DNA of 64,000 nucleotides from Chloroflexi bacterium HGW-Chloroflexi-4 (lineage in GTDB: Bacteria > Chloroflexota > Anaerolineae > Anaerolineales > Anaerolineaceae): the NCBI GenBank assembly GCA_002840715.1, contig PHBW01000007.1, positions 1-64,000 on the forward strand, in the 5' to 3' direction. The notes below the pieces were generated by a model. The model did not search any database, had not been told where the DNA came from, and was given only the letters and a program-made list of their open reading frames with translations. Position 1 is the first letter of the stretch. Each line of letters opens with the position of its first letter. Position numbers and translations under genes: made by a program. Below are positions 1 to 64,000 of this stretch, piece by piece.

Positions 1-100
1 TATCTAAATGTTTTACAAAATCATTCCAGAAGTCAAAGACATCACGCTTTGGATATTTCATGTGTAAGTAGAGAGTATCAAGTGTTATATAAGCTTCCAT
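1..100 (-). CDS. N-terminal fragment of an unidentified protein, cut by window edge
   Basis: Reading leftward from an ATG at 100-98 there is an open frame of 33 codons that runs off the window; the start MEAYITLDTLYLHMKYP is visible. A good ribosome site (AAAGGTG) sits seven bases upstream of the ATG. The fragment is too short to assign. The LDTLYLHMKYP opening and the large folded element just upstream made me think of replication initiators of rolling-circle elements, but that is memory-based and weak. Its place at the end of a mobile element next to an attachment site fits a replication or transfer function. Confidence 0.5.
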   Translation of the reverse strand, partial: MEAYITLDTLYLHMKYPKRDVFDFWNDFVKHLD

Positions 101-124
101 AAAAATCACCTTTTGTACGTTGCA

Positions 125-164
125 CCCCCGTATTACAGTACGGGGGTTTCTCGGTTGCCCGAGA
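125..164. repeat. Two adjacent perfect hairpins upstream of the leftward gene
   Basis: CCCCCGTA (125-132) pairs perfectly with TACGGGGG (139-146) around a six-base loop. Three bases on, TCTCGG (149-154) pairs with CCGAGA (159-164) around TTGC. They lie between the leftward gene start and the large inverted repeat at 221-380 and may belong to the same replication or control region. Terminator function is possible but the T tract is only three bases long. Confidence 0.6.
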
Positions 165-220
165 TTGATAAAATGATCCTGCTGGTCGTTGTCTTGCTCT
201 AGCTCCTTCTCTCCCTCTGG

Positions 221-380
221 GCAGGGTTTCCCTGCCTTGTCGGTAGTCGCTGTCTTTCGCCGTTATGCTGCCACAATCGCTCGTCCGTCAAGGGACTCGC
301 TACGTTCGCCCTTGACGGGCTTCACTTTGCTTGTGGCAAATCGCATCCGGCGACAGCGACTGATCGACCGACAGGCAGGG
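221..380. repeat. Large nested inverted repeat (possible origin or structured RNA)
   Basis: One 160-base segment folds almost completely on itself. CCCTGCC (230-236) pairs with 374-380, GTCGGT (239-244) with 367-372, AGTCGCTGTC (245-254) with 352-361, TGCCACAA (269-276) with 331-338, and CCGTCAAGGG (285-294) with 309-318. A further local hairpin is GCAGGG/CCCTGC (221-235). About 41 base pairs in nested order are seen directly. There is no credible gene here. A rolling-circle or transfer origin, a structured RNA or a mobile palindromic element are all possible. Its place beside the gene start at 100 inside a mobile element favours an origin (inference). Confidence 0.6.
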
Positions 381-434
381 AAAAAGAAGGTTGGAAAAGA
401 TCAAAAATTGTGAAATCAGATTTACTTGTTTTCA

Positions 435-513
435 TTGTTCAATTGATGTATGATTCTCTTGTTGAACAAATCAAACTAATTATCTGTATGCAAATCCATA
501 CATTATTGTATGG
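435..513. promoter_or_regulatory. Inverted repeats upstream of the XRE regulator, probable operator
   Basis: CCATACA (496-502) and TGTATGG (507-513) form a perfect 18-base palindrome about 40 bases before the regulator start. Further upstream TTGTTCAA (435-442) and TTGAACAA (462-469) form a second inverted repeat. XRE repressors of mobile elements usually bind such dyads in their own promoter, so autoregulation is the natural reading. No strong -35/-10 pair is obvious. Confidence 0.5.
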
Positions 514-552
514 CACAGCATGCAGATTGTCAATAGTCTATATTGGAGAATT

Positions 553-1023
553 ATGGATCCCGAAAACACTTCCGGTTTCAAAAAGAATGTTGAATATATG
601 GGAACGATGATTCGCCAAGCCAGAGAAGAAATGGGGATGAGTCAGGAAGAATTAGCAGATCGAACATTCAGGCGGAGATTGAATGTATCGGAAATGGAAA
701 ATGGAAAAACGACGATTAATGCATGGACATTATTAATTTTGTCTGATGTTCTAAAGAAACCATTGTCCTATTTTTTTCCCCCACATCTTGTTACTGATAT
801 CCCTGACAACAGCTTAAGCCCGAAAGAACATGAATTAATTACCTATTTTCGGAAAATTTACGATGAGGATTTAGAAAAAGTAACTCTCAATATTGTGAAA
901 AATATATCGTCATATATTCCGGTTGATGTTCATACCGCAAAAATTGAAAAAGCGATGGAAGAAGAGAACCCCCAAGAGTTTTTAAATTTATTATTAAATA
1001 GGAAACCCAAGAAAGATTTATAG
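553..1023 (+). CDS. XRE-family helix-turn-helix regulator
   Basis: A protein of 156 residues. A Cro/C1-type HTH occupies roughly residues 17-75 (IRQAREEMGMSQEELADRT, then a recognition region with VSEMENGKTTI). This is followed by a PLSYFFPP segment, typical at the end of such HTH domains, and an acidic helical tail of unknown role. The start at 553 (MDPENTSG) has GGAG a few bases upstream; an in-frame ATG at 520 lacks one. The next gene begins 56 bases downstream on the same strand, so the two are probably co-transcribed. The likely role is repressor of the mobile element or of the HEPN-like partner, possibly binding the palindrome at 496-513. Confidence 0.8.
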   Translation: MDPENTSGFKKNVEYMGTMIRQAREEMGMSQEELADRTFRRRLNVSEMENGKTTINAWTLLILSDVLKKPLSYFFPPHLVTDIPDNSLSPKEHELITYFRKIYDEDLEKVTLNIVKNISSYIPVDVHTAKIEKAMEEENPQEFLNLLLNRKPKKDL

Positions 1024-1079
1024 CTTAAAAGTTTTCGATAATAAATCTTAGTAGAATCATTTTTTAGGGAGGAGCGTCT

Positions 1080-1631
1080 ATGGCAAAAAATATACTTAAT
1101 ACCCAACAACAAAAAGATGCTTTTGATAGAAATGCTAATGATTATAAGTTGTGGTTTGGAAAAGCCAGAGCTTTACATTTTTCTGCTAAAGAATTATTTA
1201 AAATTTACCAAAAGACTCTTGATGAATTGATGAAAAAGAGTGGTATTTCTGAGGTTCCAATTTCTTTAGAGATTTCTGATCAAGTTTTGTTATTAGAAGG
1301 TTTTGCAATTGAGTGTTTGCTTAAAGGTTTATATCTAGCAGATGGGGCAATATTAGCGGTTGATGGAAAAATCAAAAAAGATTCTCACAATTTACTTAGA
1401 TGGTGTGAAAAGGTTAATATTGAACTTGATAATCGTGAAAGAGAAATTATTAGCACATTATCTCTTGTAATTGTTAGTTATGGCCGTTATCCAGTTCCAA
1501 TAAATAATTTAATTAATCCCTTAGAAAAATCAAAAGAATTTGGTTATAAACCTCGATTAATTTGGAGCCATAATGATTTGGTGCTTATTGATAATTTGAT
1601 AATCAGTATTTTAGGCGAAAGAGACACATAA
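1080..1631 (+). CDS. HEPN-like protein of unknown function
   Basis: A protein of 183 residues, all-helical in appearance, preceded by a strong ribosome site (GGGAGGAG). The middle carries LLLEGFAIECLLKGLYL and then HNLLRWCEK and a conserved-looking YGRYPVP. This arrangement resembles HEPN-domain proteins found in defence and toxin-antitoxin loci. The classical R-x4-6-H ribonuclease motif is not clearly present, so activity cannot be claimed. It follows an XRE regulator in an AT-rich mobile segment, which is a common setting for defence or addiction cargo. The assignment is by pattern only; a plain hypothetical protein is the fallback. Confidence 0.6.
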   Translation: MAKNILNTQQQKDAFDRNANDYKLWFGKARALHFSAKELFKIYQKTLDELMKKSGISEVPISLEISDQVLLLEGFAIECLLKGLYLADGAILAVDGKIKKDSHNLLRWCEKVNIELDNREREIISTLSLVIVSYGRYPVPINNLINPLEKSKEFGYKPRLIWSHNDLVLIDNLIISILGERDT

Positions 1632-1770
1632 GACATTGTTTGGTTTTATTAACTATATTTATCAAAACCGTTTATAACATTTACTATTCACAACTAGATA
1701 ATCCTTGGTAAAATTCAGGTTAACAATTAAAAAAATCAACTTACAGAAATATTAGAATATCAATCTATCA

Positions 1771-1798
1771 TTGACTTTTTAATTAATTGACCTATAAT
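1771..1798 (+). promoter_or_regulatory. Sigma70-type promoter of the type III toxin-antitoxin locus
   Basis: TTGACT (1771-1776) and a perfect TATAAT (1793-1798) are separated by 16 bases, predicting transcription from about 1805, just ahead of the first antitoxin repeat. It is one of the strongest promoter matches in the window, as expected for an antitoxin RNA that must be in excess over its toxin. Confidence 0.75.
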
Positions 1799-1825
1799 AA
1801 TATATGCAGATAGGAAACTATCTCA

Positions 1826-1925
1826 AAATGTTAGTTGCTACTTGATATGCAACTCAAAAAAGGTCAAGTTCAAATGTAAGTTGCTCCTCGATATGCAACT
1901 AAAAAAAGGTCGAGTTCAAATGTAA
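1826..1925 (+). ncRNA. Type III antitoxin RNA: two 46-base pseudoknot repeats
   Basis: Two direct repeats of 46 bases (1826-1871 and 1872-1917) are followed by eight bases of a third (1918-1925). Each contains the stem AGTTGC/GCAACT. The loop of that stem is complementary to a downstream segment: ACTTGA (1840-1845) with TCAAGT (1864-1869) in copy 1, and CTCGA (1887-1891) with TCGAG (1910-1914) in copy 2. The T-A pair of copy 1 becomes C-G in copy 2, a compensatory change. This is the H-type pseudoknot arrangement known for ToxI, CptI and TenpI antitoxins, which are cut from a tandem precursor by their cognate toxin. Confidence 0.8.
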
Positions 1926-1926
1926 T

Positions 1927-1958
1927 GAAAGCTCTATCCAGGTTAGGATGGAGCTTTC
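1927..1958 (+). terminator. Hairpin between antitoxin repeats and toxin gene
   Basis: GAAAGCTCTATCC (1927-1939) pairs with GGATGGAGCTTTC (1946-1958) over 13 pairs, including one G-T wobble, around a six-base loop. Only a weak T-rich tail follows. In type III loci a leaky terminator in this position keeps antitoxin RNA in excess over toxin mRNA. Confidence 0.7.
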
Positions 1959-1977
1959 GATTATTTCAGGAGGGATA

Positions 1978-2454
1978 ATGGACGTAGGACATTTCTATTT
2001 TATTGATGACAGTTATTTCTTAACTTTCCCTGATCCTTACCTTATGAGTAACAAAGATACCGTAAGTGGTATTCCTCACGATAGACCGTGTTTTTATTCC
2101 TTTATTGACCCATCTACAAATCTTTTTTGGATGATCCCAATTTCTTCACAAATTGCAAAATACAAAAAAGTTCATGCCCAAAAAATTGCTCGTTGGGGAA
2201 AGTGTTTGACAATTCATTTTGGTGATGTTTTAGGATACACGAAAGCATTCCTTATTCAAAACATGTGTCCAGTAAGCAACAAGTATATTAAAGGAGAGTA
2301 TATTGATCATGCTGCCGGTATTCCAGTCAGGATTAATTCTCCTCTAGAACAAAAAATAATCCAGGATGCAAAGCAAGTTCTATTTTTAACAAGGCAAGGA
2401 AAGAAATTAATCTTCCCAGACGTTTTAATAATTGAAAAAGAATTACTTAAGTAA
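1978..2454 (+). CDS. Type III toxin-antitoxin toxin, TenpN/CptN-like endoribonuclease
   Basis: A protein of 158 residues starting MDVGHFYFIDDSYF. The start at 1978 has AGGAGGG upstream; an in-frame ATG at 1948 lies inside the terminator hairpin and is rejected. Visible blocks are FPDPYLM, HDRPCFYSF, FWMIPISSQ, LIQNMCPVSNKYI and a C-terminal KLIFPDVLIIEKELL. From memory these match the TenpN/CptN branch of the ToxN/AbiQ fold, RNases that cleave at specific sites and are inhibited by their own processed repeat RNA. The immediately upstream promoter, tandem pseudoknot repeats and hairpin make the assignment far stronger than the protein alone. The exact subfamily is uncertain. Confidence 0.82.
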   Translation: MDVGHFYFIDDSYFLTFPDPYLMSNKDTVSGIPHDRPCFYSFIDPSTNLFWMIPISSQIAKYKKVHAQKIARWGKCLTIHFGDVLGYTKAFLIQNMCPVSNKYIKGEYIDHAAGIPVRINSPLEQKIIQDAKQVLFLTRQGKKLIFPDVLIIEKELLK

Positions 2455-2496
2455 AACATATAGCCCGATAGGAATTGAGATATAATCCGCTTGGTC

Positions 2497-2653
2497 GCAG
2501 GTTCGATCCCTGCCGGGTCCACAAAACTATCAAATAATTTGGCCATAAGCACTATCGAAGTGTGATATTCGATCCCTGCCGGGTCCACAAAACTATCAAA
2601 TAATTTGGTCGCAAGCACTATCTAAGTGTGATACACGAACTCTACCGAGTCCA
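2497..2653. repeat. Tandem tRNA 3'-end copies, probable attachment site
   Basis: GCAGG-TTCGATC-CCTGC (2497-2513) followed by CGGGTCCA (2514-2521) is a perfect tRNA T-arm plus acceptor 3' strand without the rest of the tRNA. The TTCGATCCC segment recurs at 2568 and, decayed, at 2634, giving a 66-base period that also includes AAAACTATCAAATAATTTGG. A tRNA 3' end next to mobile cargo is the classic footprint of tyrosine-recombinase integration, and tandem copies suggest repeated insertions. Upstream bases (TAATCCGC) would fit the anticodon stem of tRNA-Arg(TCT), but the identity is a guess. The intact tRNA should lie left of the window. Confidence 0.7.
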
Positions 2654-2985
2654 AAATCATCTCAGCCTCTATATTAGTATGGACGTTGGTTGTTATAACT
2701 AAGCATGATGTGATCAATATCAATATCACCAGAGAGCCATAATTTAAGTTACGCCTTTAATTGCTTACGAGATTATAAAATCATTTAGGATTAAAATAAC
2801 TCTTAAACTTAATATGCCTTGCTCTCACTAACCGTAACCAAATGAGAGCAAAGGTATGACTTTCCATCGCAGTCATGGATCAGGAGCAGTTCTACAAATT
2901 ATTCCATTGGAAATTAACATATTAATTCAAAATCTGCAACCGATGAAGCAATTTTTTGTGTAATTTATGTATAAGGGACTTTATC
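2654..2985. other. Intergenic stretch with one hairpin
   Basis: No gene is visible between the attachment repeats and the phosphoesterase. The one clear structure is a nine-base-pair stem, TTGCTCTCA (2819-2827) with TGAGAGCAA (2843-2851) around a 15-base loop. It has no T tract and its role is unknown. Confidence 0.5.
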
Positions 2986-3750
2986 ATGACAAAGATCGCC
3001 ATTCTCTCTGATTTGCACGGCAACATGCCAGCCATCGAAAAAGTTTATGCAGATATTAAAACTCGCCAAGTTGAACGCGTTTTCTGCCTGGGAGACCTAG
3101 CGTCCGGACCTTTGTGGCCCAGGGAGACAATAGATTTTCTTATGCAGCAAGATTGGATTTTTATAAGGGGCAATCATGATCGAAACCTAGTGGAACGCTG
3201 CCCTGAAAAATTGGGCGACTCAGACGCCTACGCTTTCAAACACCTTGAAAAAAAGCACCTCGATTGGCTGTCTTCATTGCATGCCACACTTGAAGTTGAT
3301 GATACCTATCTTCTATGCCACGGATCTCCAGCTAAAGACACGACTTACCTGCTGGAAACAATTGAAAACGGCAGGGTTCGACTCTCAACGCCTAACGAGA
3401 TTAAACCCAAGCTAAATGGCTTTCATTTGCCTATTCTACTTTGCGGACATTCACATACACCGCGGGTAATAACGCTGGATAATGGGCTGACGATAATCAA
3501 CCCCGGGAGTGTCGGTCTACCTGCTTATGAAGATGCAACAGACGGCTATTTTGTAGTGGAGTGTGGTTCACATCATGCACGTTACGCGGTTCTTGAGAAT
3601 ACTGAAATTGGATGGAAAGCGGAAATTATTCTTATGCCATACGATTTTGAACTTGCCGCTAAGCAAGCCCACAAGAACAAGCGCCCAGATTATGAAATCG
3701 GCCTTAGGACTGGCTTTATGAGAGGTGACAAAGTTCCAATTTATAACTGA
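2986..3750 (+). CDS. Metallophosphoesterase (YfcE/MJ0936-like phosphodiesterase)
   Basis: A soluble protein of 254 residues. The calcineurin-like metal motifs are all present in order: D9-x-H11 (SDLHGN), GD (CLGDLASG), GNHD, LCHGSP and CGHSHTPR. This predicts a two-metal phosphodiesterase or phosphatase; the natural substrate cannot be read from sequence. The start MTKIAIL at 2986 has AAGGGA upstream, while an in-frame ATG 30 bases earlier has no ribosome site. It stands alone between the integration scar and the META lipoprotein and is followed by a clear terminator. Confidence 0.88.
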   Translation: MTKIAILSDLHGNMPAIEKVYADIKTRQVERVFCLGDLASGPLWPRETIDFLMQQDWIFIRGNHDRNLVERCPEKLGDSDAYAFKHLEKKHLDWLSSLHATLEVDDTYLLCHGSPAKDTTYLLETIENGRVRLSTPNEIKPKLNGFHLPILLCGHSHTPRVITLDNGLTIINPGSVGLPAYEDATDGYFVVECGSHHARYAVLENTEIGWKAEIILMPYDFELAAKQAHKNKRPDYEIGLRTGFMRGDKVPIYN

Positions 3751-3777
3751 TATTGAAAATTTTTTATTGTCATATTT

Positions 3778-3814
3778 AAAAAATCAATCGGCATTACTGC
3801 TGATTGATTTTTTA
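3778..3814. terminator. Rho-independent terminator
   Basis: AAAAAATCAATC (3778-3789) pairs with GATTGATTTTTT (3802-3813) around a 12-base loop, directly after the phosphoesterase gene. The flanking A and T runs make it usable from either strand. Confidence 0.75.
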
Positions 3815-3874
3815 TTCGGAACTATTCACCATACAAGGACGTCAATAGTATGAGAAACAAACAATGGAGATAAA

Positions 3875-4285
3875 ATGAAAAAACTACTTGCAACTATTCT
3901 CGTTATATTTACAGTGCTGGCATTACTGAGCGCCTGCTCAACTCAAAGTAGTGTGACTGATACCCAATGGCAACTCTCTCGCCTAAATGGAAAAACACCA
4001 TTAGCCGAAACAACCGTGACTTTGAATTTTAGTAAAGATGCCATCGGCGGAAGCGACGGTTGTAATTCGTATGGTGGTTCTTATGCTTCAACAAATGAAA
4101 CAATCACTTTTGGTGATGATATTTTCTCAACCGAGATGTATTGTACTGATGAGATTGCTGTTCAATCTCAAGCGTATTACCAAGCGTTGAATCAGACTTC
4201 AGTTTATACAATCGGTGATGGCAAATTGGCGTTGATGGATGGTAATGGTCTGGTTCTGGCAGAATTTGTCACTAACCAAAACTAA
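3875..4285 (+). CDS. META-domain lipoprotein (HslJ-like)
   Basis: A protein of 136 residues with a type II signal peptide (MKKLLATILVIF..., lipobox LLSAC), followed by one META domain: TQWQLSRLNGK, GCNSYGGSY, and MYCTDE near the middle with the closing LALMDGNGLVLAEF. META/HslJ proteins are small envelope proteins linked to heat-shock and drug tolerance; their molecular function is not settled. The ribosome site GGAG precedes the ATG. The gene converges with the leftward membrane gene that ends at 4282, overlapping it by four bases. Confidence 0.85.
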   Translation: MKKLLATILVIFTVLALLSACSTQSSVTDTQWQLSRLNGKTPLAETTVTLNFSKDAIGGSDGCNSYGGSYASTNETITFGDDIFSTEMYCTDEIAVQSQAYYQALNQTSVYTIGDGKLALMDGNGLVLAEFVTNQN

Positions 4286-5733
4286 TTATGATCTGCTTTG
4301 ATATAGATCAATTCCCGCTCATCCCGGTAGATCTCAATCCAATTAGTGGATGAAGAGACGGCCGTGATGAGTTGTTTTTCTTCAACACGATCTAGCATTA
4401 ACAAATTAACATCATAGCCTTCCAGAATTTCTTGCCAATCAAAAGAAGCTCGTAATAATTTTTTGTTATCCAAAAAAATCTGTTCTTCAAAATCTTCAAT
4501 ACGGTTGGTTACCCAAACCGGTCTTTCAGGCAGCGTATAAGACATATAAATTGATGCCACCCAATTCGCCCATATGTGTTCGGGTAAGTCGGGGTGAGAT
4601 TTAATCCATTCCACAGCTTGCACGGGGGTCGTGTCTGATAACGAGGATGGCGCTTGTGACCACCAGTTTTGTCGAATCCCAGGCAAAAAAGCCAGTGAAA
4701 AAAACAGCAATATCACGCCTAGCGTTATGTTAAAAACACGCTTTGGAAAAACTTGATGTTTATCCAAGTATTGCTTCAACCAGGGCTCTGCAAGCTGGGA
4801 GAGAAGCAAGGCCGCAATTATTGAGAACCATAACACATAACGAATACTTGAAACTGCCATCCAACCAAAACCCAGAAACCACACCCAATATAAAAAGTTA
4901 ACTTTCACTTTGCTATAAGCTGCTGCTAAAGCAATCACCAACAGTGAACCAAAGAAAAGATTTAATTGCCATCCTTGATTCATCGGCGGCTGCCATTCAG
5001 CACTGTACGTTTTGATCAGGTCGCTGCCTATCATACCGGCTGTGTTTGTCCACAATTGAAAACCATATGGATTCACAAGTGTTGCTGCCAAACTAATCAA
5101 ACTCACTATCAAAAGATATTTACGGTTGCCTGACCCAAATAATAGCGCGGAAAATAACAACACAAATAACAAAATAAATGAGCCGTGTAAATTAACCCAA
5201 AATATCGTAATGATTGGTAATAGCCATATCATTCTGTTTTTGGAATTCTGCCATCTGAGCAAAATGAGTAGTGAGAGCCCAAAAAATGGCAGCGCAAAAA
5301 CCTGGGGTCGGATAGACCAGTTATTACTGCCCATCAACGCGGTTATCAGCAACACAAGGCTGGCTGAAACGGGACCGAGTTTGAGTTCACGCAAACAAAG
5401 CCAATTAAGCGCATACATCCCCACAATGAAAATGCCCATCACCAAAGCGGTTAGCATCAAACCACCAGCCTTATAGATTCCAAATAAAACCAAAGAAGCC
5501 AACCAGTACGAGAAAACAGCCGGCTGCCCGCCGCTGGTGTAGGTCATAAACTCAGAGGTGGGGATGCTATTTGTTCTAATAATTTCATTTCCAATGCGCA
5601 AATAGGTCCAATAATCGCTGGGTTCAAGGGGCATCAACACAACAATAATAAAGATGACTGCCAGCACCATGCTCAGCAACAAAAATCCGGAATGGGAAGG
5701 CTTGTTTACTGGTTCAATAGCTGGCTGGTTCAT
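4282..5733 (-). CDS. Polytopic membrane protein, paralogue of the upstream gene
   Basis: A protein of 483 residues with about ten hydrophobic spans over residues 1-350 and a soluble C-terminal domain of about 120 residues. Motifs shared with its neighbour include PSDYWTYLRIGNEI, EFMTYTSGGQPAVFSYWLASL, SIRPQVFALP, VNLHGSFILL, NPYG and SDTTPVQAVEWIKSHPDLP. The layout resembles lipid-linked-sugar glycosyltransferases of the GT-C type, but I do not see a certain catalytic motif, so the role is open. The start codon overlaps the upstream stop by four bases (5730-5733), implying translational coupling. Confidence 0.75.
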   Translation of the reverse strand: MNQPAIEPVNKPSHSGFLLLSMVLAVIFIIVVLMPLEPSDYWTYLRIGNEIIRTNSIPTSEFMTYTSGGQPAVFSYWLASLVLFGIYKAGGLMLTALVMGIFIVGMYALNWLCLRELKLGPVSASLVLLITALMGSNNWSIRPQVFALPFFGLSLLILLRWQNSKNRMIWLLPIITIFWVNLHGSFILLFVLLFSALLFGSGNRKYLLIVSLISLAATLVNPYGFQLWTNTAGMIGSDLIKTYSAEWQPPMNQGWQLNLFFGSLLVIALAAAYSKVKVNFLYWVWFLGFGWMAVSSIRYVLWFSIIAALLLSQLAEPWLKQYLDKHQVFPKRVFNITLGVILLFFSLAFLPGIRQNWWSQAPSSLSDTTPVQAVEWIKSHPDLPEHIWANWVASIYMSYTLPERPVWVTNRIEDFEEQIFLDNKKLLRASFDWQEILEGYDVNLLMLDRVEEKQLITAVSSSTNWIEIYRDERELIYIKADHN

Positions 5734-7202
5734 TTATAAGTTCCAGTCTCAACCGGAATTACTCTCGCAAAAATCACTGTTTGCTCGTCGCGATAGACTT
5801 CATCCCAAGTTGACGACGCGGAAGCGGCTGATATCAATTCGGGTTGATACTCGATGCTGGGCATTAGTAAATTGATGCCATATTGGTCCAGCAATACCTG
5901 CCAGTCAAAATCTGCTTTTGCAATGCGCTTGTTGTCGTCAAACTGATTAATCGGAAAATCTTCAAACCGATTGGTCATAAATAGTTTTCGTTCAGGTAAG
6001 GCAGAAGTTAAATAAGTGGAATAAGTAAAATCGCTCCATATATTATCAGGGAGTTGCGGGTTCGCTTTCAGCCAATCAACAGCTTCCACCGGGGTAGTGC
6101 TGCTGTAAACTGGCGGAGCCTGCTGCCACCACATGCTGCGGACCCCAGGTAATAATGCAAAGGGAAACAATATAAGCAGCACGCCAAGCACTCGATTGAA
6201 TCCAAGGTTTTGAAAACGGTTTTTTCCTTCCAGATGTCGGGTAATAAACGGTGAAAGTATCATGCCCAACAACAATGCCTCCACTGGTAAAAACCATACT
6301 CCGTAACGAACAGTAGAAAGCGCCATCCAACCAAAACCAACAAACCAAACCCAAAAGAGGAAATTGATTTTCGGTTTTATGAAAGCTGTCAAAACCGGAA
6401 TAGCCAGTAAGGTGGCAAAAAAGAGGTTCGCCTGCCACCCCTCATTCGTTGGCGAAGCCCACTCCAAACTGAAAGCACGGATAGCCTGACTGTTAACCAT
6501 TGAAAACACACTCATCCACAAATTTAAACCGTAATAATTAATACAGGTAGCCGCGAAACAAAACAATGTGACTATAAGCAATTTCTTTCGATTCCCGCTG
6601 CCAAAAAGTAAAGCTGGTCCGAGCAGAAAGAACAAGACGATAAAAGCCCCATGCAAGTTAGCCCATATCATGGCAACCAATGGTAAAAACCAGATCAGTT
6701 TTTGGTCTTTGTGATGCCACCGAAGTATTGCAAGAAGTGCCAATCCAAAAAGTGGATATGTGAGTAATTGCGGTCTTGTCGCCCAATAGTTCACACCCAA
6801 AAGGCCCGTTAGCATCAAGACAAATGCTGAAGTGAGAGAGCCTACTTTAATTTCTCGCAGACAAAACCATAACAGTGTGTAAAAACTTCCCACACATAAA
6901 GCAGAAAGAATGCTGACTAGCGTCAACCCACCTAATTTGTTTACTCCCCAGAAAATCAAAGAAGGCAGCCAATACAAGTAAACAGCCGGTTCACCGAATC
7001 GGGTAAATGTCATAAACTCAGTGGCAGGTATGTGCCCTGAAGTAACAATCTCCTGCCCGATACGAACATAAGGCCAAAAGTCATTAGGAAACAATGGCAG
7101 CAAAACTGCAATGGTTAGTATCAACATTAACACGAACGCAAAGATCAAAAATTCAGCTTTGCCGCGCAGTTTTTCATCTTGGGTGGGAGATTCGGAAATC
7201 AT
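5730..7202 (-). CDS. Polytopic membrane protein, paralogue of the downstream gene
   Basis: A protein of 490 residues from an ATG at 7202; a TTG at 7238 in frame is an alternative, and neither has a convincing ribosome site. It has the same architecture as the following gene: multi-span N-terminal body with FPNDFWPYVRIGQEI, EFMTFTRFGEPAVYLYWLPSL, TRPQLLTYP and WANLHGAFIVL, then a C-terminal soluble domain with STTPVEAVDWLKANPQLP. The pair arose by tandem duplication and is probably co-translated, so the products may form a heteromer. GT-C-like glycosyltransferase or sugar-lipid export are possible roles; none is proven. Confidence 0.72.
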   Translation of the reverse strand: MISESPTQDEKLRGKAEFLIFAFVLMLILTIAVLLPLFPNDFWPYVRIGQEIVTSGHIPATEFMTFTRFGEPAVYLYWLPSLIFWGVNKLGGLTLVSILSALCVGSFYTLLWFCLREIKVGSLTSAFVLMLTGLLGVNYWATRPQLLTYPLFGLALLAILRWHHKDQKLIWFLPLVAMIWANLHGAFIVLFFLLGPALLFGSGNRKKLLIVTLFCFAATCINYYGLNLWMSVFSMVNSQAIRAFSLEWASPTNEGWQANLFFATLLAIPVLTAFIKPKINFLFWVWFVGFGWMALSTVRYGVWFLPVEALLLGMILSPFITRHLEGKNRFQNLGFNRVLGVLLILFPFALLPGVRSMWWQQAPPVYSSTTPVEAVDWLKANPQLPDNIWSDFTYSTYLTSALPERKLFMTNRFEDFPINQFDDNKRIAKADFDWQVLLDQYGINLLMPSIEYQPELISAASASSTWDEVYRDEQTVIFARVIPVETGTYK

Positions 7203-7330
7203 ATCAATAGAATACTCGAAAACTCGAAAAATGGTCAAGCTTGAATACTAATGATGTAATCTTATTGCAAGGAGTAATAAGGAGAACTTTTCATAGAAAT
7301 TTCAAACAATCGCAAGGTATAATTTTCTGC

Positions 7331-7888
7331 ATGCCTGAAGAACTTTACATTAGTGTTGATGTTGAAACCGCGGGGCCGATCCCCGCGGATTTTGCGCTTC
7401 TCTCAATTGGCGCATGCCTTGTGGATAACCCCTCCACTGCATTTTATATTGAATTGCAGCCAGATCGCGAACAGTTTTCTGCAGAAGCCCTGAAAGTTCA
7501 TGGTTTGTCACTTGAAATGCTCAAAAAAGATGGGACACCTGCTGGTGAAGCGATGCAGGCTTTCGCGGATTGGGTCAAAAGTGTAACTGGTGAAAATCAA
7601 CGCCCGGTTTTTGTGGCCTTGAATGCGCCCTTCGACTGGATGTTCATTAATGATTATTTCCACCGCTACCTTGGGAAAAATCCCTTTGGGCACAGCGCGC
7701 TTGATATTAAAGCCTATTTTATGGGTCAAAATGGTGTGGATTGGGGACAAACATCCATGCAGCATTTGTCTGATCATTTTCTAGAGGAACGCCATCTTAC
7801 ACATAATGCATTGGTTGATGCACAAGACCAGGCAGAGATTTTTAAGATGATCCTGGGTCAATCACCAAGAATTAATCGCGCAGAATAA
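7331..7888 (+). CDS. DEDDh 3'-5' exonuclease, RNase T/oligoribonuclease-like
   Basis: A soluble protein of 185 residues. Exo I is VDVETAG with D10 and E12, Exo II is NAPFDWMFI, and Exo III is HNALVDAQDQA with H and D five apart. All four acidic residues and the histidine of the DEDDh class are present. It lacks any polymerase or UvrC-like extension, so trimming of RNA or DNA ends is likely. The start at 7331 has no Shine-Dalgarno, but a TATAAT at 7318-7323 ends eight bases upstream, which would give an almost leaderless message. A TTG at 7241 opens a longer frame without family support. Confidence 0.82.
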   Translation: MPEELYISVDVETAGPIPADFALLSIGACLVDNPSTAFYIELQPDREQFSAEALKVHGLSLEMLKKDGTPAGEAMQAFADWVKSVTGENQRPVFVALNAPFDWMFINDYFHRYLGKNPFGHSALDIKAYFMGQNGVDWGQTSMQHLSDHFLEERHLTHNALVDAQDQAEIFKMILGQSPRINRAE

Positions 7889-7908
7889 TCACCTTTTTCT
7901 CCTTTCTT

Positions 7909-7934
7909 AAAAATCCATGGATTTTTGCTATACT
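7909..7934 (+). promoter_or_regulatory. Extended -10 promoter overlapped by an 18-base palindrome
   Basis: TGC-TATACT (7926-7934) is an extended -10 element 40 bases before the next gene. The perfect palindrome AAAAATCC-AT-GGATTTTT (7909-7926) covers the region where a -35 or a regulator site would lie. It could equally be the terminator of the exonuclease gene. Confidence 0.5.
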
Positions 7935-7974
7935 TAATAAGATTAAGGAAGATCTGTTTCAATAGGAGAATATC

Positions 7975-9300
7975 ATGGCCAACACTTCCACTGACAAACA
8001 AAATGACCTGGAACGTATCATGGAATCTGCCAAACGTCTGGGAGTTGAAATTGAAGAAGATGAAGCTTTACAATGGCTGACTAGCATGGCATCGACAAAA
8101 GATGATGACAACATCACGATGAATGCCCGCACCGGCGTATTTGGACATAAAATCAGTATGCTCGATTTCAGCGACAAAGAGCTTGAGTATTTCAAACGTG
8201 TTGGCAGAATCGTGGAATTTGAGGATATTCCAGGTCAAGTGGAAACCGCCCTGGCGCTCTCCGGTTCTTCTGCACAGTCCAAAATACAATCCTACCCAGG
8301 TGATTGTGATTATTTTGAGCGAGTCAATATTATTGCTCCCTCACGTGAAGAAGCCTGTTCGATACTAGCCCGTATTATGCTTGAGAAAGCACTTGCGTCA
8401 CTACAAGGACCAAACTACCAACTCATTGAAGTAAAATTTGGCTCTTATCCGGCAGATATGGTGATCGGAGACCAAAAAAACAGAGCAGGAACACCCATTG
8501 CCTGGCGTCCTGATCAGCTCAAGGCAGGCAAAATTAAAGGTTTTACCCCTGAGGGTTCTGCTTTAGCTGTCACCTGGGAGGAAGTCAGTTCAGATCCGGG
8601 TTGGTGTAAACTGGATTGGGTTGTGGCAGACCCGATTCGCAAACAGTTGGCCAACGCCAGCAACATGCTGGATGTAACCTGGGAAGCGCCTGATGGCAAT
8701 ATTAGTCCTTTGGACGGCTATCTTGATCCATATTTTCAAGAGATTTACCTTGATGCAGCTTCTGTTCCCATTTTTTCAAAACTGGCGCAGCATGTATCTG
8801 GTAACGCGCTGGATGAATATGTCTCTGCACTTGAACGTGAAGTCAAGAAGTACTTGACCAAGGATATAAATTACGGCAAGGTTGCCAAACGCATGTACAA
8901 TATCTTCCGCCTGACCGGAAGATATGAGGAAGCTAGTTTCTTACGTGAACTCTTTGATGAGCCGGCCACCATGCTATATCAAGTATGGTCTTTGATCCGC
9001 ACAATAGATGACGCCAGCGTGCCTGGATCAAGCATCACCCGGACTCAGTTGCTCCAATCCACTGACCACCTGATCCTTGAAGTGATTAAAGCCCTTGAAG
9101 GTGAGGAAGAAACTGAAATCGTCAGCCACCTTCTTAAGTTGCGTGATGCTTTGGCTGACACTGCAGGAAAACAAATCCTGACCAACCAGGCAGAAATAGC
9201 ACGCAGCATGGTCATCAACCTTGTAAACAACTTCTTCTATGAACGGTTAACCGCCTTGCCTACCATTAAAGAATATATAGAAGAATTTCAGAGCCGTTAG
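7975..9300 (+). CDS. Nucleotidyltransferase-fold-like protein, function unknown
   Basis: A soluble protein of 441 residues; AGGAG precedes the ATG. I do not recognise the family. The segment around residues 96-115 (SGSSAQ, then GDCDYFERV) has the hallmark of Pol-beta-type nucleotidyltransferases: G-S followed about 11 residues later by D-x-D (D110, D112). A possible third acidic residue lies in LIEVKF or KLDWVVAD. The C-terminal half (residues about 260-440) is helical with an ALEREVKKYL region and may bind the substrate or a partner. The product could be a tRNA or protein nucleotidylylating enzyme; the role is unproven. It stands at the head of a run of four rightward genes with short gaps. 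Confidence 0.6.
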   Translation: MANTSTDKQNDLERIMESAKRLGVEIEEDEALQWLTSMASTKDDDNITMNARTGVFGHKISMLDFSDKELEYFKRVGRIVEFEDIPGQVETALALSGSSAQSKIQSYPGDCDYFERVNIIAPSREEACSILARIMLEKALASLQGPNYQLIEVKFGSYPADMVIGDQKNRAGTPIAWRPDQLKAGKIKGFTPEGSALAVTWEEVSSDPGWCKLDWVVADPIRKQLANASNMLDVTWEAPDGNISPLDGYLDPYFQEIYLDAASVPIFSKLAQHVSGNALDEYVSALEREVKKYLTKDINYGKVAKRMYNIFRLTGRYEEASFLRELFDEPATMLYQVWSLIRTIDDASVPGSSITRTQLLQSTDHLILEVIKALEGEEETEIVSHLLKLRDALADTAGKQILTNQAEIARSMVINLVNNFFYERLTALPTIKEYIEEFQSR

Positions 9301-9344
9301 CACTCTTGAACAGGAAGTACATGCAATCTCGACGGAGGATAATT

Positions 9345-9806
9345 TTGACCAATATCGTGCTTATGGGCGTTCTGGCAGCCCTTGCCACCGGCATTGCCAT
9401 TGGTGTTCAATCCACTTTAAGCAGTCGTATTGGCAGCATGATCGGCAATTTCAAGACCGGGGTTTTAATGAATGCCATCGGTGGATTAATTGCCACCTTA
9501 ATCTTCATTACATTACTGATTATTAAGGGTAAAGGATTTTGGCAGACTCCCGGAACTGCATTAGTGATGTTAATTGTTGCCGGAGCATTTGGAATCTTGA
9601 TTGTCACTGGTGTTTCATTTTCCATACAAAAAGCAGGTGTTGCTGTGGGGTTGGCTACCCTAATTCTTGGTGAAATGGTGTTATCAGTAATTGTCGACGC
9701 CAAAGGTTGGGCTGGAGCACCCCCCATCCCCATCACATGGCCGAGAATACTGGGCTTGTTTGTGATCGCCGCAGGCATCTATCTGTTACTGCCGAAAAAA
9801 GGTTAA
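9345..9806 (+). CDS. YdcZ/DUF606 family DMT-type membrane protein
   Basis: A protein of 153 residues with five hydrophobic segments. The N-terminal GVLAALATGIAIGVQSTLSSRIG with later AFGILIVTGVSFSIQKAGVAVGLATLILGEM and PRILGLFVIAAGIYLLL is the typical DUF606 pattern, a half-size member of the drug/metabolite transporter superfamily. I chose the TTG at 9345 because GGAGG sits six bases upstream and the length then matches the family; ATG 9321 and TTG 9306 are in-frame alternatives. The substrate is unknown. It lies 13 bases before the 2H phosphoesterase gene. Confidence 0.8.
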   Translation: MTNIVLMGVLAALATGIAIGVQSTLSSRIGSMIGNFKTGVLMNAIGGLIATLIFITLLIIKGKGFWQTPGTALVMLIVAGAFGILIVTGVSFSIQKAGVAVGLATLILGEMVLSVIVDAKGWAGAPPIPITWPRILGLFVIAAGIYLLLPKKG

Positions 9807-9819
9807 AGCGGAGGAAGTC

Positions 9820-10383
9820 TTGACTGACTCAAAACCCAAAGGCTATGCTGTAGAACTCTACTTTGATAAGAAAATGGAAGATGAAATCTTCTCTTTTCGG
9901 GAATCGCTATATAGATTAGGTCTAAACCCTGTACTCGGCAATCTCGGCGACCGCCCTCATGTTAGTCTCGCTGTCTTTGGTGATGTCAATATTGATCAAA
10001 TAGTAAAAATCACTTCCTCATTTACAAAAAAGTGTAAACAAATCCCCGCCTATTTAGATGCCTTTGGCGCGTTTCCTACTGATTCAAATGTGATTTATCT
10101 TTTACCTGTACCGAGGCAGACCTTGCTTGAAATACACAAGCATTATCATGAATTATTACATAAGGATAAAATTCACTCATCACATTATTATTTGCCCGGT
10201 CAATGGGTGCCGCACTGCACCCTCGAGTTTGAATTACAAGACGACCAGTTCAACCTGGCTTTTCAATTATGTAAGAAACATTTTTCCCCCATCCGAGGGA
10301 CATTTGCATCAATTGGAGTTATCGCTTTTCGGCCAATTGAGTACCTAGCTGAATTCTCTTTACCAAAACAGGATATAGAATGA
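9820..10383 (+). CDS. 2H phosphoesterase / 2'-5' RNA ligase family protein
   Basis: A soluble protein of 187 residues starting at a TTG with GGAGGAAG upstream. The two signature tetrapeptides H-x-S/T are RPHVSLAVF (about residue 48) and PHCTLEF (about residue 131), which together form the active site of LigT-like 2H enzymes. These act on 2'-5' RNA linkages or cyclic phosphodiesters; the substrate here is unknown. The stop overlaps the next start by four bases (10380-10383), indicating coupled translation with the DUF1232 protein. Confidence 0.85.
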   Translation: MTDSKPKGYAVELYFDKKMEDEIFSFRESLYRLGLNPVLGNLGDRPHVSLAVFGDVNIDQIVKITSSFTKKCKQIPAYLDAFGAFPTDSNVIYLLPVPRQTLLEIHKHYHELLHKDKIHSSHYYLPGQWVPHCTLEFELQDDQFNLAFQLCKKHFSPIRGTFASIGVIAFRPIEYLAEFSLPKQDIE

Positions 10384-10847
10384 GCAAAAATATGTACGAA
10401 CCCGATCCGGAAAAAATTAACGAAGCCATTGAAAAATCAAAATCCAAGGCAGAAGACTATCTAAAAGACCCTGAAAAGTCTAAAAAACTGCTTGATGATG
10501 CAATGAAAAAAGCCAAAAGTAAAGAAAAACCCACTGGTCCATTAGCGGATCTGTGGGAAAACCTGAGGACGGCATTCAGACTTCTGCAAGCCTATTTCAG
10601 CAAGAAATACACAACCATCCCCTGGGCATCCATTGTCCTTGTGGTGGGTTCAGTCATCTATTTTGTATCACCAATTGATTTGATGCCAGATTGGTTTCCA
10701 CTTGCAGGCTTTATTGATGATGCCGCTGTCTTAGTTTTTGTGTTGCGCCAAATTAATGCGGATTTACAACGTTTTCTTGAATGGGAAAAAGAACAAACCA
10801 CTGCCAGTTCTGAAAAAGTGATTGATATCAATCTTGGAAAACAGTAG
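10380..10847 (+). CDS. DUF1232 (YkvA-like) membrane protein
   Basis: A protein of 155 residues. The first 55 residues are charged and helical (SKSKAEDYLKDPEKSKKLL). Then comes the YkvA core with PWASIVLVVGSVIYFVSPIDLMPDWFPLAGFIDDAAVL, where the SPIDLMPD...G..DD signature defines DUF1232. The hydrophobic stretch is a probable membrane segment. No biochemical function is known for the family. The ATGA overlap with the preceding gene places it in the same transcript. Confidence 0.85.
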   Translation: MSKNMYEPDPEKINEAIEKSKSKAEDYLKDPEKSKKLLDDAMKKAKSKEKPTGPLADLWENLRTAFRLLQAYFSKKYTTIPWASIVLVVGSVIYFVSPIDLMPDWFPLAGFIDDAAVLVFVLRQINADLQRFLEWEKEQTTASSEKVIDINLGKQ

Positions 10848-10887
10848 AATTCACTTGCCATTTATAATATAATAAACTTAGTAAAAT

Positions 10888-10900
10888 GATAATTATTATC
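10888..10900. promoter_or_regulatory. GATAAT-T-ATTATC palindrome upstream of a lipoprotein gene
   Basis: GATAAT T ATTATC, 20 bases before the lipoprotein start, has the 6-1-6 form of Fur-family boxes. A TATAAT (10863-10868) lies upstream. AT-rich sequence makes chance palindromes likely, so iron control is only a suggestion. Confidence 0.3.
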
Positions 10901-10920
10901 GCATTAATAAAGAGGAGACA

Positions 10921-11310
10921 ATGAAAAATCGAATAGCAATCTTAATGGTAGTTTCGATTGTATTAGTGATGGCACTTTCTGCATGCGGTTTGGTCGATGA
11001 TATTGCTACCGTCAATGATCTGGGTAAAAGTTTAATGACTGCCATGCGAGATGGTGATGCGTCAGGTTCTTGGAATATGTTAACCGTCGATGTGCAGAAT
11101 GAACTCGGCGATATCGATGGCTGGAGTGAATTTATATATCCGCGTAATTTCTCAAACTGGAATTTCACCAACACCGAAGTTGAAAACAACGTCGCGCAAA
11201 TGGATGGCGAAGCAACACTAGGTGATGAAACATATACAGTGTTACTGGTCTTTGATAAGATCGATGATGAATGGAAAGTTTCAGGCATCAACTTTACCTT
11301 TAAAGAATAA
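10921..11310 (+). CDS. Small lipoprotein with a DUF4878/NTF2-like domain
   Basis: A protein of 129 residues with a lipoprotein signal peptide (lipobox MALSAC) and an AGAGGAG ribosome site. After the anchor, residues 30-129 read as a small alpha+beta domain: VNDLGKSLMTAMRDGDASGSWNML, then alternating strands ending DDEWKVSGINFTF. This pattern of 'helix, then W-x-V at the end' is common in DUF4878/SnoaL-like folds. The function is unknown, with surface exposure inferred. It is followed by a terminator and is probably monocistronic. Confidence 0.75.
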   Translation: MKNRIAILMVVSIVLVMALSACGLVDDIATVNDLGKSLMTAMRDGDASGSWNMLTVDVQNELGDIDGWSEFIYPRNFSNWNFTNTEVENNVAQMDGEATLGDETYTVLLVFDKIDDEWKVSGINFTFKE

Positions 11311-11334
11311 TATTTTTGTTTATTACGACCAATC

Positions 11335-11366
11335 GGGAGCCCAAGAAAAACTGGACTCCCTTTATT
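11335..11366 (+). terminator. Rho-independent terminator after the lipoprotein gene
   Basis: GGGAG-C-CCA pairs with TGG-A-CTCCC (11335-11360) with one internal mismatch, followed by TTTATTT. Confidence 0.65.
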
Positions 11367-11475
11367 TAATTAAGGGTTTAATAGGATTTTACAAATAATG
11401 TTATAAACTGATTACGATACTTTGGTAAACTAAATGAGTAAAGAATTATCGTTTCAGAATGAGGGGAAGGTTTAC

Positions 11476-12645
11476 ATGACAACATTCAGAAATTTGGCGT
11501 ATGGTGAGTTATTGAAAGAAATTCGTTGTGAGAAAGACTCTCAACATCGCATAGAAGCAGCTAAATACTTACTTAAGGATACAGATAATTCTGAAAGTAT
11601 TGCCTACTTGATCAATTGCGTTCTGTATGATTCTATGCCAGAGGTTAGAAAACAGGTTAAAGCATTGCTTTTTGATGTTTACGGTAATGAGCTCGAAACC
11701 ATCCTAAAAGTTGAAGGCATGGATGGAATCCCGATTGAAGATCCATGGATGATACCCTGCAGCCTGGTCAAAGATGATCCATGGAAAAACCCGGATCCTA
11801 TTATGAATGAAAATCGAATAATATCAAACAAAATCCCTTTTTATGAGGATATTGATACGTTTTCTGCCGAAAAGGACGTTGACGGTTTGCACGATGCACT
11901 GCGGGATCCATTGGATATTAACTATCGCATGAGTGCTATCAATGCATTATTGACATGCAACAATGAAGGCAGCCCTGAAATGCTCGCCAGAGCTGTGCTG
12001 CATGACCCGGATGAAAATGTTCAACAGCTTGCGTATCAGGCACTTTACAAAATGATTGGTGATGAAAAAGCAGAATCCCTATTGGAAAAAATCGGGGCAC
12101 TGATCATGGATGAGGATGAAGAATGGTTATTGGTGCCGGATTACTTTGATGAATACAAACACGCATTGGAAAATGCAAATCAAGAAGTCTCACCCTTTGG
12201 AATCAATAAAGCAGATCAAATCCGCGGATTAATAAATCTTTTTACCGGTGAAAGCAATCCTCACAAACGCATCAAAATTATCAATACGCTTGCAGAATCA
12301 ACTGATTTTAATGTCAATGATGCCATCGCTAGGGTTGGGTTATTTGATGAAGATAAACATGTACGGGAACACGCCAAATCTGTGCTTGAAAGCCGTTTGG
12401 GCGAAAACCTGGATGAGTTTTTGGAACACGTCTATAACACTGCATCACCTTTTATTGCTGACCCTGAAAATGAGTGTGAGGAAGAAGAGCTTGAGGAGCT
12501 CAACCAGATCGAAAAGAATAATGATTTCAGTGCTCGTCTCAATACTCAGGAACCTGTGGTGAGTGAAGGAAGCGCCATCAACCCATTAATCATCGTGGCT
12601 GGATTGGTCATATTAGGCATGGTCTTATACTTGGTCATGAGATAA
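11476..12645 (+). CDS. HEAT-repeat protein with C-terminal membrane anchor
   Basis: A protein of 389 residues. Repeated paired helices such as HRIEAAKYLLKDTDN...AYLINCVLYDSMPEVRKQVKALL, YRMSAINALLTCNNEGSPEMLARAVLHDPDENVQQLAYQAL and HKRIKIINTLAESTD...VGLFDEDKHVREHAKSVL are HEAT/PBS-lyase-type repeats. An acidic linker (ENECEEEELEELN) leads to a single C-terminal membrane span (INPLIIVAGLVILGMVLYLVM), giving a tail-anchored protein with the repeats in the cytoplasm. I chose ATG 11476 because GGGGAAGG lies five bases upstream; ATG 11434 in frame has none. The likely role is a scaffold for protein interactions. Confidence 0.75.
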   Translation: MTTFRNLAYGELLKEIRCEKDSQHRIEAAKYLLKDTDNSESIAYLINCVLYDSMPEVRKQVKALLFDVYGNELETILKVEGMDGIPIEDPWMIPCSLVKDDPWKNPDPIMNENRIISNKIPFYEDIDTFSAEKDVDGLHDALRDPLDINYRMSAINALLTCNNEGSPEMLARAVLHDPDENVQQLAYQALYKMIGDEKAESLLEKIGALIMDEDEEWLLVPDYFDEYKHALENANQEVSPFGINKADQIRGLINLFTGESNPHKRIKIINTLAESTDFNVNDAIARVGLFDEDKHVREHAKSVLESRLGENLDEFLEHVYNTASPFIADPENECEEEELEELNQIEKNNDFSARLNTQEPVVSEGSAINPLIIVAGLVILGMVLYLVMR

Positions 12646-12659
12646 AGAAAAGAGGAAAA

Positions 12660-13097
12660 ATGAGCCTCGAAAACACTCCGCCACCCCTGCCATCTTCACC
12701 CCCGCCTTATAAGCCTCCTGATCTGCCGCCATCACCGTTGAAACCAGAGATTGTTCAGGTTGTTATCGACAAGGTACAACAGAAAACCGGCATGTTTTCA
12801 AAACAGTCCTACAAAATGATCGTTACGGATTTACGGCTGATCTTCGCTTTGCAGGCTAAAAATAATATCGATTATATGCATCAGGACCCCAACTTGAGCC
12901 TGTCAGAAAACCCGACCAATTTCGCAATCTCACTAGATCAAGTGCAAGCCATTGAAGTGTACCGGGCAGGTTTCGAAGACAGCTCGCCGGACAGCATGGT
13001 CATAAAGACCCTATCTGAAAAAATATCTTTTCAAATTAATGATGCTTATCGGGTGGGTCAGAATTTGAAGAAAATTCTAGGCAGTATTGTTAAATAA
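12660..13097 (+). CDS. Proline-rich N-terminus plus PH-like domain, unknown
   Basis: A protein of 145 residues beginning with about 28 residues that are mostly proline, then a compact domain of about 110 residues (IVQVVIDKVQQKTGMFSKQSYKMIV, TDLRLIFALQ, FAISLDQVQAIEVYRAGF, SEKISFQIND). The beta-rich pattern with a final helix (YRVGQNLKKILGSI) resembles bacterial PH-like domains such as those in membrane-associated DUFs. It starts 14 bases after the HEAT gene with GAGGAAAA as ribosome site, so the two are probably one unit. No function can be assigned. Confidence 0.65.
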   Translation: MSLENTPPPLPSSPPPYKPPDLPPSPLKPEIVQVVIDKVQQKTGMFSKQSYKMIVTDLRLIFALQAKNNIDYMHQDPNLSLSENPTNFAISLDQVQAIEVYRAGFEDSSPDSMVIKTLSEKISFQINDAYRVGQNLKKILGSIVK

Positions 13098-13105
13098 ACA
13101 TTCAC

Positions 13106-13501
13106 ATGAAAAAATCTATAATCATTCCAGATAAAAGTAGTTGGCCTATAAGGATATATTTAGCTTTTGGTTGTGTGTATGCAATCTGTATGTACTTTCA
13201 AGATTTAATAGATTCTTCGTTTTTGCTCATAGTTTCAGTTATTGCACTAACTTGTGTAATTATTGTTGGCATTATTATTGGTTGGATGATAATATTTCAG
13301 AAAAGAATTGTTTTATTACCTTTTGTTGGTTGTAGAATACGTAAATGCGAGAAGACTAAGGGAGTTGAAACCGCAAAGAATCTTTATGAGAAATATGCAA
13401 GTAGAAAAAACCAAATTGCTTTAGCAATACTATTTGCATCACCTAGTCTAGGTTTTATAATATTGATGCTATTGTTACTAGGTAAATCTCTTTTTAAATA
13501 A
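13106..13501 (+). CDS. Small integral membrane protein, unknown
   Basis: A protein of 131 residues with hydrophobic segments at about 17-33, 37-65 and 105-127 and a cytoplasm-like basic loop between them (CRIRKCEKTKGVETAKNLYEKYASRK). No family was recognised. It is the third gene of a closely spaced rightward run (8 bases after the previous stop) and is more AT-rich than its neighbours. No clear Shine-Dalgarno is present, so translation may depend on coupling. Confidence 0.55.
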   Translation: MKKSIIIPDKSSWPIRIYLAFGCVYAICMYFQDLIDSSFLLIVSVIALTCVIIVGIIIGWMIIFQKRIVLLPFVGCRIRKCEKTKGVETAKNLYEKYASRKNQIALAILFASPSLGFIILMLLLLGKSLFK

Positions 13502-13518
13502 TCACAATATTGATAAAC

Positions 13519-14421
13519 CTACTTTTTCGGAAACGGAAGCAGCATGCGCGTTTGCTGCTTATATTCTAAAAAACCCTCTTTGTTTTTTGCCAAACGTTTT
13601 TCTGCGAGAGGGATACTGATAAACAAGAACAATGCAGTGTTCACTAATGCGCCTAAGCCCAACATCCAGGCGGAGGGTGAACATGCCAGACAAACCAGAT
13701 AGGCTCCCCACCACATCATGATCTCACCCAGGTAATTAGGGTGCCGGGAATACTTCCATAATCCCTCGCGGATGATCACTGATCTACCTGGATTTTTCAA
13801 CCGAAAATCATGCATTTGGCGATCAGCAACAGCCTCCAAAAACACACCAGACAAGCTGATTAACAACCCTGGAAGTATTAACCAGGTAAACGCTTGGGAA
13901 GAATAAATTACATACACAATCGGCGCTATGCAGGCAAAGACGATCAGGGTGGGCATCAATTGAATGCCCAACAGATTAACCAGCGGATAGAAAGTGCCGG
14001 TCTGGTGCTTGATTTGATCGTAGCGCCAGTCTTGCTCATGCAGCCCTTTGAAGGTGGATACCCAGTTGAGGGTCAATCGCACACCCCACAAAATGACCAC
14101 TACACACAATAAGAAGGATGTCATGGTGATTTCGCCCACATGCAGCATTAACAGGGGCAAGATAACAATCGGCTGAACACTCCAGTAAGGATCGTAGACC
14201 GAGGCATTGTTGAGCAGAAGACTGCTCACCCAGATCACAAAAGTAGCAGCGAGGTCAGCCAGGAAGAGATTCATCCAGATGGTGCCGCCGGTATTGTTGA
14301 ACACGATCAGACCGATCACTAGGGCTGTAATGTAACTAAGTGAAATCAGCAGAAAGCCGATTGTACGATTTGCCTTTTGTTGGGTTTCTGTGGTTGTAGG
14401 GGTGTTCAGGTTGTTTATCAT
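13519..14421 (-). CDS. DUF1295 / steroid 5-alpha-reductase-like membrane methyltransferase-fold protein
   Basis: A protein of 300 residues with six or seven membrane spans. The C-terminal half has VADRQMHDFRLKNPGR, EGLWKYSRHPNYLGEIMMWWG and EKRLAKNKEGFLEYKQQTRMLLPFP, the signature of DUF1295 and the related isoprenylcysteine methyltransferase/5-alpha-reductase group. The enzyme probably reduces or methylates a lipid in the membrane; the exact reaction is unknown. The frame is open to 14553, but that extension would cross the terminator hairpin at 14474-14503, so the ATG at 14421 is preferred. Confidence 0.8.
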   Translation of the reverse strand: MINNLNTPTTTETQQKANRTIGFLLISLSYITALVIGLIVFNNTGGTIWMNLFLADLAATFVIWVSSLLLNNASVYDPYWSVQPIVILPLLMLHVGEITMTSFLLCVVVILWGVRLTLNWVSTFKGLHEQDWRYDQIKHQTGTFYPLVNLLGIQLMPTLIVFACIAPIVYVIYSSQAFTWLILPGLLISLSGVFLEAVADRQMHDFRLKNPGRSVIIREGLWKYSRHPNYLGEIMMWWGAYLVCLACSPSAWMLGLGALVNTALFLFISIPLAEKRLAKNKEGFLEYKQQTRMLLPFPKK

Positions 14422-14473
14422 GATACTTAAATAACGTATTTTCAGAGGAAAAGTTGCTGATTTAAAAGTAAAT

Positions 14474-14537
14474 AAATAGGCTGCCCAACCAGGCAGCCTA
14501 TTTTTGTTTTTTAAGTCGGGCACTGCGTGCAGTGCCC
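14474..14537. terminator. Terminator hairpin plus a second perfect dyad after the ABC exporter operon
   Basis: AAATAGGCTGCC (14474-14485) pairs perfectly with GGCAGCCTATTT (14492-14503); on the leftward strand it is followed by T-rich sequence. Next to it GGGCACTG (14518-14525) pairs with CAGTGCCC (14530-14537). The second, GC-rich unit with flanking CCTAC looks like the dispersed REP-type palindromes seen in many Chloroflexota and cyanobacteria (from memory). Confidence 0.7.
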
Positions 14538-14549
14538 CTACAAGCAATA

Positions 14550-16424
14550 TCAATAAAGGTCCGCGGCGTCAAACTGACTGTTGTATATCTCGGCATAGAA
14601 GCCGCCTCTGGCCAGCAAGTCTTCATGACTGCCCTGCTCAACAATGTCGCCGTTGTTCATGACCAAAATGAGGTCAGCGTTGCGGATGGTTGAAAGGCGG
14701 TGGGCGATGATAAAGCTGGTGCGGTTCTTCATCAGATTATCCATGGCTTTTTGGATTAGTACTTCAGTGCGGGTATCAACCGAGCTGGTGGCTTCATCGA
14801 GAATCAGGATGCGCGGATTGGAAAGGATCGCACGGGCGATGGTTAACAACTGCTTTTGGCCCTGAGAGATGTTGGAGGTTTCTTCATTCAGCACCATCTT
14901 ATAGCCGTCAGGCAGGGTGCGAATGAAGTGATCCACATAAGCGGTTTTGGCGGCGGCAACAACTTCTTCATCCGTAGCGTTTAGCTGTCCGTAACGGATG
15001 TTCTCCATGATGGTGTCGTTATACAGCCAGGCCTCTTGTAAAACCATGCCAAATTGATCTCGCAAGTCTTCACGTTTGAAATTACGGATGTCATGTCCAT
15101 CCACCAGGATGGCGCCGCTGTTGATGTCATAAAAGCGCATGAGTAGTTTGACCATGGTGGTCTTGCCTGCCCCGGTCGGACCTACGATGGCAATCTTTTG
15201 TCCGGGTCTGATTTTGGCTGAGAAATCGTTGATAATGGTCTTCTCAGGATTATAACCAAAGTGCACATCTTTAAACTCAACTGTTCCTTCAACACAATCC
15301 ACCTGCACAGGATCTGCAATTTCTTCAATCTCCTCATCTTCAGCGAGAAACTCGAAAACACGTTCAGCGGCAGCGGCAGTTTGCTGCAGCACATTGGAAA
15401 TGTTAGCCACCTGGGCTATTGGTTGGGTGAAGGAACGTACATATTGGATAAAAGCCTGGATATCACCCACGGTAATGGCATTTTTAATCGCCAGGTAACC
15501 GCCCAAGATGGCAATGGCGACGTATCCAAGATTGCCGATGAACATCATAATCGGCATCATCATGCCTGAAAGAAATTGAGATTTCCAGGCTGATGAGAAA
15601 AGGGTTGTATTGTAAGTGTCGAATTTTTCGATGCTTTTTTGCTCACCGTTGAAAACTTTCATAACCACGTGTCCGCCGAACATCTCTTCGATGTGGCCGT
15701 TTACGTGTCCCAGGTAATCTTGCTGCTGTTTGAAGTATTTCTGCGATTGCTTCACCACGATGCTGATGAACAATGCAGAAACCGGCAGAATCACAAGTGC
15801 AACCAGCGTCATGACCCAACTGATCGAGAACATCATCACCAATACACCGATGATGGCGGTAACAGACGTGATAATTTGAGTCAAACTTTGATTAAGGGTC
15901 TGGCTGACAGTGTCAACATCATTGGTCACACGAGAAAGCACTTCACCCTGATTAGTACTATCGAAATAACGGAGCGGTAAACGATTGATCTTTTCTGCAA
16001 TCTGCTTGCGTAATTTGTAGGTCAACTTCATTGAAACATTGGTCATAATCCAACCCTGAACGTAGCTAAACACCGCAGAGGTCAGATATAAAGCGACCAT
16101 GATCATGACAATATTGCCAATGTAAACAAAATCAATGCCTGAACCTGTGCCGGCAATTTGGCCAACGATACCTTCAAACAGTCGAGTCGTGGCTTTACCC
16201 AGAATTTTTGGTCCGGCAATCATGAAGACAGTTGAAGCTATAGCAAATACAAAAACGATGATGATGGATATTTTATATTCGCTTAAATATTGGATTAACT
16301 TAGCCATGGTGGCTTTAAAATTGCGGGCTTTTTCGCCGCCGCGCATCATGCCTGCCATCGGACCACCCCCCATCGGTCCTCCATGCTGCTGTTTGCTTTG
16401 TTGAGGTCTTCCTTGCGGCATCAT
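14550..16424 (-). CDS. ABC exporter half-transporter, canonical-site subunit
   Basis: A protein of 624 residues. A Gly/Met/Pro-rich N-terminal tail (about 30 residues) precedes a six-span type IV exporter domain (residues about 40-350) and a nucleotide-binding domain: Walker A GPTGAGKTT, Q-loop LQEAWLYND, signature NISQGQKQLL, Walker B ILILDEATSSVD with the catalytic glutamate, H-loop IIAHRLS. The start overlaps the stop of the upstream ABC gene by four bases, as expected for an obligate heterodimer of the LmrCD/TM287-288 type. Multidrug or lipid export is the likely role. Control by the MarR gene at the head of the operon is inferred. Confidence 0.9.
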   Translation of the reverse strand: MMPQGRPQQSKQQHGGPMGGGPMAGMMRGGEKARNFKATMAKLIQYLSEYKISIIIVFVFAIASTVFMIAGPKILGKATTRLFEGIVGQIAGTGSGIDFVYIGNIVMIMVALYLTSAVFSYVQGWIMTNVSMKLTYKLRKQIAEKINRLPLRYFDSTNQGEVLSRVTNDVDTVSQTLNQSLTQIITSVTAIIGVLVMMFSISWVMTLVALVILPVSALFISIVVKQSQKYFKQQQDYLGHVNGHIEEMFGGHVVMKVFNGEQKSIEKFDTYNTTLFSSAWKSQFLSGMMMPIMMFIGNLGYVAIAILGGYLAIKNAITVGDIQAFIQYVRSFTQPIAQVANISNVLQQTAAAAERVFEFLAEDEEIEEIADPVQVDCVEGTVEFKDVHFGYNPEKTIINDFSAKIRPGQKIAIVGPTGAGKTTMVKLLMRFYDINSGAILVDGHDIRNFKREDLRDQFGMVLQEAWLYNDTIMENIRYGQLNATDEEVVAAAKTAYVDHFIRTLPDGYKMVLNEETSNISQGQKQLLTIARAILSNPRILILDEATSSVDTRTEVLIQKAMDNLMKNRTSFIIAHRLSTIRNADLILVMNNGDIVEQGSHEDLLARGGFYAEIYNSQFDAADLY

Positions 16425-18658
16425 GCTAATTCCTCCTTGCTCAACTGTGAAGTCGCGATCTCACGATAAGTCTCACAGTCTTTCATCAATTGCTGGTGCG
16501 TGCCCTTGCCCACGATCTTGCCTTCATCAACGACGATAATCTGCTCAGCAGTTTTAATGGTGGAAACACGTTGGGTAACAATGATCATGGTGCTTTTACC
16601 GGTTTCCTTTTTCAAGGCACGGCGTAAAGCAGAATCCGTTTTGAAATCAAGGGCCGAAAGAGCGTCATCAAAAATGTAAATTGGCGGATGCTTAACCAGA
16701 GCGCGGGCAATGGCCAATCGCTGTTTCTGACCGCCAGAGACGTTGGTTCCACCTTGCGAGATTTCAGTTTGCAGACCTTCTTCTTTGGCATTCACAAATT
16801 CTTCTGCCTGGGCGATGGATATCACTTTCTTCAATGTCTCTTCATCTGCATTCTCGTCGGCATAGCGCAAGTTGCTTTCTATGGTGCCTGAAAAGAGCAT
16901 GCCCTTCTGCGGCACATAACCGATCTTCTCACGCAAATCACTCTGCCTGACATCGCGGATATCAACGCCATCCACCAAAATTGATCCTGCGGTGACATCG
17001 AAAAAGCGCGGGATCAAGTTAATAACGGTGGATTTGCCTGAACCGGTTGAGCCAATGATGGCTGTGGTTTCACCTGGTTTAGCAGTAAAACTTATGCCGC
17101 AAATGACATCTTCTTCCGCATTGGGGTAGCGGAAAGAAACATCACGAAATTCAACCAACCCATTGGTTTTAGTATCAAACGATTTAGGCTCTTTGGGATC
17201 CACAATAGTTGGTTCAACGGCCAATACTTCAGCCACGCGTGCAGCAGACACAGAGGCTCTAGGCAAAATAATGAACATCATCGAAAGCATCAAGAAGGAG
17301 AAAACCACCTGCATGGCGTATTGCATAAAGGCCATCATGTCACCCACTTGAAGGGCTGAATTTGCCACCTGATGGGCACCCACCCAAATGATCAAAACGG
17401 ATAAACCGTTCATGATCAACATCATGATGGGCATCAAAACCACCATAATGCGATTGACGAATAACGAGTTTTCGGTCAGGTCTGTATTGGCTTTGTCAAA
17501 ACGCTCTGCTTCAAATTGCTGGGTGTTGAAAGCCCGAATGACCATGATGCCCGACAGACTTTCACGCGTCACCAGGTTTAACCGGTCAATCAAACTCTGA
17601 ATCTTTTTAAAACGTGGCAAGGCAATGGTGAAAACCGTTAAGATGATCACCAAAAGTATGCCGACTGCCAGGGCAATAATCCAGGTCATGGAAGGGCTTT
17701 TATTGACCGCGTGCACCACAGCCCCAACACCGATGATCGGCGCATAGAACACCATGCGGATGATCATAATGATCACCATTTGAATTTGAGTAATATCGTT
17801 GGTGGATCGGGTAATCAAAGACGCGGTGGAAAACTTTTCAAATTCAGCTTTGGAGAAGCCTTCAACCTTGGCAAATACATCACGGCGGATGTCGCGTGAG
17901 ACACCGGCAGCAGCCCGGGCAGACAACAAACCGACTGCAATGGTACACAACACGGTAGCCAAGGTTAGGAGCAGCATCAAGCCACCAATCCGCAGAATGT
18001 AAGCGGTTTGAAGTTTGCTGGCTTCCACACCGAGGGCTTCATATTCCGCGCGAATGACCGGGGCTGCGGATTGGTTGAGCATGCTTTCGGTCATGGCTGA
18101 AAATTTTTCACTGACGGTGCTGGTCATGGCTGCCAATTGTTCTGCTGGCAATTGAGGCAGCAAAGTGAAAACATCCATGCCGGTGGGAATTTTGGAGAGG
18201 TCAAAACCTGAGGAGCTCATGGCAGCGGCTTTGACCGGGTCTTTTACCGCAGCTTCAATCATCGAAACCACCAGTAATGATTTACCGGTGATGGGATTCA
18301 ATCTGTTAATTTCATCTGCATCTATTTCGTTTAAGACATAGATTGATTCTGTTGCAAGCAGGGGATACTTCTCTAGGTAATTGTCATAATCCGCTGAAGT
18401 GGAATCAACCAGAGTGTAATCGGTTAGGACGACTGCCTTCTCTTCAGGAGTCATGAATATCAACAGTTTATCCATTTCGCTTGAGCGAATAGCCGCGGGA
18501 ACTGCATTTTCAACACCACCCTGCTGGATGCCGACATTCACGATATCAGACATGTAGTTCGGTAGTGCAAGATCAGCCATTGCCTGGGCAAAAAGAAGCC
18601 CGATGGCGATCAAGATTGACAATGCATAAGGTTTTAAATACTTGAACAGTCTTAACAT
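16421..18658 (-). CDS. ABC exporter half-transporter, degenerate-site subunit with large extracellular insert
   Basis: A protein of 745 residues. The exporter domain starts at residue 1, but between spans 1 and 2 there is an insert of about 170 residues (residues about 40-210) that is probably outside the cell. The nucleotide-binding domain has Walker A GSTGSGKST, signature NVSGGQKQR, and Walker B IYIFDDALSALD, where aspartate replaces the catalytic glutamate; the H-loop position reads IVTQRVS, lacking the usual histidine. Such changes mark the degenerate site of heterodimeric ABC exporters, so this subunit pairs with the next gene. GAGAGGAGC serves as ribosome site. Confidence 0.9.
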   Translation of the reverse strand: MLRLFKYLKPYALSILIAIGLLFAQAMADLALPNYMSDIVNVGIQQGGVENAVPAAIRSSEMDKLLIFMTPEEKAVVLTDYTLVDSTSADYDNYLEKYPLLATESIYVLNEIDADEINRLNPITGKSLLVVSMIEAAVKDPVKAAAMSSSGFDLSKIPTGMDVFTLLPQLPAEQLAAMTSTVSEKFSAMTESMLNQSAAPVIRAEYEALGVEASKLQTAYILRIGGLMLLLTLATVLCTIAVGLLSARAAAGVSRDIRRDVFAKVEGFSKAEFEKFSTASLITRSTNDITQIQMVIIMIIRMVFYAPIIGVGAVVHAVNKSPSMTWIIALAVGILLVIILTVFTIALPRFKKIQSLIDRLNLVTRESLSGIMVIRAFNTQQFEAERFDKANTDLTENSLFVNRIMVVLMPIMMLIMNGLSVLIIWVGAHQVANSALQVGDMMAFMQYAMQVVFSFLMLSMMFIILPRASVSAARVAEVLAVEPTIVDPKEPKSFDTKTNGLVEFRDVSFRYPNAEEDVICGISFTAKPGETTAIIGSTGSGKSTVINLIPRFFDVTAGSILVDGVDIRDVRQSDLREKIGYVPQKGMLFSGTIESNLRYADENADEETLKKVISIAQAEEFVNAKEEGLQTEISQGGTNVSGGQKQRLAIARALVKHPPIYIFDDALSALDFKTDSALRRALKKETGKSTMIIVTQRVSTIKTAEQIIVVDEGKIVGKGTHQQLMKDCETYREIATSQLSKEELA

Positions 18659-18696
18659 TTACTTTGATGCTCCTCTCAATAATTTCTCAATAATCA

Positions 18697-19293
18697 TTAT
18701 TCCAAATCAGGTTCAGCATCATTATCAGCTGTGGGGTGAAATGGAAAATCCACCCTTTTTTGCATTGATTTAAGCAGTTTTTCAAGCAAGAAAATAAGCT
18801 GCGTCTTCTCTTCATCGGTTAAATCGGATGACAGATCATTCATCATCGCCAACCGCTGCGGTCCAACGGTTTCCATCATTTTTCTGCCCTGTTCAGTAAT
18901 GCGGATGAGGAAAACGCGTTTGTCTTTTGGATCCATGTTGCGTTCGATGTAGCCGCTCTCTTCAAGTCCGCGCAGCAATGAGCTGATGGTGTTCTTTTTT
19001 ACATTCTGAAACCGGCTTAACGCAGTCGGATTGATGCCTTCGGCGTTGCCGCTTTTTTCGGCGACCAGCAAGCGAATCAGGATGCCCATACGCGGACCGG
19101 AAAGTTCTCCGGGCATCATTTTATGCGCCACAATGGCAGCATAATAATTGGCAAGCATGCGGATTAAGGAGCTTAATTCAAGGCCCTTGATATCCACGCC
19201 ATTGGTCATGGATAACAAATGCTTTTTGAGATGATCGCGCATCATTTCATAGTGATTTTCATTTTCGTGGTGACAGTCCATTGACTCTTCCAT
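18697..19293 (-). CDS. MarR-family regulator of the ABC exporter operon
   Basis: A protein of 198 residues, longer than usual for MarR because of a His-rich N-terminus (MDCHHENENHYEMM) and an acidic tail. The winged HTH is at about residues 80-140: GINPTALSRFQNVKKNTISSLLRGLEESGYIERNMDPKDKRVFLIRIT. The dimerisation helices flank it. It is the first gene of the exporter operon and probably represses it until a drug or lipid binds. The ATG at 19293 has no ribosome site; the ATG at 19281 (GGAAGAG upstream) may be the true start. Confidence 0.88.
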   Translation of the reverse strand: MEESMDCHHENENHYEMMRDHLKKHLLSMTNGVDIKGLELSSLIRMLANYYAAIVAHKMMPGELSGPRMGILIRLLVAEKSGNAEGINPTALSRFQNVKKNTISSLLRGLEESGYIERNMDPKDKRVFLIRITEQGRKMMETVGPQRLAMMNDLSSDLTDEEKTQLIFLLEKLLKSMQKRVDFPFHPTADNDAEPDLE

Positions 19294-19305
19294 CGTTCGT
19301 AGATT

Positions 19306-19346
19306 GTTCGAGGCCGAACTATACTCCCTCGTACTATTAAAGTCAA
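19306..19346 (-). promoter_or_regulatory. Promoter and operator of the marR-ABC operon
   Basis: On the leftward strand TTGACT (19341-19346) and TATAGT (19318-19323) are 17 bases apart. GTTCG-AGGC-CGAAC (19306-19319), a perfect inverted repeat, overlaps the -10 and the predicted start, an ideal position for repression by the MarR protein encoded immediately downstream. Confidence 0.75.
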
Positions 19347-19442
19347 GGAGGATGAAAAATACTCTTATACAACGTTAATGTTGGGAGGGGAGTCCGGATT
19401 GAAAAATATCGATGGAGTTCATAATGGAGTGGTTTAGGGCAT

Positions 19443-19474
19443 GGTTCCGAATTCTCGTTTGAGAATTCGGAACC
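19443..19474. repeat. Perfect 14-bp hairpin between operons
   Basis: GGTTCCGAATTCTC (19443-19456) pairs without mismatch with GAGAATTCGGAACC (19461-19474) around GTTT. It lies about 60 bases after the end of the leftward peptide-binding gene. On that strand no T tract follows, so an mRNA-stabilising or REP-like element is as likely as a terminator. Confidence 0.6.
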
Positions 19475-19531
19475 TGATAACCACATTTTTTTTACTACGA
19501 CGTAATAATTCTTTTTCTACGCTTTCAATAC

Positions 19532-21655
19532 TTACTCCCAGTAGCTTTGATCGATGGAAAGGTAGCGAATCTGGGGATAGGTGCTGACCGGTGACAGGAT
19601 GTAGCCCTTGATGTAAGACTTGACCAGTTGAAAGTCGCCGTAATGGTAGAGGAAGAGTACAGGTGCATCTTCGACGATCATTTTTTCGGCCTGTTGATAA
19701 AGGTCAATTCGTTTGGCGACGTCAGGTTCGATTCTGGCCTGTTCAAGGATGCGGTCCAACTCGGGGTTGCTGTAGTTGCCCTTGTTCATGTCTGCGCCGG
19801 TATGGAAAAGCACATCTGCAAAGTTTTCGGGGTCGGGATAGTCAGCACACCAACCGGTGGTGGTCACCTGGCCGTAATCTTGCCGGGAGGACTGTTCGTA
19901 GAAGGTGTTCGGATCAAGGTTGCGGATATTGACTTTAATGCCCAGGTTTTTCTGCCACATATCGCTCAAGGCAGACACGAGCGAATCAGCATAACTGCCG
20001 TAACCGCTGGTCGAAATCACGATCTCGGGGAAGGCATCCACTGAACCGTAAGTGGAATCGGCAATGAGCTCTTTGGCAAGCTCAGGATCATAACCATAAC
20101 CCTGAAGCTCCTGACTGAAACCAGGCAAGGCCGGCGGATAAATGCCCTTGGCCGCCACATCCGTGTTCATCAAGACCACATCCAGATACTTGGCCTTATC
20201 AAAAGCGAGTGAAAATGCCTGCCTCACTTTAACATCATCAAATGGCGCCTTAGTGACGTCAAACTGCACGTAACTGGTGCAGAGCGAAACACCCGCAAGC
20301 AGTTCGTTGTTAAGCGGATCAGAAGGATCGCTGACACGTTCGACATTGTAGTCGTATACTCCGGCGATATCGATGGAACCTTCTTCATAAAGTCTGAAGT
20401 CGTCACCGCTGTAGAGATTGTAGACCACCATGGGGATGGAAGGTTTTTCGCCGTAATAGTCTTCAAAACGTTCGTAGACCATGGACGTCATCGATTCCCA
20501 GCGAGCGAGGCGGTAAGGGCCGGTGCCGTTGGGTGACCGGTACCATTCGCTGCCGGATTCGACATTCTCGCGATCCACAATGTTGGCTGTGGGATAGATT
20601 AACTTGTACAGGAAATAAGGTTTGGGTGCATCTATGGTGACCTGCAAGGTGTGGTCATCAATTATTTTTAGCCCCGAAATGGATTGCGCTGTGCCTTCAA
20701 CCATTTCTTTGACACCGACAATGTCGCCGAGATAAGTCATGACGGTATCGGACTGGGTGTCAGGATTGGCAGCGCGCTGCCAGGAGTAAACCACATCTTC
20801 GGCAGTTACAGGTTTGCCATTATGAAAGACAGCATTTGGTTGAAGGTAAAAGGTATAGATGGTACCGTCCACGCTGATATCCCAGCCGGCAGCCAGGGCA
20901 GGCACAATTTCAAGTTTGGGGTTGAAAGTGACCAGACCTTCAAAAATCAGGTAATCTCCTGACCCATGCGTGGTAGCGGGATCGTATTCGCGCGGATTGC
21001 TGGATTCGCCGCCACTCAACATGAGCACCTGACTGCGGGGTAATCCATTCACGCGCGGCGAGGTTAAGACTATCGAGTCGCGAATGCTATTGCATTGTTG
21101 ATCCCAATAGCTAAAGTTTTCTGGATTGGAATAAAGGACCAACGTAATCGCCCGACCGGCATTGAGCACGGTGGTGAGGCGAATTTCCATGTCTTCATCC
21201 CAGGAGGGAAAGAAACCGGTCAACTGGGTGTACCAGGCTTGGGAACCATCTGAAAGCGTAATGGCCTTGTCTTGCTGGATCTTCACATCTTCAAGACCGG
21301 TTGCCTGTGTGTCTATGACCTGCTGGCCAACGATTTCGAGTGAATCACCGGCCGTATAAATTGTGGGCGTCAGATAACCAAAACCTTCGTTATCCCCCAT
21401 GGTGTAATCCTGGAAGTAACCTGCATCCACGGGAGCATCCAGGGCAGTAAAGCCGTCTGGAATGGAAAGCGACAAACCGTATTCATCATTTACATAAACA
21501 TCTGCATTGGAATTGGATACTGCATAAGCCGTTGCCGTTGAACGCGGGGCATAATCATTGCGTTCAGGTTTACTGGAAGGTTCAGGTGTTGTGATAAAAG
21601 AACATGCAGTTAAAAGCAAAACAAGGATCAATGAGGCGATCAGGATCTTCTTCAT
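19532..21655 (-). CDS. Peptide/nickel-type ABC substrate-binding lipoprotein with extra N-terminal domain
   Basis: A protein of 707 residues from an ATG at 21655 (GGGAGC upstream). Lipobox LLLTAC. Residues about 45-185 form a PsbP/LpqN-like beta domain (YVNDEYGLSLSIPDGF ... RAITLVLYSNPENF). Residues about 215-700 are an SBP_bac_5 domain: YDPATTHGSG, VYSWQRAANP, RLARWESMTSMVYER, VRQAFSLAFDKAKY, GWCADYPDPENFADVLFHTG. The family binds peptides or similar solutes for ABC import, yet no permease or ATPase gene is nearby, so it is an orphan or serves another role. The start overlaps the stop of the peptidase gene (TAATG), so the two are translationally coupled. Confidence 0.85.
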   Translation of the reverse strand: MKKILIASLILVLLLTACSFITTPEPSSKPERNDYAPRSTATAYAVSNSNADVYVNDEYGLSLSIPDGFTALDAPVDAGYFQDYTMGDNEGFGYLTPTIYTAGDSLEIVGQQVIDTQATGLEDVKIQQDKAITLSDGSQAWYTQLTGFFPSWDEDMEIRLTTVLNAGRAITLVLYSNPENFSYWDQQCNSIRDSIVLTSPRVNGLPRSQVLMLSGGESSNPREYDPATTHGSGDYLIFEGLVTFNPKLEIVPALAAGWDISVDGTIYTFYLQPNAVFHNGKPVTAEDVVYSWQRAANPDTQSDTVMTYLGDIVGVKEMVEGTAQSISGLKIIDDHTLQVTIDAPKPYFLYKLIYPTANIVDRENVESGSEWYRSPNGTGPYRLARWESMTSMVYERFEDYYGEKPSIPMVVYNLYSGDDFRLYEEGSIDIAGVYDYNVERVSDPSDPLNNELLAGVSLCTSYVQFDVTKAPFDDVKVRQAFSLAFDKAKYLDVVLMNTDVAAKGIYPPALPGFSQELQGYGYDPELAKELIADSTYGSVDAFPEIVISTSGYGSYADSLVSALSDMWQKNLGIKVNIRNLDPNTFYEQSSRQDYGQVTTTGWCADYPDPENFADVLFHTGADMNKGNYSNPELDRILEQARIEPDVAKRIDLYQQAEKMIVEDAPVLFLYHYGDFQLVKSYIKGYILSPVSTYPQIRYLSIDQSYWE

Positions 21656-23013
21656 TATTTTGCTCCCTTCTGGCGAACGATGAGCATGATGACGATCAAC
21701 AGGAGGCAGTTCACACCTGCAATGACCAGGATGAGAACCAGATGGCTGCGCAGCCAATCGATAATGCCAATACCAGAAACTGAAGCCTGGGTTGTCAATG
21801 CAACAGGCGTTGACTCAAGCGAAACAGGGTCACTCACGACAGCCTGTGAATCCATGCCCTGAATGGGGATGATAGTGGGCACAGGTGTGGGGTTCTGCAT
21901 GTTTTGCTGAGCCGCTTCATCCAATGCGGGTAAAGAATAGTAACTGCGCCATTCGGCTTGAAAACCAGCCAGGTCAAAGCCGTAGGCATTTTGAAGCGCA
22001 TCGCTGATGGCATCCCCCGCCCTGATGCGTTGAAGCAATGAAAGCATTTTCTCTTTGCCGTAGGTTTGGATCAGATAATCCACCATGTAAAAGGACTGGC
22101 TGTACGAAAGATCAGCAATGCTGGGATCCTCGGAAAAACCGCCAGACAAAACACTAAAAGACATGAGTGAGTTGGAATCGACATTCTGTTCAAAGAAAGC
22201 CGCTTCAAAACTGCTGGGGCCTCCTTCGCCGTAAACCGCCAAGCCTTCACTCAACCAGGTTGGCGTGGAGCCCAGGCAGGAAAAGGTGTAATCGCCGACA
22301 AGCACGTGGGTAAGTTCATGCGCCTCAGTGTTTTGACCCCACTCCAATTCGGCAGGGTCAATGCCAATGATGAGAATGTTATATTCAGGGTAAGCCAGAC
22401 CACCGGTCCAGCCGGGTTCATAGAATACGGCATCGCGCATATCCTGAGTGGAGGAGTAGATATAGAGATCAACTGGCTGCTCCGGGAGCATGCCGATGTC
22501 TTCATTCAGATGATTCAAGGCTTCTACGGCTGCATTTTTTAATGTGGAGGCGTATTGTTTGTCATTTTCATAATAGTGGAAGCGAATCAAGCCATCTTCC
22601 AATAATTTCCAATCATATACATCATCCAACCAGAGAATTTCTTGCCTATCAGTAAATTCTGATTTGCCCTGGTTATCGATATACTCCCACTGCCACCAGA
22701 TAGTGGTACCGGGGGGTTCACCGCCGCTCTGGCGCATATCCCACTCCCAGCGAGCGTTAATGCTCGAACCCGTAGTGAATTCAGGATAAGCCAACGCACT
22801 GACGGTGCCGCAGGAGTCGCGGTTGGTGCCGTAATGCAGTTTAACCTGGGTAATACTATCTGCATCCTTGAGATCAATCAAAAAAGCGATGCTCATGGGA
22901 AAGGCTAATTCTGCCTGATTATGAGTCACAGCCGCTGAAGGAGCATTCACGTGGGTAAATGCGGTTGAGAATATAAGGCCAAGGGTACAACAAAGTAAGA
23001 TTATTTTATTCAT
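21655..23013 (-). CDS. Secreted, C-terminally anchored gluzincin peptidase (peptidase MA-like)
   Basis: A protein of 452 residues with an N-terminal signal peptide (KIILLCCTLGLIFSTAFT), a beta-rich region to about residue 130, then a metallopeptidase domain with H232-E-L-T-H236 and a downstream WLSEGLAVYGEG glutamate, the gluzincin triad. A Thr/Pro linker leads to a C-terminal membrane span (LVLILVIAGVNCLLLIVIML) and a basic tail. The catalytic domain thus faces outward. The coupled downstream gene encodes a peptide-type binding lipoprotein, suggesting extracellular proteolysis followed by peptide capture (inference). The start at 23013 has AGAGGGA upstream. Confidence 0.82.
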   Translation of the reverse strand: MNKIILLCCTLGLIFSTAFTHVNAPSAAVTHNQAELAFPMSIAFLIDLKDADSITQVKLHYGTNRDSCGTVSALAYPEFTTGSSINARWEWDMRQSGGEPPGTTIWWQWEYIDNQGKSEFTDRQEILWLDDVYDWKLLEDGLIRFHYYENDKQYASTLKNAAVEALNHLNEDIGMLPEQPVDLYIYSSTQDMRDAVFYEPGWTGGLAYPEYNILIIGIDPAELEWGQNTEAHELTHVLVGDYTFSCLGSTPTWLSEGLAVYGEGGPSSFEAAFFEQNVDSNSLMSFSVLSGGFSEDPSIADLSYSQSFYMVDYLIQTYGKEKMLSLLQRIRAGDAISDALQNAYGFDLAGFQAEWRSYYSLPALDEAAQQNMQNPTPVPTIIPIQGMDSQAVVSDPVSLESTPVALTTQASVSGIGIIDWLRSHLVLILVIAGVNCLLLIVIMLIVRQKGAK

Positions 23014-23136
23014 ATTCCCTCTTCTTTCTGCGGTGTTTGTAAACAATTCATTTTTACCAACTTTTGTCAATCTTAATTGAATACAAGATTAGTCCTAATT
23101 GTAACTGGTTGCTCATCAAGTTAGTAGCCTGTGTTT

Positions 23137-23165
23137 TTGATGAAATCGGTGTCACTGGTTATAAT
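23137..23165 (+). promoter_or_regulatory. Sigma70-type promoter of the SH3 lipoprotein gene
   Basis: TTGATG (23137-23142) and TATAAT (23160-23165) are 17 bases apart, predicting a leader of about 65 bases. Confidence 0.65.
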
Positions 23166-23236
23166 TATCATGCAAGCAATTTTTGCTGCACCCTCACCTT
23201 ATTATTGATTTACATCTCTATCACCCTGGAGCTTTA

Positions 23237-24022
23237 ATGAAAAAGTTTATCGGCATCTTATTTTCAGCAATCCTTCTCTTTAGTCTCAGCGCTTGCGACC
23301 TTTTGATCCCTGACGCAGTCACACCCACAATAGCCCCCACCTATACACAGGCAGCATTTCCAACTGAAGCGGTGGTTGAAACTGAAATTCCGCTGCCCAC
23401 GATGATGCCGCCGACTGCGACCCCATCCCCCACCGCCACCGCTTCTGCAATTTCAATGTTAAGCGCTGAAGTGACTTTTGATAACTACAGTCTGCGAAAA
23501 GGCCCTGGCAGATTATTTGAGCGGGTGAGTCTTTATCGAACCGGCGAGGTGGTCTCTCTTATTGGTCGAGAATTCACCAACAACTGGGCGCTGGTAAAAA
23601 CCAGCGATAATGCCATTGGTTGGATGAACCTGGTAGGACTTAAGCTTTATGGCGATCTTTATTCGCTCCCGATTTTTAGAGTGGATGATGCACAAATCTT
23701 GTTCGGGCACGTTTATCTGCCAGGCAGAATACCTGCAACCGGAATCGTGGTTTCGATCGCACCCAATGATAATGACCTTTCAGAATCTTATGACACCAGT
23801 TCCACCAATGTCGATGGCATGTGGGCGCTTTATCTGCCTGAAGACGCCAAAGGCAATTGGATCATCGGACCAAATGCATATACCTGCCAGGGATCAAACG
23901 CTGTATTTCCTGATTCTGAAGGTTGTACATTAAAAGGCAACCTCCCTTTAGCCCAGGAAATTATGCTACCTTTTGCCCCCGGACTGGCAATCGAGTTTGA
24001 GATTTTGCCGTTGAACCCATAA
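23237..24022 (+). CDS. Lipoprotein with bacterial SH3 domain
   Basis: A protein of 261 residues with lipobox SLSAC, then a Thr/Pro-rich linker (PTPTATASA-like) of about 50 residues typical of cell-surface proteins in this lineage. Residues about 75-140 form an SH3_3 domain (NYSLRKGPGRLFERVSLYRTGEVVSLIG ... NNWALVKTSDNAIGWMN), which usually binds cell wall or peptides. The C-terminal part (FGHVYLPGRIPATGIVVSIAPND ... GMWALYLPEDAKGNWIIG) looks like a beta-sandwich of the carboxypeptidase-regulatory type. I chose ATG 23237 for its GGAG and its lipoprotein signal; the frame is open from 23183. Confidence 0.8.
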   Translation: MKKFIGILFSAILLFSLSACDLLIPDAVTPTIAPTYTQAAFPTEAVVETEIPLPTMMPPTATPSPTATASAISMLSAEVTFDNYSLRKGPGRLFERVSLYRTGEVVSLIGREFTNNWALVKTSDNAIGWMNLVGLKLYGDLYSLPIFRVDDAQILFGHVYLPGRIPATGIVVSIAPNDNDLSESYDTSSTNVDGMWALYLPEDAKGNWIIGPNAYTCQGSNAVFPDSEGCTLKGNLPLAQEIMLPFAPGLAIEFEILPLNP

Positions 24023-24074
24023 TCGTGTTAATCACGAGGCGCTTCAATAATATTTAATCTGCTCCTTTCACCTC

Positions 24075-24219
24075 AAAAATATAGCCTTTTTGGCTATATT
24101 TTTTGTTTATAACCATATTGTCTATTTTTTGGTTTTATAGCTATTTTTAGCTATATTTTATAATTATAGCTTTTTATAGCTATATACAAACTACTTGATT
24201 ATAGCCAATAATAGCTATA
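24075..24219. repeat. Cluster of four TATAGC inverted repeats upstream of satD-like gene
   Basis: Four dyads built from the half-site TATAGC: AAAAATATAGCC/GGCTATATTTTT (24075-24103), TATAGCTA/TAGCTATA (24136-24155), TATAGCT/AGCTATA (24165-24184) and TATAGC/GCTATA (24200-24219). The first could also terminate the upstream gene. Repeated identical half-sites before a gene for a protein with a C-terminal HTH suggest cooperative operator binding, probably autoregulation. Confidence 0.7.
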
Positions 24220-24277
24220 TAATAGGTAAATAGTTGTTTATCGCTATTTTCATAATCTTCAAGATCAAAAAACCATT

Positions 24278-24964
24278 ATGACAAAGCCAAATAAAACCGA
24301 TGAAAAGATGTATGCCATTCTGACTGGCGATATTGTGAATTCTTCCAGCCTATCAAGCGACAGGCGATTTCACCTATACGAAGCAATGCAAAACCTTTCT
24401 GCCGCAGTAAAACAAAAATATCCGTTTGAAGTTCCTCATGATTTGGCAAAATATCGAGGTGATGGATGGCAATTGCTGGTTTCCCCTCCCAGAAATGCTT
24501 TTGAAATCGGTCTCTTCATGCGAACTTTTATTCGTTTTCATTTTGAACAAGAAAAACTGGATACACGAATAGCAATGGCAATTGGAAATATTGATTTCGC
24601 ACCAGAAGATAATGTTTCAGAAGGATATGGAATCGCATTCACTGAATCTGGCAAACTGCTTGATTCACTCAAAGAGTATCGTATGGCAGTCACCATAACC
24701 AATAACACAAACCAACTTCTCTGCAAATTTGCCAATTCATTAATCAGAGCCAGTGATGTCTTAATTTCAGCCTGGACTCCAGCCCAATGCCAGGCTGTGC
24801 ATTTAGCGCTGTATGGCCTGACCCAAATTGAAATTGGTAAACGATGGAAGTCAGGTCCGATAGCCCAGGCATCAGTTGCCAACCATTTAAAATCTGCAAA
24901 TTGGGAATTAATTAAGGAAATTTCATCTCTGTATACTGACATTTTTGGTTCCCAAGGTAGTTGA
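24278..24964 (+). CDS. SatD-family protein with C-terminal helix-turn-helix
   Basis: A protein of 228 residues. The N-terminal part has the SatD hallmark MYAILTGDIVNSS (about residue 11) and AKYRGDGWQLLV, an alpha/beta region reminiscent of nucleotide-cyclase folds but without obvious full metal-binding set. Residues about 165-215 form a sigma-region-4-like HTH: AWTPAQCQAVHLALYGLTQIEIGKRW...ASVANHLKSANWELI. SatD proteins are found beside DUF3307 membrane proteins, as here; their function is not established. The HTH and the TATAGC repeats upstream suggest that it regulates its own operon. No ribosome site is clear at either candidate ATG. Confidence 0.78.
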   Translation: MTKPNKTDEKMYAILTGDIVNSSSLSSDRRFHLYEAMQNLSAAVKQKYPFEVPHDLAKYRGDGWQLLVSPPRNAFEIGLFMRTFIRFHFEQEKLDTRIAMAIGNIDFAPEDNVSEGYGIAFTESGKLLDSLKEYRMAVTITNNTNQLLCKFANSLIRASDVLISAWTPAQCQAVHLALYGLTQIEIGKRWKSGPIAQASVANHLKSANWELIKEISSLYTDIFGSQGS

Positions 24965-24980
24965 TCGAAGGGGAAAGCAA

Positions 24981-25733
24981 ATGGATACACCTTTTTTTCA
25001 ATTGACCCTCAGTTTACTGCTGGCGCACCTTGTCGGTGACTTTTTGCTGCAGACCAGTTCATCGGCGAAGAAAAAGAAGAAATCTGTCTGGATGATGGTG
25101 CTGCACAGTTTGATCAACGGCGCTGCTGCATATCTCTTCCTCGCGAGTTGGAGTACGTGGCTGGTACCTTTGGTGGCCACTGTCAGCCACTTTCTGATCG
25201 ATTTTACGAAATCCCGCTTCAAAAAGGATGCGCTCTGGCTGTTCCTGGCGGATCAAACCCTGCACTTGATGGTAATTGTATTGTTGGTCCTGTTTTATCT
25301 CCTTCCTAAAAATATTCAACCTTTCTGGTTCGAATTGCTGCCGGAGATTGCCTCAACGGTTATGGTCATTTTATCTTCGCTGATCTTGTTGACTTTTGCC
25401 GGCGGGCTCTTTATTGGGTATTGCGTTCGTCCTTATCAAGAACAGATCAAGGATTATTATGCAAAGGTGAAGAAGGAACCGGTGGAAGGGTTGAAAGACG
25501 GCGGAAAAATGATTGGCTGGCTTGAACGGCTCTTGATCTTTGTGTTTGTGCTCACAGGACAATATGCCGGGGTCGGTTTCTTGATCGCCGCAAAATCCGT
25601 TTTTCGTTTTGGTGAACTCAAAGAGAGTGAAAATCGGAAAGAGGCTGAGTATATTATCATCGGTACTTTTATCAGTTTTTTGTTTGCCCTTGCCGTGAGT
25701 ATATCGGCCAGACTGGCGTTGGGAATCAAGTAA
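24981..25733 (+). CDS. DUF3307 membrane protein
   Basis: A protein of 250 residues with about six membrane spans. The first 125 residues match DUF3307: LLLAHLVGDFLLQTSSSAKKKKKS, HSLINGAAAYLF, HFLIDFTKSRF and FLADQTLHLMVI, with the conserved D and H residues in predicted helices. The second half adds a longer hydrophobic region ending ARLALGI. It follows the SatD-like gene by 16 bases with AAGGGGA as ribosome site, the usual SatD-DUF3307 order, and must act with it. A role in transport or membrane sensing is possible; none is shown. Confidence 0.85.
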   Translation: MDTPFFQLTLSLLLAHLVGDFLLQTSSSAKKKKKSVWMMVLHSLINGAAAYLFLASWSTWLVPLVATVSHFLIDFTKSRFKKDALWLFLADQTLHLMVIVLLVLFYLLPKNIQPFWFELLPEIASTVMVILSSLILLTFAGGLFIGYCVRPYQEQIKDYYAKVKKEPVEGLKDGGKMIGWLERLLIFVFVLTGQYAGVGFLIAAKSVFRFGELKESENRKEAEYIIIGTFISFLFALAVSISARLALGIK

Positions 25734-25820
25734 TCGAGCACTTAGGCTCTTAGGAAAGTGAAATTGTTTTCCTTGATTACTAATTAATCCTGACTCACTA
25801 TTCGTTTTGGAGGGAATACG

Positions 25821-26390
25821 ATGACCAAAAAAATATTGATCTTTGAAAGCAGCCCCAGAAAGAAGGGGAATACTGCTGTGCTTGCCGGGCAGGCCGCAGG
25901 AGCACTGCGCGAAGGCGGGGTGGAGGTGGAGACAATCCGGCTGCATGGGATGAAGATAGAGCCGTGCAATCACTGCGACGGGTGTTTGCGCAAAAAGGTT
26001 TATTGCACACAGCAAGATGACATGCAGGAACTTTACACCAAGTTGGTGGCAGCGGATGGGGTGATTCTGGCCTCGCCAATTTACTGGTTCTCTTATAATG
26101 CGCAGCTCAAGGTATTCATTGATCGCTGGTACGGAATTGCCCAGATTGAATCGGATTTCCTTCAGGGCAAACCCATGGGCGTAATTCTCGTTTACGGCGA
26201 TACGGATGTGTATACCTCGGGGGCCATTAATGCGATCAGGATTTTTGAGGATACCGCGCGATGGGTAAAAAGTGGACCAGTGAGTTATGTCTACGGCACT
26301 GCCAACGATATTGGCGACGCCGAGAAGGATGCGGGGTTGATGGAGCGTGCAAGGAAGCTGGGTGAGAAGATGGCTGGGATGCTTAAATAA
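25821..26390 (+). CDS. Iron-sulfur flavoprotein (flavodoxin-fold NADPH-dependent FMN reductase)
   Basis: A protein of 189 residues. The FMN phosphate loop is SSPRKKGNT (about residues 10-18), with ASPIYWFSYNAQLKVFIDRW as the second FMN contact. Between them CNHCDGC followed by KKVYC gives a C-x2-C-x2-C-x6-C pattern, the compact cluster motif of Isf-type iron-sulfur flavoproteins that carry [4Fe-4S] and FMN and pass electrons from ferredoxin to oxygen or quinone-like acceptors. The product probably helps in oxidative-stress or redox balance of an anaerobe. GGAGGG precedes the ATG; the gene stands alone. Confidence 0.85.
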   Translation: MTKKILIFESSPRKKGNTAVLAGQAAGALREGGVEVETIRLHGMKIEPCNHCDGCLRKKVYCTQQDDMQELYTKLVAADGVILASPIYWFSYNAQLKVFIDRWYGIAQIESDFLQGKPMGVILVYGDTDVYTSGAINAIRIFEDTARWVKSGPVSYVYGTANDIGDAEKDAGLMERARKLGEKMAGMLK

Positions 26391-26512
26391 CGTGTTTTGT
26401 TTTGCGTGACAGGTGATCAGGTAACCATTTTTCATTTTATCAATCTCGATTAATCTAATTTCCTTTTTAAGATGGATAATGAAACTATCCATTTCTTGAT
26501 AAAGGAGAAGCC

Positions 26513-27160
26513 ATGCCAAAACAATCGTTTGCGCTAGAACCAGGTAGTACTCATCGTCTTGAAATTCAATGGAAGGGTTTATATAAGGACACCACGCTTA
26601 CTCTGGATGGTGTTCAATTGGGGCCAGTCCTTGACCAGGGATTATTAAGGGCCGGACAAGAGCTGCCTCTACCGGATGGCAGTTTACTCAAGTTACATTT
26701 GGTCAGTAACCTGGCTGGAACGGAACTTCGCGTAACGCGTAATGGTATTCCGCTGCCAGGTTCGGCGTCAAACCCTGAAACAAAGGTTGGGACTGCTGCA
26801 GGAATTATCTTTTTTGTGGCTGGATTAAATCTTTTATTGGGGGTCATTAGTCTTCTCACTCGTTCAGAATTTTTAGCTTCACTTGGCATTGGCTGGTTCA
26901 GCATCATTTTTGGTGCGTTTTTCCTGGTGATGGGGTTCCTGGTTAAGAAGCGCTCGATGGTGGCGCTGATTTTGAGCATCGTGGTTTTCAGCCTGGATGC
27001 GCTGGTCGGCGTGATTGGCAGCATTGCGATGGGCGGAGCTCCGGCAATTGGCGGGTTGGTGTTTCGGGTGTTTTTGATCATCCCGATGGTGCAAGGGGTT
27101 GGGGCGATCACGGCGCTGAAGAAGCCATCTGCGCCGCCGAGTGTGCCGCCGGTGGTGTAA
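26513..27160 (+). CDS. Membrane protein with N-terminal beta domain, unknown
   Basis: A protein of 215 residues. Residues 1-85 are beta-rich and soluble (FALEPGSTHRLEIQWKGLYKDTTLTLDGV), similar to cytoplasmic sandwich modules; residues 95-200 have four hydrophobic spans (AGIIFFVAGLNLLLGVI, ASLGIGWFSIIFGAFFLVMGFLV, MVALILSIVVFSLDALVGVIGSI, VFRVFLIIPMVQGVGAI). It ends in a proline-rich tail. AAGGAG precedes the ATG. No family was recognised. A terminator follows at 27211. Confidence 0.65.
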   Translation: MPKQSFALEPGSTHRLEIQWKGLYKDTTLTLDGVQLGPVLDQGLLRAGQELPLPDGSLLKLHLVSNLAGTELRVTRNGIPLPGSASNPETKVGTAAGIIFFVAGLNLLLGVISLLTRSEFLASLGIGWFSIIFGAFFLVMGFLVKKRSMVALILSIVVFSLDALVGVIGSIAMGGAPAIGGLVFRVFLIIPMVQGVGAITALKKPSAPPSVPPVV

Positions 27161-27210
27161 GTCTTGTCTCTCGCGGAGAAAACCTTCTTTTAGGATCATT
27201 TACCCCCAGA

Positions 27211-27246
27211 TTCCGGGAATCTTGAAGACGCCCGGAATTTTTTGTT
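27211..27246 (+). terminator. Rho-independent terminator
   Basis: TTCCGGG (27211-27217) pairs with CCCGGAA (27231-27237), followed by a run of T. It terminates the membrane protein gene. Confidence 0.7.
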
Positions 27247-27426
27247 TTTTGTTTTTGATTCGTTTTTATGCACGAATGGGTTAGGTGGGTCATAGCTGCT
27301 CAAAATTGAATATGATTTTCAGTTTTTAGGGTGCAAAAAATATTCGTTTTTGTTCAGAAAAAATTCGAAAACAAAGAAAACGAATCGTAATGTCATCTAT
27401 AAGCATCCCCTCACCCCTCACCCCTG

Positions 27427-27456
27427 CCCCTCTCCCGCATGCGAGAGAGGGGTTTT
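27427..27456. repeat. REP-like GC-rich hairpin before the phage remnant
   Basis: CCCCTCTC (27427-27434) pairs with GAGAGGGG (27445-27452), then TTTTG. The preceding CCCCTCACCCCTCACCCC run is a composition often seen in dispersed palindromes of this lineage (from memory). The rest of 27247-27529 shows no gene. Confidence 0.5.
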
Positions 27457-27529
27457 GTTGATTTGCTCTTCAGGTCCAGCATCTAGTTCTGGCAGATCAA
27501 TTGAGATGGAGGTTTTGTTTTTGTAGTGG

Positions 27530-27802
27530 TTGACCAGGTTCATGATGGTGGTCTTTTTGGTGACGACGAAATCCGCGGGGAGGGTGGTGGAAAACAGCGC
27601 AGTCAGTTTTGCCTATATGCTGAGGGCTGCGAGCCTGTTAGAGGCTCACGGCACCCGGGTGGGTGAATCTGCTCAACTGGCGGAACAAAGCAAAGTTTGG
27701 AAGGAACTGGCAGAAGCAGCTTTCAATAAATTAAGGTCCTATCAACCCTTTGCTTACCCGGATGGATTTGCACTTGACCGGTGGGACCGGGCGGGAGGTT
27801 GA
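27530..27802 (+). pseudogene. C-terminal remnant of a phage structural gene
   Basis: An open frame whose last 70 codons look like real protein: VSFAYMLRAASLLEAHGTRVG, EQSKVWKELAEAAFNKLRSYQPFAYPDG. It has no proper start, and the first part is low-quality sequence overlapping an intergenic hairpin, so it is probably the truncated end of a longer phage gene. It ends one base before the next broken gene, as in a compact phage operon, and GC content rises sharply here relative to both flanks. The product was not recognised. Confidence 0.4.
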
Positions 27803-27803
27803 C

Positions 27804-28287
27804 ATGGCACCCACGATTGGCAAGGATTGTCATATCATCCTCGCGCACCACGAGATTGACGGCGGCGAGGGCTACGGATTTTTTGCTGGTGGAAGACGAG
27901 AGCATCAAGAACGGCGGTGTACAGATGACGCGCGAAGTGGATTCGGGCGGTACAACCCGGCTGTGGCTGCATTTTGATGTGCTGCTGGCTGACCGCGCCG
28001 TCAACCCCGATGGAAGTTTGCACGCCAAGAGCCGGTCTGCGGATTATGCCAAGTTGTGCCAGTTTCTGGATAAACAGTCAGAAGTGTGCATCACATCCCC
28101 GGCAGGGACGATGCTTTCGCTGGGAGCAGTGGGCTGGACGGCAGATGAACGCCACCAGCCGGGGTATTCGCTGATCAAGTGTCAATTCAATAATATCGGG
28201 GTGTATTGGCCGCCCGTTGACCCGGCGCTGCTGATGCTTTCAATCTGGGACGGCACGCTGACCTGGAGCAGTTCGTATTGGCGGTAA
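27804..28287 (+). pseudogene. Phage-like gene with a frameshift at a T run
   Basis: An ATG at 27804 has GGGAGGT five bases upstream and opens with MAPTIGKDCHIILAHHEIDGG. Around a run of six T at about 27879-27884 the frame shifts, and the continuation reads LLVEDESIKNGG, GTTRLWLHFDVLLADRAVNPDGS and LMLSIWDGTLTWSSSYW to a stop at 28287. Both halves look like one protein of about 160 residues. It is either a decayed prophage gene or a homopolymer sequencing error. Its position before a tail-fibre-like gene suggests a virion structural protein. Function not recognised. Confidence 0.5.
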
Positions 28288-28344
28288 CAGGCTAAACCCT
28301 TTCAACCACTAAATACACAAAAATTTCGAAAAAAGGAAAAAAGT

Positions 28345-29099
28345 ATGGCATATCCACTATCCTCTCAAGTTACTGCGGGGCAGCCGACGGCGGCCGAGCA
28401 TTACAATAATTTGCGCAAAGATGCGCTCAATCTCGGCCAGGCGGATGCGGATGCCGTCAAGCTGGGTGAGTTTTTTAGACGCTTTTCTTCAGGGGTGAAA
28501 CTGGAATACCTGGCAAACCACAGGGTCAGGGTGCCGTACTCCTTCGCGGCTCCGCCATCCTTGATGATCAACGGATGTATGCTGCAATCTGATTCAAATG
28601 TGGATTTACCCGTGGGATTGATCAGCGGACCGGCTGCCATGTGGTATATCTTTGCGGTTCGAACGGAGGGGTCAACATCGTTTACGCTCACAGTCAACAC
28701 TTCATCTTCGGAAGGCAGCAACCACCGCCTTATCGGTCAAGCCTATTGGACGGGCTCAGCCTTGATCTCAATTTATGTTATCTGGCGCCATCCGCTTTGC
28801 CGCTGGCGGATTATGATTCGGGCTGGTTTGCCTGCACATTTAATACCGTTTACACAAAATCTCATGGATTGGGTACCGCTCCACGGTTGATCACACTTTA
28901 TCATTCAACCGATTCCGCCGGCATCAGCGAATGGGTCAGGGTAACCTACGTGCAAAGCGGAATATACTTGTATGAGGTGATTGGCTGTGATTCTGCCAAT
29001 ATCTACATCCAAACCGGGAGCACAACTGAAAACGCCACCTGTTACTCGAGCCGTAGAGTGTCGTCAAGCGGATTTTATCGCGTCTTTGCGTGGGCGTAA
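28345..29099 (+). pseudogene. Phage tail/fibre-like gene with a frameshift
   Basis: It begins MAYPLSSQVTAGQPTAAEHYNNLRKDAL, a typical start of phage tail or receptor-binding proteins, preceded by AAAAGGAAAAA. Frame 1 runs to NHRLIGQAYWTGSAL near 28762; beyond that the sensible sequence continues in another frame: LNLCYLAPSALPLADYDSGWFAC ... GLGTAPRLITLYHSTDSAG ... GFYRVFAWA to 29099. The intact protein would be about 250 residues. Two broken genes in a row point to a decaying prophage or tail-like element, though assembly error is not excluded. Confidence 0.6.
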
Positions 29100-29221
29100 T
29101 CACTCGTGATATTTGTGTGCGTAAAAACCCGCCCTTTTGTGTTAAAGCTGAACGAGGTGTCATGATGAAATAAGTTACAATTGGACTCGCACGAATTCTT
29201 TGATTTTGGAGCACCTGCCAG

Positions 29222-29920
29222 ATGCCTGTTCAAATACTTATTCCAGCAAGCGAGGTCAAAGACCGCCAGGGATCCGCTCTGGTGCTTGACCATGAAGGAC
29301 GCTGTTCGCGGTGCAACCAGACTCCGGCCAATTTTTTTGAAGTCCACCGGCTGCACTACAGGGTTGGTTTTAAACATAATCATCTCTACGGCAAAAAATA
29401 TCGCATATCAAAAAGCTATCTGCTAAAAATCAGAGTATGCGAAACCTGTTTTAAATCTGATTATTTAACCCATCCAGAGTTGTTAGATCGCGGAACGTCG
29501 CAGCTAGCCAAGATTGCCCACATGCATTCGATTGCATGGACCGTCGGCGGCTTGCTGGCTGCCTGCGGGTTTTTGTTACTGACGCCCATCATCCCGGCAA
29601 ACGGAATTTTGAGTACAATTAAGCAAATGTGGCAGGTGCCTGTGGTTGTGGGTGTGCTCGTCCTTTTTTTGACATGGTTAAGTCAAAAAAAATACCAGAG
29701 CAAAGTGCTGCATGAAATTGAAAAAACGAACCCGGGTTTTCAACCACTGCCCCGTGCTGAAGTGCACACTTATGTGATGAAAACAGAGGATGATCCATCC
29801 GCCACTGCACTGGAGATCATTTTGGAAAATGAATCATGGGCTGAAGCCTGTGCGAAAAATAATCAATGGAAATATGATCAAGCTCCATTGCCAGAAGAAG
29901 AGACTTTGAAAAAAGGATGA
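29222..29920 (+). CDS. Zinc-ribbon-like membrane protein, unknown
   Basis: A protein of 232 residues. Two CxxC pairs (CSRC near residue 28 and CETC near residue 74) would form a zinc ribbon. Two membrane spans follow at about 104-124 and 139-158 (SIAWTVGGLLAACGFLLL, VPVVVGVLVLFLTWL). The C-terminal 70 residues are soluble and acidic. The start has GGAG nine bases upstream. It precedes an SH3 protein gene by seven bases; the two are probably one operon. I did not recognise a named family. Confidence 0.65.
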   Translation: MPVQILIPASEVKDRQGSALVLDHEGRCSRCNQTPANFFEVHRLHYRVGFKHNHLYGKKYRISKSYLLKIRVCETCFKSDYLTHPELLDRGTSQLAKIAHMHSIAWTVGGLLAACGFLLLTPIIPANGILSTIKQMWQVPVVVGVLVLFLTWLSQKKYQSKVLHEIEKTNPGFQPLPRAEVHTYVMKTEDDPSATALEIILENESWAEACAKNNQWKYDQAPLPEEETLKKG

Positions 29921-29927
29921 GGTTAAG

Positions 29928-30554
29928 ATGAGAGGAATTTTAGTAGAAGATGAAGTCAAGGTTTATGCTGAAGCCAGCAATCAAACCCTTTCGATCACAT
30001 CACTTAAAAAAGGGGATGAGATGGAATTAGGCAAAGTCTCTCGCAAGAAGAAAGAAGTATGGGTTGAAGTCACCCTGGATTCCGGTCAAAAGGGGTTTAT
30101 CACCGGTGAGACCAAAATCTTTGTGATCAAAAAAGTGCAGTTTTTCTCTGACAACATTGAAGCACACGAAGCTCCGTCACAAGAATCAGCTGTTATTAAA
30201 ACTTACCCCAAGAAAACCATCGTCACGGCGGTCGGTTATGAAAGTGATGAAGGCAAGGGCTGGGTAAAAATTATCGACGCTGAGGGTTTAACCGGCTACG
30301 TCAAAGGCGAAGCCAAAATCCGCGTTTATCAGGAAGCCACAAAAGAAAACGGCAAGAAACAAATGTTTTCTGGCGGCATGTTTGCGGTTTTGGCTGCAGC
30401 CTTTTATTTTTTCTCTCTCAACAAGGGCGAGTCCACCAGCAACATGTCCATATTAATTGTGGCCGTCTTTGCGTTCGGCTTAATGCAAGTGGTTCAGGGC
30501 TTTCTGGAATTTAATAAAGCCAAGAAGAAAGAAAACGAAACCAAACAAGGTTAG
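29928..30554 (+). CDS. SH3-domain protein with C-terminal membrane hairpin
   Basis: A protein of 208 residues. Two SH3-like repeats are visible: residues 4-65 (EDEVKVYAEASNQTLSITSLKKGDEMELG ... VWVEVTLDSGQKGFITGETKIFV) and 68-130 (VQFFSDNIEAHEAPSQESAVIKTYPKKTIVTAVG ... GWVKIIDAEGLTGYVKGEAKIRV). Two membrane spans follow at about 146-162 and 172-190, then a lysine-rich tail. No signal peptide is present, so the SH3 part is probably cytoplasmic, unlike most bacterial SH3 proteins. Its role is unknown. Confidence 0.7.
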   Translation: MRGILVEDEVKVYAEASNQTLSITSLKKGDEMELGKVSRKKKEVWVEVTLDSGQKGFITGETKIFVIKKVQFFSDNIEAHEAPSQESAVIKTYPKKTIVTAVGYESDEGKGWVKIIDAEGLTGYVKGEAKIRVYQEATKENGKKQMFSGGMFAVLAAAFYFFSLNKGESTSNMSILIVAVFAFGLMQVVQGFLEFNKAKKKENETKQG

Positions 30555-30569
30555 TAACCCTGTTTCAGT

Positions 30570-32852
30570 TTATTTTTCTCTGAGCACTTCAATGCAAACA
30601 TCCACAATGTCGGGATCGAATATGATTCCGGCATTTTCGCGTATGTAGGCAATGGCTTCTTCTTTTGACCGCGGTTTATTATTGTAAATACGCTCACTGG
30701 TGATGGCATCAAACACATCAAAGACAGTAAATATTCTGGCCGTAAACGGAATTTCCTTGCCTTTAAGGCTGCGCGGATAGCCCGTGCCATCCCATTTTTC
30801 GTGGTGGCAATAAGGCACATCCAGGGCTTGTTTCAAAAATCCAATCGGTGCCAGCATCTGATAGGCATATTCAGGATGCTTTTTCATAATGACCCATTCT
30901 TCGTCTGACAGAGGACCAGGTTTATTTAGAATGTGATCTGGAACGCCTACTTTGCCAATATCATGAAGTAAAACACCGCGGCGCAGATGTTCCATGTCAT
31001 CTTCGCGGATGCCCAGTCTTTGGGCTGCCCGCATGGTACGCTCCAATACGCGAACGGTATGACCTTCTGTTTCTTTATCACGCAGATCAAGGAAGTTTGC
31101 CCATCCCATCAAAGTATCGTCATAGGCTTGAAGCAAAACGGACTGCGACTTTTGAAGCTCCAAAAAGTTCTGCGAGTTGTCGAGGGCAATGGCTGCCTGC
31201 TGCGCCAGTGCTTCAAGGAAACTGATCCATTCTCGTGTCGGTTCAAATTCTGATTTATGATAGACTTCCAAAACGCCTTTGATCTGGCCTTTAATTACCA
31301 TGGGGGTGGCAATATATTTAACAAATTTTTCATTATTCAAAATATCTGTTAATGCCGGTGAAAAAGTAACACCTGAGTTCAAATTAATTTGGTTTGTTTT
31401 TTTAGTAGCAACTGCTTCAGAAGGCAGAGGAGAATGACGCAATGCAGAACGCAATGTTGTTTCAAGTGTCTTAAAACCAAGACCGGTCAAATATTGATAC
31501 TGGATCAGATCGGATTCAAACTGCAATACTGAAGCCGCATCGACATGCAGCACCTGGCGTAATTGATCAAGCAACACCTGATAGGTTACGCGAAGGTCAA
31601 AAGATGAGGTGATGGCTTTATCGATTTGGTGAAGAGCGTTGATGCGTTCCATTTGCTCACGCAATTGCTGCTCAGATTGGATACGCTGGGTAATATCTCG
31701 GCCGATGCCCTCCATGAATTCGGCTTGACCCTGACTGTCTTTGATGATCGTGCAACGAAGTTCAATCCAGATTTTTCTACCATCTTTGCGAACAAATGGC
31801 AGGTTGATCATGGGGGTTTCCATGGTTTCAGCCCAACGATTAATGGCTTTTGGATCAGTAACATTGAAGGAATTTCGCACCAGGATTAATGGGTCCGCGT
31901 AGAGCTCCTCCAAGGAGAACCCAATCACCCGTTCTGCTGCGGGGCTAATATACTCAATTTGTACCGGTTCTGAAATCTTGAACCTGAAGATAACATCTAC
32001 AGCGTTTTCGGCAAGCAGTCTGAAACGCTCTTCGCTTCTTCTTAAAGCTTCTTGCTCTTTTTGCAGCATCACCAAATGGTGGGCATTTTCGAGGATAACT
32101 GGCAGCCTCATCAAATAACCACTGGTTTTAACCACGTAATCAGTTTTACTTTGTTTTAAAACTTCAACTGCAGCCTCTTCACTGCCAAGCCCTGTTATCA
32201 CAATGATGGGCGTATCAATACTTTTTGAACGGAGATTTTTGATTTGCTCAATGATCGTCGGACCCGGCAAATGATAATCAATTAATATTGCGTCATAATC
32301 ATGCTGTCGATGTTCATTTGACAATCTTTCCAACATTTCATCAGCAGTAGAGACAATATCCAAATCAATCTGAGGTGCATGTGTTCTCATAAAACGCTGT
32401 GTCAGATCAATGTCAGTCGAATTGTGCTCTCCGTATAAAACATGAATGGCCTCATGCTGCACATTTTCAGATTCTTTATATAATTTTGCAGCATTTCTGA
32501 GGGTGTCGGGTAGTTCTTTTAAATAATTTTGCCGTTTGACAATATAATCAGTAGCACCTGTTTTCAATGATGCAATAGCAGTATCTTCATCACCTTGACC
32601 TGTTACCATTACAACTGCCACAGGAATGCCGGTCTTTCTGATTTCTGATAAAACAGTCAATCCGCTGCCATCCACCAAATGCATATCGCTTAAGACCAAA
32701 TCATATGGACAAGGCGTTTGCGAACGCAGTTTTTCCAAGCCTTCATCCACCCCATTGGCCCATTCCAAATCAAACTCACCACCGCACTTTTTTAATGTGA
32801 TTCGAACAAGGTCTGCATCCAATGGATTGTCTTCAACATAAAGTACTTTCAT
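30570..32852 (-). CDS. Response regulator REC-REC-PAS-GAF-HD-GYP, cyclic-di-GMP phosphodiesterase
   Basis: A protein of 760 residues. REC1 (1-120) has VEDN, LVLSDMHLVDG, TG and VKR. REC2 (about 130-255) has the acceptor ILIDYHLPG and VKT, but its acidic pocket reads GEHNSTD, losing one acid. Then a PAS (about 265-395), a GAF (about 410-560) and an HD-GYP domain (about 570-755) with LLHDIGKVGVPDHIL and HHEKWDGTGYP. HD-GYP enzymes hydrolyse c-di-GMP. It is the last gene of a three-gene operon, overlapping the preceding receiver gene by four bases, so it is the probable output of the giant kinase. Confidence 0.9.
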   Translation of the reverse strand: MKVLYVEDNPLDADLVRITLKKCGGEFDLEWANGVDEGLEKLRSQTPCPYDLVLSDMHLVDGSGLTVLSEIRKTGIPVAVVMVTGQGDEDTAIASLKTGATDYIVKRQNYLKELPDTLRNAAKLYKESENVQHEAIHVLYGEHNSTDIDLTQRFMRTHAPQIDLDIVSTADEMLERLSNEHRQHDYDAILIDYHLPGPTIIEQIKNLRSKSIDTPIIVITGLGSEEAAVEVLKQSKTDYVVKTSGYLMRLPVILENAHHLVMLQKEQEALRRSEERFRLLAENAVDVIFRFKISEPVQIEYISPAAERVIGFSLEELYADPLILVRNSFNVTDPKAINRWAETMETPMINLPFVRKDGRKIWIELRCTIIKDSQGQAEFMEGIGRDITQRIQSEQQLREQMERINALHQIDKAITSSFDLRVTYQVLLDQLRQVLHVDAASVLQFESDLIQYQYLTGLGFKTLETTLRSALRHSPLPSEAVATKKTNQINLNSGVTFSPALTDILNNEKFVKYIATPMVIKGQIKGVLEVYHKSEFEPTREWISFLEALAQQAAIALDNSQNFLELQKSQSVLLQAYDDTLMGWANFLDLRDKETEGHTVRVLERTMRAAQRLGIREDDMEHLRRGVLLHDIGKVGVPDHILNKPGPLSDEEWVIMKKHPEYAYQMLAPIGFLKQALDVPYCHHEKWDGTGYPRSLKGKEIPFTARIFTVFDVFDAITSERIYNNKPRSKEEAIAYIRENAGIIFDPDIVDVCIEVLREK

Positions 32853-33289
32853 CCTTGTACCTCCGGTCTAACATTAAGACCCAACCAATAGTCACAAAGC
32901 GCATTTGTAAGGACCATAAATTTATCAAAATCAACCGGTTTGGTAATATAAGAATTCGCGCCCCACTCATACGCGGTTCTTATATCTGCATCATTGTTTG
33001 ATGAAGTCAACATCACCACCGGAATAAACTTGGCGATTTTGGAACTTTTCAAAACCCTTAATACTTCAAGACCTGAAACTTTTGGAAGTTTAATATCCAA
33101 AAGGATGAGCTTGGGAGTCGGATTTCCCTGCTCCCACTTTTCAATGATCTCAAGTGTTTCTGCACCATCGCGGGCAATTTGAACAGGTTTGTTAAAATTT
33201 AACCGTGACAAAGCCAACATGGTAAGATCCACATCCACTTGACTGTCATCAACCAAAAGAATTTCATAAGGTTCAGGATTTGTTGTCAT
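32849..33289 (-). CDS. Single-domain response regulator (Rcp1-like receiver)
   Basis: A protein of 146 residues, receiver only: EILLVDDSQVDVDL (acidic pocket), LILLDIKLPKVSGLEVLRVLK (phosphoacceptor D), VVMLTSS and YITKPVDFDKF. The DVDLTMLALSRLNF and ANSYITKPV patterns are those of Rcp1-type receivers that work with phytochrome or PAS/GAF kinases. The ATG at 33289 overlaps the kinase stop codon (ATGA). It could act as phosphate shuttle between the kinase and the downstream HD-GYP protein. No output domain is present. Confidence 0.9.
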   Translation of the reverse strand: MTTNPEPYEILLVDDSQVDVDLTMLALSRLNFNKPVQIARDGAETLEIIEKWEQGNPTPKLILLDIKLPKVSGLEVLRVLKSSKIAKFIPVVMLTSSNNDADIRTAYEWGANSYITKPVDFDKFMVLTNALCDYWLGLNVRPEVQG

Positions 33290-36200
33290 AGCGGCAATTC
33301 CATAAAAAAGGTTGATCCTTCTCCAGGTTGACTCACAGCCCAAATCTTGCCCCCCAATCGCTCAACAGCTTTACGCACAACAGCCAAACCAATTCCGGTA
33401 CCCGGATAATCTTCAGAAAGGTGAAGACGTTGGAATATTTCAAAGATTTTATCGTAGTATTTCATATCAAATCCAATTCCATTATCTTCAATTGAGATCA
33501 AACAATGATCTTCAAGTTTATTGGTACGAATGCAAATCTCGGCTTCAGGTTGTTCGCGTGAAAATTTAACAGCATTATCAATTAAATTTCTCAAAGCTTG
33601 AGCTAAAGCTTCTTGATCTGTAAATACTGTACCATACTCTATTTCCTTTTTGAAATGTAGTTTTTTAGTGTTTTCGGTATGTTTATATTCTTGTGTAATT
33701 TTATCAATGAGCTCATTTATATTAACATTTGTTTTCTTAATCTCTCGACGTTCAACTCGAGAATATGCAAGAAGGTCTTCGATGAGTAAACTCATCCTTT
33801 CAGCCGAGGTAACCAGATTATCGAGATAACGTTTTGCTTCTGAGTCAAGTTGATGTGAGTAATCTTCCATCAACAACGTGGCATAACCAGAAATGCCGCG
33901 CAGAGGAGCTTTCAGGTCATGAGAGACTGTGTAGGTGAAAGTTTCCAGTTCTTTATTTTTTAATTTTAGTTCTTTGGTACGTTCATCAACACGTTTTTCA
34001 AGTTCATTTGCATTTTGACGTATTTTTTCAAACAAATCGGCACTATATAATGCACCTGCGGCCTGAGAGGCAAATAAGGTCAAGAAATGAGCATCATCTT
34101 CTGTAAAGACAAGTTCGCTAGGATGGTTCTCGTGGACTCCCAAGACCCCAAGTAATTGACCGCCGTACAACATTGGTACGCACATGACGGCAGCAATGGA
34201 ATTAAAAGTCGATTCAGGATGTCGGCCTTCCCATTTACTATAATCATTTATTACCATTGGTGTCGATTTTTCTGCCACCAACCCAGATATGCCTTCACCC
34301 ATTTTTATTCGCAATCCCAGAGGTTGAGATGGATTTCTGGTAAATTTTAATTCGAGATCATTTTGCTGGGGATCGTATAGATATACAAAGGCATTTGAAG
34401 CCCCAAACAGACTGCTGGCACGGTCTGAAATGGTTTTTAGAATAACAAATGGATCACGGTGCAATGAGAAATCCGTGGCAGTTTCGTAAAGTGCTTTAAA
34501 TTCATCAACACTCTTTTTAATCTCTTCTTCTACTTTTTTACGTTCTGTAATGTCTTGCACGGCACCGTTTATTCCAAGCAGTCTGTTGTTTTCTTCATCC
34601 CAAATCGGCTGTGAGTAAACTCTTACCCATATGACTTCGCCATTCTTTCTGATTGTGCGGAGCTCAGTAATGACTTGTTTATTTTGATGCAGGGTCAGCA
34701 TATCTTGATCATCAATTTCGACATCGGCAGGAAACAGAGCTGCCCGCCATCCCCCCATCTGTTTATACTCAGCCATGGAATATCCTGTAATTTTTTCAAA
34801 TGCACCCGCCACCCAATTTAGGTCAAGTTGGCCATCATCTGTAAACCGGGTTGAGAATAAATAGTCTGAAACCACTGAGGAGATTAATCGGTAGAGTTCT
34901 TCGCTTTCAGCCAATTTTCGCTCAGAAAGTACACGGTCAGTGATATCGATTGTAAAGCCTGCCAGATATTCGGGTTTATCATCGATTAAAATTGGAAACT
35001 TGATCGTTGTATAAAATTTGCCATCCAGCTCTTCATCAACAACAACCGTTTTCCCCTCCCTCAAAACTCGCTGATCATCTTTGATCATGCTAAGAGATAG
35101 GTCAGATGGAAACAGTTCATTCATATCTTTATTTAAGAGCTGCTCCAAAGGTTTTCCCAACATTTGTTCAAAATTTCGACTTAATTGTTTTGACCTGATA
35201 TCTTTATCTTTAAAGAAAACATAAATTGGGCTATTTTCCATAAATGCATTGAAAATTGCCTGAGTTTCTTTTAGCTCATTTTCTATTTTCTTATTCTCAA
35301 CCATATCCCAAACCAAGTCAGCAAGTTTTGAAACAATTTCAAGATCGCCTAATGTATAGTTGGTTGATTTATTTCCCAAACCTAAAACAGATACAATTTT
35401 GTCTTTACGCATTACTGGGACAGCCAATTCTCTAAAGATGTGCAAACGCTCCTCAATTTTTTTATCGTAAGGAGTAACAGAATCTTCTTCATTATGAATT
35501 AGTGGTCTGCGCTGCTTTAGGCATTCAAGCCAAACACCTGTTTGTTCAATTTTGCTTGCATTTTCTGGTGCCAATATATTTTCAGCTATTGCACTAGTGT
35601 TGGTTGACCAAGACATTAGGTCAATATGAGTTTCGTGTTGATCAACAAAATGATAGAAGCCGAACTGGCTATCTGTTATTTTTTCTACTTCATCAAGGAT
35701 GGCAACCAACAATTCCTGCATTGAAAGTTTAGGTACCAGTTGTGATATTCTCACTCTAAATCGCAAAATCAGTTCATTAAGTTTTCGCTCTGTAATATCT
35801 GACAAAGTGCTCATAATAGATTTAGGTTCGTCTTTGTCATCTAACAGGAGCGAATAATTACCAATAAACCATTTGTATTCGCCATTTTTGGATCTTATTC
35901 GAAATTCTAAAACTATTTTTTTTTCGTCGGTTTGCAGCGATTTAATAAGATTCGGCCTAAAGCCTTCAAAAATATGGAGGTCCTCAGGATGTATGACTTC
36001 AACAATTTTATTTCTTGTTGCATACAAAAATTCGTTTTGAGCATAACCTAACAAGTCAGTGACTTTCGGGCTAATGTAGTCAATATCCAACGTATCAAAG
36101 TTTTCTAGCAGGAAGATATCATTGGATTTTTCAACGATCTGCCGGAATTTTACTTCGCTTTCTTTCAATGCTTCTTCGGCTTGTTTCCTTCTGATGACTG

Positions 36201-39200
36201 ATCCAAGTTGTACTGCAATATACTCAAACCTCTGTAAAGCATCGGCTTCAAATACTGTTTTACTTGAGAACTCCAATAATCCAACGCTTTCATTTTGAAC
36301 CACCAAGGGGATAGCAATTACAGAATTAACTCCTAATTTTTTATACAAAGATGGAATCATTTTTCTGTAAATCGGATTGTCAGTAAACTCGCTCATAAGT
36401 GCCATAACCTGCTTTGGTCCTTCAAAATATTGAAGTTTCTTTCCAGACAGAATGTCTTGATATAGTTTGGCTGATTTTAAGCTAATCTTACTTTTTGGGA
36501 TTTTAATCTTTAAATATCTTTCTATTGTCGAAACAATTTCAGTTGGTAATTGAAAACCTTGTAACTCCAAGATTTCTTTATTGTCATCCAATAGATAGAC
36601 AGCAGCACCATTGCCTGAATACAAATTTTTGGTTTCTTCATTTACCAGTTCAATACAACTTTGAAGTGTACCCCCCTGATTAACTAAATCATTTAATTTT
36701 TGGATCAAGGATAAATCTTCTGTATTCTTTCTAATCTTTTCTTCTGCTTTTTTACGAGAAGAAATATCCTGTATGAAAACAAGAGTCGCAAAGTCACCAA
36801 AAATTTTTACTTTTGAAGAAATTGATTCCGTGTCACATACCTCGCCGTTTTTCTTAATAATTTTCATTTCCAAAGGAGAAGATAAATTCTCCTTGCGTAA
36901 GTCAAATGCCCTTTTATACATTTCCTTTTGAGAATCAGGATGGAGTAAGTCCAATAATTTTAGGTTTATCATCTCATCAATTGATTGATAGCCAAACAAG
37001 TTAATTCCCGCAGAATTTATATAAATAAGCTTCCTTTTTTGGATCAGAATAATTCCTACTGGCGAGCTCTCAACCAAAACCCTATATCGTTCTTCACTTT
37101 CTTGAAGAGCAGTTTCGGCCAGTTTTTGCTCGGTAATGTCTCTGGCAGTGCCTTCTATGCCGATGCAAATGCCATCAGTATTCATAATTGGAAGTGCATT
37201 GGTCATATGCCAGCGCCATGAACCATCAGCATGTTTGATCTGGTATTCAAAACCGGTCTGCCTTTCACCAGTTTGAATTAAACTGGTGATAAACTCTTCA
37301 AATCTAGAACGGTCTCTTGAATATATGAATTTGTTCATGGGTTGGCCGAAAATTTCGTCAACAGGATAGCCCAGGAATTCACTCCAGGCATTTGAAACAA
37401 AAGTAAACAATCCATCCAAATTTAGCGTGTAAATGATGTCATGGCTGTTTTCTATCAGCAGTCTGTGTTTTTCTTCACTCTGCTGGATGGCTTCTTCAGC
37501 CCGTTTTTGTTTAATGGCTATGGCCACATGTGCTGCAACAGAAGAAAGAAACTCTTTATCCCGATCTGAATAGGCATTTTCATCTTGATAATTCTGAACT
37601 GAAATTACCCCAATAACATCGTCACCATCTTTAATAGGCGCGCCCATCCAGACTGCAGAAGGAGATCCTACCAATCGCACTTCTCCTAACCGTGAAAGAG
37701 CCTTAAATGCTTTGTTCCCAAGAATTACCGCCCTACAAGTTCTAAACACATAAGAGGTTATAGTTTTTTCTAACTTTGAGGGGGGATAAGGCTGATCAAA
37801 TTCATCAATACAGTATTTTTCTTCAAACAAGTCTGTATCTTTATTGTAAACAACGATTGAAATATTTTTCGCATCAATAATTTTTGCTATTACTTGATGA
37901 ATCAGTTTCAAGAATTGGTCGAGGTCTTTGCTTTGGCTTAGCCCTTGCATGATTTCAAACAAAGACTGTCTTTCAAGTTCAGATTGTTTGCGTTCTGAAA
38001 TATCCCGAGACACACCTTTCATTTCAATATGACCGGTTTCTTGATTGAAGAAATAATTTACTATGATTTCCGTCCAGATAGTCTTGCCATCTTTTGTTTG
38101 TTGTTTAAATTCCTGGGTGAAATATTTTTCGGGTCCATAAGGATCTTTCAGGAATTCGGAAATCTGCTGCTGCATTATTTTTTTAATGTCTTCAGGACCT
38201 ACATTAAGCAGCTTGTCTCCCATTCCCTGTTCCATGGCTTCTTCAACTGAATAACCACGCAAGTTTTTGATAGATGGACTCATGTATGTGATTTTCATTG
38301 TCTCTGTGTCGAGAGTCCAAATCACATCTTTCATGCTTTCTGTAAGAAGGCGATATTTTGCTTCGCTTTTTCGAATATCTTGTTCAATTTGTTTTCTTTC
38401 AGTGATATCTGTGATCACCGCCAAGACAGATGGGGATTTATTCTCAATGACTGGCAGGGCACGCTTGACAAATTGCACAGGTAATAATCCGACCTTTGGA
38501 AACAAAATTTCCATGTCCGGATTAGACCAATCCTTGCCAGTTTGAATGATTTCAATATCTTGTAATCGAACCTCCTCTGCAAGTCTTGATCGATCACCAA
38601 AATCTTTGTCGGTTAAACCAACAATATCCTTTGAGGTTGTGCCCATGGCTTCAGCAAAAGCTTTATTCGATAGCTGATAGCGCCCTTCAATGTCTCTTAC
38701 AAACACATAATTTGGTATTGAATTGATTACAATCTCAAGAAACCTCTGGTTCTCTTTGATAGCTTCTTCGGCAGCAATTTCTCTGGTTATGTCGTTTACC
38801 ATTGCCAACAAATATAAACATTTGCCTTGCGAATCATTAATTCTATTAACCAGTACTCTTCCTGATACAACTTCTCCATTTTTACGGATATATTTCTTAT
38901 TAGTCTTATATACCGAAATTTCACCTGCCAACAGTTTTTTGATATTTTCAATATCAGTTTCAAGGTTTTCTTGATGGGTAATTGCAGAAAATTGCATTTT
39001 CTTTAATTCATCTTCAGAATAACCAGAAAAGCGACAAAACTCAGCATTGGCACTGATAAATTTGAAATCAAGTCCAACGGTGACAATGCCAACCGGGCTT
39101 GCTTTAAAAATATTTTGATAGCGGGCTTGCGTTTCACTGGATTCGTTTTCGGTTAATATGCGTTGAATGGCAATTGCAGTTTCATTGATAAGCGTTTCAA

Positions 39201-41007
39201 TTAACTCTTTATTATTTCCTAATCCGTTTTTGGTGAGCAAGACAAACCCACCGAAATCTGTTTCTTTCCACTTACATCCCATGACAAAGATTTCATTTAT
39301 GGATAATTGCTTTTCAATAGCCCTGCAGATGACTTTGGGAATTTTCCTGGTGACAATACCATACAAACCGAAATTGTATTTCTCCAATTTACTACTCAAC
39401 CATAAATCCATCTGCTCTTTTTCAATGTCTTCCACACGGACATTGAAACTAGATTCTGATAATCCATACTTTTTATACAATTCGTCCAAGGTTTTTCCAA
39501 ACCCATAGAAACCAACAATTTTTACCACCTTTTGTTGGTCATCAAATCTTGTAAAAACAATGTAACCATTTGGCAATAATTTCGACAGGCAATTGCCAAT
39601 CAGATGATACAACTCGCTTAAATTTGTAACTTGCACCAATTTTCTTTGAGTCTCATAAAAAAGAAGAGTGTCTTCTTCATGTTGTTTACGCTGGGATATA
39701 TCAGTGTGAATCCCAACCATGTGAAGAGGCTTTCCATTTTCAGTGGAGGATACTATTTTGCCCCGTGATTGCACAAATTTATAATCACCTGTCTTCATGC
39801 GCAATCGAAACTCAGTGTTATATTGATTTTGATTATTTTTTAAAGCATCTTCAATTATTCGAGTCGTGTCTGAAATATCATCTGGATGTAACAATTTTAT
39901 AAAGTTATCATATGTAACTGGAAATTCAGAGGGTTGATATCCGAGCATCGTGTACCATTTTTCGTTGGTGATAACCTTCCCTGTTGATATATCCCAATCC
40001 CAATATCCATCTTCAATGGCGTCAAACGTAGAAAGCAGCCTTGCTTCGCTAAGTTCTTTAATTTTTTCAGAATGAAGGCGCTTGATCACCTGTGTCGCCA
40101 AATTCACGATTGATTCAATTGCAGTGATGTAAAGGGCAAGATCTCCTTCGCTCATTACGACTACACTACCAAAATGCCTGCCCTCTGAAATAAAACCAAT
40201 AATGCGAATCTGGTTGATCTTTAATTGTTTTTCAACTACTTTGCATACACTTTTAGGAATTCTTTTTAATAAAAGCGTATATAAACCGCCATCATATAAT
40301 TGAAACTTACCTGACTGAAAGAAACTCAATTCGTGAGGTGAAGCGGCGTTTAAGGGATATCCAATTTGGGTAGGGTCAATCTTAAATGTCTTCACCAACG
40401 TTTCATAGGTTTGTCCAGCCCCAAACAAATTCGTAATATTAATGGTCTGATGAATGTCATCAACCTTCGTGGTCCCAACAATCCCTTCCGGGATCATTTC
40501 CTTGATTTTTCTACCGATCAGCCCATAAACTCGATCAACTTCAGAAATTTTGGCTAATTCTATTTGTACTTCAGTGACTAGAGAAATTAACCTATCGCGC
40601 CGTTTTTTATCTGTGATGTCAATGAGGTGAACAAATGAACCTGCGTAATTACCATTTTCATCTTGCAAAGGTTTTGCTGATAAAAACATCCAAATTGGTG
40701 AGCCATCTTTCTTTTTGAAGCGACGCTCATATGAATCTGTTTTTCCAGTTTTGCGATCCCTTATTTTTTGAGCATGGTCTTCAAGATCTTCACTAAACAT
40801 GAAATTTGTAACCGATAATTCCAACATTTCTTCTTCGGAGTACCCCAATAAACCACACAGGCTTGGATTTACATATGTCGTGTTTTCAAAATTGTCGATG
40901 ACCCAAACCCCTTCTAGTGCAGTTTCAACTAACTGCTGAAATGAAGGGATCAAATTTTTATTTTGATCAACCGGGTTGGTTTTTTTTTGAGAAAGAGAAT
41001 TAGGCAC
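33286..41007 (-). CDS. Giant soluble hybrid-free sensor histidine kinase with about 10 PAS and 6 GAF domains
   Basis: A protein of 2573 residues with no membrane span, starting at a GTG with a G-rich ribosome site. Reading in order: PAS, GAF-like, PAS, GAF-like, PAS, PAS, PAS, GAF, PAS, PAS, GAF, PAS, GAF, PAS, PAS, GAF, HisKA, HATPase. PAS ends are marked by repeated DITERK/DISQRK/DISERK motifs, and S/TALxESE coiled linkers join modules. The kinase core has TVSHDLKAPLRG with the phosphoacceptor at about H2363, an N box LRNLIDNAVKFS, and the G boxes DNGIGFD and GTGIGLA. It heads the operon with the receiver and HD-GYP genes and must integrate many cytoplasmic signals to control c-di-GMP. Confidence 0.92.
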   Translation of the reverse strand: MPNSLSQKKTNPVDQNKNLIPSFQQLVETALEGVWVIDNFENTTYVNPSLCGLLGYSEEEMLELSVTNFMFSEDLEDHAQKIRDRKTGKTDSYERRFKKKDGSPIWMFLSAKPLQDENGNYAGSFVHLIDITDKKRRDRLISLVTEVQIELAKISEVDRVYGLIGRKIKEMIPEGIVGTTKVDDIHQTINITNLFGAGQTYETLVKTFKIDPTQIGYPLNAASPHELSFFQSGKFQLYDGGLYTLLLKRIPKSVCKVVEKQLKINQIRIIGFISEGRHFGSVVVMSEGDLALYITAIESIVNLATQVIKRLHSEKIKELSEARLLSTFDAIEDGYWDWDISTGKVITNEKWYTMLGYQPSEFPVTYDNFIKLLHPDDISDTTRIIEDALKNNQNQYNTEFRLRMKTGDYKFVQSRGKIVSSTENGKPLHMVGIHTDISQRKQHEEDTLLFYETQRKLVQVTNLSELYHLIGNCLSKLLPNGYIVFTRFDDQQKVVKIVGFYGFGKTLDELYKKYGLSESSFNVRVEDIEKEQMDLWLSSKLEKYNFGLYGIVTRKIPKVICRAIEKQLSINEIFVMGCKWKETDFGGFVLLTKNGLGNNKELIETLINETAIAIQRILTENESSETQARYQNIFKASPVGIVTVGLDFKFISANAEFCRFSGYSEDELKKMQFSAITHQENLETDIENIKKLLAGEISVYKTNKKYIRKNGEVVSGRVLVNRINDSQGKCLYLLAMVNDITREIAAEEAIKENQRFLEIVINSIPNYVFVRDIEGRYQLSNKAFAEAMGTTSKDIVGLTDKDFGDRSRLAEEVRLQDIEIIQTGKDWSNPDMEILFPKVGLLPVQFVKRALPVIENKSPSVLAVITDITERKQIEQDIRKSEAKYRLLTESMKDVIWTLDTETMKITYMSPSIKNLRGYSVEEAMEQGMGDKLLNVGPEDIKKIMQQQISEFLKDPYGPEKYFTQEFKQQTKDGKTIWTEIIVNYFFNQETGHIEMKGVSRDISERKQSELERQSLFEIMQGLSQSKDLDQFLKLIHQVIAKIIDAKNISIVVYNKDTDLFEEKYCIDEFDQPYPPSKLEKTITSYVFRTCRAVILGNKAFKALSRLGEVRLVGSPSAVWMGAPIKDGDDVIGVISVQNYQDENAYSDRDKEFLSSVAAHVAIAIKQKRAEEAIQQSEEKHRLLIENSHDIIYTLNLDGLFTFVSNAWSEFLGYPVDEIFGQPMNKFIYSRDRSRFEEFITSLIQTGERQTGFEYQIKHADGSWRWHMTNALPIMNTDGICIGIEGTARDITEQKLAETALQESEERYRVLVESSPVGIILIQKRKLIYINSAGINLFGYQSIDEMINLKLLDLLHPDSQKEMYKRAFDLRKENLSSPLEMKIIKKNGEVCDTESISSKVKIFGDFATLVFIQDISSRKKAEEKIRKNTEDLSLIQKLNDLVNQGGTLQSCIELVNEETKNLYSGNGAAVYLLDDNKEILELQGFQLPTEIVSTIERYLKIKIPKSKISLKSAKLYQDILSGKKLQYFEGPKQVMALMSEFTDNPIYRKMIPSLYKKLGVNSVIAIPLVVQNESVGLLEFSSKTVFEADALQRFEYIAVQLGSVIRRKQAEEALKESEVKFRQIVEKSNDIFLLENFDTLDIDYISPKVTDLLGYAQNEFLYATRNKIVEVIHPEDLHIFEGFRPNLIKSLQTDEKKIVLEFRIRSKNGEYKWFIGNYSLLLDDKDEPKSIMSTLSDITERKLNELILRFRVRISQLVPKLSMQELLVAILDEVEKITDSQFGFYHFVDQHETHIDLMSWSTNTSAIAENILAPENASKIEQTGVWLECLKQRRPLIHNEEDSVTPYDKKIEERLHIFRELAVPVMRKDKIVSVLGLGNKSTNYTLGDLEIVSKLADLVWDMVENKKIENELKETQAIFNAFMENSPIYVFFKDKDIRSKQLSRNFEQMLGKPLEQLLNKDMNELFPSDLSLSMIKDDQRVLREGKTVVVDEELDGKFYTTIKFPILIDDKPEYLAGFTIDITDRVLSERKLAESEELYRLISSVVSDYLFSTRFTDDGQLDLNWVAGAFEKITGYSMAEYKQMGGWRAALFPADVEIDDQDMLTLHQNKQVITELRTIRKNGEVIWVRVYSQPIWDEENNRLLGINGAVQDITERKKVEEEIKKSVDEFKALYETATDFSLHRDPFVILKTISDRASSLFGASNAFVYLYDPQQNDLELKFTRNPSQPLGLRIKMGEGISGLVAEKSTPMVINDYSKWEGRHPESTFNSIAAVMCVPMLYGGQLLGVLGVHENHPSELVFTEDDAHFLTLFASQAAGALYSADLFEKIRQNANELEKRVDERTKELKLKNKELETFTYTVSHDLKAPLRGISGYATLLMEDYSHQLDSEAKRYLDNLVTSAERMSLLIEDLLAYSRVERREIKKTNVNINELIDKITQEYKHTENTKKLHFKKEIEYGTVFTDQEALAQALRNLIDNAVKFSREQPEAEICIRTNKLEDHCLISIEDNGIGFDMKYYDKIFEIFQRLHLSEDYPGTGIGLAVVRKAVERLGGKIWAVSQPGEGSTFFMELPL

Positions 41008-41171
41008 AGAGAGCCCCCCGAGAAAAATGATTCATAAAAACTCTACCCGTTTGAGACATAAACAATAAACTCCTCAATAATAGGGATCGATAATAATTAA
41101 AACAATAACAGGCTTCAATTGCAATTTAAATTGTATAAATACTGTCTAAAAATTCCGCTTCTACTAATATA

Positions 41172-41194
41172 TTACACGTGACTATAACGTGTGA
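41172..41194. promoter_or_regulatory. Near-perfect dyad upstream of the kinase operon
   Basis: TTACACGT (41172-41179) and ACGTGTGA (41187-41194) form an inverted repeat with one mismatch and a seven-base spacer, about 165 bases before the kinase start. It could be a regulator site. No strong promoter was seen nearby. Confidence 0.35.
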
Positions 41195-41344
41195 CAAGTA
41201 TTTCAAATTACAAAACCTATACAAATAGAGTAAGAGTTTTTTAATAATCTGAGTTATTCGATCGTAGATGATATAGTTTCAGATAAGGGAAAATATATAA
41301 ACAATTTAGATAATTATTAAAAATTTTTAATAATACTTGAATAT

Positions 41345-41396
41345 TGTGACATAACCCAACAGCCTGCAAAATTGCAGGCTGTTGGGTTATGTCACA
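41345..41396. repeat. Perfect 25-bp inverted repeat with a two-base loop
   Basis: Arm 41345-41369 begins TGTGACATAACCCAACAGCC; arm 41372-41396 is its exact reverse complement; only AA lies between. No T tract follows. Perfect arms of this length are rare outside mobile-element ends, integration sites or recent duplications. It sits just before iteron-like repeats and tRNA-derived sequence. Confidence 0.8.
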
Positions 41397-41434
41397 GTGA
41401 GTGTCACTTTACCCATAAGTTTACATCAATATTA

Positions 41435-41562
41435 CCCATCTTTTTGCCAAAAAGTAAGTTTGAGCAATATAAAACCTATTTTGAAAAAAGTTGGGGTTTT
41501 TGGCTTTTTACCCAACCGTTTGCCGAAAGTTCTAAACTGACCCAACAATTTGCAAAAAGTAC
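41435..41562. repeat. Iteron-like repeats CCCAAC-N3-TTTGC-N3-AAGT
   Basis: Three imperfect copies: 41435-41456, 41511-41532 and 41541-41562, sharing CCCA, a TTTGC core and AAGT. The last two are 30 bases apart. GTTGGG at 41490-41495 adds an inverted partner to the copy at 41511. Repeats in direct orientation next to an attachment core are typical of recombinase arm sites, but no integrase gene lies in the window. Confidence 0.45.
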
Positions 41563-41578
41563 AAACCAGGCTCAAGAA

Positions 41579-41849
41579 CCGGAGGTCGTGCGTTCGAATC
41601 CACTCCCCGCCACCTAGATTGAGACACTCGAAAGAGTGTTTTTTTTTGTGAGTTCGAACCCCATCTAGGGGTGATACCCCACATGGGGGGCTAGTGTCTC
41701 ACCCCCGCTACCTAGTTATAAGACACCTGAAAAAGGTGTCTTTTTATATTTGAGTTCTAACCCCATCGAGGGGTGATTTCGCACTCCCGCTACTAAAAGC
41801 CAATCTTAGTCCGCCAGGTTCCTTATTAAAGGATAGCCCGGCGGTTTTT
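41579..41849. repeat. Three degenerate tRNA-3'-end units, each with its terminator
   Basis: Unit 1: GGTCGTGCGTTCGAATCC then CCCCGCCACC (41584-41613), a tRNA 3' portion with an imperfect T stem, followed by ACACTC-GAAA-GAGTGT and eight T (41624-41647). Unit 2: GAGTTCGAACCCC, later CACCCCCGCTACCTAG, then GACACCT/AGGTGTC plus T (41722-41745). Unit 3: GAGTTCTAACCCC, CACTCCCGCTAC, then a CCGCC/GGCGG hairpin plus T (41811-41849). No unit contains a complete tRNA. Repeated decayed tRNA ends suggest serial integrations and losses at one site. Confidence 0.6.
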
Positions 41850-42657
41850 AGTCCCAAGGATCCCCTGTTCACTGCGCTCATCACACTAAGGGCCCGATAT
41901 CATCACTCGAACCGGAGAATATCACACCTTTTGGGTGCCCAAAACCTAAAAATAATAGAGCCTAAATAGGCTCTTAAATGTGATCCACCATGGGATTAAA
42001 CCGTGAACCTGCTGATCAAGAGGAGGATGCTTGTATTGTTTCCCCAGACCCCATAACGGTATAAAAAGACTCATTTTGCTGTTTTTTTTTGCCCTTTTTT
42101 TATCATACGCAATTGCTCAGTTGGTACCATTTTAGAACCAGTTTTGACCAAAAAAGTTGAATACTATACTGGCGAGAGAATGAATAATGGCTCAAGTAAA
42201 TCGCACCATATCCAAAAGATTTCGACATTGCCCATTACTTCATACCCATTAGAATTTTTACAATAATCTCAATTTTCTTTATTATCCAACCTTAAGACAA
42301 CTTGAGACACCGACGATCGCCATACCTGATCGTATTAATTTGTTAATTGTGTCACAATATGTCTCAGATTTAATTCTAAGATAATCATGAAGAATAGAGT
42401 ATCTTGCCAAAAGTCTATTTCTGGAGGGCAGCATTCAATAGAATAATTTAACAAACAAAATAAAATTTCGCTCTTTGAAAACACCCTCAAGCGTCACTAA
42501 GAGGTGTTGCATACAGAGAGTGTGGTACTTAGGCAAAACGAAACTCCGCAAAACATTACATATAAAAGTGAGAAATTGACTTGTATAATTTTCTCGATCT
42601 ATCAATCTGGTATTAAATAATATTGTCACATAAATGATAATTTATTAACACGATCTG
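41850..42657. other. Gene-free stretch
   Basis: About 800 bases without a supported gene. Short frames here lack ribosome sites and plausible protein sequence. A tRNA-like but incomplete patch on the minus strand at about 41970-42025 (GGATTAAACC, CTGCTGATCAAGAGG) suggests another decayed tRNA end. Composition is AT-rich with long T runs at 42082-42110. Confidence 0.5.
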
Positions 42658-42882
42658 TTATCCACCAGACATAAATGGGAAAAAACACAAACGTCCATCA
42701 GTGGTTATCAATTCATCCTCTTCACATTGAACCCCGTTAAGAAACATCAATCCCACGAAATTCAGATTTATTCCTAATCTCAAAGCCACCTCTTTAATGG
42801 TTGTAGATTCCTCAATTTGCAAGGTTTGGCAACGAGGAACCTGTGACTGTAATTGACCGAACAACTCAATTTCTACAACCAA
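42658..42882 (-). CDS. MoaD/ThiS-like sulfur carrier protein
   Basis: A protein of 74 residues from a TTG at 42882 with AGAGGTG upstream. It has a ubiquitin-like beta-grasp pattern (VVEIELFGQLQ, ESTTIKEVALRLGI, FVGLMFLNGVQ, LTTDGRLCFFPF-like end) and the essential C-terminal Gly-Gly (FMSGG). MoaD delivers sulfur to the dithiolene of molybdopterin. Its place 10 bases after the aldehyde ferredoxin oxidoreductase gene, on the same strand, fits a dedicated carrier for the tungsten cofactor of that enzyme. No other cofactor genes are in the window. An upstream in-frame ATG inside the AOR gene lacks a ribosome site. Confidence 0.82.
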   Translation of the reverse strand: MVVEIELFGQLQSQVPRCQTLQIEESTTIKEVALRLGINLNFVGLMFLNGVQCEEDELITTDGRLCFFPFMSGG

Positions 42883-42892
42883 ATTACACCTC

Positions 42893-44605
42893 TCAGAGTT
42901 TTTCAAATACTGAATCAAGATCAGAATCAGGGATATCAAACACTGAGTTATGTGGTGCGAGAGGTTCCTCCCGCATATATTCTGGGATACGATAATCAGC
43001 GAAGGTTAATCCAGCCCGGCGATTAAATTCAATTTCTACACGTAAAACGTTGCGGTTATATTGATCCAAGTCTTCTTTTGTCCAATTCCAACCATAGATA
43101 CCATTTAGCATATCAACCATCAATTGCGGATCAGCAATTACGGGAGGGCGAGCGAATAGACATAATCCTGTGCTATCCAACATCGCAGAAATGATCTGCA
43201 ATTTTAGAGACAATTCTTTTTGCCCCTCTTTGCCAAGAGGATTGACTTCTTTTCTCGCTCCAAAAGCATTCCCAGCAGTATGGTCCGCCCCTTGGGGAGA
43301 TGTTGCGTAAGTGACGCCATTGCCTTTCAAACTTCGTGGATCATAACCTGGGATTGCCTGACCTAAAGTTGTTGGCACACGTCGTATTCCAAAGACTCTA
43401 CCAGTCACTTCTGCACCATTACCGATCACCCGTCCAAGCGCGGTACCTTCACCCACCTGATTTAATAGAGCGACAAAGCCTTGTGTGTCACCGGGTTTAA
43501 CCAATCCAGCTTCCATTGCAATTCCCAAGGCAGCACCTGTTTCAATAGTATCAAGGCCAAGGTCGTTGCACATATAGTTTAGGAGTGCCACATCATCCAA
43601 GTTATCCAAACCAAGATTTGACCCAACCAATGCAATTGTCTCGTATTGCACAGTACCAACAATTTCTTTTCCATTTTTATCTACGAATAGGTTGCGACAA
43701 GCGATCACACATCCTGGCATACACCGGGTTCCCACCTTACCTTCTCGGGCAAGGATCAGCTCTCGCATATATTCACCACGTAATTTGGTTGAATCCTCAA
43801 AATTACCGTTACTGAAATTCCTTGTGGGAAGAGCACCCATTTCATTGACAGCCCCAACAATTGAGGCTGTGCCATAAAGATGTTGCCCACCTTGAGGCCC
43901 CAACTTGGGATCATCAAGTAATTTCTGTGCGAATGCTTTCGCAGCGGTCCTGAAGAGCTCCGCATCCACAAATTGGACTGTCTTCAATACAGGTTTATCA
44001 ATCACAACAGCCTTAAGGCCTTTACTTCCCATCACAGCACCTAATCCACCTCGAGCCGCATAATTGCTACGCTGTTCTTTTTCGCCTGTCGTTGAAATAC
44101 CGGCACCAGTTAATAAAAACTCACCAGCCTGACCGATCGAGATGATGGAGCTATCTGCGCCGAATTTTTCTTCAAGCTTTTTGGAGGTGGCATAAGTTCC
44201 CAAACCGAGATATTCATTGGCGCTTTCAAGGGTTGCGCCTTTAGCGGTAATGTGAAGTATATAGAACTCTTTCCTAAGTGGTTGGTTTTCAATTACCACG
44301 GCTCTTAAACCCATTTTTCCAAGGCTGTCCCCTGCAATACCACCTGCATTGGATTCTTTGACACCTTTTGTCAATGGACTTTTTGCGCCCACTGATAGGC
44401 GACCAGCGGTGGTAACCCCGGCTCCCCCGAGAAGACCAGGGGTAAATATCAATTTATTATGTGGACCTAATGCATCGCATGTAGGTGGAATTTCCTCAAG
44501 TAATAAGTTAGCGATTAATGCCCGACCGGAAAAGTGAGTGTATTTTTCAGGAACAGGTTCATATCGAATTTCTTTTGAAGCCATATCAACTCGAAGTATT
44601 CTCAT
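42893..44605 (-). CDS. aor: Aldehyde:ferredoxin oxidoreductase, tungsten pterin enzyme
   Basis: A protein of 570 residues, close to the usual 600. N-terminal AOR domain with FSGRALIANLLLEEIPP, FTPGLLGGAGVTTAGRLSVGAKSPLT and NAGGIAGDSLGKMG; cluster cysteines in RCMPGCVIACRNLF (a C-x3-C-x3-C variant) and DSTGLCLFARPP near the C-terminus. The family oxidises aldehydes to acids with ferredoxin, using a tungsto-bispterin and [4Fe-4S]. GGAG precedes the ATG. It forms a two-gene unit with the MoaD-like gene. The leader is about 240 bases long from a promoter with the palindrome shared by other genes of this island. The aldehyde is unknown. Confidence 0.9.
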   Translation of the reverse strand: MRILRVDMASKEIRYEPVPEKYTHFSGRALIANLLLEEIPPTCDALGPHNKLIFTPGLLGGAGVTTAGRLSVGAKSPLTKGVKESNAGGIAGDSLGKMGLRAVVIENQPLRKEFYILHITAKGATLESANEYLGLGTYATSKKLEEKFGADSSIISIGQAGEFLLTGAGISTTGEKEQRSNYAARGGLGAVMGSKGLKAVVIDKPVLKTVQFVDAELFRTAAKAFAQKLLDDPKLGPQGGQHLYGTASIVGAVNEMGALPTRNFSNGNFEDSTKLRGEYMRELILAREGKVGTRCMPGCVIACRNLFVDKNGKEIVGTVQYETIALVGSNLGLDNLDDVALLNYMCNDLGLDTIETGAALGIAMEAGLVKPGDTQGFVALLNQVGEGTALGRVIGNGAEVTGRVFGIRRVPTTLGQAIPGYDPRSLKGNGVTYATSPQGADHTAGNAFGARKEVNPLGKEGQKELSLKLQIISAMLDSTGLCLFARPPVIADPQLMVDMLNGIYGWNWTKEDLDQYNRNVLRVEIEFNRRAGLTFADYRIPEYMREEPLAPHNSVFDIPDSDLDSVFEKL

Positions 44606-44844
44606 TTGTCACTCCAAATTTCAATAAGATGAGGAATTTCCTGAATTTCACAAAAAAGCCATTTTCAGTTTGACCAAAATATTTATGAAGTCTCTTTCTT
44701 AATCGCAAATTCGAAGATTCGATTTGTTATCTTCAAACCGGGGATAAAATCCCTACTTTTAAAACCCTGATCATTCCTTTAATAACTTCCAAGTATTCGA
44801 TTACGGTCTATAAAACAAAAAAAAGAGTTATTAGTTTTATTAGA
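44606..44844 (-). other. Long untranslated leader of the AOR operon
   Basis: About 240 bases between the predicted promoter and the AOR start. I saw no convincing ORF and no recognisable molybdenum-cofactor riboswitch. A short stem GGGATTTTATCCC is present at 44742-44754. Confidence 0.4.
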
Positions 44845-44894
44845 TAAAACTATGTTTCATTTACTATGATAACATTAACCAATTCCCTGGTCAA
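44845..44894 (-). promoter_or_regulatory. AOR promoter with 15-base shared operator
   Basis: Leftward strand: TTGACC (44889-44894), 17 bases, TATCAT (44866-44871), then 6 bases on TGAAACATAGTTTTA (44845-44859). The same operator, in the same place relative to -10, recurs at four other promoters of this island. The surrounding 70 bases are nearly identical to the chemoreceptor promoter. Confidence 0.75.
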
Positions 44895-44966
44895 GAACTT
44901 TTTCAAATTACAAAATAACGATGTCGCCTCAACTTCAGAGGAATAAACCAACCTTCTTGAAATTCA

Positions 44967-46970
44967 CTAACCTTCCAGTTTGAATTGTGCGATCAATGTG
45001 TTTAACGATTGGGCCATCACAGCCAATGATTGTGCTGAAGAGGCGACTTCCTGTGAATGAGCATTCAGCTCTTCCGTTGAAGCACTGACTTCTTCAACCG
45101 CAGCGCCGTTCTCTTCACTCACACTGGCGATGTTTTCAATGGCTTGAATGACCACCACTGAACTAGCATCCATCTCTTTGGTGATGGCAGTATTTGCCTC
45201 CGCCACTTCCAGAACCGAATCCATGGACATCACTAATTCTTGTGAGGAGGCATTGACCTTTTGAGCCGATTTGGCAATATCTTCGATCCTTCGTTTGACA
45301 GCTTCGGCAGCTTTTGTAATCGAATTGAGCGCATCATCACTCTGGTTAGCGAGTGACACACCCGCTTCAACTTCTTTTTCGCTCTCCTGCATTGATGCGA
45401 TTGCTTCTTCGACTGTTTTTTGTATCTCGCCGATCAAAGTACCAATTTCCTTCGTGGCGGTACTGGATCTTTCAGCCAATTTTCTTACTTCATCCGCGAC
45501 GACTGCAAAACCCTTTCCGTTTTCACCGGCACGAGCGGCTTCAATTGCAGCATTAAGGGCCAACAGGTTGGTCTGCGAAGCAATATCATCAATGGTTTGA
45601 ACGATCGCACTGATCTGACTTGAACTGGTGCTCATATTCTGAACACTTTTTGCTGACAGGGCGACTTTCTCTTTTATTGATTGCATCCCCCGGATCGTTC
45701 CCTGAATGGTTACTGCTCCTTTAACCGCAATTTCTGCAGCTTGTGAAGATTCCAAAGCTCCAGTTTCTGCATTCTCAGTGATTTGTTGGATGGCTGTTGA
45801 GATTTGATTTGAAATTTCAGAAACCTTGTTTACCGCTTTTGATTGTTCCTGTGCTCCTGAAGCGATCTTTGCTATTGCCTGACTCATTTCATCGGCCGAC
45901 AGGGCTGTTTTTGTCGAGGATTCTGTTTGCTGAGAAATACCATTGGCGACTTGACTTATTGTTGTCGAAATTTGACTTGTCGCCTGACCTGTCTGCTCGG
46001 CGTTCATCGATAATTGATTTGAGGCCTTTTCAAGCCCTGCCGCGTTTGTGCTGATTTGGCTGATGATTTCGCGCAGTTGTTCCGACATTTGCGTAAATGC
46101 AAAGCCAAGCTCATCCCGCTCTGACTTTGGCTCAACCCGCGTTGACAAATTACCGGCTGAAATCTGGCGGGCAATTTCGGCCATTTCAACGAGATAAAGC
46201 CTGATACCCCCAATCTGACGACTGACATCACCAATTTCGTCTTTGCGTTTTTTCAATTTTATCTTCATGCTTTCAGACATATTTCGATTCAAATCACCCA
46301 CAGACAGGTTTTTGAGTGATAGTGAAGTGAAATTGAGCGAATCGGTAAATCCGCTTGAAAAAACGAAGGCAATGGCAACGGTCCCCAAGATGGAAAACGA
46401 TAAAACTAGTTGTATCAAGCGTTTCGATGATGTGTAGGCCACCAAATTTTCATCTTGTTTGGCCTGTGATTCATTCAATTCGTAGCTGACCAATGAAGCA
46501 AGACTTGTCAGCAGATCTTCACTGTTTTCTGTCAGGAATTGAATACTTTCCTTGATTCCGGCGGCGTCCCTATTTTCCATTTGTGTTTTCAAAACAGGAA
46601 AATAGGATTCATAAGTCTTCCAGTTCATGTTGACTGCTTGAACTAAAGGTTGTTCTGCCGCATTATCTTTGCGAGCTTGAAAATAGGCTAATCCATCTGA
46701 AATTGATTCAGTGGCTTTTTGAATTATCAATGCTTGTTCTTTTACAATTTCCGGCTTATCAACATGCATCAAGATCGTTGTATAGGAATTCCTAAGTGTG
46801 TGAAAATCACTCATTAATGCTTGAGAATGATAGGTGGGTAGATAATTTAATTCATAAAAACCAACGCTTTTATGAAAAACCCCGGAAAGAGTTTTCAATC
46901 CAGCAACCCCCAATAAAAGGGAAAACACCATTGTCAATGCAAAGCCGATGAGCAATTTAGTTCGAATCAT
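44967..46970 (-). CDS. Methyl-accepting chemotaxis protein
   Basis: A protein of 667 residues. Membrane span 1 at 7-27, a periplasm-like four-helix-bundle ligand domain (about 28-188, [20 protein letters not shown]), span 2 at about 190-210, HAMP (about 212-300), then a long signalling coiled coil with the conserved hairpin [43 protein letters not shown]. The C-terminus lacks a CheR-binding pentapeptide. It senses a small external ligand through 4HB and controls motility. Its promoter is a near copy of the AOR promoter, so the attractant probably belongs to the pathway encoded around it. Confidence 0.93.
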
Positions 46971-47327
46971 GAGCCTCTGTTCATCCTTTCGAGTCTAATT
47001 GTTAATACGCTTTCCTTTTACGGTGTCCATTTTCTACAAGTAGATAATTTGAAATTCGCGCCTCTATCTTTTTCGTGCCGAATATCTTAAATTCAGAAAA
47101 GTTAGGAACAAAAAATAATATTTAGCCAGGACAGTTGAAAAATATTCTTATTTGAAAACCCAGAGCGAATCAAATGCCGAATTGATCAACAATAATTTAA
47201 ATCTCATCCTTATCATCATGGTCTTTGTTGTTGGTGATCAAGGACTTTATTCAGCATGAAAATAACGCTTCTTTATTTAGCCCAATCTCCGTTTATTTGT
47301 TCATACAAAGAGTGTTGTTTTATTAGA
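46971..47327 (-). other. Long leader of the chemoreceptor gene
   Basis: About 350 bases between the predicted promoter and the chemoreceptor start. No gene or clear terminator is visible. A leader of this length could hold RNA regulation, but no motif is recognised. Confidence 0.4.
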
Positions 47328-47375
47328 TAAAACTATGTTTCATTATTATGATAGCATATTATCCAAATTGGTCAA
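47328..47375 (-). promoter_or_regulatory. Chemoreceptor promoter with shared operator
   Basis: Leftward strand: TTGACC (47370-47375), 16 bases, TATCAT (47348-47353), 5 bases, TGAAACATAGTTTTA (47328-47342). The operator is identical to the one at the AOR promoter, and the following TCTAATAAAAC is also shared. Confidence 0.75.
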
Positions 47376-47569
47376 GTTTTTGCAAATATATTGAGGTTTG
47401 ACAACGTTAATAGAAATGGAGATACATCAAGTATTCCATTATTTCCCCTTTGGTAATCACAAACCAATAGCGGAAATTAGCCTTCTTTGGGTATTCTTAA
47501 TTAAGGACTCTTACAGGTCCCAAAAACATCCCTGCCAGACCATAATTTTCTCTTGAACACGACTTAATT

Positions 47570-48517
47570 TCAAAACAGATGGGCTCGTAAAAATTTAAAT
47601 ACTTTTGCCATGTTTTCTGTGGTCTCAAATTTAGGATCGCCGTGTTCCGCCCCGGGAATGATCTCGAATTGAAGTTGATCAGGACCCAAGTATTGTTGAA
47701 GCGCATTGTGCAGAGCAATGGATTGCTGTACAGGCACCAACGGGTCAATATCACCGTGTTGGATAAAAAATGGAGGAAGCCCCGCATGAAGATAGAGATA
47801 AGGATTGGCCTGCTCAACCTTTTCAGGAACGGACTGAATTGGCGCTCCCAGGTATTGCGACTCAGGTGAAAAGGGTTCGTTATGGTCAGGTACACCGATC
47901 CCGTTTTGCAGGATCTGTTCATCCATGTGGAGAAAATCAACAGGGCCAAACCAATCCACCACGGCCTGCACCTCAGATGAGAAGTCTAAATTGCCTAGAA
48001 CCTGATCATCAAACGCACTGGTGTTGCCGGTAACGCCCAACATGACTGCCAGGTTACCGCCGGCTGATCCGCCGCAAGCCGCAATTCTGCTGCCGTCAAG
48101 TGAATATTTCTCCTGTTTGGCGCGGACCCAGCGCACGGCAGTTTTTACGTCCTGCACGGCGGCCGGAAAGATCGCTTCTCGGCTCAGGCGGTATTCCACA
48201 CTGACCACTGCAAATCCAAGCCCCAAGGCGCCAAGAAATGGAAGCAGATGGACATCACGCTTGTCTCCGATCATGAAACCGCCGCCATGGATCACCATAA
48301 GCACCGGAAACGGCCCTTCACCTTGCTCAGGCAAGTAAATATCCAACTTCTGTGATGGGGAAATGGAAGCATAAGGAACATCAAGGAATTTCCGGGCTAC
48401 AAAAGAAACATCTGCCATCGGAATATCTGGTGGCCCCAAAGAATCGCCTAAAGGCGTGAAACCTCCTTTAGGCGATTGAACAAAATTCGGATTCAAGATA
48501 CTGTCTTCTGGCGTCAA
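47570..48517 (-). CDS. BD-FAE/esterase-lipase family alpha/beta hydrolase
   Basis: A protein of 315 residues, soluble. Oxyanion motif HGGGF, nucleophile elbow GGSAGG, acid in HGDIDPLVPV and catalytic H in GAEHGDP complete the triad. The family cleaves acetyl, feruloyl or other esters from carbohydrates. It is about 60% similar by eye to the esterase at 52429-53313. It is the last gene of the ribose-type ABC operon, so it probably de-esterifies the imported sugar. The start is uncertain: a TTG at 48517 is used, and ATG 48418 is an in-frame alternative. Confidence 0.85.
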   Translation of the reverse strand: MTPEDSILNPNFVQSPKGGFTPLGDSLGPPDIPMADVSFVARKFLDVPYASISPSQKLDIYLPEQGEGPFPVLMVIHGGGFMIGDKRDVHLLPFLGALGLGFAVVSVEYRLSREAIFPAAVQDVKTAVRWVRAKQEKYSLDGSRIAACGGSAGGNLAVMLGVTGNTSAFDDQVLGNLDFSSEVQAVVDWFGPVDFLHMDEQILQNGIGVPDHNEPFSPESQYLGAPIQSVPEKVEQANPYLYLHAGLPPFFIQHGDIDPLVPVQQSIALHNALQQYLGPDQLQFEIIPGAEHGDPKFETTENMAKVFKFLRAHLF

Positions 48518-48570
48518 AACTTATCCACACTCCAGATTTCTTCAGATAATAGCAAATAACTGCCCAAATT

Positions 48571-49572
48571 TTATGCAGCTACTTTTGCCACAGTTGCTTT
48601 GGCTTTTCGATTCTTTTGATATACATCGAAAGCCACCGCAATCAATAGAACTGCACCTTTGACCACGGTTTGAGAAAAATCAGGGAAAGCTGCCAACTGC
48701 ATGGCGTTATTTAAAACACCAATAATAACCATCCCAACCATCAGCCCAAAAATAGTGCCCTCACCGCCTTTAAAGCTGACGCCTCCCAAAAGTGCTGCCG
48801 TGAGGCAGTCAAATTCAAGACCCTGCCCGGTAAATGTTTGTCCAGCGAAAACTCTTGAAAGTAATAATACCGCAGTGATCCCCGAGCAAAAACCGCAAAT
48901 CATGAATAATATAACTTTCATTCGGTTTAAATTGACACCTGCAAGGCGGGCTGCTTCTTCATTACCTCCTAAGGCAAATACCTGTCGACCAAAGTACGTC
49001 TTCGTCAATACAAAAGACCCAATTATTGCTACGACAATCAACACAATGACAGGTACTGGAATTCCCCAAACATATCCCTGGCCAAACCATCGGAAAGATT
49101 CTGGGAACCCCATAATATTTCTGGACTGATTGATTATGTAACCCATACCTTTAAATATTGCAGAGGTACCCAGTGTAATGATAAGCGGATGAATCTTAAG
49201 TTTTATTGAGAGGAAACCATTGATAACACCAAAACCGGTGCCCACCAACAAGATCAAGGGTATCGCCACAGCTGGGGATAATTTCCAATCAGCCATCATA
49301 ATCGCCAAAAGAACATTACTAAATACGATCTGAGAACCAATCGAGAGATCAATACCGCCGCTGATCATTACAAACATTAATCCAACAGAACTAATCCCTG
49401 CAAATGAAATTTGGCGTATCAAGGTACGTAGATTTCCAAATGTCATGAAGTTGGGTGCTACAAATGTAAAAAGTATCAATAAGAAGATTAGGATCAATAA
49501 TGGCACATTCTTTTTTCCAAATGACCATATCTGTCTGCCAAACCCTGATAGAAACACAGATTGATTGCTCAT
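48571..49572 (-). CDS. Ribose-type sugar ABC transporter permease
   Basis: A protein of 333 residues with eight to ten spans. The RbsC pattern is clear: FVAPNFMTFGNLRTLIRQISFAGISSVGLMFVMISGGIDLSIGS, then INGFLSIKLKIHPLIITLGT, GGNEEAARLAGVNLNRMK and LTAALLGGVSFKGGEGTIFG. It forms the membrane channel of a CUT2 importer with the neighbouring ATPase and binding protein. GGAGGAA precedes the ATG; the gene starts 18 bases after the ATPase gene. Confidence 0.92.
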   Translation of the reverse strand: MSNQSVFLSGFGRQIWSFGKKNVPLLILIFLLILFTFVAPNFMTFGNLRTLIRQISFAGISSVGLMFVMISGGIDLSIGSQIVFSNVLLAIMMADWKLSPAVAIPLILLVGTGFGVINGFLSIKLKIHPLIITLGTSAIFKGMGYIINQSRNIMGFPESFRWFGQGYVWGIPVPVIVLIVVAIIGSFVLTKTYFGRQVFALGGNEEAARLAGVNLNRMKVILFMICGFCSGITAVLLLSRVFAGQTFTGQGLEFDCLTAALLGGVSFKGGEGTIFGLMVGMVIIGVLNNAMQLAAFPDFSQTVVKGAVLLIAVAFDVYQKNRKAKATVAKVAA

Positions 49573-49590
49573 TACTTATTCCTCCAAAAG

Positions 49591-51078
49591 TTAATGGGTC
49601 CCCGATGCGAGGTCGAGAATATAATGTTGATTAAAATTCTCTTTTTGGACTTCTCCAACTAATTCACCTTCGCACAAGACGATTATCCGGTCTGACATAC
49701 CTAATAGTTCTTCCATATCCGAAGAAATCATCAAGATCGCAATTCCATTATCAGCCAATTCAGTCATGAGTTGATAAATCTCCTGTTTGGCGCCAACATC
49801 AATTCCACGGGTGGGTTCATCAAAGATTAAAATATCAGACTCAGCCGCCAAAGATTTGGCAAGCACCACTTTCTGTTGATTACCACCGCTCAAATTGATC
49901 ACCTGCTGTAATAAGCTGGGAGTTTTAATGTTTATCCGTTCTTTATATTTCAGCGCAATTTCGTCTTCTTTTTTCGTATTTACCACACCGTATTTTGAAA
50001 TACGTCGAATAATTGGGAAACTGATATTCCATTTGATAGGCATCTCTAGGAACAGCCCCTGGCCTTTACGATCTTCTGTCAACAAACCAATTTTATGTTG
50101 GATAGCATCCAAAGGGGACTTGATTTTGACAGGATTACCATTGATCAAGATTTCTCCACTTTGCATTGGAGCAGCACCAAAGAGCAATTGTGCCAATTCT
50201 GTTCGCCCAGCACCAACCAAACCGGAAATACCCAATATCTCACCTTTCCGTACTTTAAAAGAGATATTCTTATCGCCATTACCGGTAAGGTTTTTCACTT
50301 CCATGGCAATTTCGGTCGGAGGATTCTTTCGCTGGGGATAGTTTTCTTTTAGTTCTCGTCCAACCATTAAAGTAATAAGTTCCTGCCGATTCGTATCTTT
50401 TGTATTTATAGTGGTCACGTAGCATCCATCACGCATGACACTCACACGATCAGAAATACGGAAAACTTCTTCCAAACGATGTGAAATATAAATAATCGTC
50501 ACACCTTTTTGTTTTAACTGATTGATGATATTGAACATCATCTCCACTTCTGAAACACTTAAAGGCGCAGAGGGTTCATCCATGATCAATATTTTCACGT
50601 TCTTAGATACTGCTTTGGCTATTTCAACGATCTGCTGATCAGCAATGGATAGATCTTGCACCATGGCATGCGGATCAATCTTCACGTCAAATTGTTTCAA
50701 AACCTCAATAGCTTTTTTAGTAATTATTTTTTCATTAAATAGTACTGAATTCTCAGTTTTTTCACATAAGTAAATGTTTTCAGCTACTGATAAAGTGGGA
50801 ACAAGATTAAACTCCTGATATATAACTTCAACACCCAGGCTCTTTGAAAGGAAAGGAGTCATCTTGGAATATTCTTGTCCGTTAATTTTAATGATCCCCG
50901 AATCGATATCAATGGCTCCAGCAACCGCTTTGATTAATGTTGACTTACCCGCACCGTTCTCACCCAACAAGGCGTGGACCTCGCCTTCAAGAAAACTCAT
51001 CGAGACATTATTCAGAGCCAATACACCGGGATATCTCTTGGTGATTTTTTCCAGGGATAATACAACCTTGGCATCCAT
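49591..51078 (-). CDS. Ribose-type sugar ABC transporter ATPase (two NBDs)
   Basis: A protein of 495 residues, the usual length for RbsA. NBD1 has GENGAGKST, LSIADQQIVEIAKAV and ILIMDEPSAPLS. NBD2 has GLVGAGRTEL (degenerate Walker A), LSGGNQQKVVLAKSLA and ILIFDEPTRGIDVG. This asymmetry is normal in CUT2 ATPases. ATG 51078 has GAGGTG upstream; the frame is open from 51123 but that start is unsupported. It energises import with the adjacent permease. Confidence 0.92.
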   Translation of the reverse strand: MDAKVVLSLEKITKRYPGVLALNNVSMSFLEGEVHALLGENGAGKSTLIKAVAGAIDIDSGIIKINGQEYSKMTPFLSKSLGVEVIYQEFNLVPTLSVAENIYLCEKTENSVLFNEKIITKKAIEVLKQFDVKIDPHAMVQDLSIADQQIVEIAKAVSKNVKILIMDEPSAPLSVSEVEMMFNIINQLKQKGVTIIYISHRLEEVFRISDRVSVMRDGCYVTTINTKDTNRQELITLMVGRELKENYPQRKNPPTEIAMEVKNLTGNGDKNISFKVRKGEILGISGLVGAGRTELAQLLFGAAPMQSGEILINGNPVKIKSPLDAIQHKIGLLTEDRKGQGLFLEMPIKWNISFPIIRRISKYGVVNTKKEDEIALKYKERINIKTPSLLQQVINLSGGNQQKVVLAKSLAAESDILIFDEPTRGIDVGAKQEIYQLMTELADNGIAILMISSDMEELLGMSDRIIVLCEGELVGEVQKENFNQHYILDLASGTH

Positions 51079-51144
51079 TCTATTTTCACCTCTGAATTTT
51101 AGTGAAGGGCCCCCACCCTTCACTATTATTTTCGCATAAACTAC

Positions 51145-52281
51145 TTATTTTGCTGCGAGTGTAGAGAAATCGCAGGAAATCGGGTCCAATTGATCGTTGA
51201 TAATGTTGGGATATTCAACACCCTGAAGCATCTTCTTGACCTGTTCGTAAGTTGCAACATCAAGCGAGGTTCCACCAATGGCGACAAAACCCTTGTAAGG
51301 ATCTTCACAGCTGGTGACAACTGGAATCATGGAAGGATCCATATCGCCGGCAAAGACACCATACTGTGAAGGATCTACATTTGGCAGTGCTTTGATGGCG
51401 TTGGCGATACCCTGAGCATGGGCGGCGGATTGACCAAGAAATACTTTAACGTTTGGATTAGCAGTTAAGATGTTCTCAGCCGCACCCTGACCGACAGGAA
51501 TACTGTCACCGGTGATATCCAGGTGTGCGACAAGATTAACCTTGGGGCAAATATCGGTAATGGTGGAATAACCACGATCACGTTCGAACATACCAACACC
51601 AGAGCTTGCAGCACCAACGATTGCAGTTTCAACACTACCATCAGCCGCATCCGGATAAACAGCTTCAATGAAATCGCAAGCCATCTTGGCAACTTTTTGT
51701 CCGTCTTCGAATTGGCTGGTGTGCATAATGGCATCAAACGGTGCCAGTTTGGCAGGAGGAACGCCCATCACCATGATGCCAGCTGCTTTGACTTCTTCAA
51801 TAGCAGGGAGTAATTGGTCGACTTCTCCTGCTGCCATGAGGTACATAAAATCGACTTTCATCGAAATACAGTTCTCAATCTGATCGTATTGTTGGTTTAA
51901 ACCACCTTCATCAGCGCCGTAGACCTTAACTGTTACGCCATCAGCCTCAAATTTTTCAGTAACAGATTTGGAAATACCGTTCAAGAAAGGATTGGCAAGC
52001 GATGGGATCAGGTAGCAGACTGTTTTGCCGTTGATATCAAAAGGCGATCCGTCTTTTGCGGGTACCATAGAAACAACGACATCCTCTATGGAGGCATCAA
52101 CGGGTGCGACAGCTTCAGTCGCCGCGGCTTCAGTTGGTGCAGCAGTTGCGGCGGCTTCAGTTTCAGCAGGGGCTTCAGTGGCAACAGCAGCGGGTGCTTC
52201 AGTTGCTTGTGGAGCGCAGCTCGCGAGCATCATAACGGCAATTAAGAGGAATGTCATTACGAACATCAACTTCTTTGTCAT
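51145..52281 (-). CDS. Sugar ABC transporter substrate-binding lipoprotein (peripla_BP_4)
   Basis: A protein of 378 residues. Signal peptide with lipobox MLASC, then a low-complexity linker of about 45 residues rich in A, T, E and P, then the LacI-type binding fold: VCYLIPSLANPFLNGISKSVTEKFEADGV, GGLNQQYDQIENCISMKVDFMYLMAAG, VFLGQSAAHAQGIANAIKALP and FAGDMDPSMIP. It delivers sugar to the adjacent CUT2 importer; the ligand cannot be read. The gene lies 147 bases after the esterase gene, and no good promoter is seen in that gap, so read-through from the esterase promoter is likely. Confidence 0.9.
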   Translation of the reverse strand: MTKKLMFVMTFLLIAVMMLASCAPQATEAPAAVATEAPAETEAAATAAPTEAAATEAVAPVDASIEDVVVSMVPAKDGSPFDINGKTVCYLIPSLANPFLNGISKSVTEKFEADGVTVKVYGADEGGLNQQYDQIENCISMKVDFMYLMAAGEVDQLLPAIEEVKAAGIMVMGVPPAKLAPFDAIMHTSQFEDGQKVAKMACDFIEAVYPDAADGSVETAIVGAASSGVGMFERDRGYSTITDICPKVNLVAHLDITGDSIPVGQGAAENILTANPNVKVFLGQSAAHAQGIANAIKALPNVDPSQYGVFAGDMDPSMIPVVTSCEDPYKGFVAIGGTSLDVATYEQVKKMLQGVEYPNIINDQLDPISCDFSTLAAK

Positions 52282-52428
52282 CTTTCTTCTCCTTTTTTTA
52301 TCGTATATCTGAATAATTGAGATTGATTCTCATGAATACAAGTCTTACAAAAAACCACCTCCCTTCAAAATCATTTAAACATTGTCAATTGACTAATTCC
52401 AAATTTTTTGGTTGGGAAAACAAGCGAA

Positions 52429-53313
52429 TCATTTTAAGTGTTTGTCCAAAAAACTCATAACCCGTTTGATATTCTCCTTGGATTCAAAGGCTGGACCACC
52501 ATGACCTGCTCCCTCCAGAACATCAAATTCAAAACGATCATGGCTGATGTATTTCTGCATTTTTTCAACGAAGATAATAGACTGTTGTACAGGTACGGTT
52601 GAGTCCATGCTTCCATGCTGGATTAATATTGGCGGCATATTCTTGTGGATATAAGTCATTGGATTTGCAAGTTCAACCTTCAAGGGAATGTCGGATATCT
52701 TCGCTCCCAAATATCTGGACTCAGGTGACATGGCTTCACCATGATCAGCCGGTCCCAATGAATGTTCCTGTAATTGTTCATCCATCATGAGAAAATCAGT
52801 CGGCCCAAACCAATCTACTGCAGCCTGCACATTACACGGATAACCAGGGTTACCCAGGTTGTAATCATCAAATTCAGTAACACTGGAAGTCACACAAATC
52901 ATCGAAGTGATGTTTCCACCTGCTGAGCTTCCCCACACTGCAATACGATTTCCATCCAACTGGTATTGTTCACTATTTGCCCGGATCCAGCGGATGGCTG
53001 CTTTAACATCCTGCACAGCAGCAGGGAAGATCGCCTCGCCACTCAACCTATAATTCACACCAATAACCGCGTAGCCGGACGACAAAGCCTTAAGAAAAGT
53101 CAACAGTTCTATATCTCGTTTATCGCCTTGTTGAAAAGCTCCACCATGAATGTACAATACTATTGGAAAGGGACCCTCCCCTGTCTCGGGGAGATATATA
53201 TCCAGCATCTCAGCACTGGAACAATTTGCATAAGGAATATCCAGCCACTTGCGAGATATGCCAGAAACATCTGCCGGAGGAAGAAGAATTAAATCATTGT
53301 CAGTATTTGTCAT
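52429..53313 (-). CDS. BD-FAE/esterase-lipase family alpha/beta hydrolase
   Basis: A protein of 294 residues. HGGAF is the oxyanion motif, GSSAGG the nucleophile elbow, HGSMDSTVPVQQ holds the acid and GAGHGGP the catalytic histidine. It is a paralogue of the esterase at 47570-48517; together they flank the sugar importer. ATG 53313 with AAGGA upstream is preferred over ATG 53361. The promoter carries both a LysR-type palindrome over its -35 region and the shared 15-base operator after its -10, so control by two regulators is likely. The LysR gene is divergent. Confidence 0.86.
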   Translation of the reverse strand: MTNTDNDLILLPPADVSGISRKWLDIPYANCSSAEMLDIYLPETGEGPFPIVLYIHGGAFQQGDKRDIELLTFLKALSSGYAVIGVNYRLSGEAIFPAAVQDVKAAIRWIRANSEQYQLDGNRIAVWGSSAGGNITSMICVTSSVTEFDDYNLGNPGYPCNVQAAVDWFGPTDFLMMDEQLQEHSLGPADHGEAMSPESRYLGAKISDIPLKVELANPMTYIHKNMPPILIQHGSMDSTVPVQQSIIFVEKMQKYISHDRFEFDVLEGAGHGGPAFESKENIKRVMSFLDKHLK

Positions 53314-53350
53314 AGAATAATCCTTGAAAGTATAGTAGCATTTTGAGTAA

Positions 53351-53397
53351 TGAAACTCCAATTCATTCTATGATACAATACATTCCAAAATGGAATG
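53351..53397. promoter_or_regulatory. Divergent esterase/lysR control region: shared operator plus LysR palindrome
   Basis: Leftward: -10 TATCAT (53370-53375) followed 4 bases later by TGAATTGGAGTTTCA (53351-53365), a weaker copy of the shared operator. CATTCCA-AAA-TGGAATG (53381-53397) is a perfect 17-base palindrome that replaces the -35 region and lies just upstream of lysR. A LysR protein bound there could activate the esterase and repress itself. Confidence 0.65.
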
Positions 53398-53415
53398 GTA
53401 AAAAAGGGCAAAAAA

Positions 53416-54312
53416 ATGGATATCAGACAAATCCAGTATTTCCTTTCCGTTGTTGATACAGGTAGTTTTACTGCTGCGGCTGATGAGAACTTTATCACCC
53501 AACCCTCAATTTCAAAAATTATCTCATCACTTGAGAAGGAGCTGGGGGCTCCTCTTTTTGATCGCAGCAAACACAAAGTATCGCTTACTGAAGCAGGAAA
53601 AGCTTTTCTCAGACACGCACGTACGCAAATTGAAGATTACAAAAAAATGCTCGTTGAAATGGATGGGTATAAATCGTCTGAAGATACCTTTAATGTTGCT
53701 GCCATCCCGGTACTGCCACAATATGGTATAGCAACCTTAATTGCACAATTCAGAGATAAATACCCGACCATTCACTTTAGCTTGGAAGAGACAAATGGTC
53801 AAAACATAGTTCCTGGACTCATTGAACGACGTTACGACATGGGTTTTATTCGACATAATTACCTTGATCGTAATCAATTTGATTTTGAAGAGATTAGTAA
53901 AGACAGGTTGCTGGTGGTAGTGGCAAAAATGAACCGTTATGCCAAACGATCTTCCATATCCATCAGAGAACTGGCCAACGATAATTTTATCGTTTTTGAT
54001 AAAGTGACAGACCTGCACCAGTTGATCATGGATGAGTGTGCAAAGGCACAATTTGAACCTACCATTTTCTTTTCAAGTCCACACAAGGTCAGTGTTTTTG
54101 CTCTTGTCGAGACAAACATTGGAATTGCACTGATGCCAGCCAAGATATTTGAATACTACCGGCACCCAGGCATCATCACCATCCCCCTGGAAGAAAATAT
54201 TGAGTGTAATCTTGGTCTAGCATATCTTAATAACAAGCCCCCCTTGAGTGCTGCAAAACTATTTATTGATTTTTTGAAACAATCGTCCAATAATAAAAAT
54301 CCCCAAGCATAA
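53416..54312 (+). CDS. LysR-family transcriptional regulator
   Basis: A protein of 298 residues. Winged HTH at residues 1-60: MDIRQIQYFLSVVDTGSFTAAADENFITQPSISKIISSLEKELGAPLFDR, then a two-lobe effector domain (residues about 90-295; DTFNVAAIPVLPQYGIATLIAQF, FVFDKVTDL-like centre, GIALMPAKIFEYY). ATG 53416 has AAGGGC upstream; ATG 53395 lies inside the palindrome. It probably activates the divergent esterase/sugar importer operon when an inducer such as an aromatic or sugar acid binds. Confidence 0.92.
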   Translation: MDIRQIQYFLSVVDTGSFTAAADENFITQPSISKIISSLEKELGAPLFDRSKHKVSLTEAGKAFLRHARTQIEDYKKMLVEMDGYKSSEDTFNVAAIPVLPQYGIATLIAQFRDKYPTIHFSLEETNGQNIVPGLIERRYDMGFIRHNYLDRNQFDFEEISKDRLLVVVAKMNRYAKRSSISIRELANDNFIVFDKVTDLHQLIMDECAKAQFEPTIFFSSPHKVSVFALVETNIGIALMPAKIFEYYRHPGIITIPLEENIECNLGLAYLNNKPPLSAAKLFIDFLKQSSNNKNPQA

Positions 54313-54344
54313 AAATCCCAGTTATAAATGCCTAATAGGGATAA

Positions 54345-54371
54345 AATGGCAGTGGAGATTCCACTGCCATT
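54345..54371. terminator. Bidirectional terminator between convergent genes
   Basis: AATGGCAGTGGA (54345-54356) pairs perfectly with TCCACTGCCATT (54360-54371) around GAT, between the lysR stop and the converging binding-protein stop. Confidence 0.75.
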
Positions 54372-54409
54372 CTAACAATCCGGATCTGTTCGACTGACAT
54401 CAAAAAAGA

Positions 54410-55684
54410 CTAAGGTATGGGATAGACAAAGTCTGCCGTTTTCTGGTCAGCCGGCCATACAAGTTCCATTTTGCCATCCTGCCATTGGACTAATGGGTTC
54501 AGCACGTTCCCAGTTCCGTCAGCATTAAACGAAACATTGCCCATGACAGTCATCATTTCTGTTGCCGCGATCGCATCTCTGATCGCGTCACGATCCAACG
54601 TGCCGGCTTTCTCTATACCGGCAGCCAGTATTTGAACACAGGCATACGCAGGGCCTACAAGGATGTCAGCCGGTCTGCTGAAATCAGTCTGATGTTTGGC
54701 ATTGATCTCAGCAATACCGTCGAAGTTCTCGCCACTGTGCCAACCAGCAAACATGGTCACACTATCACCGGCTGTTCCGGTTGCTTCACCCCAAGTTGCC
54801 GCATCTGGAGCACGAACCAGCATGATGAATTTGGGTTCCCAACCAAGTTCAGCCGCCTGTTTCACAATGGCAATACCGTCTGGCGTATTCGGCATACCAA
54901 GAAGCATGTCTGCATTTGCAGCCTGGGCTTCCATGATCAAAGTCGAGAAATCGGTCGTACCAGGAGCATACTCAGCGTAATACGCCACCGTGTAACCTGC
55001 GGGACCAGCATCCGCTTTAAAGAGACCACCCAACTCATTACCCCAGTCGGTTTTTTCCTGGAAGATGGCGATATTGGTTGGTCTTTCTTCTTTGGTGGGA
55101 ACCAACTCGTTGAGTGCCTTGAACACATCACGAGCCTGATCAGGTGATTTGGGGAACGGTGAAAACAGGTATTTGTAGCCTCTCTGGTGAATATTCCACC
55201 AGGCAAAAGAGACACCGAGGTAGGGCACCTTGTTCTTTTCAGCAATGGCTGTGGTGGCAGCGTGCATTCCGCTTGCTGCGCCACCCAGATATGCGACAAC
55301 ATTGTTTTCAGTGAAAACTTTTTCCAAATTGCTGACCGCTTTAGTTGGATCGGATTCATCATCATACGCTGTCAGGCGCAGTGGAATTTTCGTCCCATAT
55401 TCTGCGACATAAACACCACCGTCTGCATTGATATCGGCAATGGCATAGTCATAGCCTACCTTGACCTGGCTGCCTAAAGAACCGAATTTTCCAGTGAGTG
55501 GGATGGATGCTCCGATCTCAATGTATTCTGGAGCAGGCGGGTATTGTACTTCTGTGGCTGTTGGGGCTTGGGTTTCTAGCGGAGCCTGTGTAGCCACCGG
55601 AGTGGGGGTTGGCGCAGGAGTGCAACTGGCCAGCAATAAACTGATTATTACCACTAGTGCCATGATGGACATTCTTGCTTTCAT
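54410..55684 (-). CDS. Branched-chain amino acid-type ABC substrate-binding lipoprotein
   Basis: A protein of 424 residues, lipobox LLASC, Thr/Pro linker, then a LivK/peripla_BP_6 fold: IEIGASIPLTGKFGSLGSQVKVGYDYAIADINADGGV, VVAYLGGAASGMHAATTAIAEKNKVPYLG, NIAIFQEKTDWGNELGGLF, ADMLLGMPNTPDGIAIVKQAAELGW. Such proteins bind amino acids, amides or aromatic and short organic acids. It is the last gene of the five-gene Liv operon. AGGAG precedes the ATG. The true ligand probably relates to the surrounding catabolic genes rather than to leucine. Confidence 0.9.
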   Translation of the reverse strand: MKARMSIMALVVIISLLLASCTPAPTPTPVATQAPLETQAPTATEVQYPPAPEYIEIGASIPLTGKFGSLGSQVKVGYDYAIADINADGGVYVAEYGTKIPLRLTAYDDESDPTKAVSNLEKVFTENNVVAYLGGAASGMHAATTAIAEKNKVPYLGVSFAWWNIHQRGYKYLFSPFPKSPDQARDVFKALNELVPTKEERPTNIAIFQEKTDWGNELGGLFKADAGPAGYTVAYYAEYAPGTTDFSTLIMEAQAANADMLLGMPNTPDGIAIVKQAAELGWEPKFIMLVRAPDAATWGEATGTAGDSVTMFAGWHSGENFDGIAEINAKHQTDFSRPADILVGPAYACVQILAAGIEKAGTLDRDAIRDAIAATEMMTVMGNVSFNADGTGNVLNPLVQWQDGKMELVWPADQKTADFVYPIP

Positions 55685-55767
55685 TCCTCATTCTCCTTTC
55701 AAGTGAATAGCCGAAAAAAAAACCTAAGATCTGGTGTCGTTAAATCATGCCGATAGTCTCTCTCCTT

Positions 55768-56754
55768 TCACTCACGCTGAATACCATCCTCGTTTTGAAT
55801 GGTTGCTTTGAGTAACACTTTTTTTCTTCTCTTTGTTTTCTTCGTCAGAAATGTTCTAAATTTCTGCCAAATTTCCACAAGACCGCCGGGAAGGAACAAA
55901 ACGATCAGAATAAAAAGGGTGCCAAAAATGATCAGATGGTATTCGCCTACATTCCAGACCAGTAATTGTTTTAACAACACAAAAAATACGGCACCAATGA
56001 TGGGACCAATAATGGTTCCTGTTCCACCGATGTAAGCCATCATCATCGGGTCGAAGGTCCATTCACTGCCAAAGGGCATGTAATAGTAAAAACTCACGTG
56101 GTAATACGCAAAAGCTGCACCCGCCATGCCCGCAAAAAAAGCGCTGATGGAGAGGGCGATGAGTTTATGCTTGAGAGCACTGATGCCCAGCGATTCTGCT
56201 GCATCCTCGCCTTCACGTACAGCCATCATCCCCAACCCAATTCTGGATTTGACCAAAATGGCCGCCGTAAGGATGGTGATCAGGGTCAACCCCAGAAACA
56301 GGTAATATCTCGGAAGGAGCTGATAATTTGCAAGGTCAGGGTTATAAGACATTTCAGGCAGAATGTTGCCGACAGTAAGATTGAGCATTTGGGCCAAAGC
56401 CAGGGTGCCGATGGCAAAATATACCCCCCTCAATTTAAATGCCGGCGCGCCAATGATGAGCGCCAGAATGACCGCCACGACACCACCAGCCAGGAAACTG
56501 AGTAGAAACGGGACGCCATTGACCCACAACAGGCGGGTGGTGAGTGAACCGACCCCAAAGAAAGCCGCATGTCCAAGGTTGGTCTGGCCGGTATATCCGC
56601 CAAGGATATTCCAACTGGAAGCCAGCAAAATATAGAGCAAGACCAGGATCACCAAATTGATGGTGCTGTCATTCTTGATCACCAGTGGAAGAACCACCAA
56701 CAAGGCCACGACAACAATGATGAGGATGAGTTTTATGATGTTATTCTTTTTCAT
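55768..56754 (-). CDS. livM: Liv-type ABC transporter permease (LivM)
   Basis: A protein of 328 residues with about nine spans. LivM motifs: LASSWNILGGYTGQTNLGHAAFFGVG, APAFKLRGVYFAIGTLALAQML, RIGLGMMAVREGEDAAESLGI and GTGTIIGPIIGAVFFVLLKQ. It starts four bases after the LivH gene. The C-terminus is basic (LTKKTKRRKK). Together with LivH it makes the channel. Confidence 0.9.
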   Translation of the reverse strand: MKKNNIIKLILIIVVVALLVVLPLVIKNDSTINLVILVLLYILLASSWNILGGYTGQTNLGHAAFFGVGSLTTRLLWVNGVPFLLSFLAGGVVAVILALIIGAPAFKLRGVYFAIGTLALAQMLNLTVGNILPEMSYNPDLANYQLLPRYYLFLGLTLITILTAAILVKSRIGLGMMAVREGEDAAESLGISALKHKLIALSISAFFAGMAGAAFAYYHVSFYYYMPFGSEWTFDPMMMAYIGGTGTIIGPIIGAVFFVLLKQLLVWNVGEYHLIIFGTLFILIVLFLPGGLVEIWQKFRTFLTKKTKRRKKVLLKATIQNEDGIQRE

Positions 56755-56757
56755 CGC

Positions 56758-57639
56758 CTAAGCCTCTTTGGATCCAAATAAGCCTTGCGGACGGAAGATC
56801 AACACCAATAGGAATAAAACCAATCCCGCCACTTCGCGGTAATTACTGCTGATAAAGAACGAGGTGGTTGATTCGGTCAAACCAAGGATCAAGCCGCCAA
56901 TTATCGTGCCGGGGATATTGCCCAAACCTCCCAACACCATCACGATCAGAGCCTTCATGGTCCAGCCAAGCCCCATGGATGGCTGGATTGAATAATTGAC
57001 AGCCACCAGAGTGCCAGCCACGCCGGCCAGTGCAGCTCCCATGGCAAATGAGAGCAAATAAACTTTATGAATGTCGATTCCCATCAAAGAAGCGGCCTCC
57101 CAGTTTTGAGTGGTCGCCCGAATGGCTTTACCGGTGTAGGTTTTCTTCAAGATCAACTGCAAGATGATTAAGAAGATGACCGTAACCACCAGAATGGCGA
57201 CTTTCGGCAGAGGGAACCGTACTCCGCCAAGTGTGAAAGCCTGGCTGAAATATGAGGTGGTAATGCCGCGTTCATCCGCCGTAAAGAAACGGAGAGCCAG
57301 GTTCTGAAAGATGACCGAAAGACCGAATGCCACCAGAAGCGTGTTTTTGATCTTGGATTCTTCAGGCAGTTTTATGGTTCGAGAAAAAACGAGCCTGTAG
57401 AGTATTGCCCCTAAAACAAACAAGATAATGATGGTGAGTGGAATGGAAAGGAACGGATCCAGCCCCAGCATTGAAAAAGCATAAAAACTGGCATATCCCC
57501 CAAACATCACCAATTCACCATGAGCAACATTAAGGAATTTTGTGACGCCAAAAATAAGAGAAAGACCAAGGGCGACCAATCCATAGAGGGCGCCCACGAG
57601 AAGCCCGAATACAAGGTTTTGTCCCAGAGATTGCAACAT
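56758..57639 (-). CDS. livH: Liv-type ABC transporter permease (LivH)
   Basis: A protein of 293 residues. LivH motifs: GLVALGLSLIFGVTKFLNVAHGELVMFGGY, ATTQNWEAASLMGIDIHKVYLLSFAMGAALAGVAGTLVAV and MVLGGLGNIPGTIIGGLILGLTES. It lies between the LivF and LivM genes in one leftward operon. Confidence 0.92.
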   Translation of the reverse strand: MLQSLGQNLVFGLLVGALYGLVALGLSLIFGVTKFLNVAHGELVMFGGYASFYAFSMLGLDPFLSIPLTIIILFVLGAILYRLVFSRTIKLPEESKIKNTLLVAFGLSVIFQNLALRFFTADERGITTSYFSQAFTLGGVRFPLPKVAILVVTVIFLIILQLILKKTYTGKAIRATTQNWEAASLMGIDIHKVYLLSFAMGAALAGVAGTLVAVNYSIQPSMGLGWTMKALIVMVLGGLGNIPGTIIGGLILGLTESTTSFFISSNYREVAGLVLFLLVLIFRPQGLFGSKEA

Positions 57640-57667
57640 AACGGCCTCAATTCCCTTTCATCAGAAA

Positions 57668-58369
57668 TCAACCAAGATAAGAACTGCGAACCGATTCAAA
57701 GGTGAGAAGATCTTTTCCTTTGCCCTCACCCACTATTCGACCGTTTTCCAACAAATAGGCGCGGTGAGCCAGTTCAAGCGAAGACTGAACATTTTGCTCC
57801 ACCAGAAAGATTGTTAATCCCTCATGATTGATCTTCTCAATGGTTTCAAACATACGCTCCACAAGAATGGGCGCCAGACCGAAAGAGGGTTCGTCCAGCA
57901 TCAGAAGCTGCGGCTTTGACATCAACGCTCGTCCAATTGCCAGCATCTGCCGTTCGCCTCCGCTCAAAGTGCCGGCTTGCTGAGATTTTCGTTCAGCCAG
58001 CCGCGGAAAGATCTCGTATACCCATTCCAAATTTTGGTTTTTTTCTTTCCGCGCCCGCTTCACAAAAGCGCCTAATTCAAGATTCTCAAGAACGCTCATC
58101 CCTGTAAAAATCTTTCCACCTTCAGGGACCTGTGAAAGCCCGTATTCCACAATTTTTTCAGGTGCTTCTTTTTCAATCTGGCGGCCAAGAAAATCAATCT
58201 TTCCAGAGGCGCATCGATGAAGTCCGCTGATCACACGCAATAGGGTTGTTTTTCCAGCTCCGTTTGGACCAATCAGCGCAACAATCTCCCCTTTTTGAAC
58301 GTTCAGAGAAACGCTCCAGATCGCTTGAAGTTCCTTGTAAAAAATATTGACGTTTTCCAGGTTAAGCAT
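57668..58369 (-). CDS. livF: Liv-type ABC transporter ATPase (LivF)
   Basis: A protein of 233 residues, standard LivF length. Walker A GPNGAGKTT, signature LSGGERQMLAIGRAL, Walker B LLMLDEPSFGLAP, H-loop VEQNVQSSLELAHRAYLLENGRIV. Its start overlaps the LivG stop by eight bases. Confidence 0.93.
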   Translation of the reverse strand: MLNLENVNIFYKELQAIWSVSLNVQKGEIVALIGPNGAGKTTLLRVISGLHRCASGKIDFLGRQIEKEAPEKIVEYGLSQVPEGGKIFTGMSVLENLELGAFVKRARKEKNQNLEWVYEIFPRLAERKSQQAGTLSGGERQMLAIGRALMSKPQLLMLDEPSFGLAPILVERMFETIEKINHEGLTIFLVEQNVQSSLELAHRAYLLENGRIVGEGKGKDLLTFESVRSSYLG

Positions 58370-59090
58370 GAGATTTTCCTAAGTAAACTTCGATGACTTT
58401 GGGGTTATGGACGATCTCTTCAGGTTGGCCTTCTGCAATCTTTTCGCCCATATTGAAGACAATTATTCGGTCGGACACGCATGTGACTGCTTTTACAATG
58501 TGTTCCACCATGATGATGGTGATATTTGACTCTCTGATCTGATTAATCAATTTACAAGCCTCATCAGCTTCAGTAAGATTCAATCCCGCCATCAGTTCGT
58601 CCAATAGAAGCAAATATGGTTTGGTCGCCAATGCCCTGGCTAGTTCCAAACGCTTTCGCTCCATGACTCTCAGATCTTTAACCAAAATCCCTGCTTTGCT
58701 GCCAAGCCCCACCTGCTCAAGAATGTCTATCGATTCTTTTTCAGCGATATGCAGGTTGGCGCTTGGTTTCCTTCCATACGCTCTAGCGACCATTACGTTC
58801 TGCATAGCCGTAAAATCCATGAACGGTTTGCACAATTGGAAAGTTCTGGCAATACCCTTCTGGCAAACGATATGGCGCGGCAAACCGCCAATTTCTTCGC
58901 CGCGGAAATTGATCCTGCCTGAATTAGGTTTCAGAAAACCGGTCAATAGATTTAAGGATGTGGTTTTACCCGAGCCATTCGGGCCAATAATGCCAACAAT
59001 CTCACCTTCATTAACATGAAAGTCGAGATTATTTATAGCTTTTAATCCCCCAAAGGATTTACAAAGCTTTTCAACGGTTAACAATTGCAT
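58362..59090 (-). CDS. livG: Liv-type ABC transporter ATPase (LivG) with atypical signature
   Basis: A protein of 242 residues from ATG 59090 with GGAGGAA upstream (the frame is open to 59186 without support). Walker A GPNGSGKTT, Walker B YLLLLDELMAGLN and H-loop MVEHIVKAV are normal. The signature region reads VKDLRVMERKRLELARALA and lacks the usual LSxGQ motif; relatives with a changed signature are known in Liv systems, so activity is still likely. It is the first gene of the operon. No clear promoter was found upstream. Confidence 0.9.
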   Translation of the reverse strand: MQLLTVEKLCKSFGGLKAINNLDFHVNEGEIVGIIGPNGSGKTTSLNLLTGFLKPNSGRINFRGEEIGGLPRHIVCQKGIARTFQLCKPFMDFTAMQNVMVARAYGRKPSANLHIAEKESIDILEQVGLGSKAGILVKDLRVMERKRLELARALATKPYLLLLDELMAGLNLTEADEACKLINQIRESNITIIMVEHIVKAVTCVSDRIIVFNMGEKIAEGQPEEIVHNPKVIEVYLGKSHA

Positions 59091-59639
59091 ATTCCTCCTT
59101 CGCGAATATTGATCGATCCAGCAGCAATGTAGGAAAGAAATACCACTAACAAATCGGAGGTAAAGTATGAACTTGTAATTGTGCAACCTTAAGTTTTATA
59201 GTGCCCGTTGAATCTGCGATGGGTGTTTTTACGATCAAATTTATAAGTTGAGATTCAGATCTATTACTCCTTGAATGTTTTTGGGAAAGTAATAAATTCA
59301 AAAAATGCGTTCATGCCTGTTTTTTGAACTGCAATTACTCTTTGCTAACGAGCTTATGGTTTGATTTGAATAACATTCATCCCAATCCGAACAGGTTATT
59401 CAACTCTCAAAAGAAAAGCACCAATAAGAAGTTAAAAATAATGGGGTAGTAATGATATCGACGATGTTCGAAGGTATAAAGTACGTAGCAGCGAACTCAG
59501 TATCCAGCCCCTCAGTCGCGGCTTTGGCCAATCGATCTTTTTGAGCAAGAACCCAGTCACCACAAGACGAAGAATTGGTAACGCTTTTGTGACGGCTGGG
59601 TTCAATGATGAACGCTATTTCTCAAGTTAAAGGACTGAT
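59091..59639. other. Gene-free stretch between operons
   Basis: No gene is seen. It should carry the liv operon promoter, but no convincing -35/-10 pair or copy of the shared operator was found. An imperfect hairpin, GAACCCAG (59549-59556) with CTGGGTTC (59596-59603), may end the creatininase operon. Confidence 0.4.
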
Positions 59640-60605
59640 CTATGGTGGATACGCGACGGTATAAATATGCTTACCGCCGTTTAAGGGTCCCTTGAGCAAC
59701 GCATCAATTTCTGCTGCATCACGCATGGTGGTCTTATCGGTGGGTGGGAGTACCCCAGTGGGGAATTTTGTCATGATGTCACCGATCAACCGCACCATGT
59801 AATCAAGAAGAGCATCCAGACCTGGTTTGGCCTTGTCTGCATTTGCCAGAGTTGGCTGGCCAATTACACCTTCAGGATAGACAAGCACTTCGATGCCGCC
59901 AAGACCCACGTGTTCATGTCCTTTGATGGGGGCATGGTATACCTCACCGCCTTTATCCACATGGCCGGGGGGCAGAAAACCTTCAGGTTTTGTGTCGACA
60001 GCCAGGCTCATATCCATGAATTCAGGGAAGAGTGCCAGAGAATATGAGGCTTCTACCTCACAGGCATGCTGGAAGGGGGTTTCAAACGGACCACCGTGCG
60101 CCTTGTCCTTTAAGAAATCGTGGATGACAGTCGGCCAGTGGAGGGAAATCAGCAAGCTGGGTACCTGATATTTTTTGGCCCATTGATGCAGCGCCAACGG
60201 AATGACTTCTTCCTGACCGTGTCCATTTAAGAAGATCTGCTTGCGAAACCCCATGTTCCATAAACCAGCGATAATGGCACGCAAATTTGCCAAAAAAGCA
60301 TCTTCAGGAACAACGATTGTGCCGGGCATTCCCAGGTGGTTGTATGGATGAGATCCGTACCAAACGGGTTCAGCAATCGTACATCCGGTTTTCAATGCAA
60401 CCTGTTCAGCCATGCGGGTCACTAAAAATGTATCCTCCCCCAATGGTTGAGCGGCGCCGTGACATTCCGTACTGCCGACAGGAATAATGATCAGATCATT
60501 TTTCTTCAAGCGAGCATTGATCTGCGTCATATTCATGGTTTGCAGATACAGTCCTTCCGGTCTTTCCATTCGACCACCGTCAGGTGGAAACTGCCATTCA
60601 CCCAT
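59640..60605 (-). CDS. Creatininase-family metal-dependent hydrolase
   Basis: A protein of 321 residues, longer than creatininase (about 260). Metal ligands are visible: GSTECHGAAQPLGEDTF (E, H and D), NGHGQEE (H) and ACEVEASYSLALFPE (E). The YGSHPYNHLGMPGTIVVPE segment is the family substrate loop. From memory the full layout, with a VLPPTDK...LKGPLNGGKHIYTVAYPP end, resembles the branch that includes 3-dehydro-scyllo-inosose hydrolase (IolN) of inositol breakdown, but this needs a search. Ring-opening amidase is the alternative. It is the last gene of the cupin/U32-like/creatininase operon; AGGAG precedes the ATG. Confidence 0.85.
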   Translation of the reverse strand: MGEWQFPPDGGRMERPEGLYLQTMNMTQINARLKKNDLIIIPVGSTECHGAAQPLGEDTFLVTRMAEQVALKTGCTIAEPVWYGSHPYNHLGMPGTIVVPEDAFLANLRAIIAGLWNMGFRKQIFLNGHGQEEVIPLALHQWAKKYQVPSLLISLHWPTVIHDFLKDKAHGGPFETPFQHACEVEASYSLALFPEFMDMSLAVDTKPEGFLPPGHVDKGGEVYHAPIKGHEHVGLGGIEVLVYPEGVIGQPTLANADKAKPGLDALLDYMVRLIGDIMTKFPTGVLPPTDKTTMRDAAEIDALLKGPLNGGKHIYTVAYPP

Positions 60606-60650
60606 GTACTTCTCCTTTCATCGTTTTGTTCCTACTCGTAATTTCATAAT

Positions 60651-61568
60651 CTAAACCTGAGGAAGGTGAAGATCTGATGAACCCTTCTGGCTTTGTTTAA
60701 GATCAGGATAATAAGTATTTAACATTTCAACGATGATGGATGCCTGGTCAGCCATTTTCTTACCATCACTGGCAGAAGTGATCTGGCCATGAGCGGCCAC
60801 AACTGAGTTGCCCGTTTTACAATGGACGGGTGCGGCAAGACGCACGATCTCAGGGGCCTCATAAGTACGGATGAAACCACCGGAACCAGGGGGATTGTCC
60901 GTATGGACATCCAGCGGGGTCTTGATCACAGCGCGAAGGGCAGCAATCATGGGGAGTTGTAAATCGCGGACCGGGTTGATGCTATCAGCACCTAAATCTT
61001 CAAGAAGTTTTAATGAACAGGGATTGCACTGTCCAAGATGGGCAGATGTCTTGAAAATGATGTCTTTCGGCAGAGCGCCCTCTGCACGCATCTTGCCAAC
61101 CAGCCAAAGCATGCCTTCATCATAGATGAGGAATCCACGGACGCCGAGATCATAGCCGCGTTTAATATCTTCAACTGCACGAACCATTTGTTCCATACCG
61201 CGCAGACGATAGCTGATACGCACCCCCTGCTCTGATAGGACAGTAGCTCCGGTGTCATAGGTTGCGCGAGGGCCGGTGGAAAGCAAAAGTTCCGCACCGT
61301 AATCATGGCACAGCTTGCAGTATTGTTTGATTTCTTCGCGAGTATGGCGGAACATGCCATAGGTTTCAGTTACGCGATTGATAACAATATTATTCTTGGT
61401 TGCCTGATCCAGTAATGCAGCAACTGCATCCGCAGAATTGATGGTAGGTACTTCAATACGGAATGCAGCACCATCTGGAAACCGCAGGGTGGACGAGGGT
61501 AAATCCCAGAGGTCACCTTCCGGCATTCCTATCTTTTTTAAATAATCGCGCGTTTCTTGAAATATCAT
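60651..61568 (-). CDS. TIM-barrel protein resembling U32 peptidases
   Basis: A protein of 305 residues, soluble. The alternating strands and helices (VRISYRLRGMEQMVRAVEDIKRGYDLGVRGFLIYDEGML, DIIFKTSAHLGQCNPCSLKLLEDLGADSINPVRDLQLPMIAAL) form a TIM-barrel layout like that of U32-family proteins, although the typical U32 signature is not obvious. HLGQCNPC and the DVHTDNPPGSGGFIRTYE segment are probably functional. In this operon it is more likely an enzyme of small-molecule catabolism than a peptidase (inference). ATG 61568 has GGAGAAGGA upstream; the frame is open to 61673 without support. Confidence 0.6.
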   Translation of the reverse strand: MIFQETRDYLKKIGMPEGDLWDLPSSTLRFPDGAAFRIEVPTINSADAVAALLDQATKNNIVINRVTETYGMFRHTREEIKQYCKLCHDYGAELLLSTGPRATYDTGATVLSEQGVRISYRLRGMEQMVRAVEDIKRGYDLGVRGFLIYDEGMLWLVGKMRAEGALPKDIIFKTSAHLGQCNPCSLKLLEDLGADSINPVRDLQLPMIAALRAVIKTPLDVHTDNPPGSGGFIRTYEAPEIVRLAAPVHCKTGNSVVAAHGQITSASDGKKMADQASIIVEMLNTYYPDLKQSQKGSSDLHLPQV

Positions 61569-61599
61569 TTCCTTCTCCTTCTTAAGATTTTGGCAAAGT

Positions 61600-61962
61600 T
61601 TAACTACAATGTGCCGGTAGCGGCGGGCTGTAGACCCAAACAATTCTGAGCGGTTCATCGCCGATATTTTCAACGCGATGTTTTACGCCAATCGGAGAAT
61701 AGAAAGCAGTCTCAGGACCGATCTCCCATTCGCCCTGTCCTTCAAAAACAATTTTTGCATGACCGCTTATCAAGAAAAGAACTTCTTCTGAACTTTCGTG
61801 AACGTGATCTGGGATCATGCTGCCCACTTCAGTGATGTTCATGCCCATCGAGACTTTTTCTACACCACCAAATTTGGGGGCAAGTAGAAGCTTTGAAGTT
61901 CGAGGCGGTTCTCGAAACTCACCCTTTACGTCAGCTGCTTTAACGAACGGAACGTTTGACAT
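61600..61962 (-). CDS. Small cupin protein
   Basis: A protein of 120 residues with one cupin domain: SMIPDHVHESSEEVLFLISGHAKIVFEG (metal ligands H, H, E) and YSPIGVKHRVENIG (second histidine). Single-domain cupins of this kind act as isomerases, lyases or sugar-acid binding enzymes, or as sensors. GAGG lies upstream of ATG 61962. It is the first gene of an operon with the U32-like and creatininase genes, and its promoter carries the best copy of the island's shared operator. Confidence 0.87.
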   Translation of the reverse strand: MSNVPFVKAADVKGEFREPPRTSKLLLAPKFGGVEKVSMGMNITEVGSMIPDHVHESSEEVLFLISGHAKIVFEGQGEWEIGPETAFYSPIGVKHRVENIGDEPLRIVWVYSPPLPAHCS

Positions 61963-61990
61963 TATTTTTAACCTCAAGGAAGTTTTTTTT

Positions 61991-62051
61991 GTTTCACTCT
62001 ATGAAACACTGTTTCGTTAATCAGTATAGCAATCTTTTTACCTGATGTCAA
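61991..62051 (-). promoter_or_regulatory. Cupin operon promoter with the best copy of the shared operator
   Basis: Leftward: TTGACA (62046-62051), 17 bases, TATACT (62023-62028), 6 bases, CGAAACAGTGTTTCA (62002-62016). A further GTTTCA at 61991-61996 pairs with TGAAAC 62002-62007, giving an overlapping second dyad. Near-consensus promoter plus operator over the start site suggests strong repression. Confidence 0.8.
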
Positions 62052-62088
62052 CTACTTTCACAGAATAAAACTTATTAATCAATTCCCC

Positions 62089-62137
62089 TTGACTTCTATT
62101 AGACTGAATGATATTCTAATATTGAAACTGTATTTCA
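62089..62137 (+). promoter_or_regulatory. Dehydrogenase promoter with shared operator
   Basis: TTGACT (62089-62094), 17 bases, TATTCT (62112-62117), 5 bases, TGAAACTGTATTTCA (62123-62137). It is divergent from the cupin promoter, so the two operons share one regulatory region of about 150 bases. Confidence 0.8.
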
Positions 62138-62166
62138 CCTGTTGATACTAAAAAATCGGAGGCAGT

Positions 62167-63273
62167 ATGTTCAAAGAATCCGTCTATATTCCCGTAGATA
62201 CTTTAAGGTCCTTTATCAAAGATGTTTTAGTTAAATGCGGCGTGCCATCCGCAGATGCGGATGTATGCGCAGACGTCATCATTGAGTCGGACAAAAGAGG
62301 GATTGAATCTCACGGCATTGGCCGTTTGAAGTATTACTACGACCGTATCAAAGCTGGTCAGCATCAAGTGGTGACTGAATTCGAAGTTGTAAAAAACGGC
62401 CCCACTACCGCAGTAATAGACGGACATCACGGCATGGGCATGGTGATTGCTAAACGCTCCATGCAGATGGCGATTGATAAAGCCAAGGAATTTGGAATGG
62501 GATCCGTTGCCGTCAGAAATTCAACTCATTTTGGTATCGCGGGCTATTATCCTTTAATGGCAATCCAACAAAATATGATCGGCATGGCTTTTACCAATGC
62601 AAGACCTTCTGTTTCTCCCACTTTTGGTGCTGAAGGAATGCTGGGAACAAATCCGATTGCTTTTGGAGCGCCAACCGACGAAGCTATTCCCTTCTTGTAT
62701 GACGGTGCTACACCAATCACGCAGAGAGGCAAGATCGAAGTCTACAATCGCGCCGAAAAACCACTCCCCGAAGGCTGGGTAATGGATGAAAATGGCAACC
62801 TCATGACTGACTCGAAAAAAGCATTGGATGCTTTGGAAAAGCGAAAAGCGTCCTTCTTGCCATTAGGCGGACCTGGTGAACTGATGGCTGGTTATAAAGG
62901 TTATGGCCTTGGAACAATGGTGGAAATATTCTCGACTGCATTACAAACAGGGGTTTTCATGCAAGCACTTTCTGGTGTTGCACCCGACGGTTCACCGCAG
63001 CCCTTCCGACTTGGTCACTTCTTTTTGGCAATAGATATTGAGAGTTTCACAACATTGAATGAATTTAAAGCAATAACCGGCCAAATCTTGAGAGATCTGC
63101 GCAATTCCAGAAAAGTACCTGGACACGACCGAATTTATACTGCCGGTGAAAAAGAGTATGACATGCTTGCCGTTACCCGGTCAAAAGGGATTGAAGTAAA
63201 CCAGAACTTGCAGAAGGATATTAAGTATCTAGTTCAGGAATTAAAACTGGATGACTACAGTTTTCCGTTCTAA
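62167..63273 (+). CDS. Ldh2-family NAD(P)-dependent 2-hydroxyacid dehydrogenase
   Basis: A protein of 368 residues, typical for the malate/L-lactate dehydrogenase type 2 (YlbC/YiaK/AllD) family. Visible motifs: ESHGIGRLKYYYDRI (early catalytic region), VRNSTHFGIAGYYPLMA (active-site His), LGTNPIAFGAP and GYKGYGLGTMVEIFS. Members reduce or oxidise 2-keto and 2-hydroxy acids such as malate, sulfolactate, ureidoglycolate and diketogulonate; this substrate is unknown. GGAGG lies five bases before the ATG. It is divergent from the cupin operon, shares its operator and faces the converging IclR gene. Confidence 0.9.
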   Translation: MFKESVYIPVDTLRSFIKDVLVKCGVPSADADVCADVIIESDKRGIESHGIGRLKYYYDRIKAGQHQVVTEFEVVKNGPTTAVIDGHHGMGMVIAKRSMQMAIDKAKEFGMGSVAVRNSTHFGIAGYYPLMAIQQNMIGMAFTNARPSVSPTFGAEGMLGTNPIAFGAPTDEAIPFLYDGATPITQRGKIEVYNRAEKPLPEGWVMDENGNLMTDSKKALDALEKRKASFLPLGGPGELMAGYKGYGLGTMVEIFSTALQTGVFMQALSGVAPDGSPQPFRLGHFFLAIDIESFTTLNEFKAITGQILRDLRNSRKVPGHDRIYTAGEKEYDMLAVTRSKGIEVNQNLQKDIKYLVQELKLDDYSFPF

Positions 63274-63316
63274 TGGTTATTGAACCACCCTCTGAACTTT
63301 AATAAACCTGGTGGAA

Positions 63317-64000
63317 TTACATTGTAACGCTTCCGTTCCAGCCTAATCGTCGGGAGATGGTGTCAGCATACTCGCATAATGTTTTTGAGATTTGCGCCAT
63401 TCTTTCATCTGACATTCGCCTTACAGGAGCTGGTACGCTGATCGCTGCTATAACAACGCCAGTATAGTTACGAATGGGCGCAGCCACTGCACGAATACCT
63501 TCTTCATACTCTTCATGGTCAAATGCGTAGCCTTTTTCACGAATATGAGCAAGTTCTTCAAGTAATTTTTCCGGCGATACCACAGTATTTTTTGTATACG
63601 CTTGTAATGGGGTCCTTAAAATTGCTTGCAGGTCTTTTTCTGAGGCATATGCTAAAAATAGTTTCCCTGTGGATGTGCAGTGTACAGGAAGCCTTTGTCC
63701 AACTGCAGCAGCAATTGTCAGAGTTTGATGACTTTGGAGTACTTCAACATAAAGAACCTGCTTATCTTGAAAAACGCTAAGATCAATGGCTTCATCCCAC
63801 TCATCGATGAATTTTTTCATAAATGGGACGGATTCACGACGAAGATCCATACGGCGCAGCACTTTAAAACCGAGATCAATCATTTGAATGCCAAGTCGAT
63901 ATTTTTGACCATCAGCAGTTCTTTCGATAAAACCCATATTGAGCATGGTGGTTAAGATCCGATGGGTAGTGGCTTTATGAAGACCAATAGCTTCAGAAAT
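63317..64000 (-). CDS. IclR-family transcriptional regulator, 5' end outside window
   Basis: 227 residues are visible and the frame runs off the right edge. The first visible residues, ISEAIGLHKATTHRILTTM, are the recognition helix of the winged HTH, so only about 25-35 residues are missing. The effector domain follows with LPVHCTSTGKLFLA, the IclR ligand-pocket region, and GYAFDHEEYEEGIRAVAAPIRN. IclR proteins control breakdown of aromatic, sugar-acid and glyoxylate-type compounds and bind 15-base palindromes such as TGAAAC-N3-GTTTCA (KdgR-like). It is the best candidate for the regulator of the shared operator. It converges with the dehydrogenase gene. Confidence 0.92.
   Translation of the reverse strand: MSEAIGLHKATTHRILTTMLNMGFIERTADGQKYRLGIQMIDLGFKVLRRMDLRRESVPFMKKFIDEWDEAIDLSVFQDKQVLYVEVLQSHQTLTIAAAVGQRLPVHCTSTGKLFLAYASEKDLQAILRTPLQAYTKNTVVSPEKLLEELAHIREKGYAFDHEEYEEGIRAVAAPIRNYTGVVIAAISVPAPVRRMSDERMAQISKTLCEYADTISRRLGWNGSVTM

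Follow-up and report, generated by a model that had tools for sequence, protein, structure and literature searches.

A three-box IclR-type operator at six promoters of a Chloroflexi bacterium points to a conserved catabolic regulon

The window analyzed here is a 64,000-nucleotide stretch of contig C20 from Chloroflexi bacterium HGW-Chloroflexi-4 (genome G000). On its minus strand lie genes for an AOR-family aldehyde:ferredoxin oxidoreductase (42893..44605; PF01314/PF02730), a methyl-accepting chemotaxis protein (44967..46970; PF00015) and an operon of an esterase (FAE2), a sugar-type ABC importer and a second esterase (FAE1) (47570..53361; PF20434, PF13407, PF00005, PF02653), the first gene of which more likely starts at the ATG at 53313. 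A gap of about 100 bp separates this operon from a divergent LysR-family regulator gene on the plus strand (53395..54312, start more likely 53416; PF00126/PF03466). Farther along, again on the minus strand, a cupin gene (61600..61977, start probably the ATG at 61962; PF07883) heads an operon with a Peptidase_U32-like protein, U340 (60651..61673, start probably 61568), and an IolN-like creatininase-fold hydrolase (59640..60605; 511.6 bits against NF041098, cut-off 245). The five genes of a Liv-type ABC importer (54410..59186) lie downstream on the same strand and probably belong with this operon. The U32 assignment is tentative: U340 itself has no Pfam match, PF01136 is matched at E<=1 by 7 of the 10 members of its alignment, with a best E value of 6.1e-7, and a fold predicted from the one sequence was unusable (pLDDT 38.5). 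An Ldh2-family malate/lactate-type dehydrogenase (62167..63273, plus strand; PF02615) is followed by an IclR-type gene, IclR1, on the minus strand (63317..64000 in the window; whole gene C20:63317-64099, 260 amino acids; PF09339/PF01614 on the full protein). A second IclR gene, IclR2, lies at C20:68871-69638.

An earlier note on this DNA had described 15-base palindromes at 44845-44859, 47328-47342, 53351-53365, 62002-62016 and 62123-62137, before the AOR, chemoreceptor, esterase/sugar-importer, cupin and dehydrogenase genes, each placed 4 to 6 bases after a -10 element. All five were found as described, behind a TATCAT, TATACT or TATTCT hexamer. The palindrome is part of a 26-bp operator, TRAAAC-N3-RTTTYA-N5-TRAWAC, the third box of which, 5 bases beyond the 15-mer, was absent from that description, and the sites number six rather than five, all within 25 kb (C20:44834-69792). 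Operator 1, at the AOR promoter (44834..44859, minus strand), reads TGAAAC-ATA-GTTTTA-TCTAA-TAAAAC with 0 mismatches, and operator 2, at the chemoreceptor promoter (47317..47342, minus), is the identical 26-mer, also with 0 mismatches. In the LysR/esterase gap, operator 3 (53351..53376, plus) reads TGAAAC-TCC-AATTCA-TTCTA-TGATAC with 1 mismatch. The cupin operon promoter has operator 4 (61991..62016, minus; CGAAAC-AGT-GTTTCA-TAGAG-TGAAAC, 1 mismatch) and the Ldh2-family dehydrogenase promoter operator 5 (62123..62148, plus; TGAAAC-TGT-ATTTCA-CCTGT-TGATAC), whose 0 mismatches reflect its use in defining the pattern. Operator 6 (C20:69767-69792) falls in the gap between IclR2 and a nitroreductase gene, 5.8 kb past the end of the window.

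The constant distance from the -10 had been taken as an argument against chance. The 15-mer by itself is at chance level: the window contains 39 matches at <=2 mismatches versus 40.2 expected from shuffles, and we rejected the 15-mer as a signal on its own. With the third box added, the 26-bp pattern at <=1 mismatch has 8 matches in the 3.86 Mb of G000, 6 of them within 25 kb, versus 0 for a reversed-pattern control. The sites therefore owe their significance to the third box and not to the 15-mer, and such a count excludes a motif that follows most -10 boxes in the genome. Counts at 3 mismatches are similar to those of the reversed control (61+68 vs 66+79) and are therefore uninformative. A held-out profile built from other genera, run on G000 with 150 of 3,091 first-look candidates scored, placed the six sites as the first six of 11 matches at E<=10. 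The two weakest had E values of 0.139 and 0.316, the latter being operator 5; the best profile match in G003, a congener without the U32-like gene, had an E value of 0.151, hardly worse than the first and better than the second. The two other pattern matches at <=1 mismatch are probable background: C23:10461 came last of the 11 (E 4.86), with no recognized gene of the regulon set among the open reading frames of C23:1-13000 inspected by eye, and C2:10335 was not among the 11. A double match in genome G165, with no gene of the set nearby beyond general ABC ATPase matches, was also treated as background.

Conservation is concentrated in the boxes. Between G000 and its congener G012, box bases are identical at 108 of 108 positions, spacers at 43 of 48 and the rest of the gaps at 1,072 of 1,528; at operator 1, all 18 box bases are kept in G012 while the spacer TCTAA reads TTAGA. 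Operators 2, 3 and 5 are likewise conserved there. The operator was also found at orthologous genes of seven further genomes. Three of these (G170, G140 and G147) were picked up by the motif, and nine other genomes were found only through the U32-like protein, of which four carry operators (G208, G249, G274 and G279); none was seen in the other five, whose proteins have <=68% identity to U340. The counterpart of operator 4 stands at the cupin or IclR2-cupin promoter in G170, G140, G147, G279, G274 and G249.

Operator 3 occupies a divergent gap and could serve either of its genes. In G170 it has a counterpart in the gap between the LysR and sugar ABC genes (C9:100552, 2 mismatches). The position beside LysR raises the question of whether it is the LysR protein's own site, resembling the other five by chance, and ATGAA-N7-TTCAT looks like a LysR-type inverted repeat. 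We consider this quite unlikely, as G000, G012 and G170 all have the third box at the expected distance, operator 3 ranks fifth among the held-out profile matches in G000, and a separate palindrome in the gap, ATTCCAAAATGGAAT at 53382-53396 (G170 counterpart ATTCCATAATGGAAT), could serve LysR instead.

Each operator consists of alternating hexamers, with box 1 (TRAAAC), 3 bp, box 2 (RTTTYA), 5 bp and box 3 (TRAWAC). The pair of boxes 2 and 3 makes a "group 1" palindrome of the IclR family, and that of boxes 1 and 2 a "group 2" palindrome. The alternating direction, N3 spacing of the group 2 pair and N5 spacing of the group 1 pair that characterize three-box IclR sites in PMC8222616 are present at all six sites with <=1 mismatch. 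A fourth box, if there is one, would sit 5 bp ahead of box 1, a position that coincides with or overlaps the -10 at operators 1, 2, 4 and 5. Four of the promoters have a TG-extended -10 and recognizable -35 hexamers. Those of operators 1 and 2 are TTGACC-17-TATCAT and TTGACC-16-TATCAT, each a 10/12 match, with box 1 of operator 1 starting 6 bp after the -10. The TG-extended TTGACA-17-TATACT of operator 4, also 6 bp from its operator, is the best of 35 promoter matches in 20 kb, and operator 5 lies 5 bp after TATTCT. The case for a promoter is weakest at operator 3, where no good -35 was seen for the TATCAT.

The operators, their conservation and their positions can be read directly from the DNA; since the operator lies just after the -10, repression rather than activation is the most likely mode of control. 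An IclR dimer or tetramer bound at these boxes would hide both the -10 and the start point, blocking these TG-extended sigma-70 promoters until a metabolite of the pathway released it, a ligand-dependent release that we infer. PcaU and PobR, IclR-family members with three-box sites, are activators, and the six sites might be read in the same way. That reading is very improbable here, however, as the boxes start 4 to 6 bp past the -10, over the start point, at promoters four of which already have a TG-extended -10 and a recognizable -35.

By its sequence pattern, the operator is of the known IclR three-box type. Such sites are predicted for 32 orthologous groups (Suvorova and Gelfand 2021, PMC8222616). 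Like them, ours have alternating boxes, and the 20-bp register from box 1 to box 3 is within the tandem spacing of 18 to 22 nt given there. One pair of boxes fits the consensus GKTYCRYW3-4RYGRAMC of that study and the other TGRAACAN1-2TGTTYCA, although the TRAAAC and RTTTYA boxes are AT-rich variants that agree at 11-14 of 15 and 12-16 of 17 consensus positions. The gene set was not found among the regulons in the available part of PMC8222616, which also describes an external direct half-site repeat at PcaU and PobR sites. The PcaR/PcaU/PobR model TIGR02431 is the top-scoring NCBIfam model for both proteins, below its cut-off of 284.75 bits (IclR1 190.5, IclR2 169.1), and the PcaU/PobR/PcaR box sequence differs from the boxes here. 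KdgR boxes resemble TGAAAC..GTTTCA. KdgR, the IclR-family regulator of the hexuronate regulon, falls in an A/T-rich palindrome group in PMC8222616; its regulon contains different genes, and both proteins score under the KdgR equivalog cut-off of 275 bits (IclR1 176.5, IclR2 115.7).

Three-box geometry, conservation, the small number of copies in the genome and the IclR genes beside several sites all bear out the earlier proposal of an IclR-type regulon. The same note had favored the IclR gene next to its last two sites, IclR1, as regulator, a choice that the comparison between genomes does not support over IclR2. IclR1 and IclR2 both exceed both Pfam cut-offs (HTH_IclR and IclR_C domains) and belong to clades that are separate in the tree, each with 100/99 support. 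Of the 9 IclR2-clade genes, 6 have an operator in the 300 bp before them (G000, G012, G208, G249, G140 and G147), versus 0 of the 4 IclR1-clade genes. At the G208 gene it has <=3 mismatches and lies 220 bp away in opposite orientation; the IclR2-clade genes of G170, G249 (copy a) and G274 (copy a) have none upstream. The cupin gene of G208, like that of G249, has an IclR2-clade gene immediately before it. The IclR2 clade is present in 8 of 9 genomes having cluster and operator, and the operator-bearing G279 (85% complete) has a sole IclR search match (32% identity) that groups outside both clades. In G115, another IclR gene outside both clades is preceded by a perfect operator, and therefore the boxes by themselves are not enough to identify the protein. 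The regulator is most likely of the IclR2 clade, judging from this gene neighborhood, and the paralogue IclR1 may bind the same boxes.

One alternative puts IclR1 in control of all six sites, with IclR2 acting elsewhere or just on its own neighbors. IclR1 sits just past operators 4 and 5 and the Ldh2 gene, the two proteins have similar recognition helices (HKATTHRILTTM in IclR1, NKSTVHRLLATL in IclR2), and all four genomes with IclR1-clade genes (G000, G012, G170 and G274) bear operators. We nevertheless think this unlikely, and IclR1 is probably not the main regulator: G140, G147, G208 and G249 combine operators and IclR2-clade genes with no IclR1-clade gene among their IclR search matches, the upstream operators are on the IclR2 side, and operator 6 falls in the IclR2/nitroreductase gap. 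It is also conceivable, if doubtful, that the operators are shared by both paralogues, each responding to a different metabolite, so that a single promoter set would be under a combined switch. Such a proposal fits the similar helices, the co-occurrence of both clades in those same four genomes and the two dimer registers that three or four boxes provide, but the same operator is kept in genomes having the IclR2 clade alone. Searched with IclR1, viral contigs gave no relative, and genome contigs gave, among the matches listed, a remote one in Sporomusa acidovorans (33%).

We therefore favor, at a probability of about 0.72, one IclR repressor regulon over the six operators, with the IclR2 clade the likeliest source of the regulator and a conserved catabolic program under its control. 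The switch is shared and also stands at the same genes in relatives, and therefore the six start sites probably turn on together, probably acting in the uptake and breakdown of one compound. In this genome the program would comprise the chemoreceptor, the AOR, the esterases with the sugar-type importer, the cupin/U32-like/IolN-like operon, Ldh2 and the nitroreductase/CoA-transferase genes. Malic enzyme and fumarase genes are neighbors in G000 without an operator of their own; those of G170 have one. The combination of cupin, U32-like, IolN-like, AOR, CoA-transferase, esterase and importer genes suggests an anaerobic pathway, and the conserved program is probably anaerobic. Our guess at a substrate is an esterified cyclic polyol or polyphenol.

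The analysis narrows the candidate regulators to two, gives the operator exactly and delimits a conserved set of co-regulated genes that defines one catabolic pathway. This set, rather than any one annotation, makes a search for the substrate possible; within the genus it brings the chemoreceptor and the AOR into the pathway. A more speculative scheme, which we rate as rather unlikely, joins an undescribed anaerobic ring-opening pathway to two IclR paralogues that would read one operator of three or four boxes, in two dimer registers, and sense two metabolites. The cupin, U32-like enzyme, IolN-like C-C hydrolase and AOR would be its core, with esterases and chemotaxis supplying it and CoA-transferase and fumarase/malic enzyme carrying its products away. 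According to a proposal in PMC8222616, some IclR proteins can bind three-box sites in alternative dimer registers, and the IclR1/IclR2 pair is a natural test of that proposal.

A literature search combining any four of AOR, creatininase, cupin, IclR and gene cluster found no paper. A relationship of the IolN-like enzyme to the dihydrophloroglucinol ring-opening enzyme was considered and is unsupported, the latter being placed in the "cyclase" family in the available part of PMC10470551. Among the inositol enzymes IolM, IolN and IolO (NF041097-NF041099), the creatininase-fold protein exceeds the IolN cut-off, but no IolM or IolO above cut-off was found in G000, G012 or G140 (assemblies 85.6%, 84% and 99% complete), and we set aside the IolM/IolN/IolO inositol pathway for G000. 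A separate IolM-IolN-IolO set, with a second, lower-scoring IolN, is encoded at another place in the genomes of G170 and G249.

The five 15-base palindromes that an earlier note had reported behind -10 boxes are present at the coordinates it claimed, and the shared operator is real, but the set proved larger than the five sites and the 15-mer it described. Taken alone, the 15-mer is weak (39 matches in the window at two mismatches versus 40.2 from shuffles). A third hexamer lies at a constant distance downstream at 44845 (AOR, aldehyde:ferredoxin oxidoreductase), 47328 (chemoreceptor, MCP), 62002 (cupin), and 62123 (Ldh2, a malate/lactate-type dehydrogenase), and likewise on the plus strand at 53351, where box 2 carries one mismatch (operator 3, 53351-53376, between LysR and esterase-sugar importer genes). 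The pattern TRAAAC-N3-RTTTYA-N5-TRAWAC was derived from these five sites, and their own fit to it is no test.

Four of the sites follow TG-extended promoters: TTGACA-17-TATACT (cupin), TTGACC-17-TATCAT (AOR), TTGACC-16-TATCAT (MCP), and TTGACT-17-TATTCT (Ldh2). At each, box 1 begins 5-6 bp past the -10, the predicted position of a repressor. The cupin promoter ranks first of 35 in 20 kb, a total close to the shuffled mean of 35.8, while no promoter equally convincing was found on either strand at operator 3. Spacing to the -10 varies among relatives, since the cupin operator begins about 17 bp past TACAAT in G170 and 9 bp past TACACT in G274 (both by eye). A separate palindrome, ATTCCAAAATGGAAT (53382-53396), separates operator 3 from the start of LysR; it is identical in the congener G012 and nearly so in G170, and is possibly a site for the LysR protein itself.

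A search of the whole source assembly (G000; 3,858,082 bases, 50 contigs, 85.6% complete) returned only eight matches at one mismatch or fewer, six of them within 44834-69792 of the window's contig (C20), and none to the reversed-pattern control; at three mismatches, pattern and control counts did not differ. The sixth site (C20:69767-69792), unknown when the pattern was defined and found by it, lies between IclR2 (C20:68871-69638, minus strand) and a nitroreductase-type gene (C20:69852, plus strand). Across 147 genomes of the family, hand counts gave 50 pattern versus 50 control matches, divided as 25 versus 2 in the five cluster-bearing genomes (G000, G012, G170, G140, and G147) and 25 versus 48 in the other 142. 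A held-out profile built from 20 sites, all from other genera (19 themselves found with the pattern, one by eye), gave 11 matches at E ≤ 10 among the 150 of 3091 first-look G000 candidates that were scored; the six sites ranked as the top six (E 0.0066-0.316), ahead of a seventh elsewhere (E 0.563). Best matches in control congeners (G003, 0.151; G009, 0.459; G013, 0.936; G015, 0.952) overlap the two weakest of the six (0.139 and 0.316).

All six operators are kept at corresponding positions in G012. In gap-by-gap alignment, 108/108 box positions are identical, as are 43/48 spacer and 1072/1528 remaining positions. The cupin/Ldh2 gap is entered twice, each time with its other operator among the remaining positions, so that the contrast is if anything understated. 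At the AOR operator, the 5-bp spacer TCTAA reads TTAGA in G012, with every box unchanged.

In three relatives reached through the motif search (G170, G140, and G147), operators stand at nitroreductase-CoA-transferase genes and at operons encoding cupin, the U32-like protein U340 (60651-61673, minus strand, in the window), and an IolN-like creatininase-fold hydrolase (59640-60605, minus strand). Further operators occur at malic enzyme/fumarase and, with two mismatches, in the LysR/sugar-importer gap of G170, and at a sugar importer of G140; the G000 malic enzyme/fumarase genes (C20:66053-68857) have none at three mismatches or fewer. The exact AOR/MCP 26-mer precedes LarA-like, GlcF-like, and GlcD-like genes (translations read by eye) and the Ldh2 gene in G170. 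The cupin-U340-IolN genes are present twice in G147, on separate contigs (L086, C9; L087, C67), with paired operators at each copy.

Sought independently of the motif, the U32-like protein was found in 12 of 400 genomes of the order, nine of them new to the analysis. Four of the nine (G208, G249, G274, and G279; 78-81% identity) have operators at two mismatches or fewer adjoining cupin or IclR2-cupin genes, and five (G211, G216, G292, G307, and G319; 38-68%) have none at three or fewer. The operon promoter may lie outside the extracted locus in three of these, because no cupin match flanks the U32-like gene (G211 and G292) or AOR precedes cupin (G216). Upstream of cupin in G307 (L122) and G319 (L123), GTATCA-N5-TGATAC-like repeats, read by eye, replace the TGAAAC boxes; a third IclR clade (G319, G292, and G307) may use these as a shifted operator.

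The earlier note's reading of an IclR-type regulon is well supported, but the IclR gene it singled out (IclR1, C20:63317-64099) is not favoured over IclR2 as the regulator. IclR1 and its paralogue IclR2 fall in separate clades (support 100/99 each). Within 300 bp upstream, all four IclR1-clade genes lack a three-box site at up to three mismatches or a two-box site at up to one; among nine IclR2-clade genes, those of G000, G012, G249 (copy b), and G208 have a three-box site, those of G140 and G147 a two-box site, and those of G170, G249 (copy a), and G274 (copy a) neither. Eight of the nine genomes that have both the cluster and the operator carry an IclR2-clade gene (the exception is G279), and four an IclR1-clade gene. 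From this occurrence and these upstream operators, we conclude on sequence grounds that IclR2 is the first candidate, both paralogues together second, and IclR1 alone third. The G115 IclR falls outside both clades, yet has a perfect operator.

The operator type is already known: IclR-family sites form two palindrome types, and three-box sites are predicted for 32 orthologous groups (Suvorova and Gelfand, PMC8222616). Compared with the consensus sequences of that paper, our operators match at 11-14 of 15 positions for group 2 and at 12-16 of 17 for group 1. A fourth box at 5-3-5 spacing, seen by eye and unscored, occurs at G140 C50:13023, G147 C9:7019, and the sixth G000 site; such sites would amount to a pair of group 1 palindromes spaced by about 20 bp, the arrangement expected for a tetramer. 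The regulon and pathway were not found in print among open-licence papers.

Within the pathway, U340 is conserved and has no Pfam match itself, and is predicted to be a remote Peptidase_U32 relative; cupin and IolN matches each occur in 10 of 12 U32-like loci examined. The regulon's IolN-like protein exceeds the IolN model cut-off, while neither IolM nor IolO was found at cut-off in G000, G012, or G140. G170 and G249 have separate IolO-IolM-IolN sets elsewhere, whose IolN proteins score 313 and 309 bits; the copies in the regulon reach 474 and 520. From these results, the regulon protein is taken to represent an IolN-like group of its own, whose substrate may be a different cyclic ketone. In G170, G140, one G147 copy, G279, G208, and G249, AOR comes after the IolN-like gene in the same orientation; in G000 it is separate and has its own operator. 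The window also encodes a 2573-aa histidine kinase with numerous PAS and GAF domains (33286-41007).
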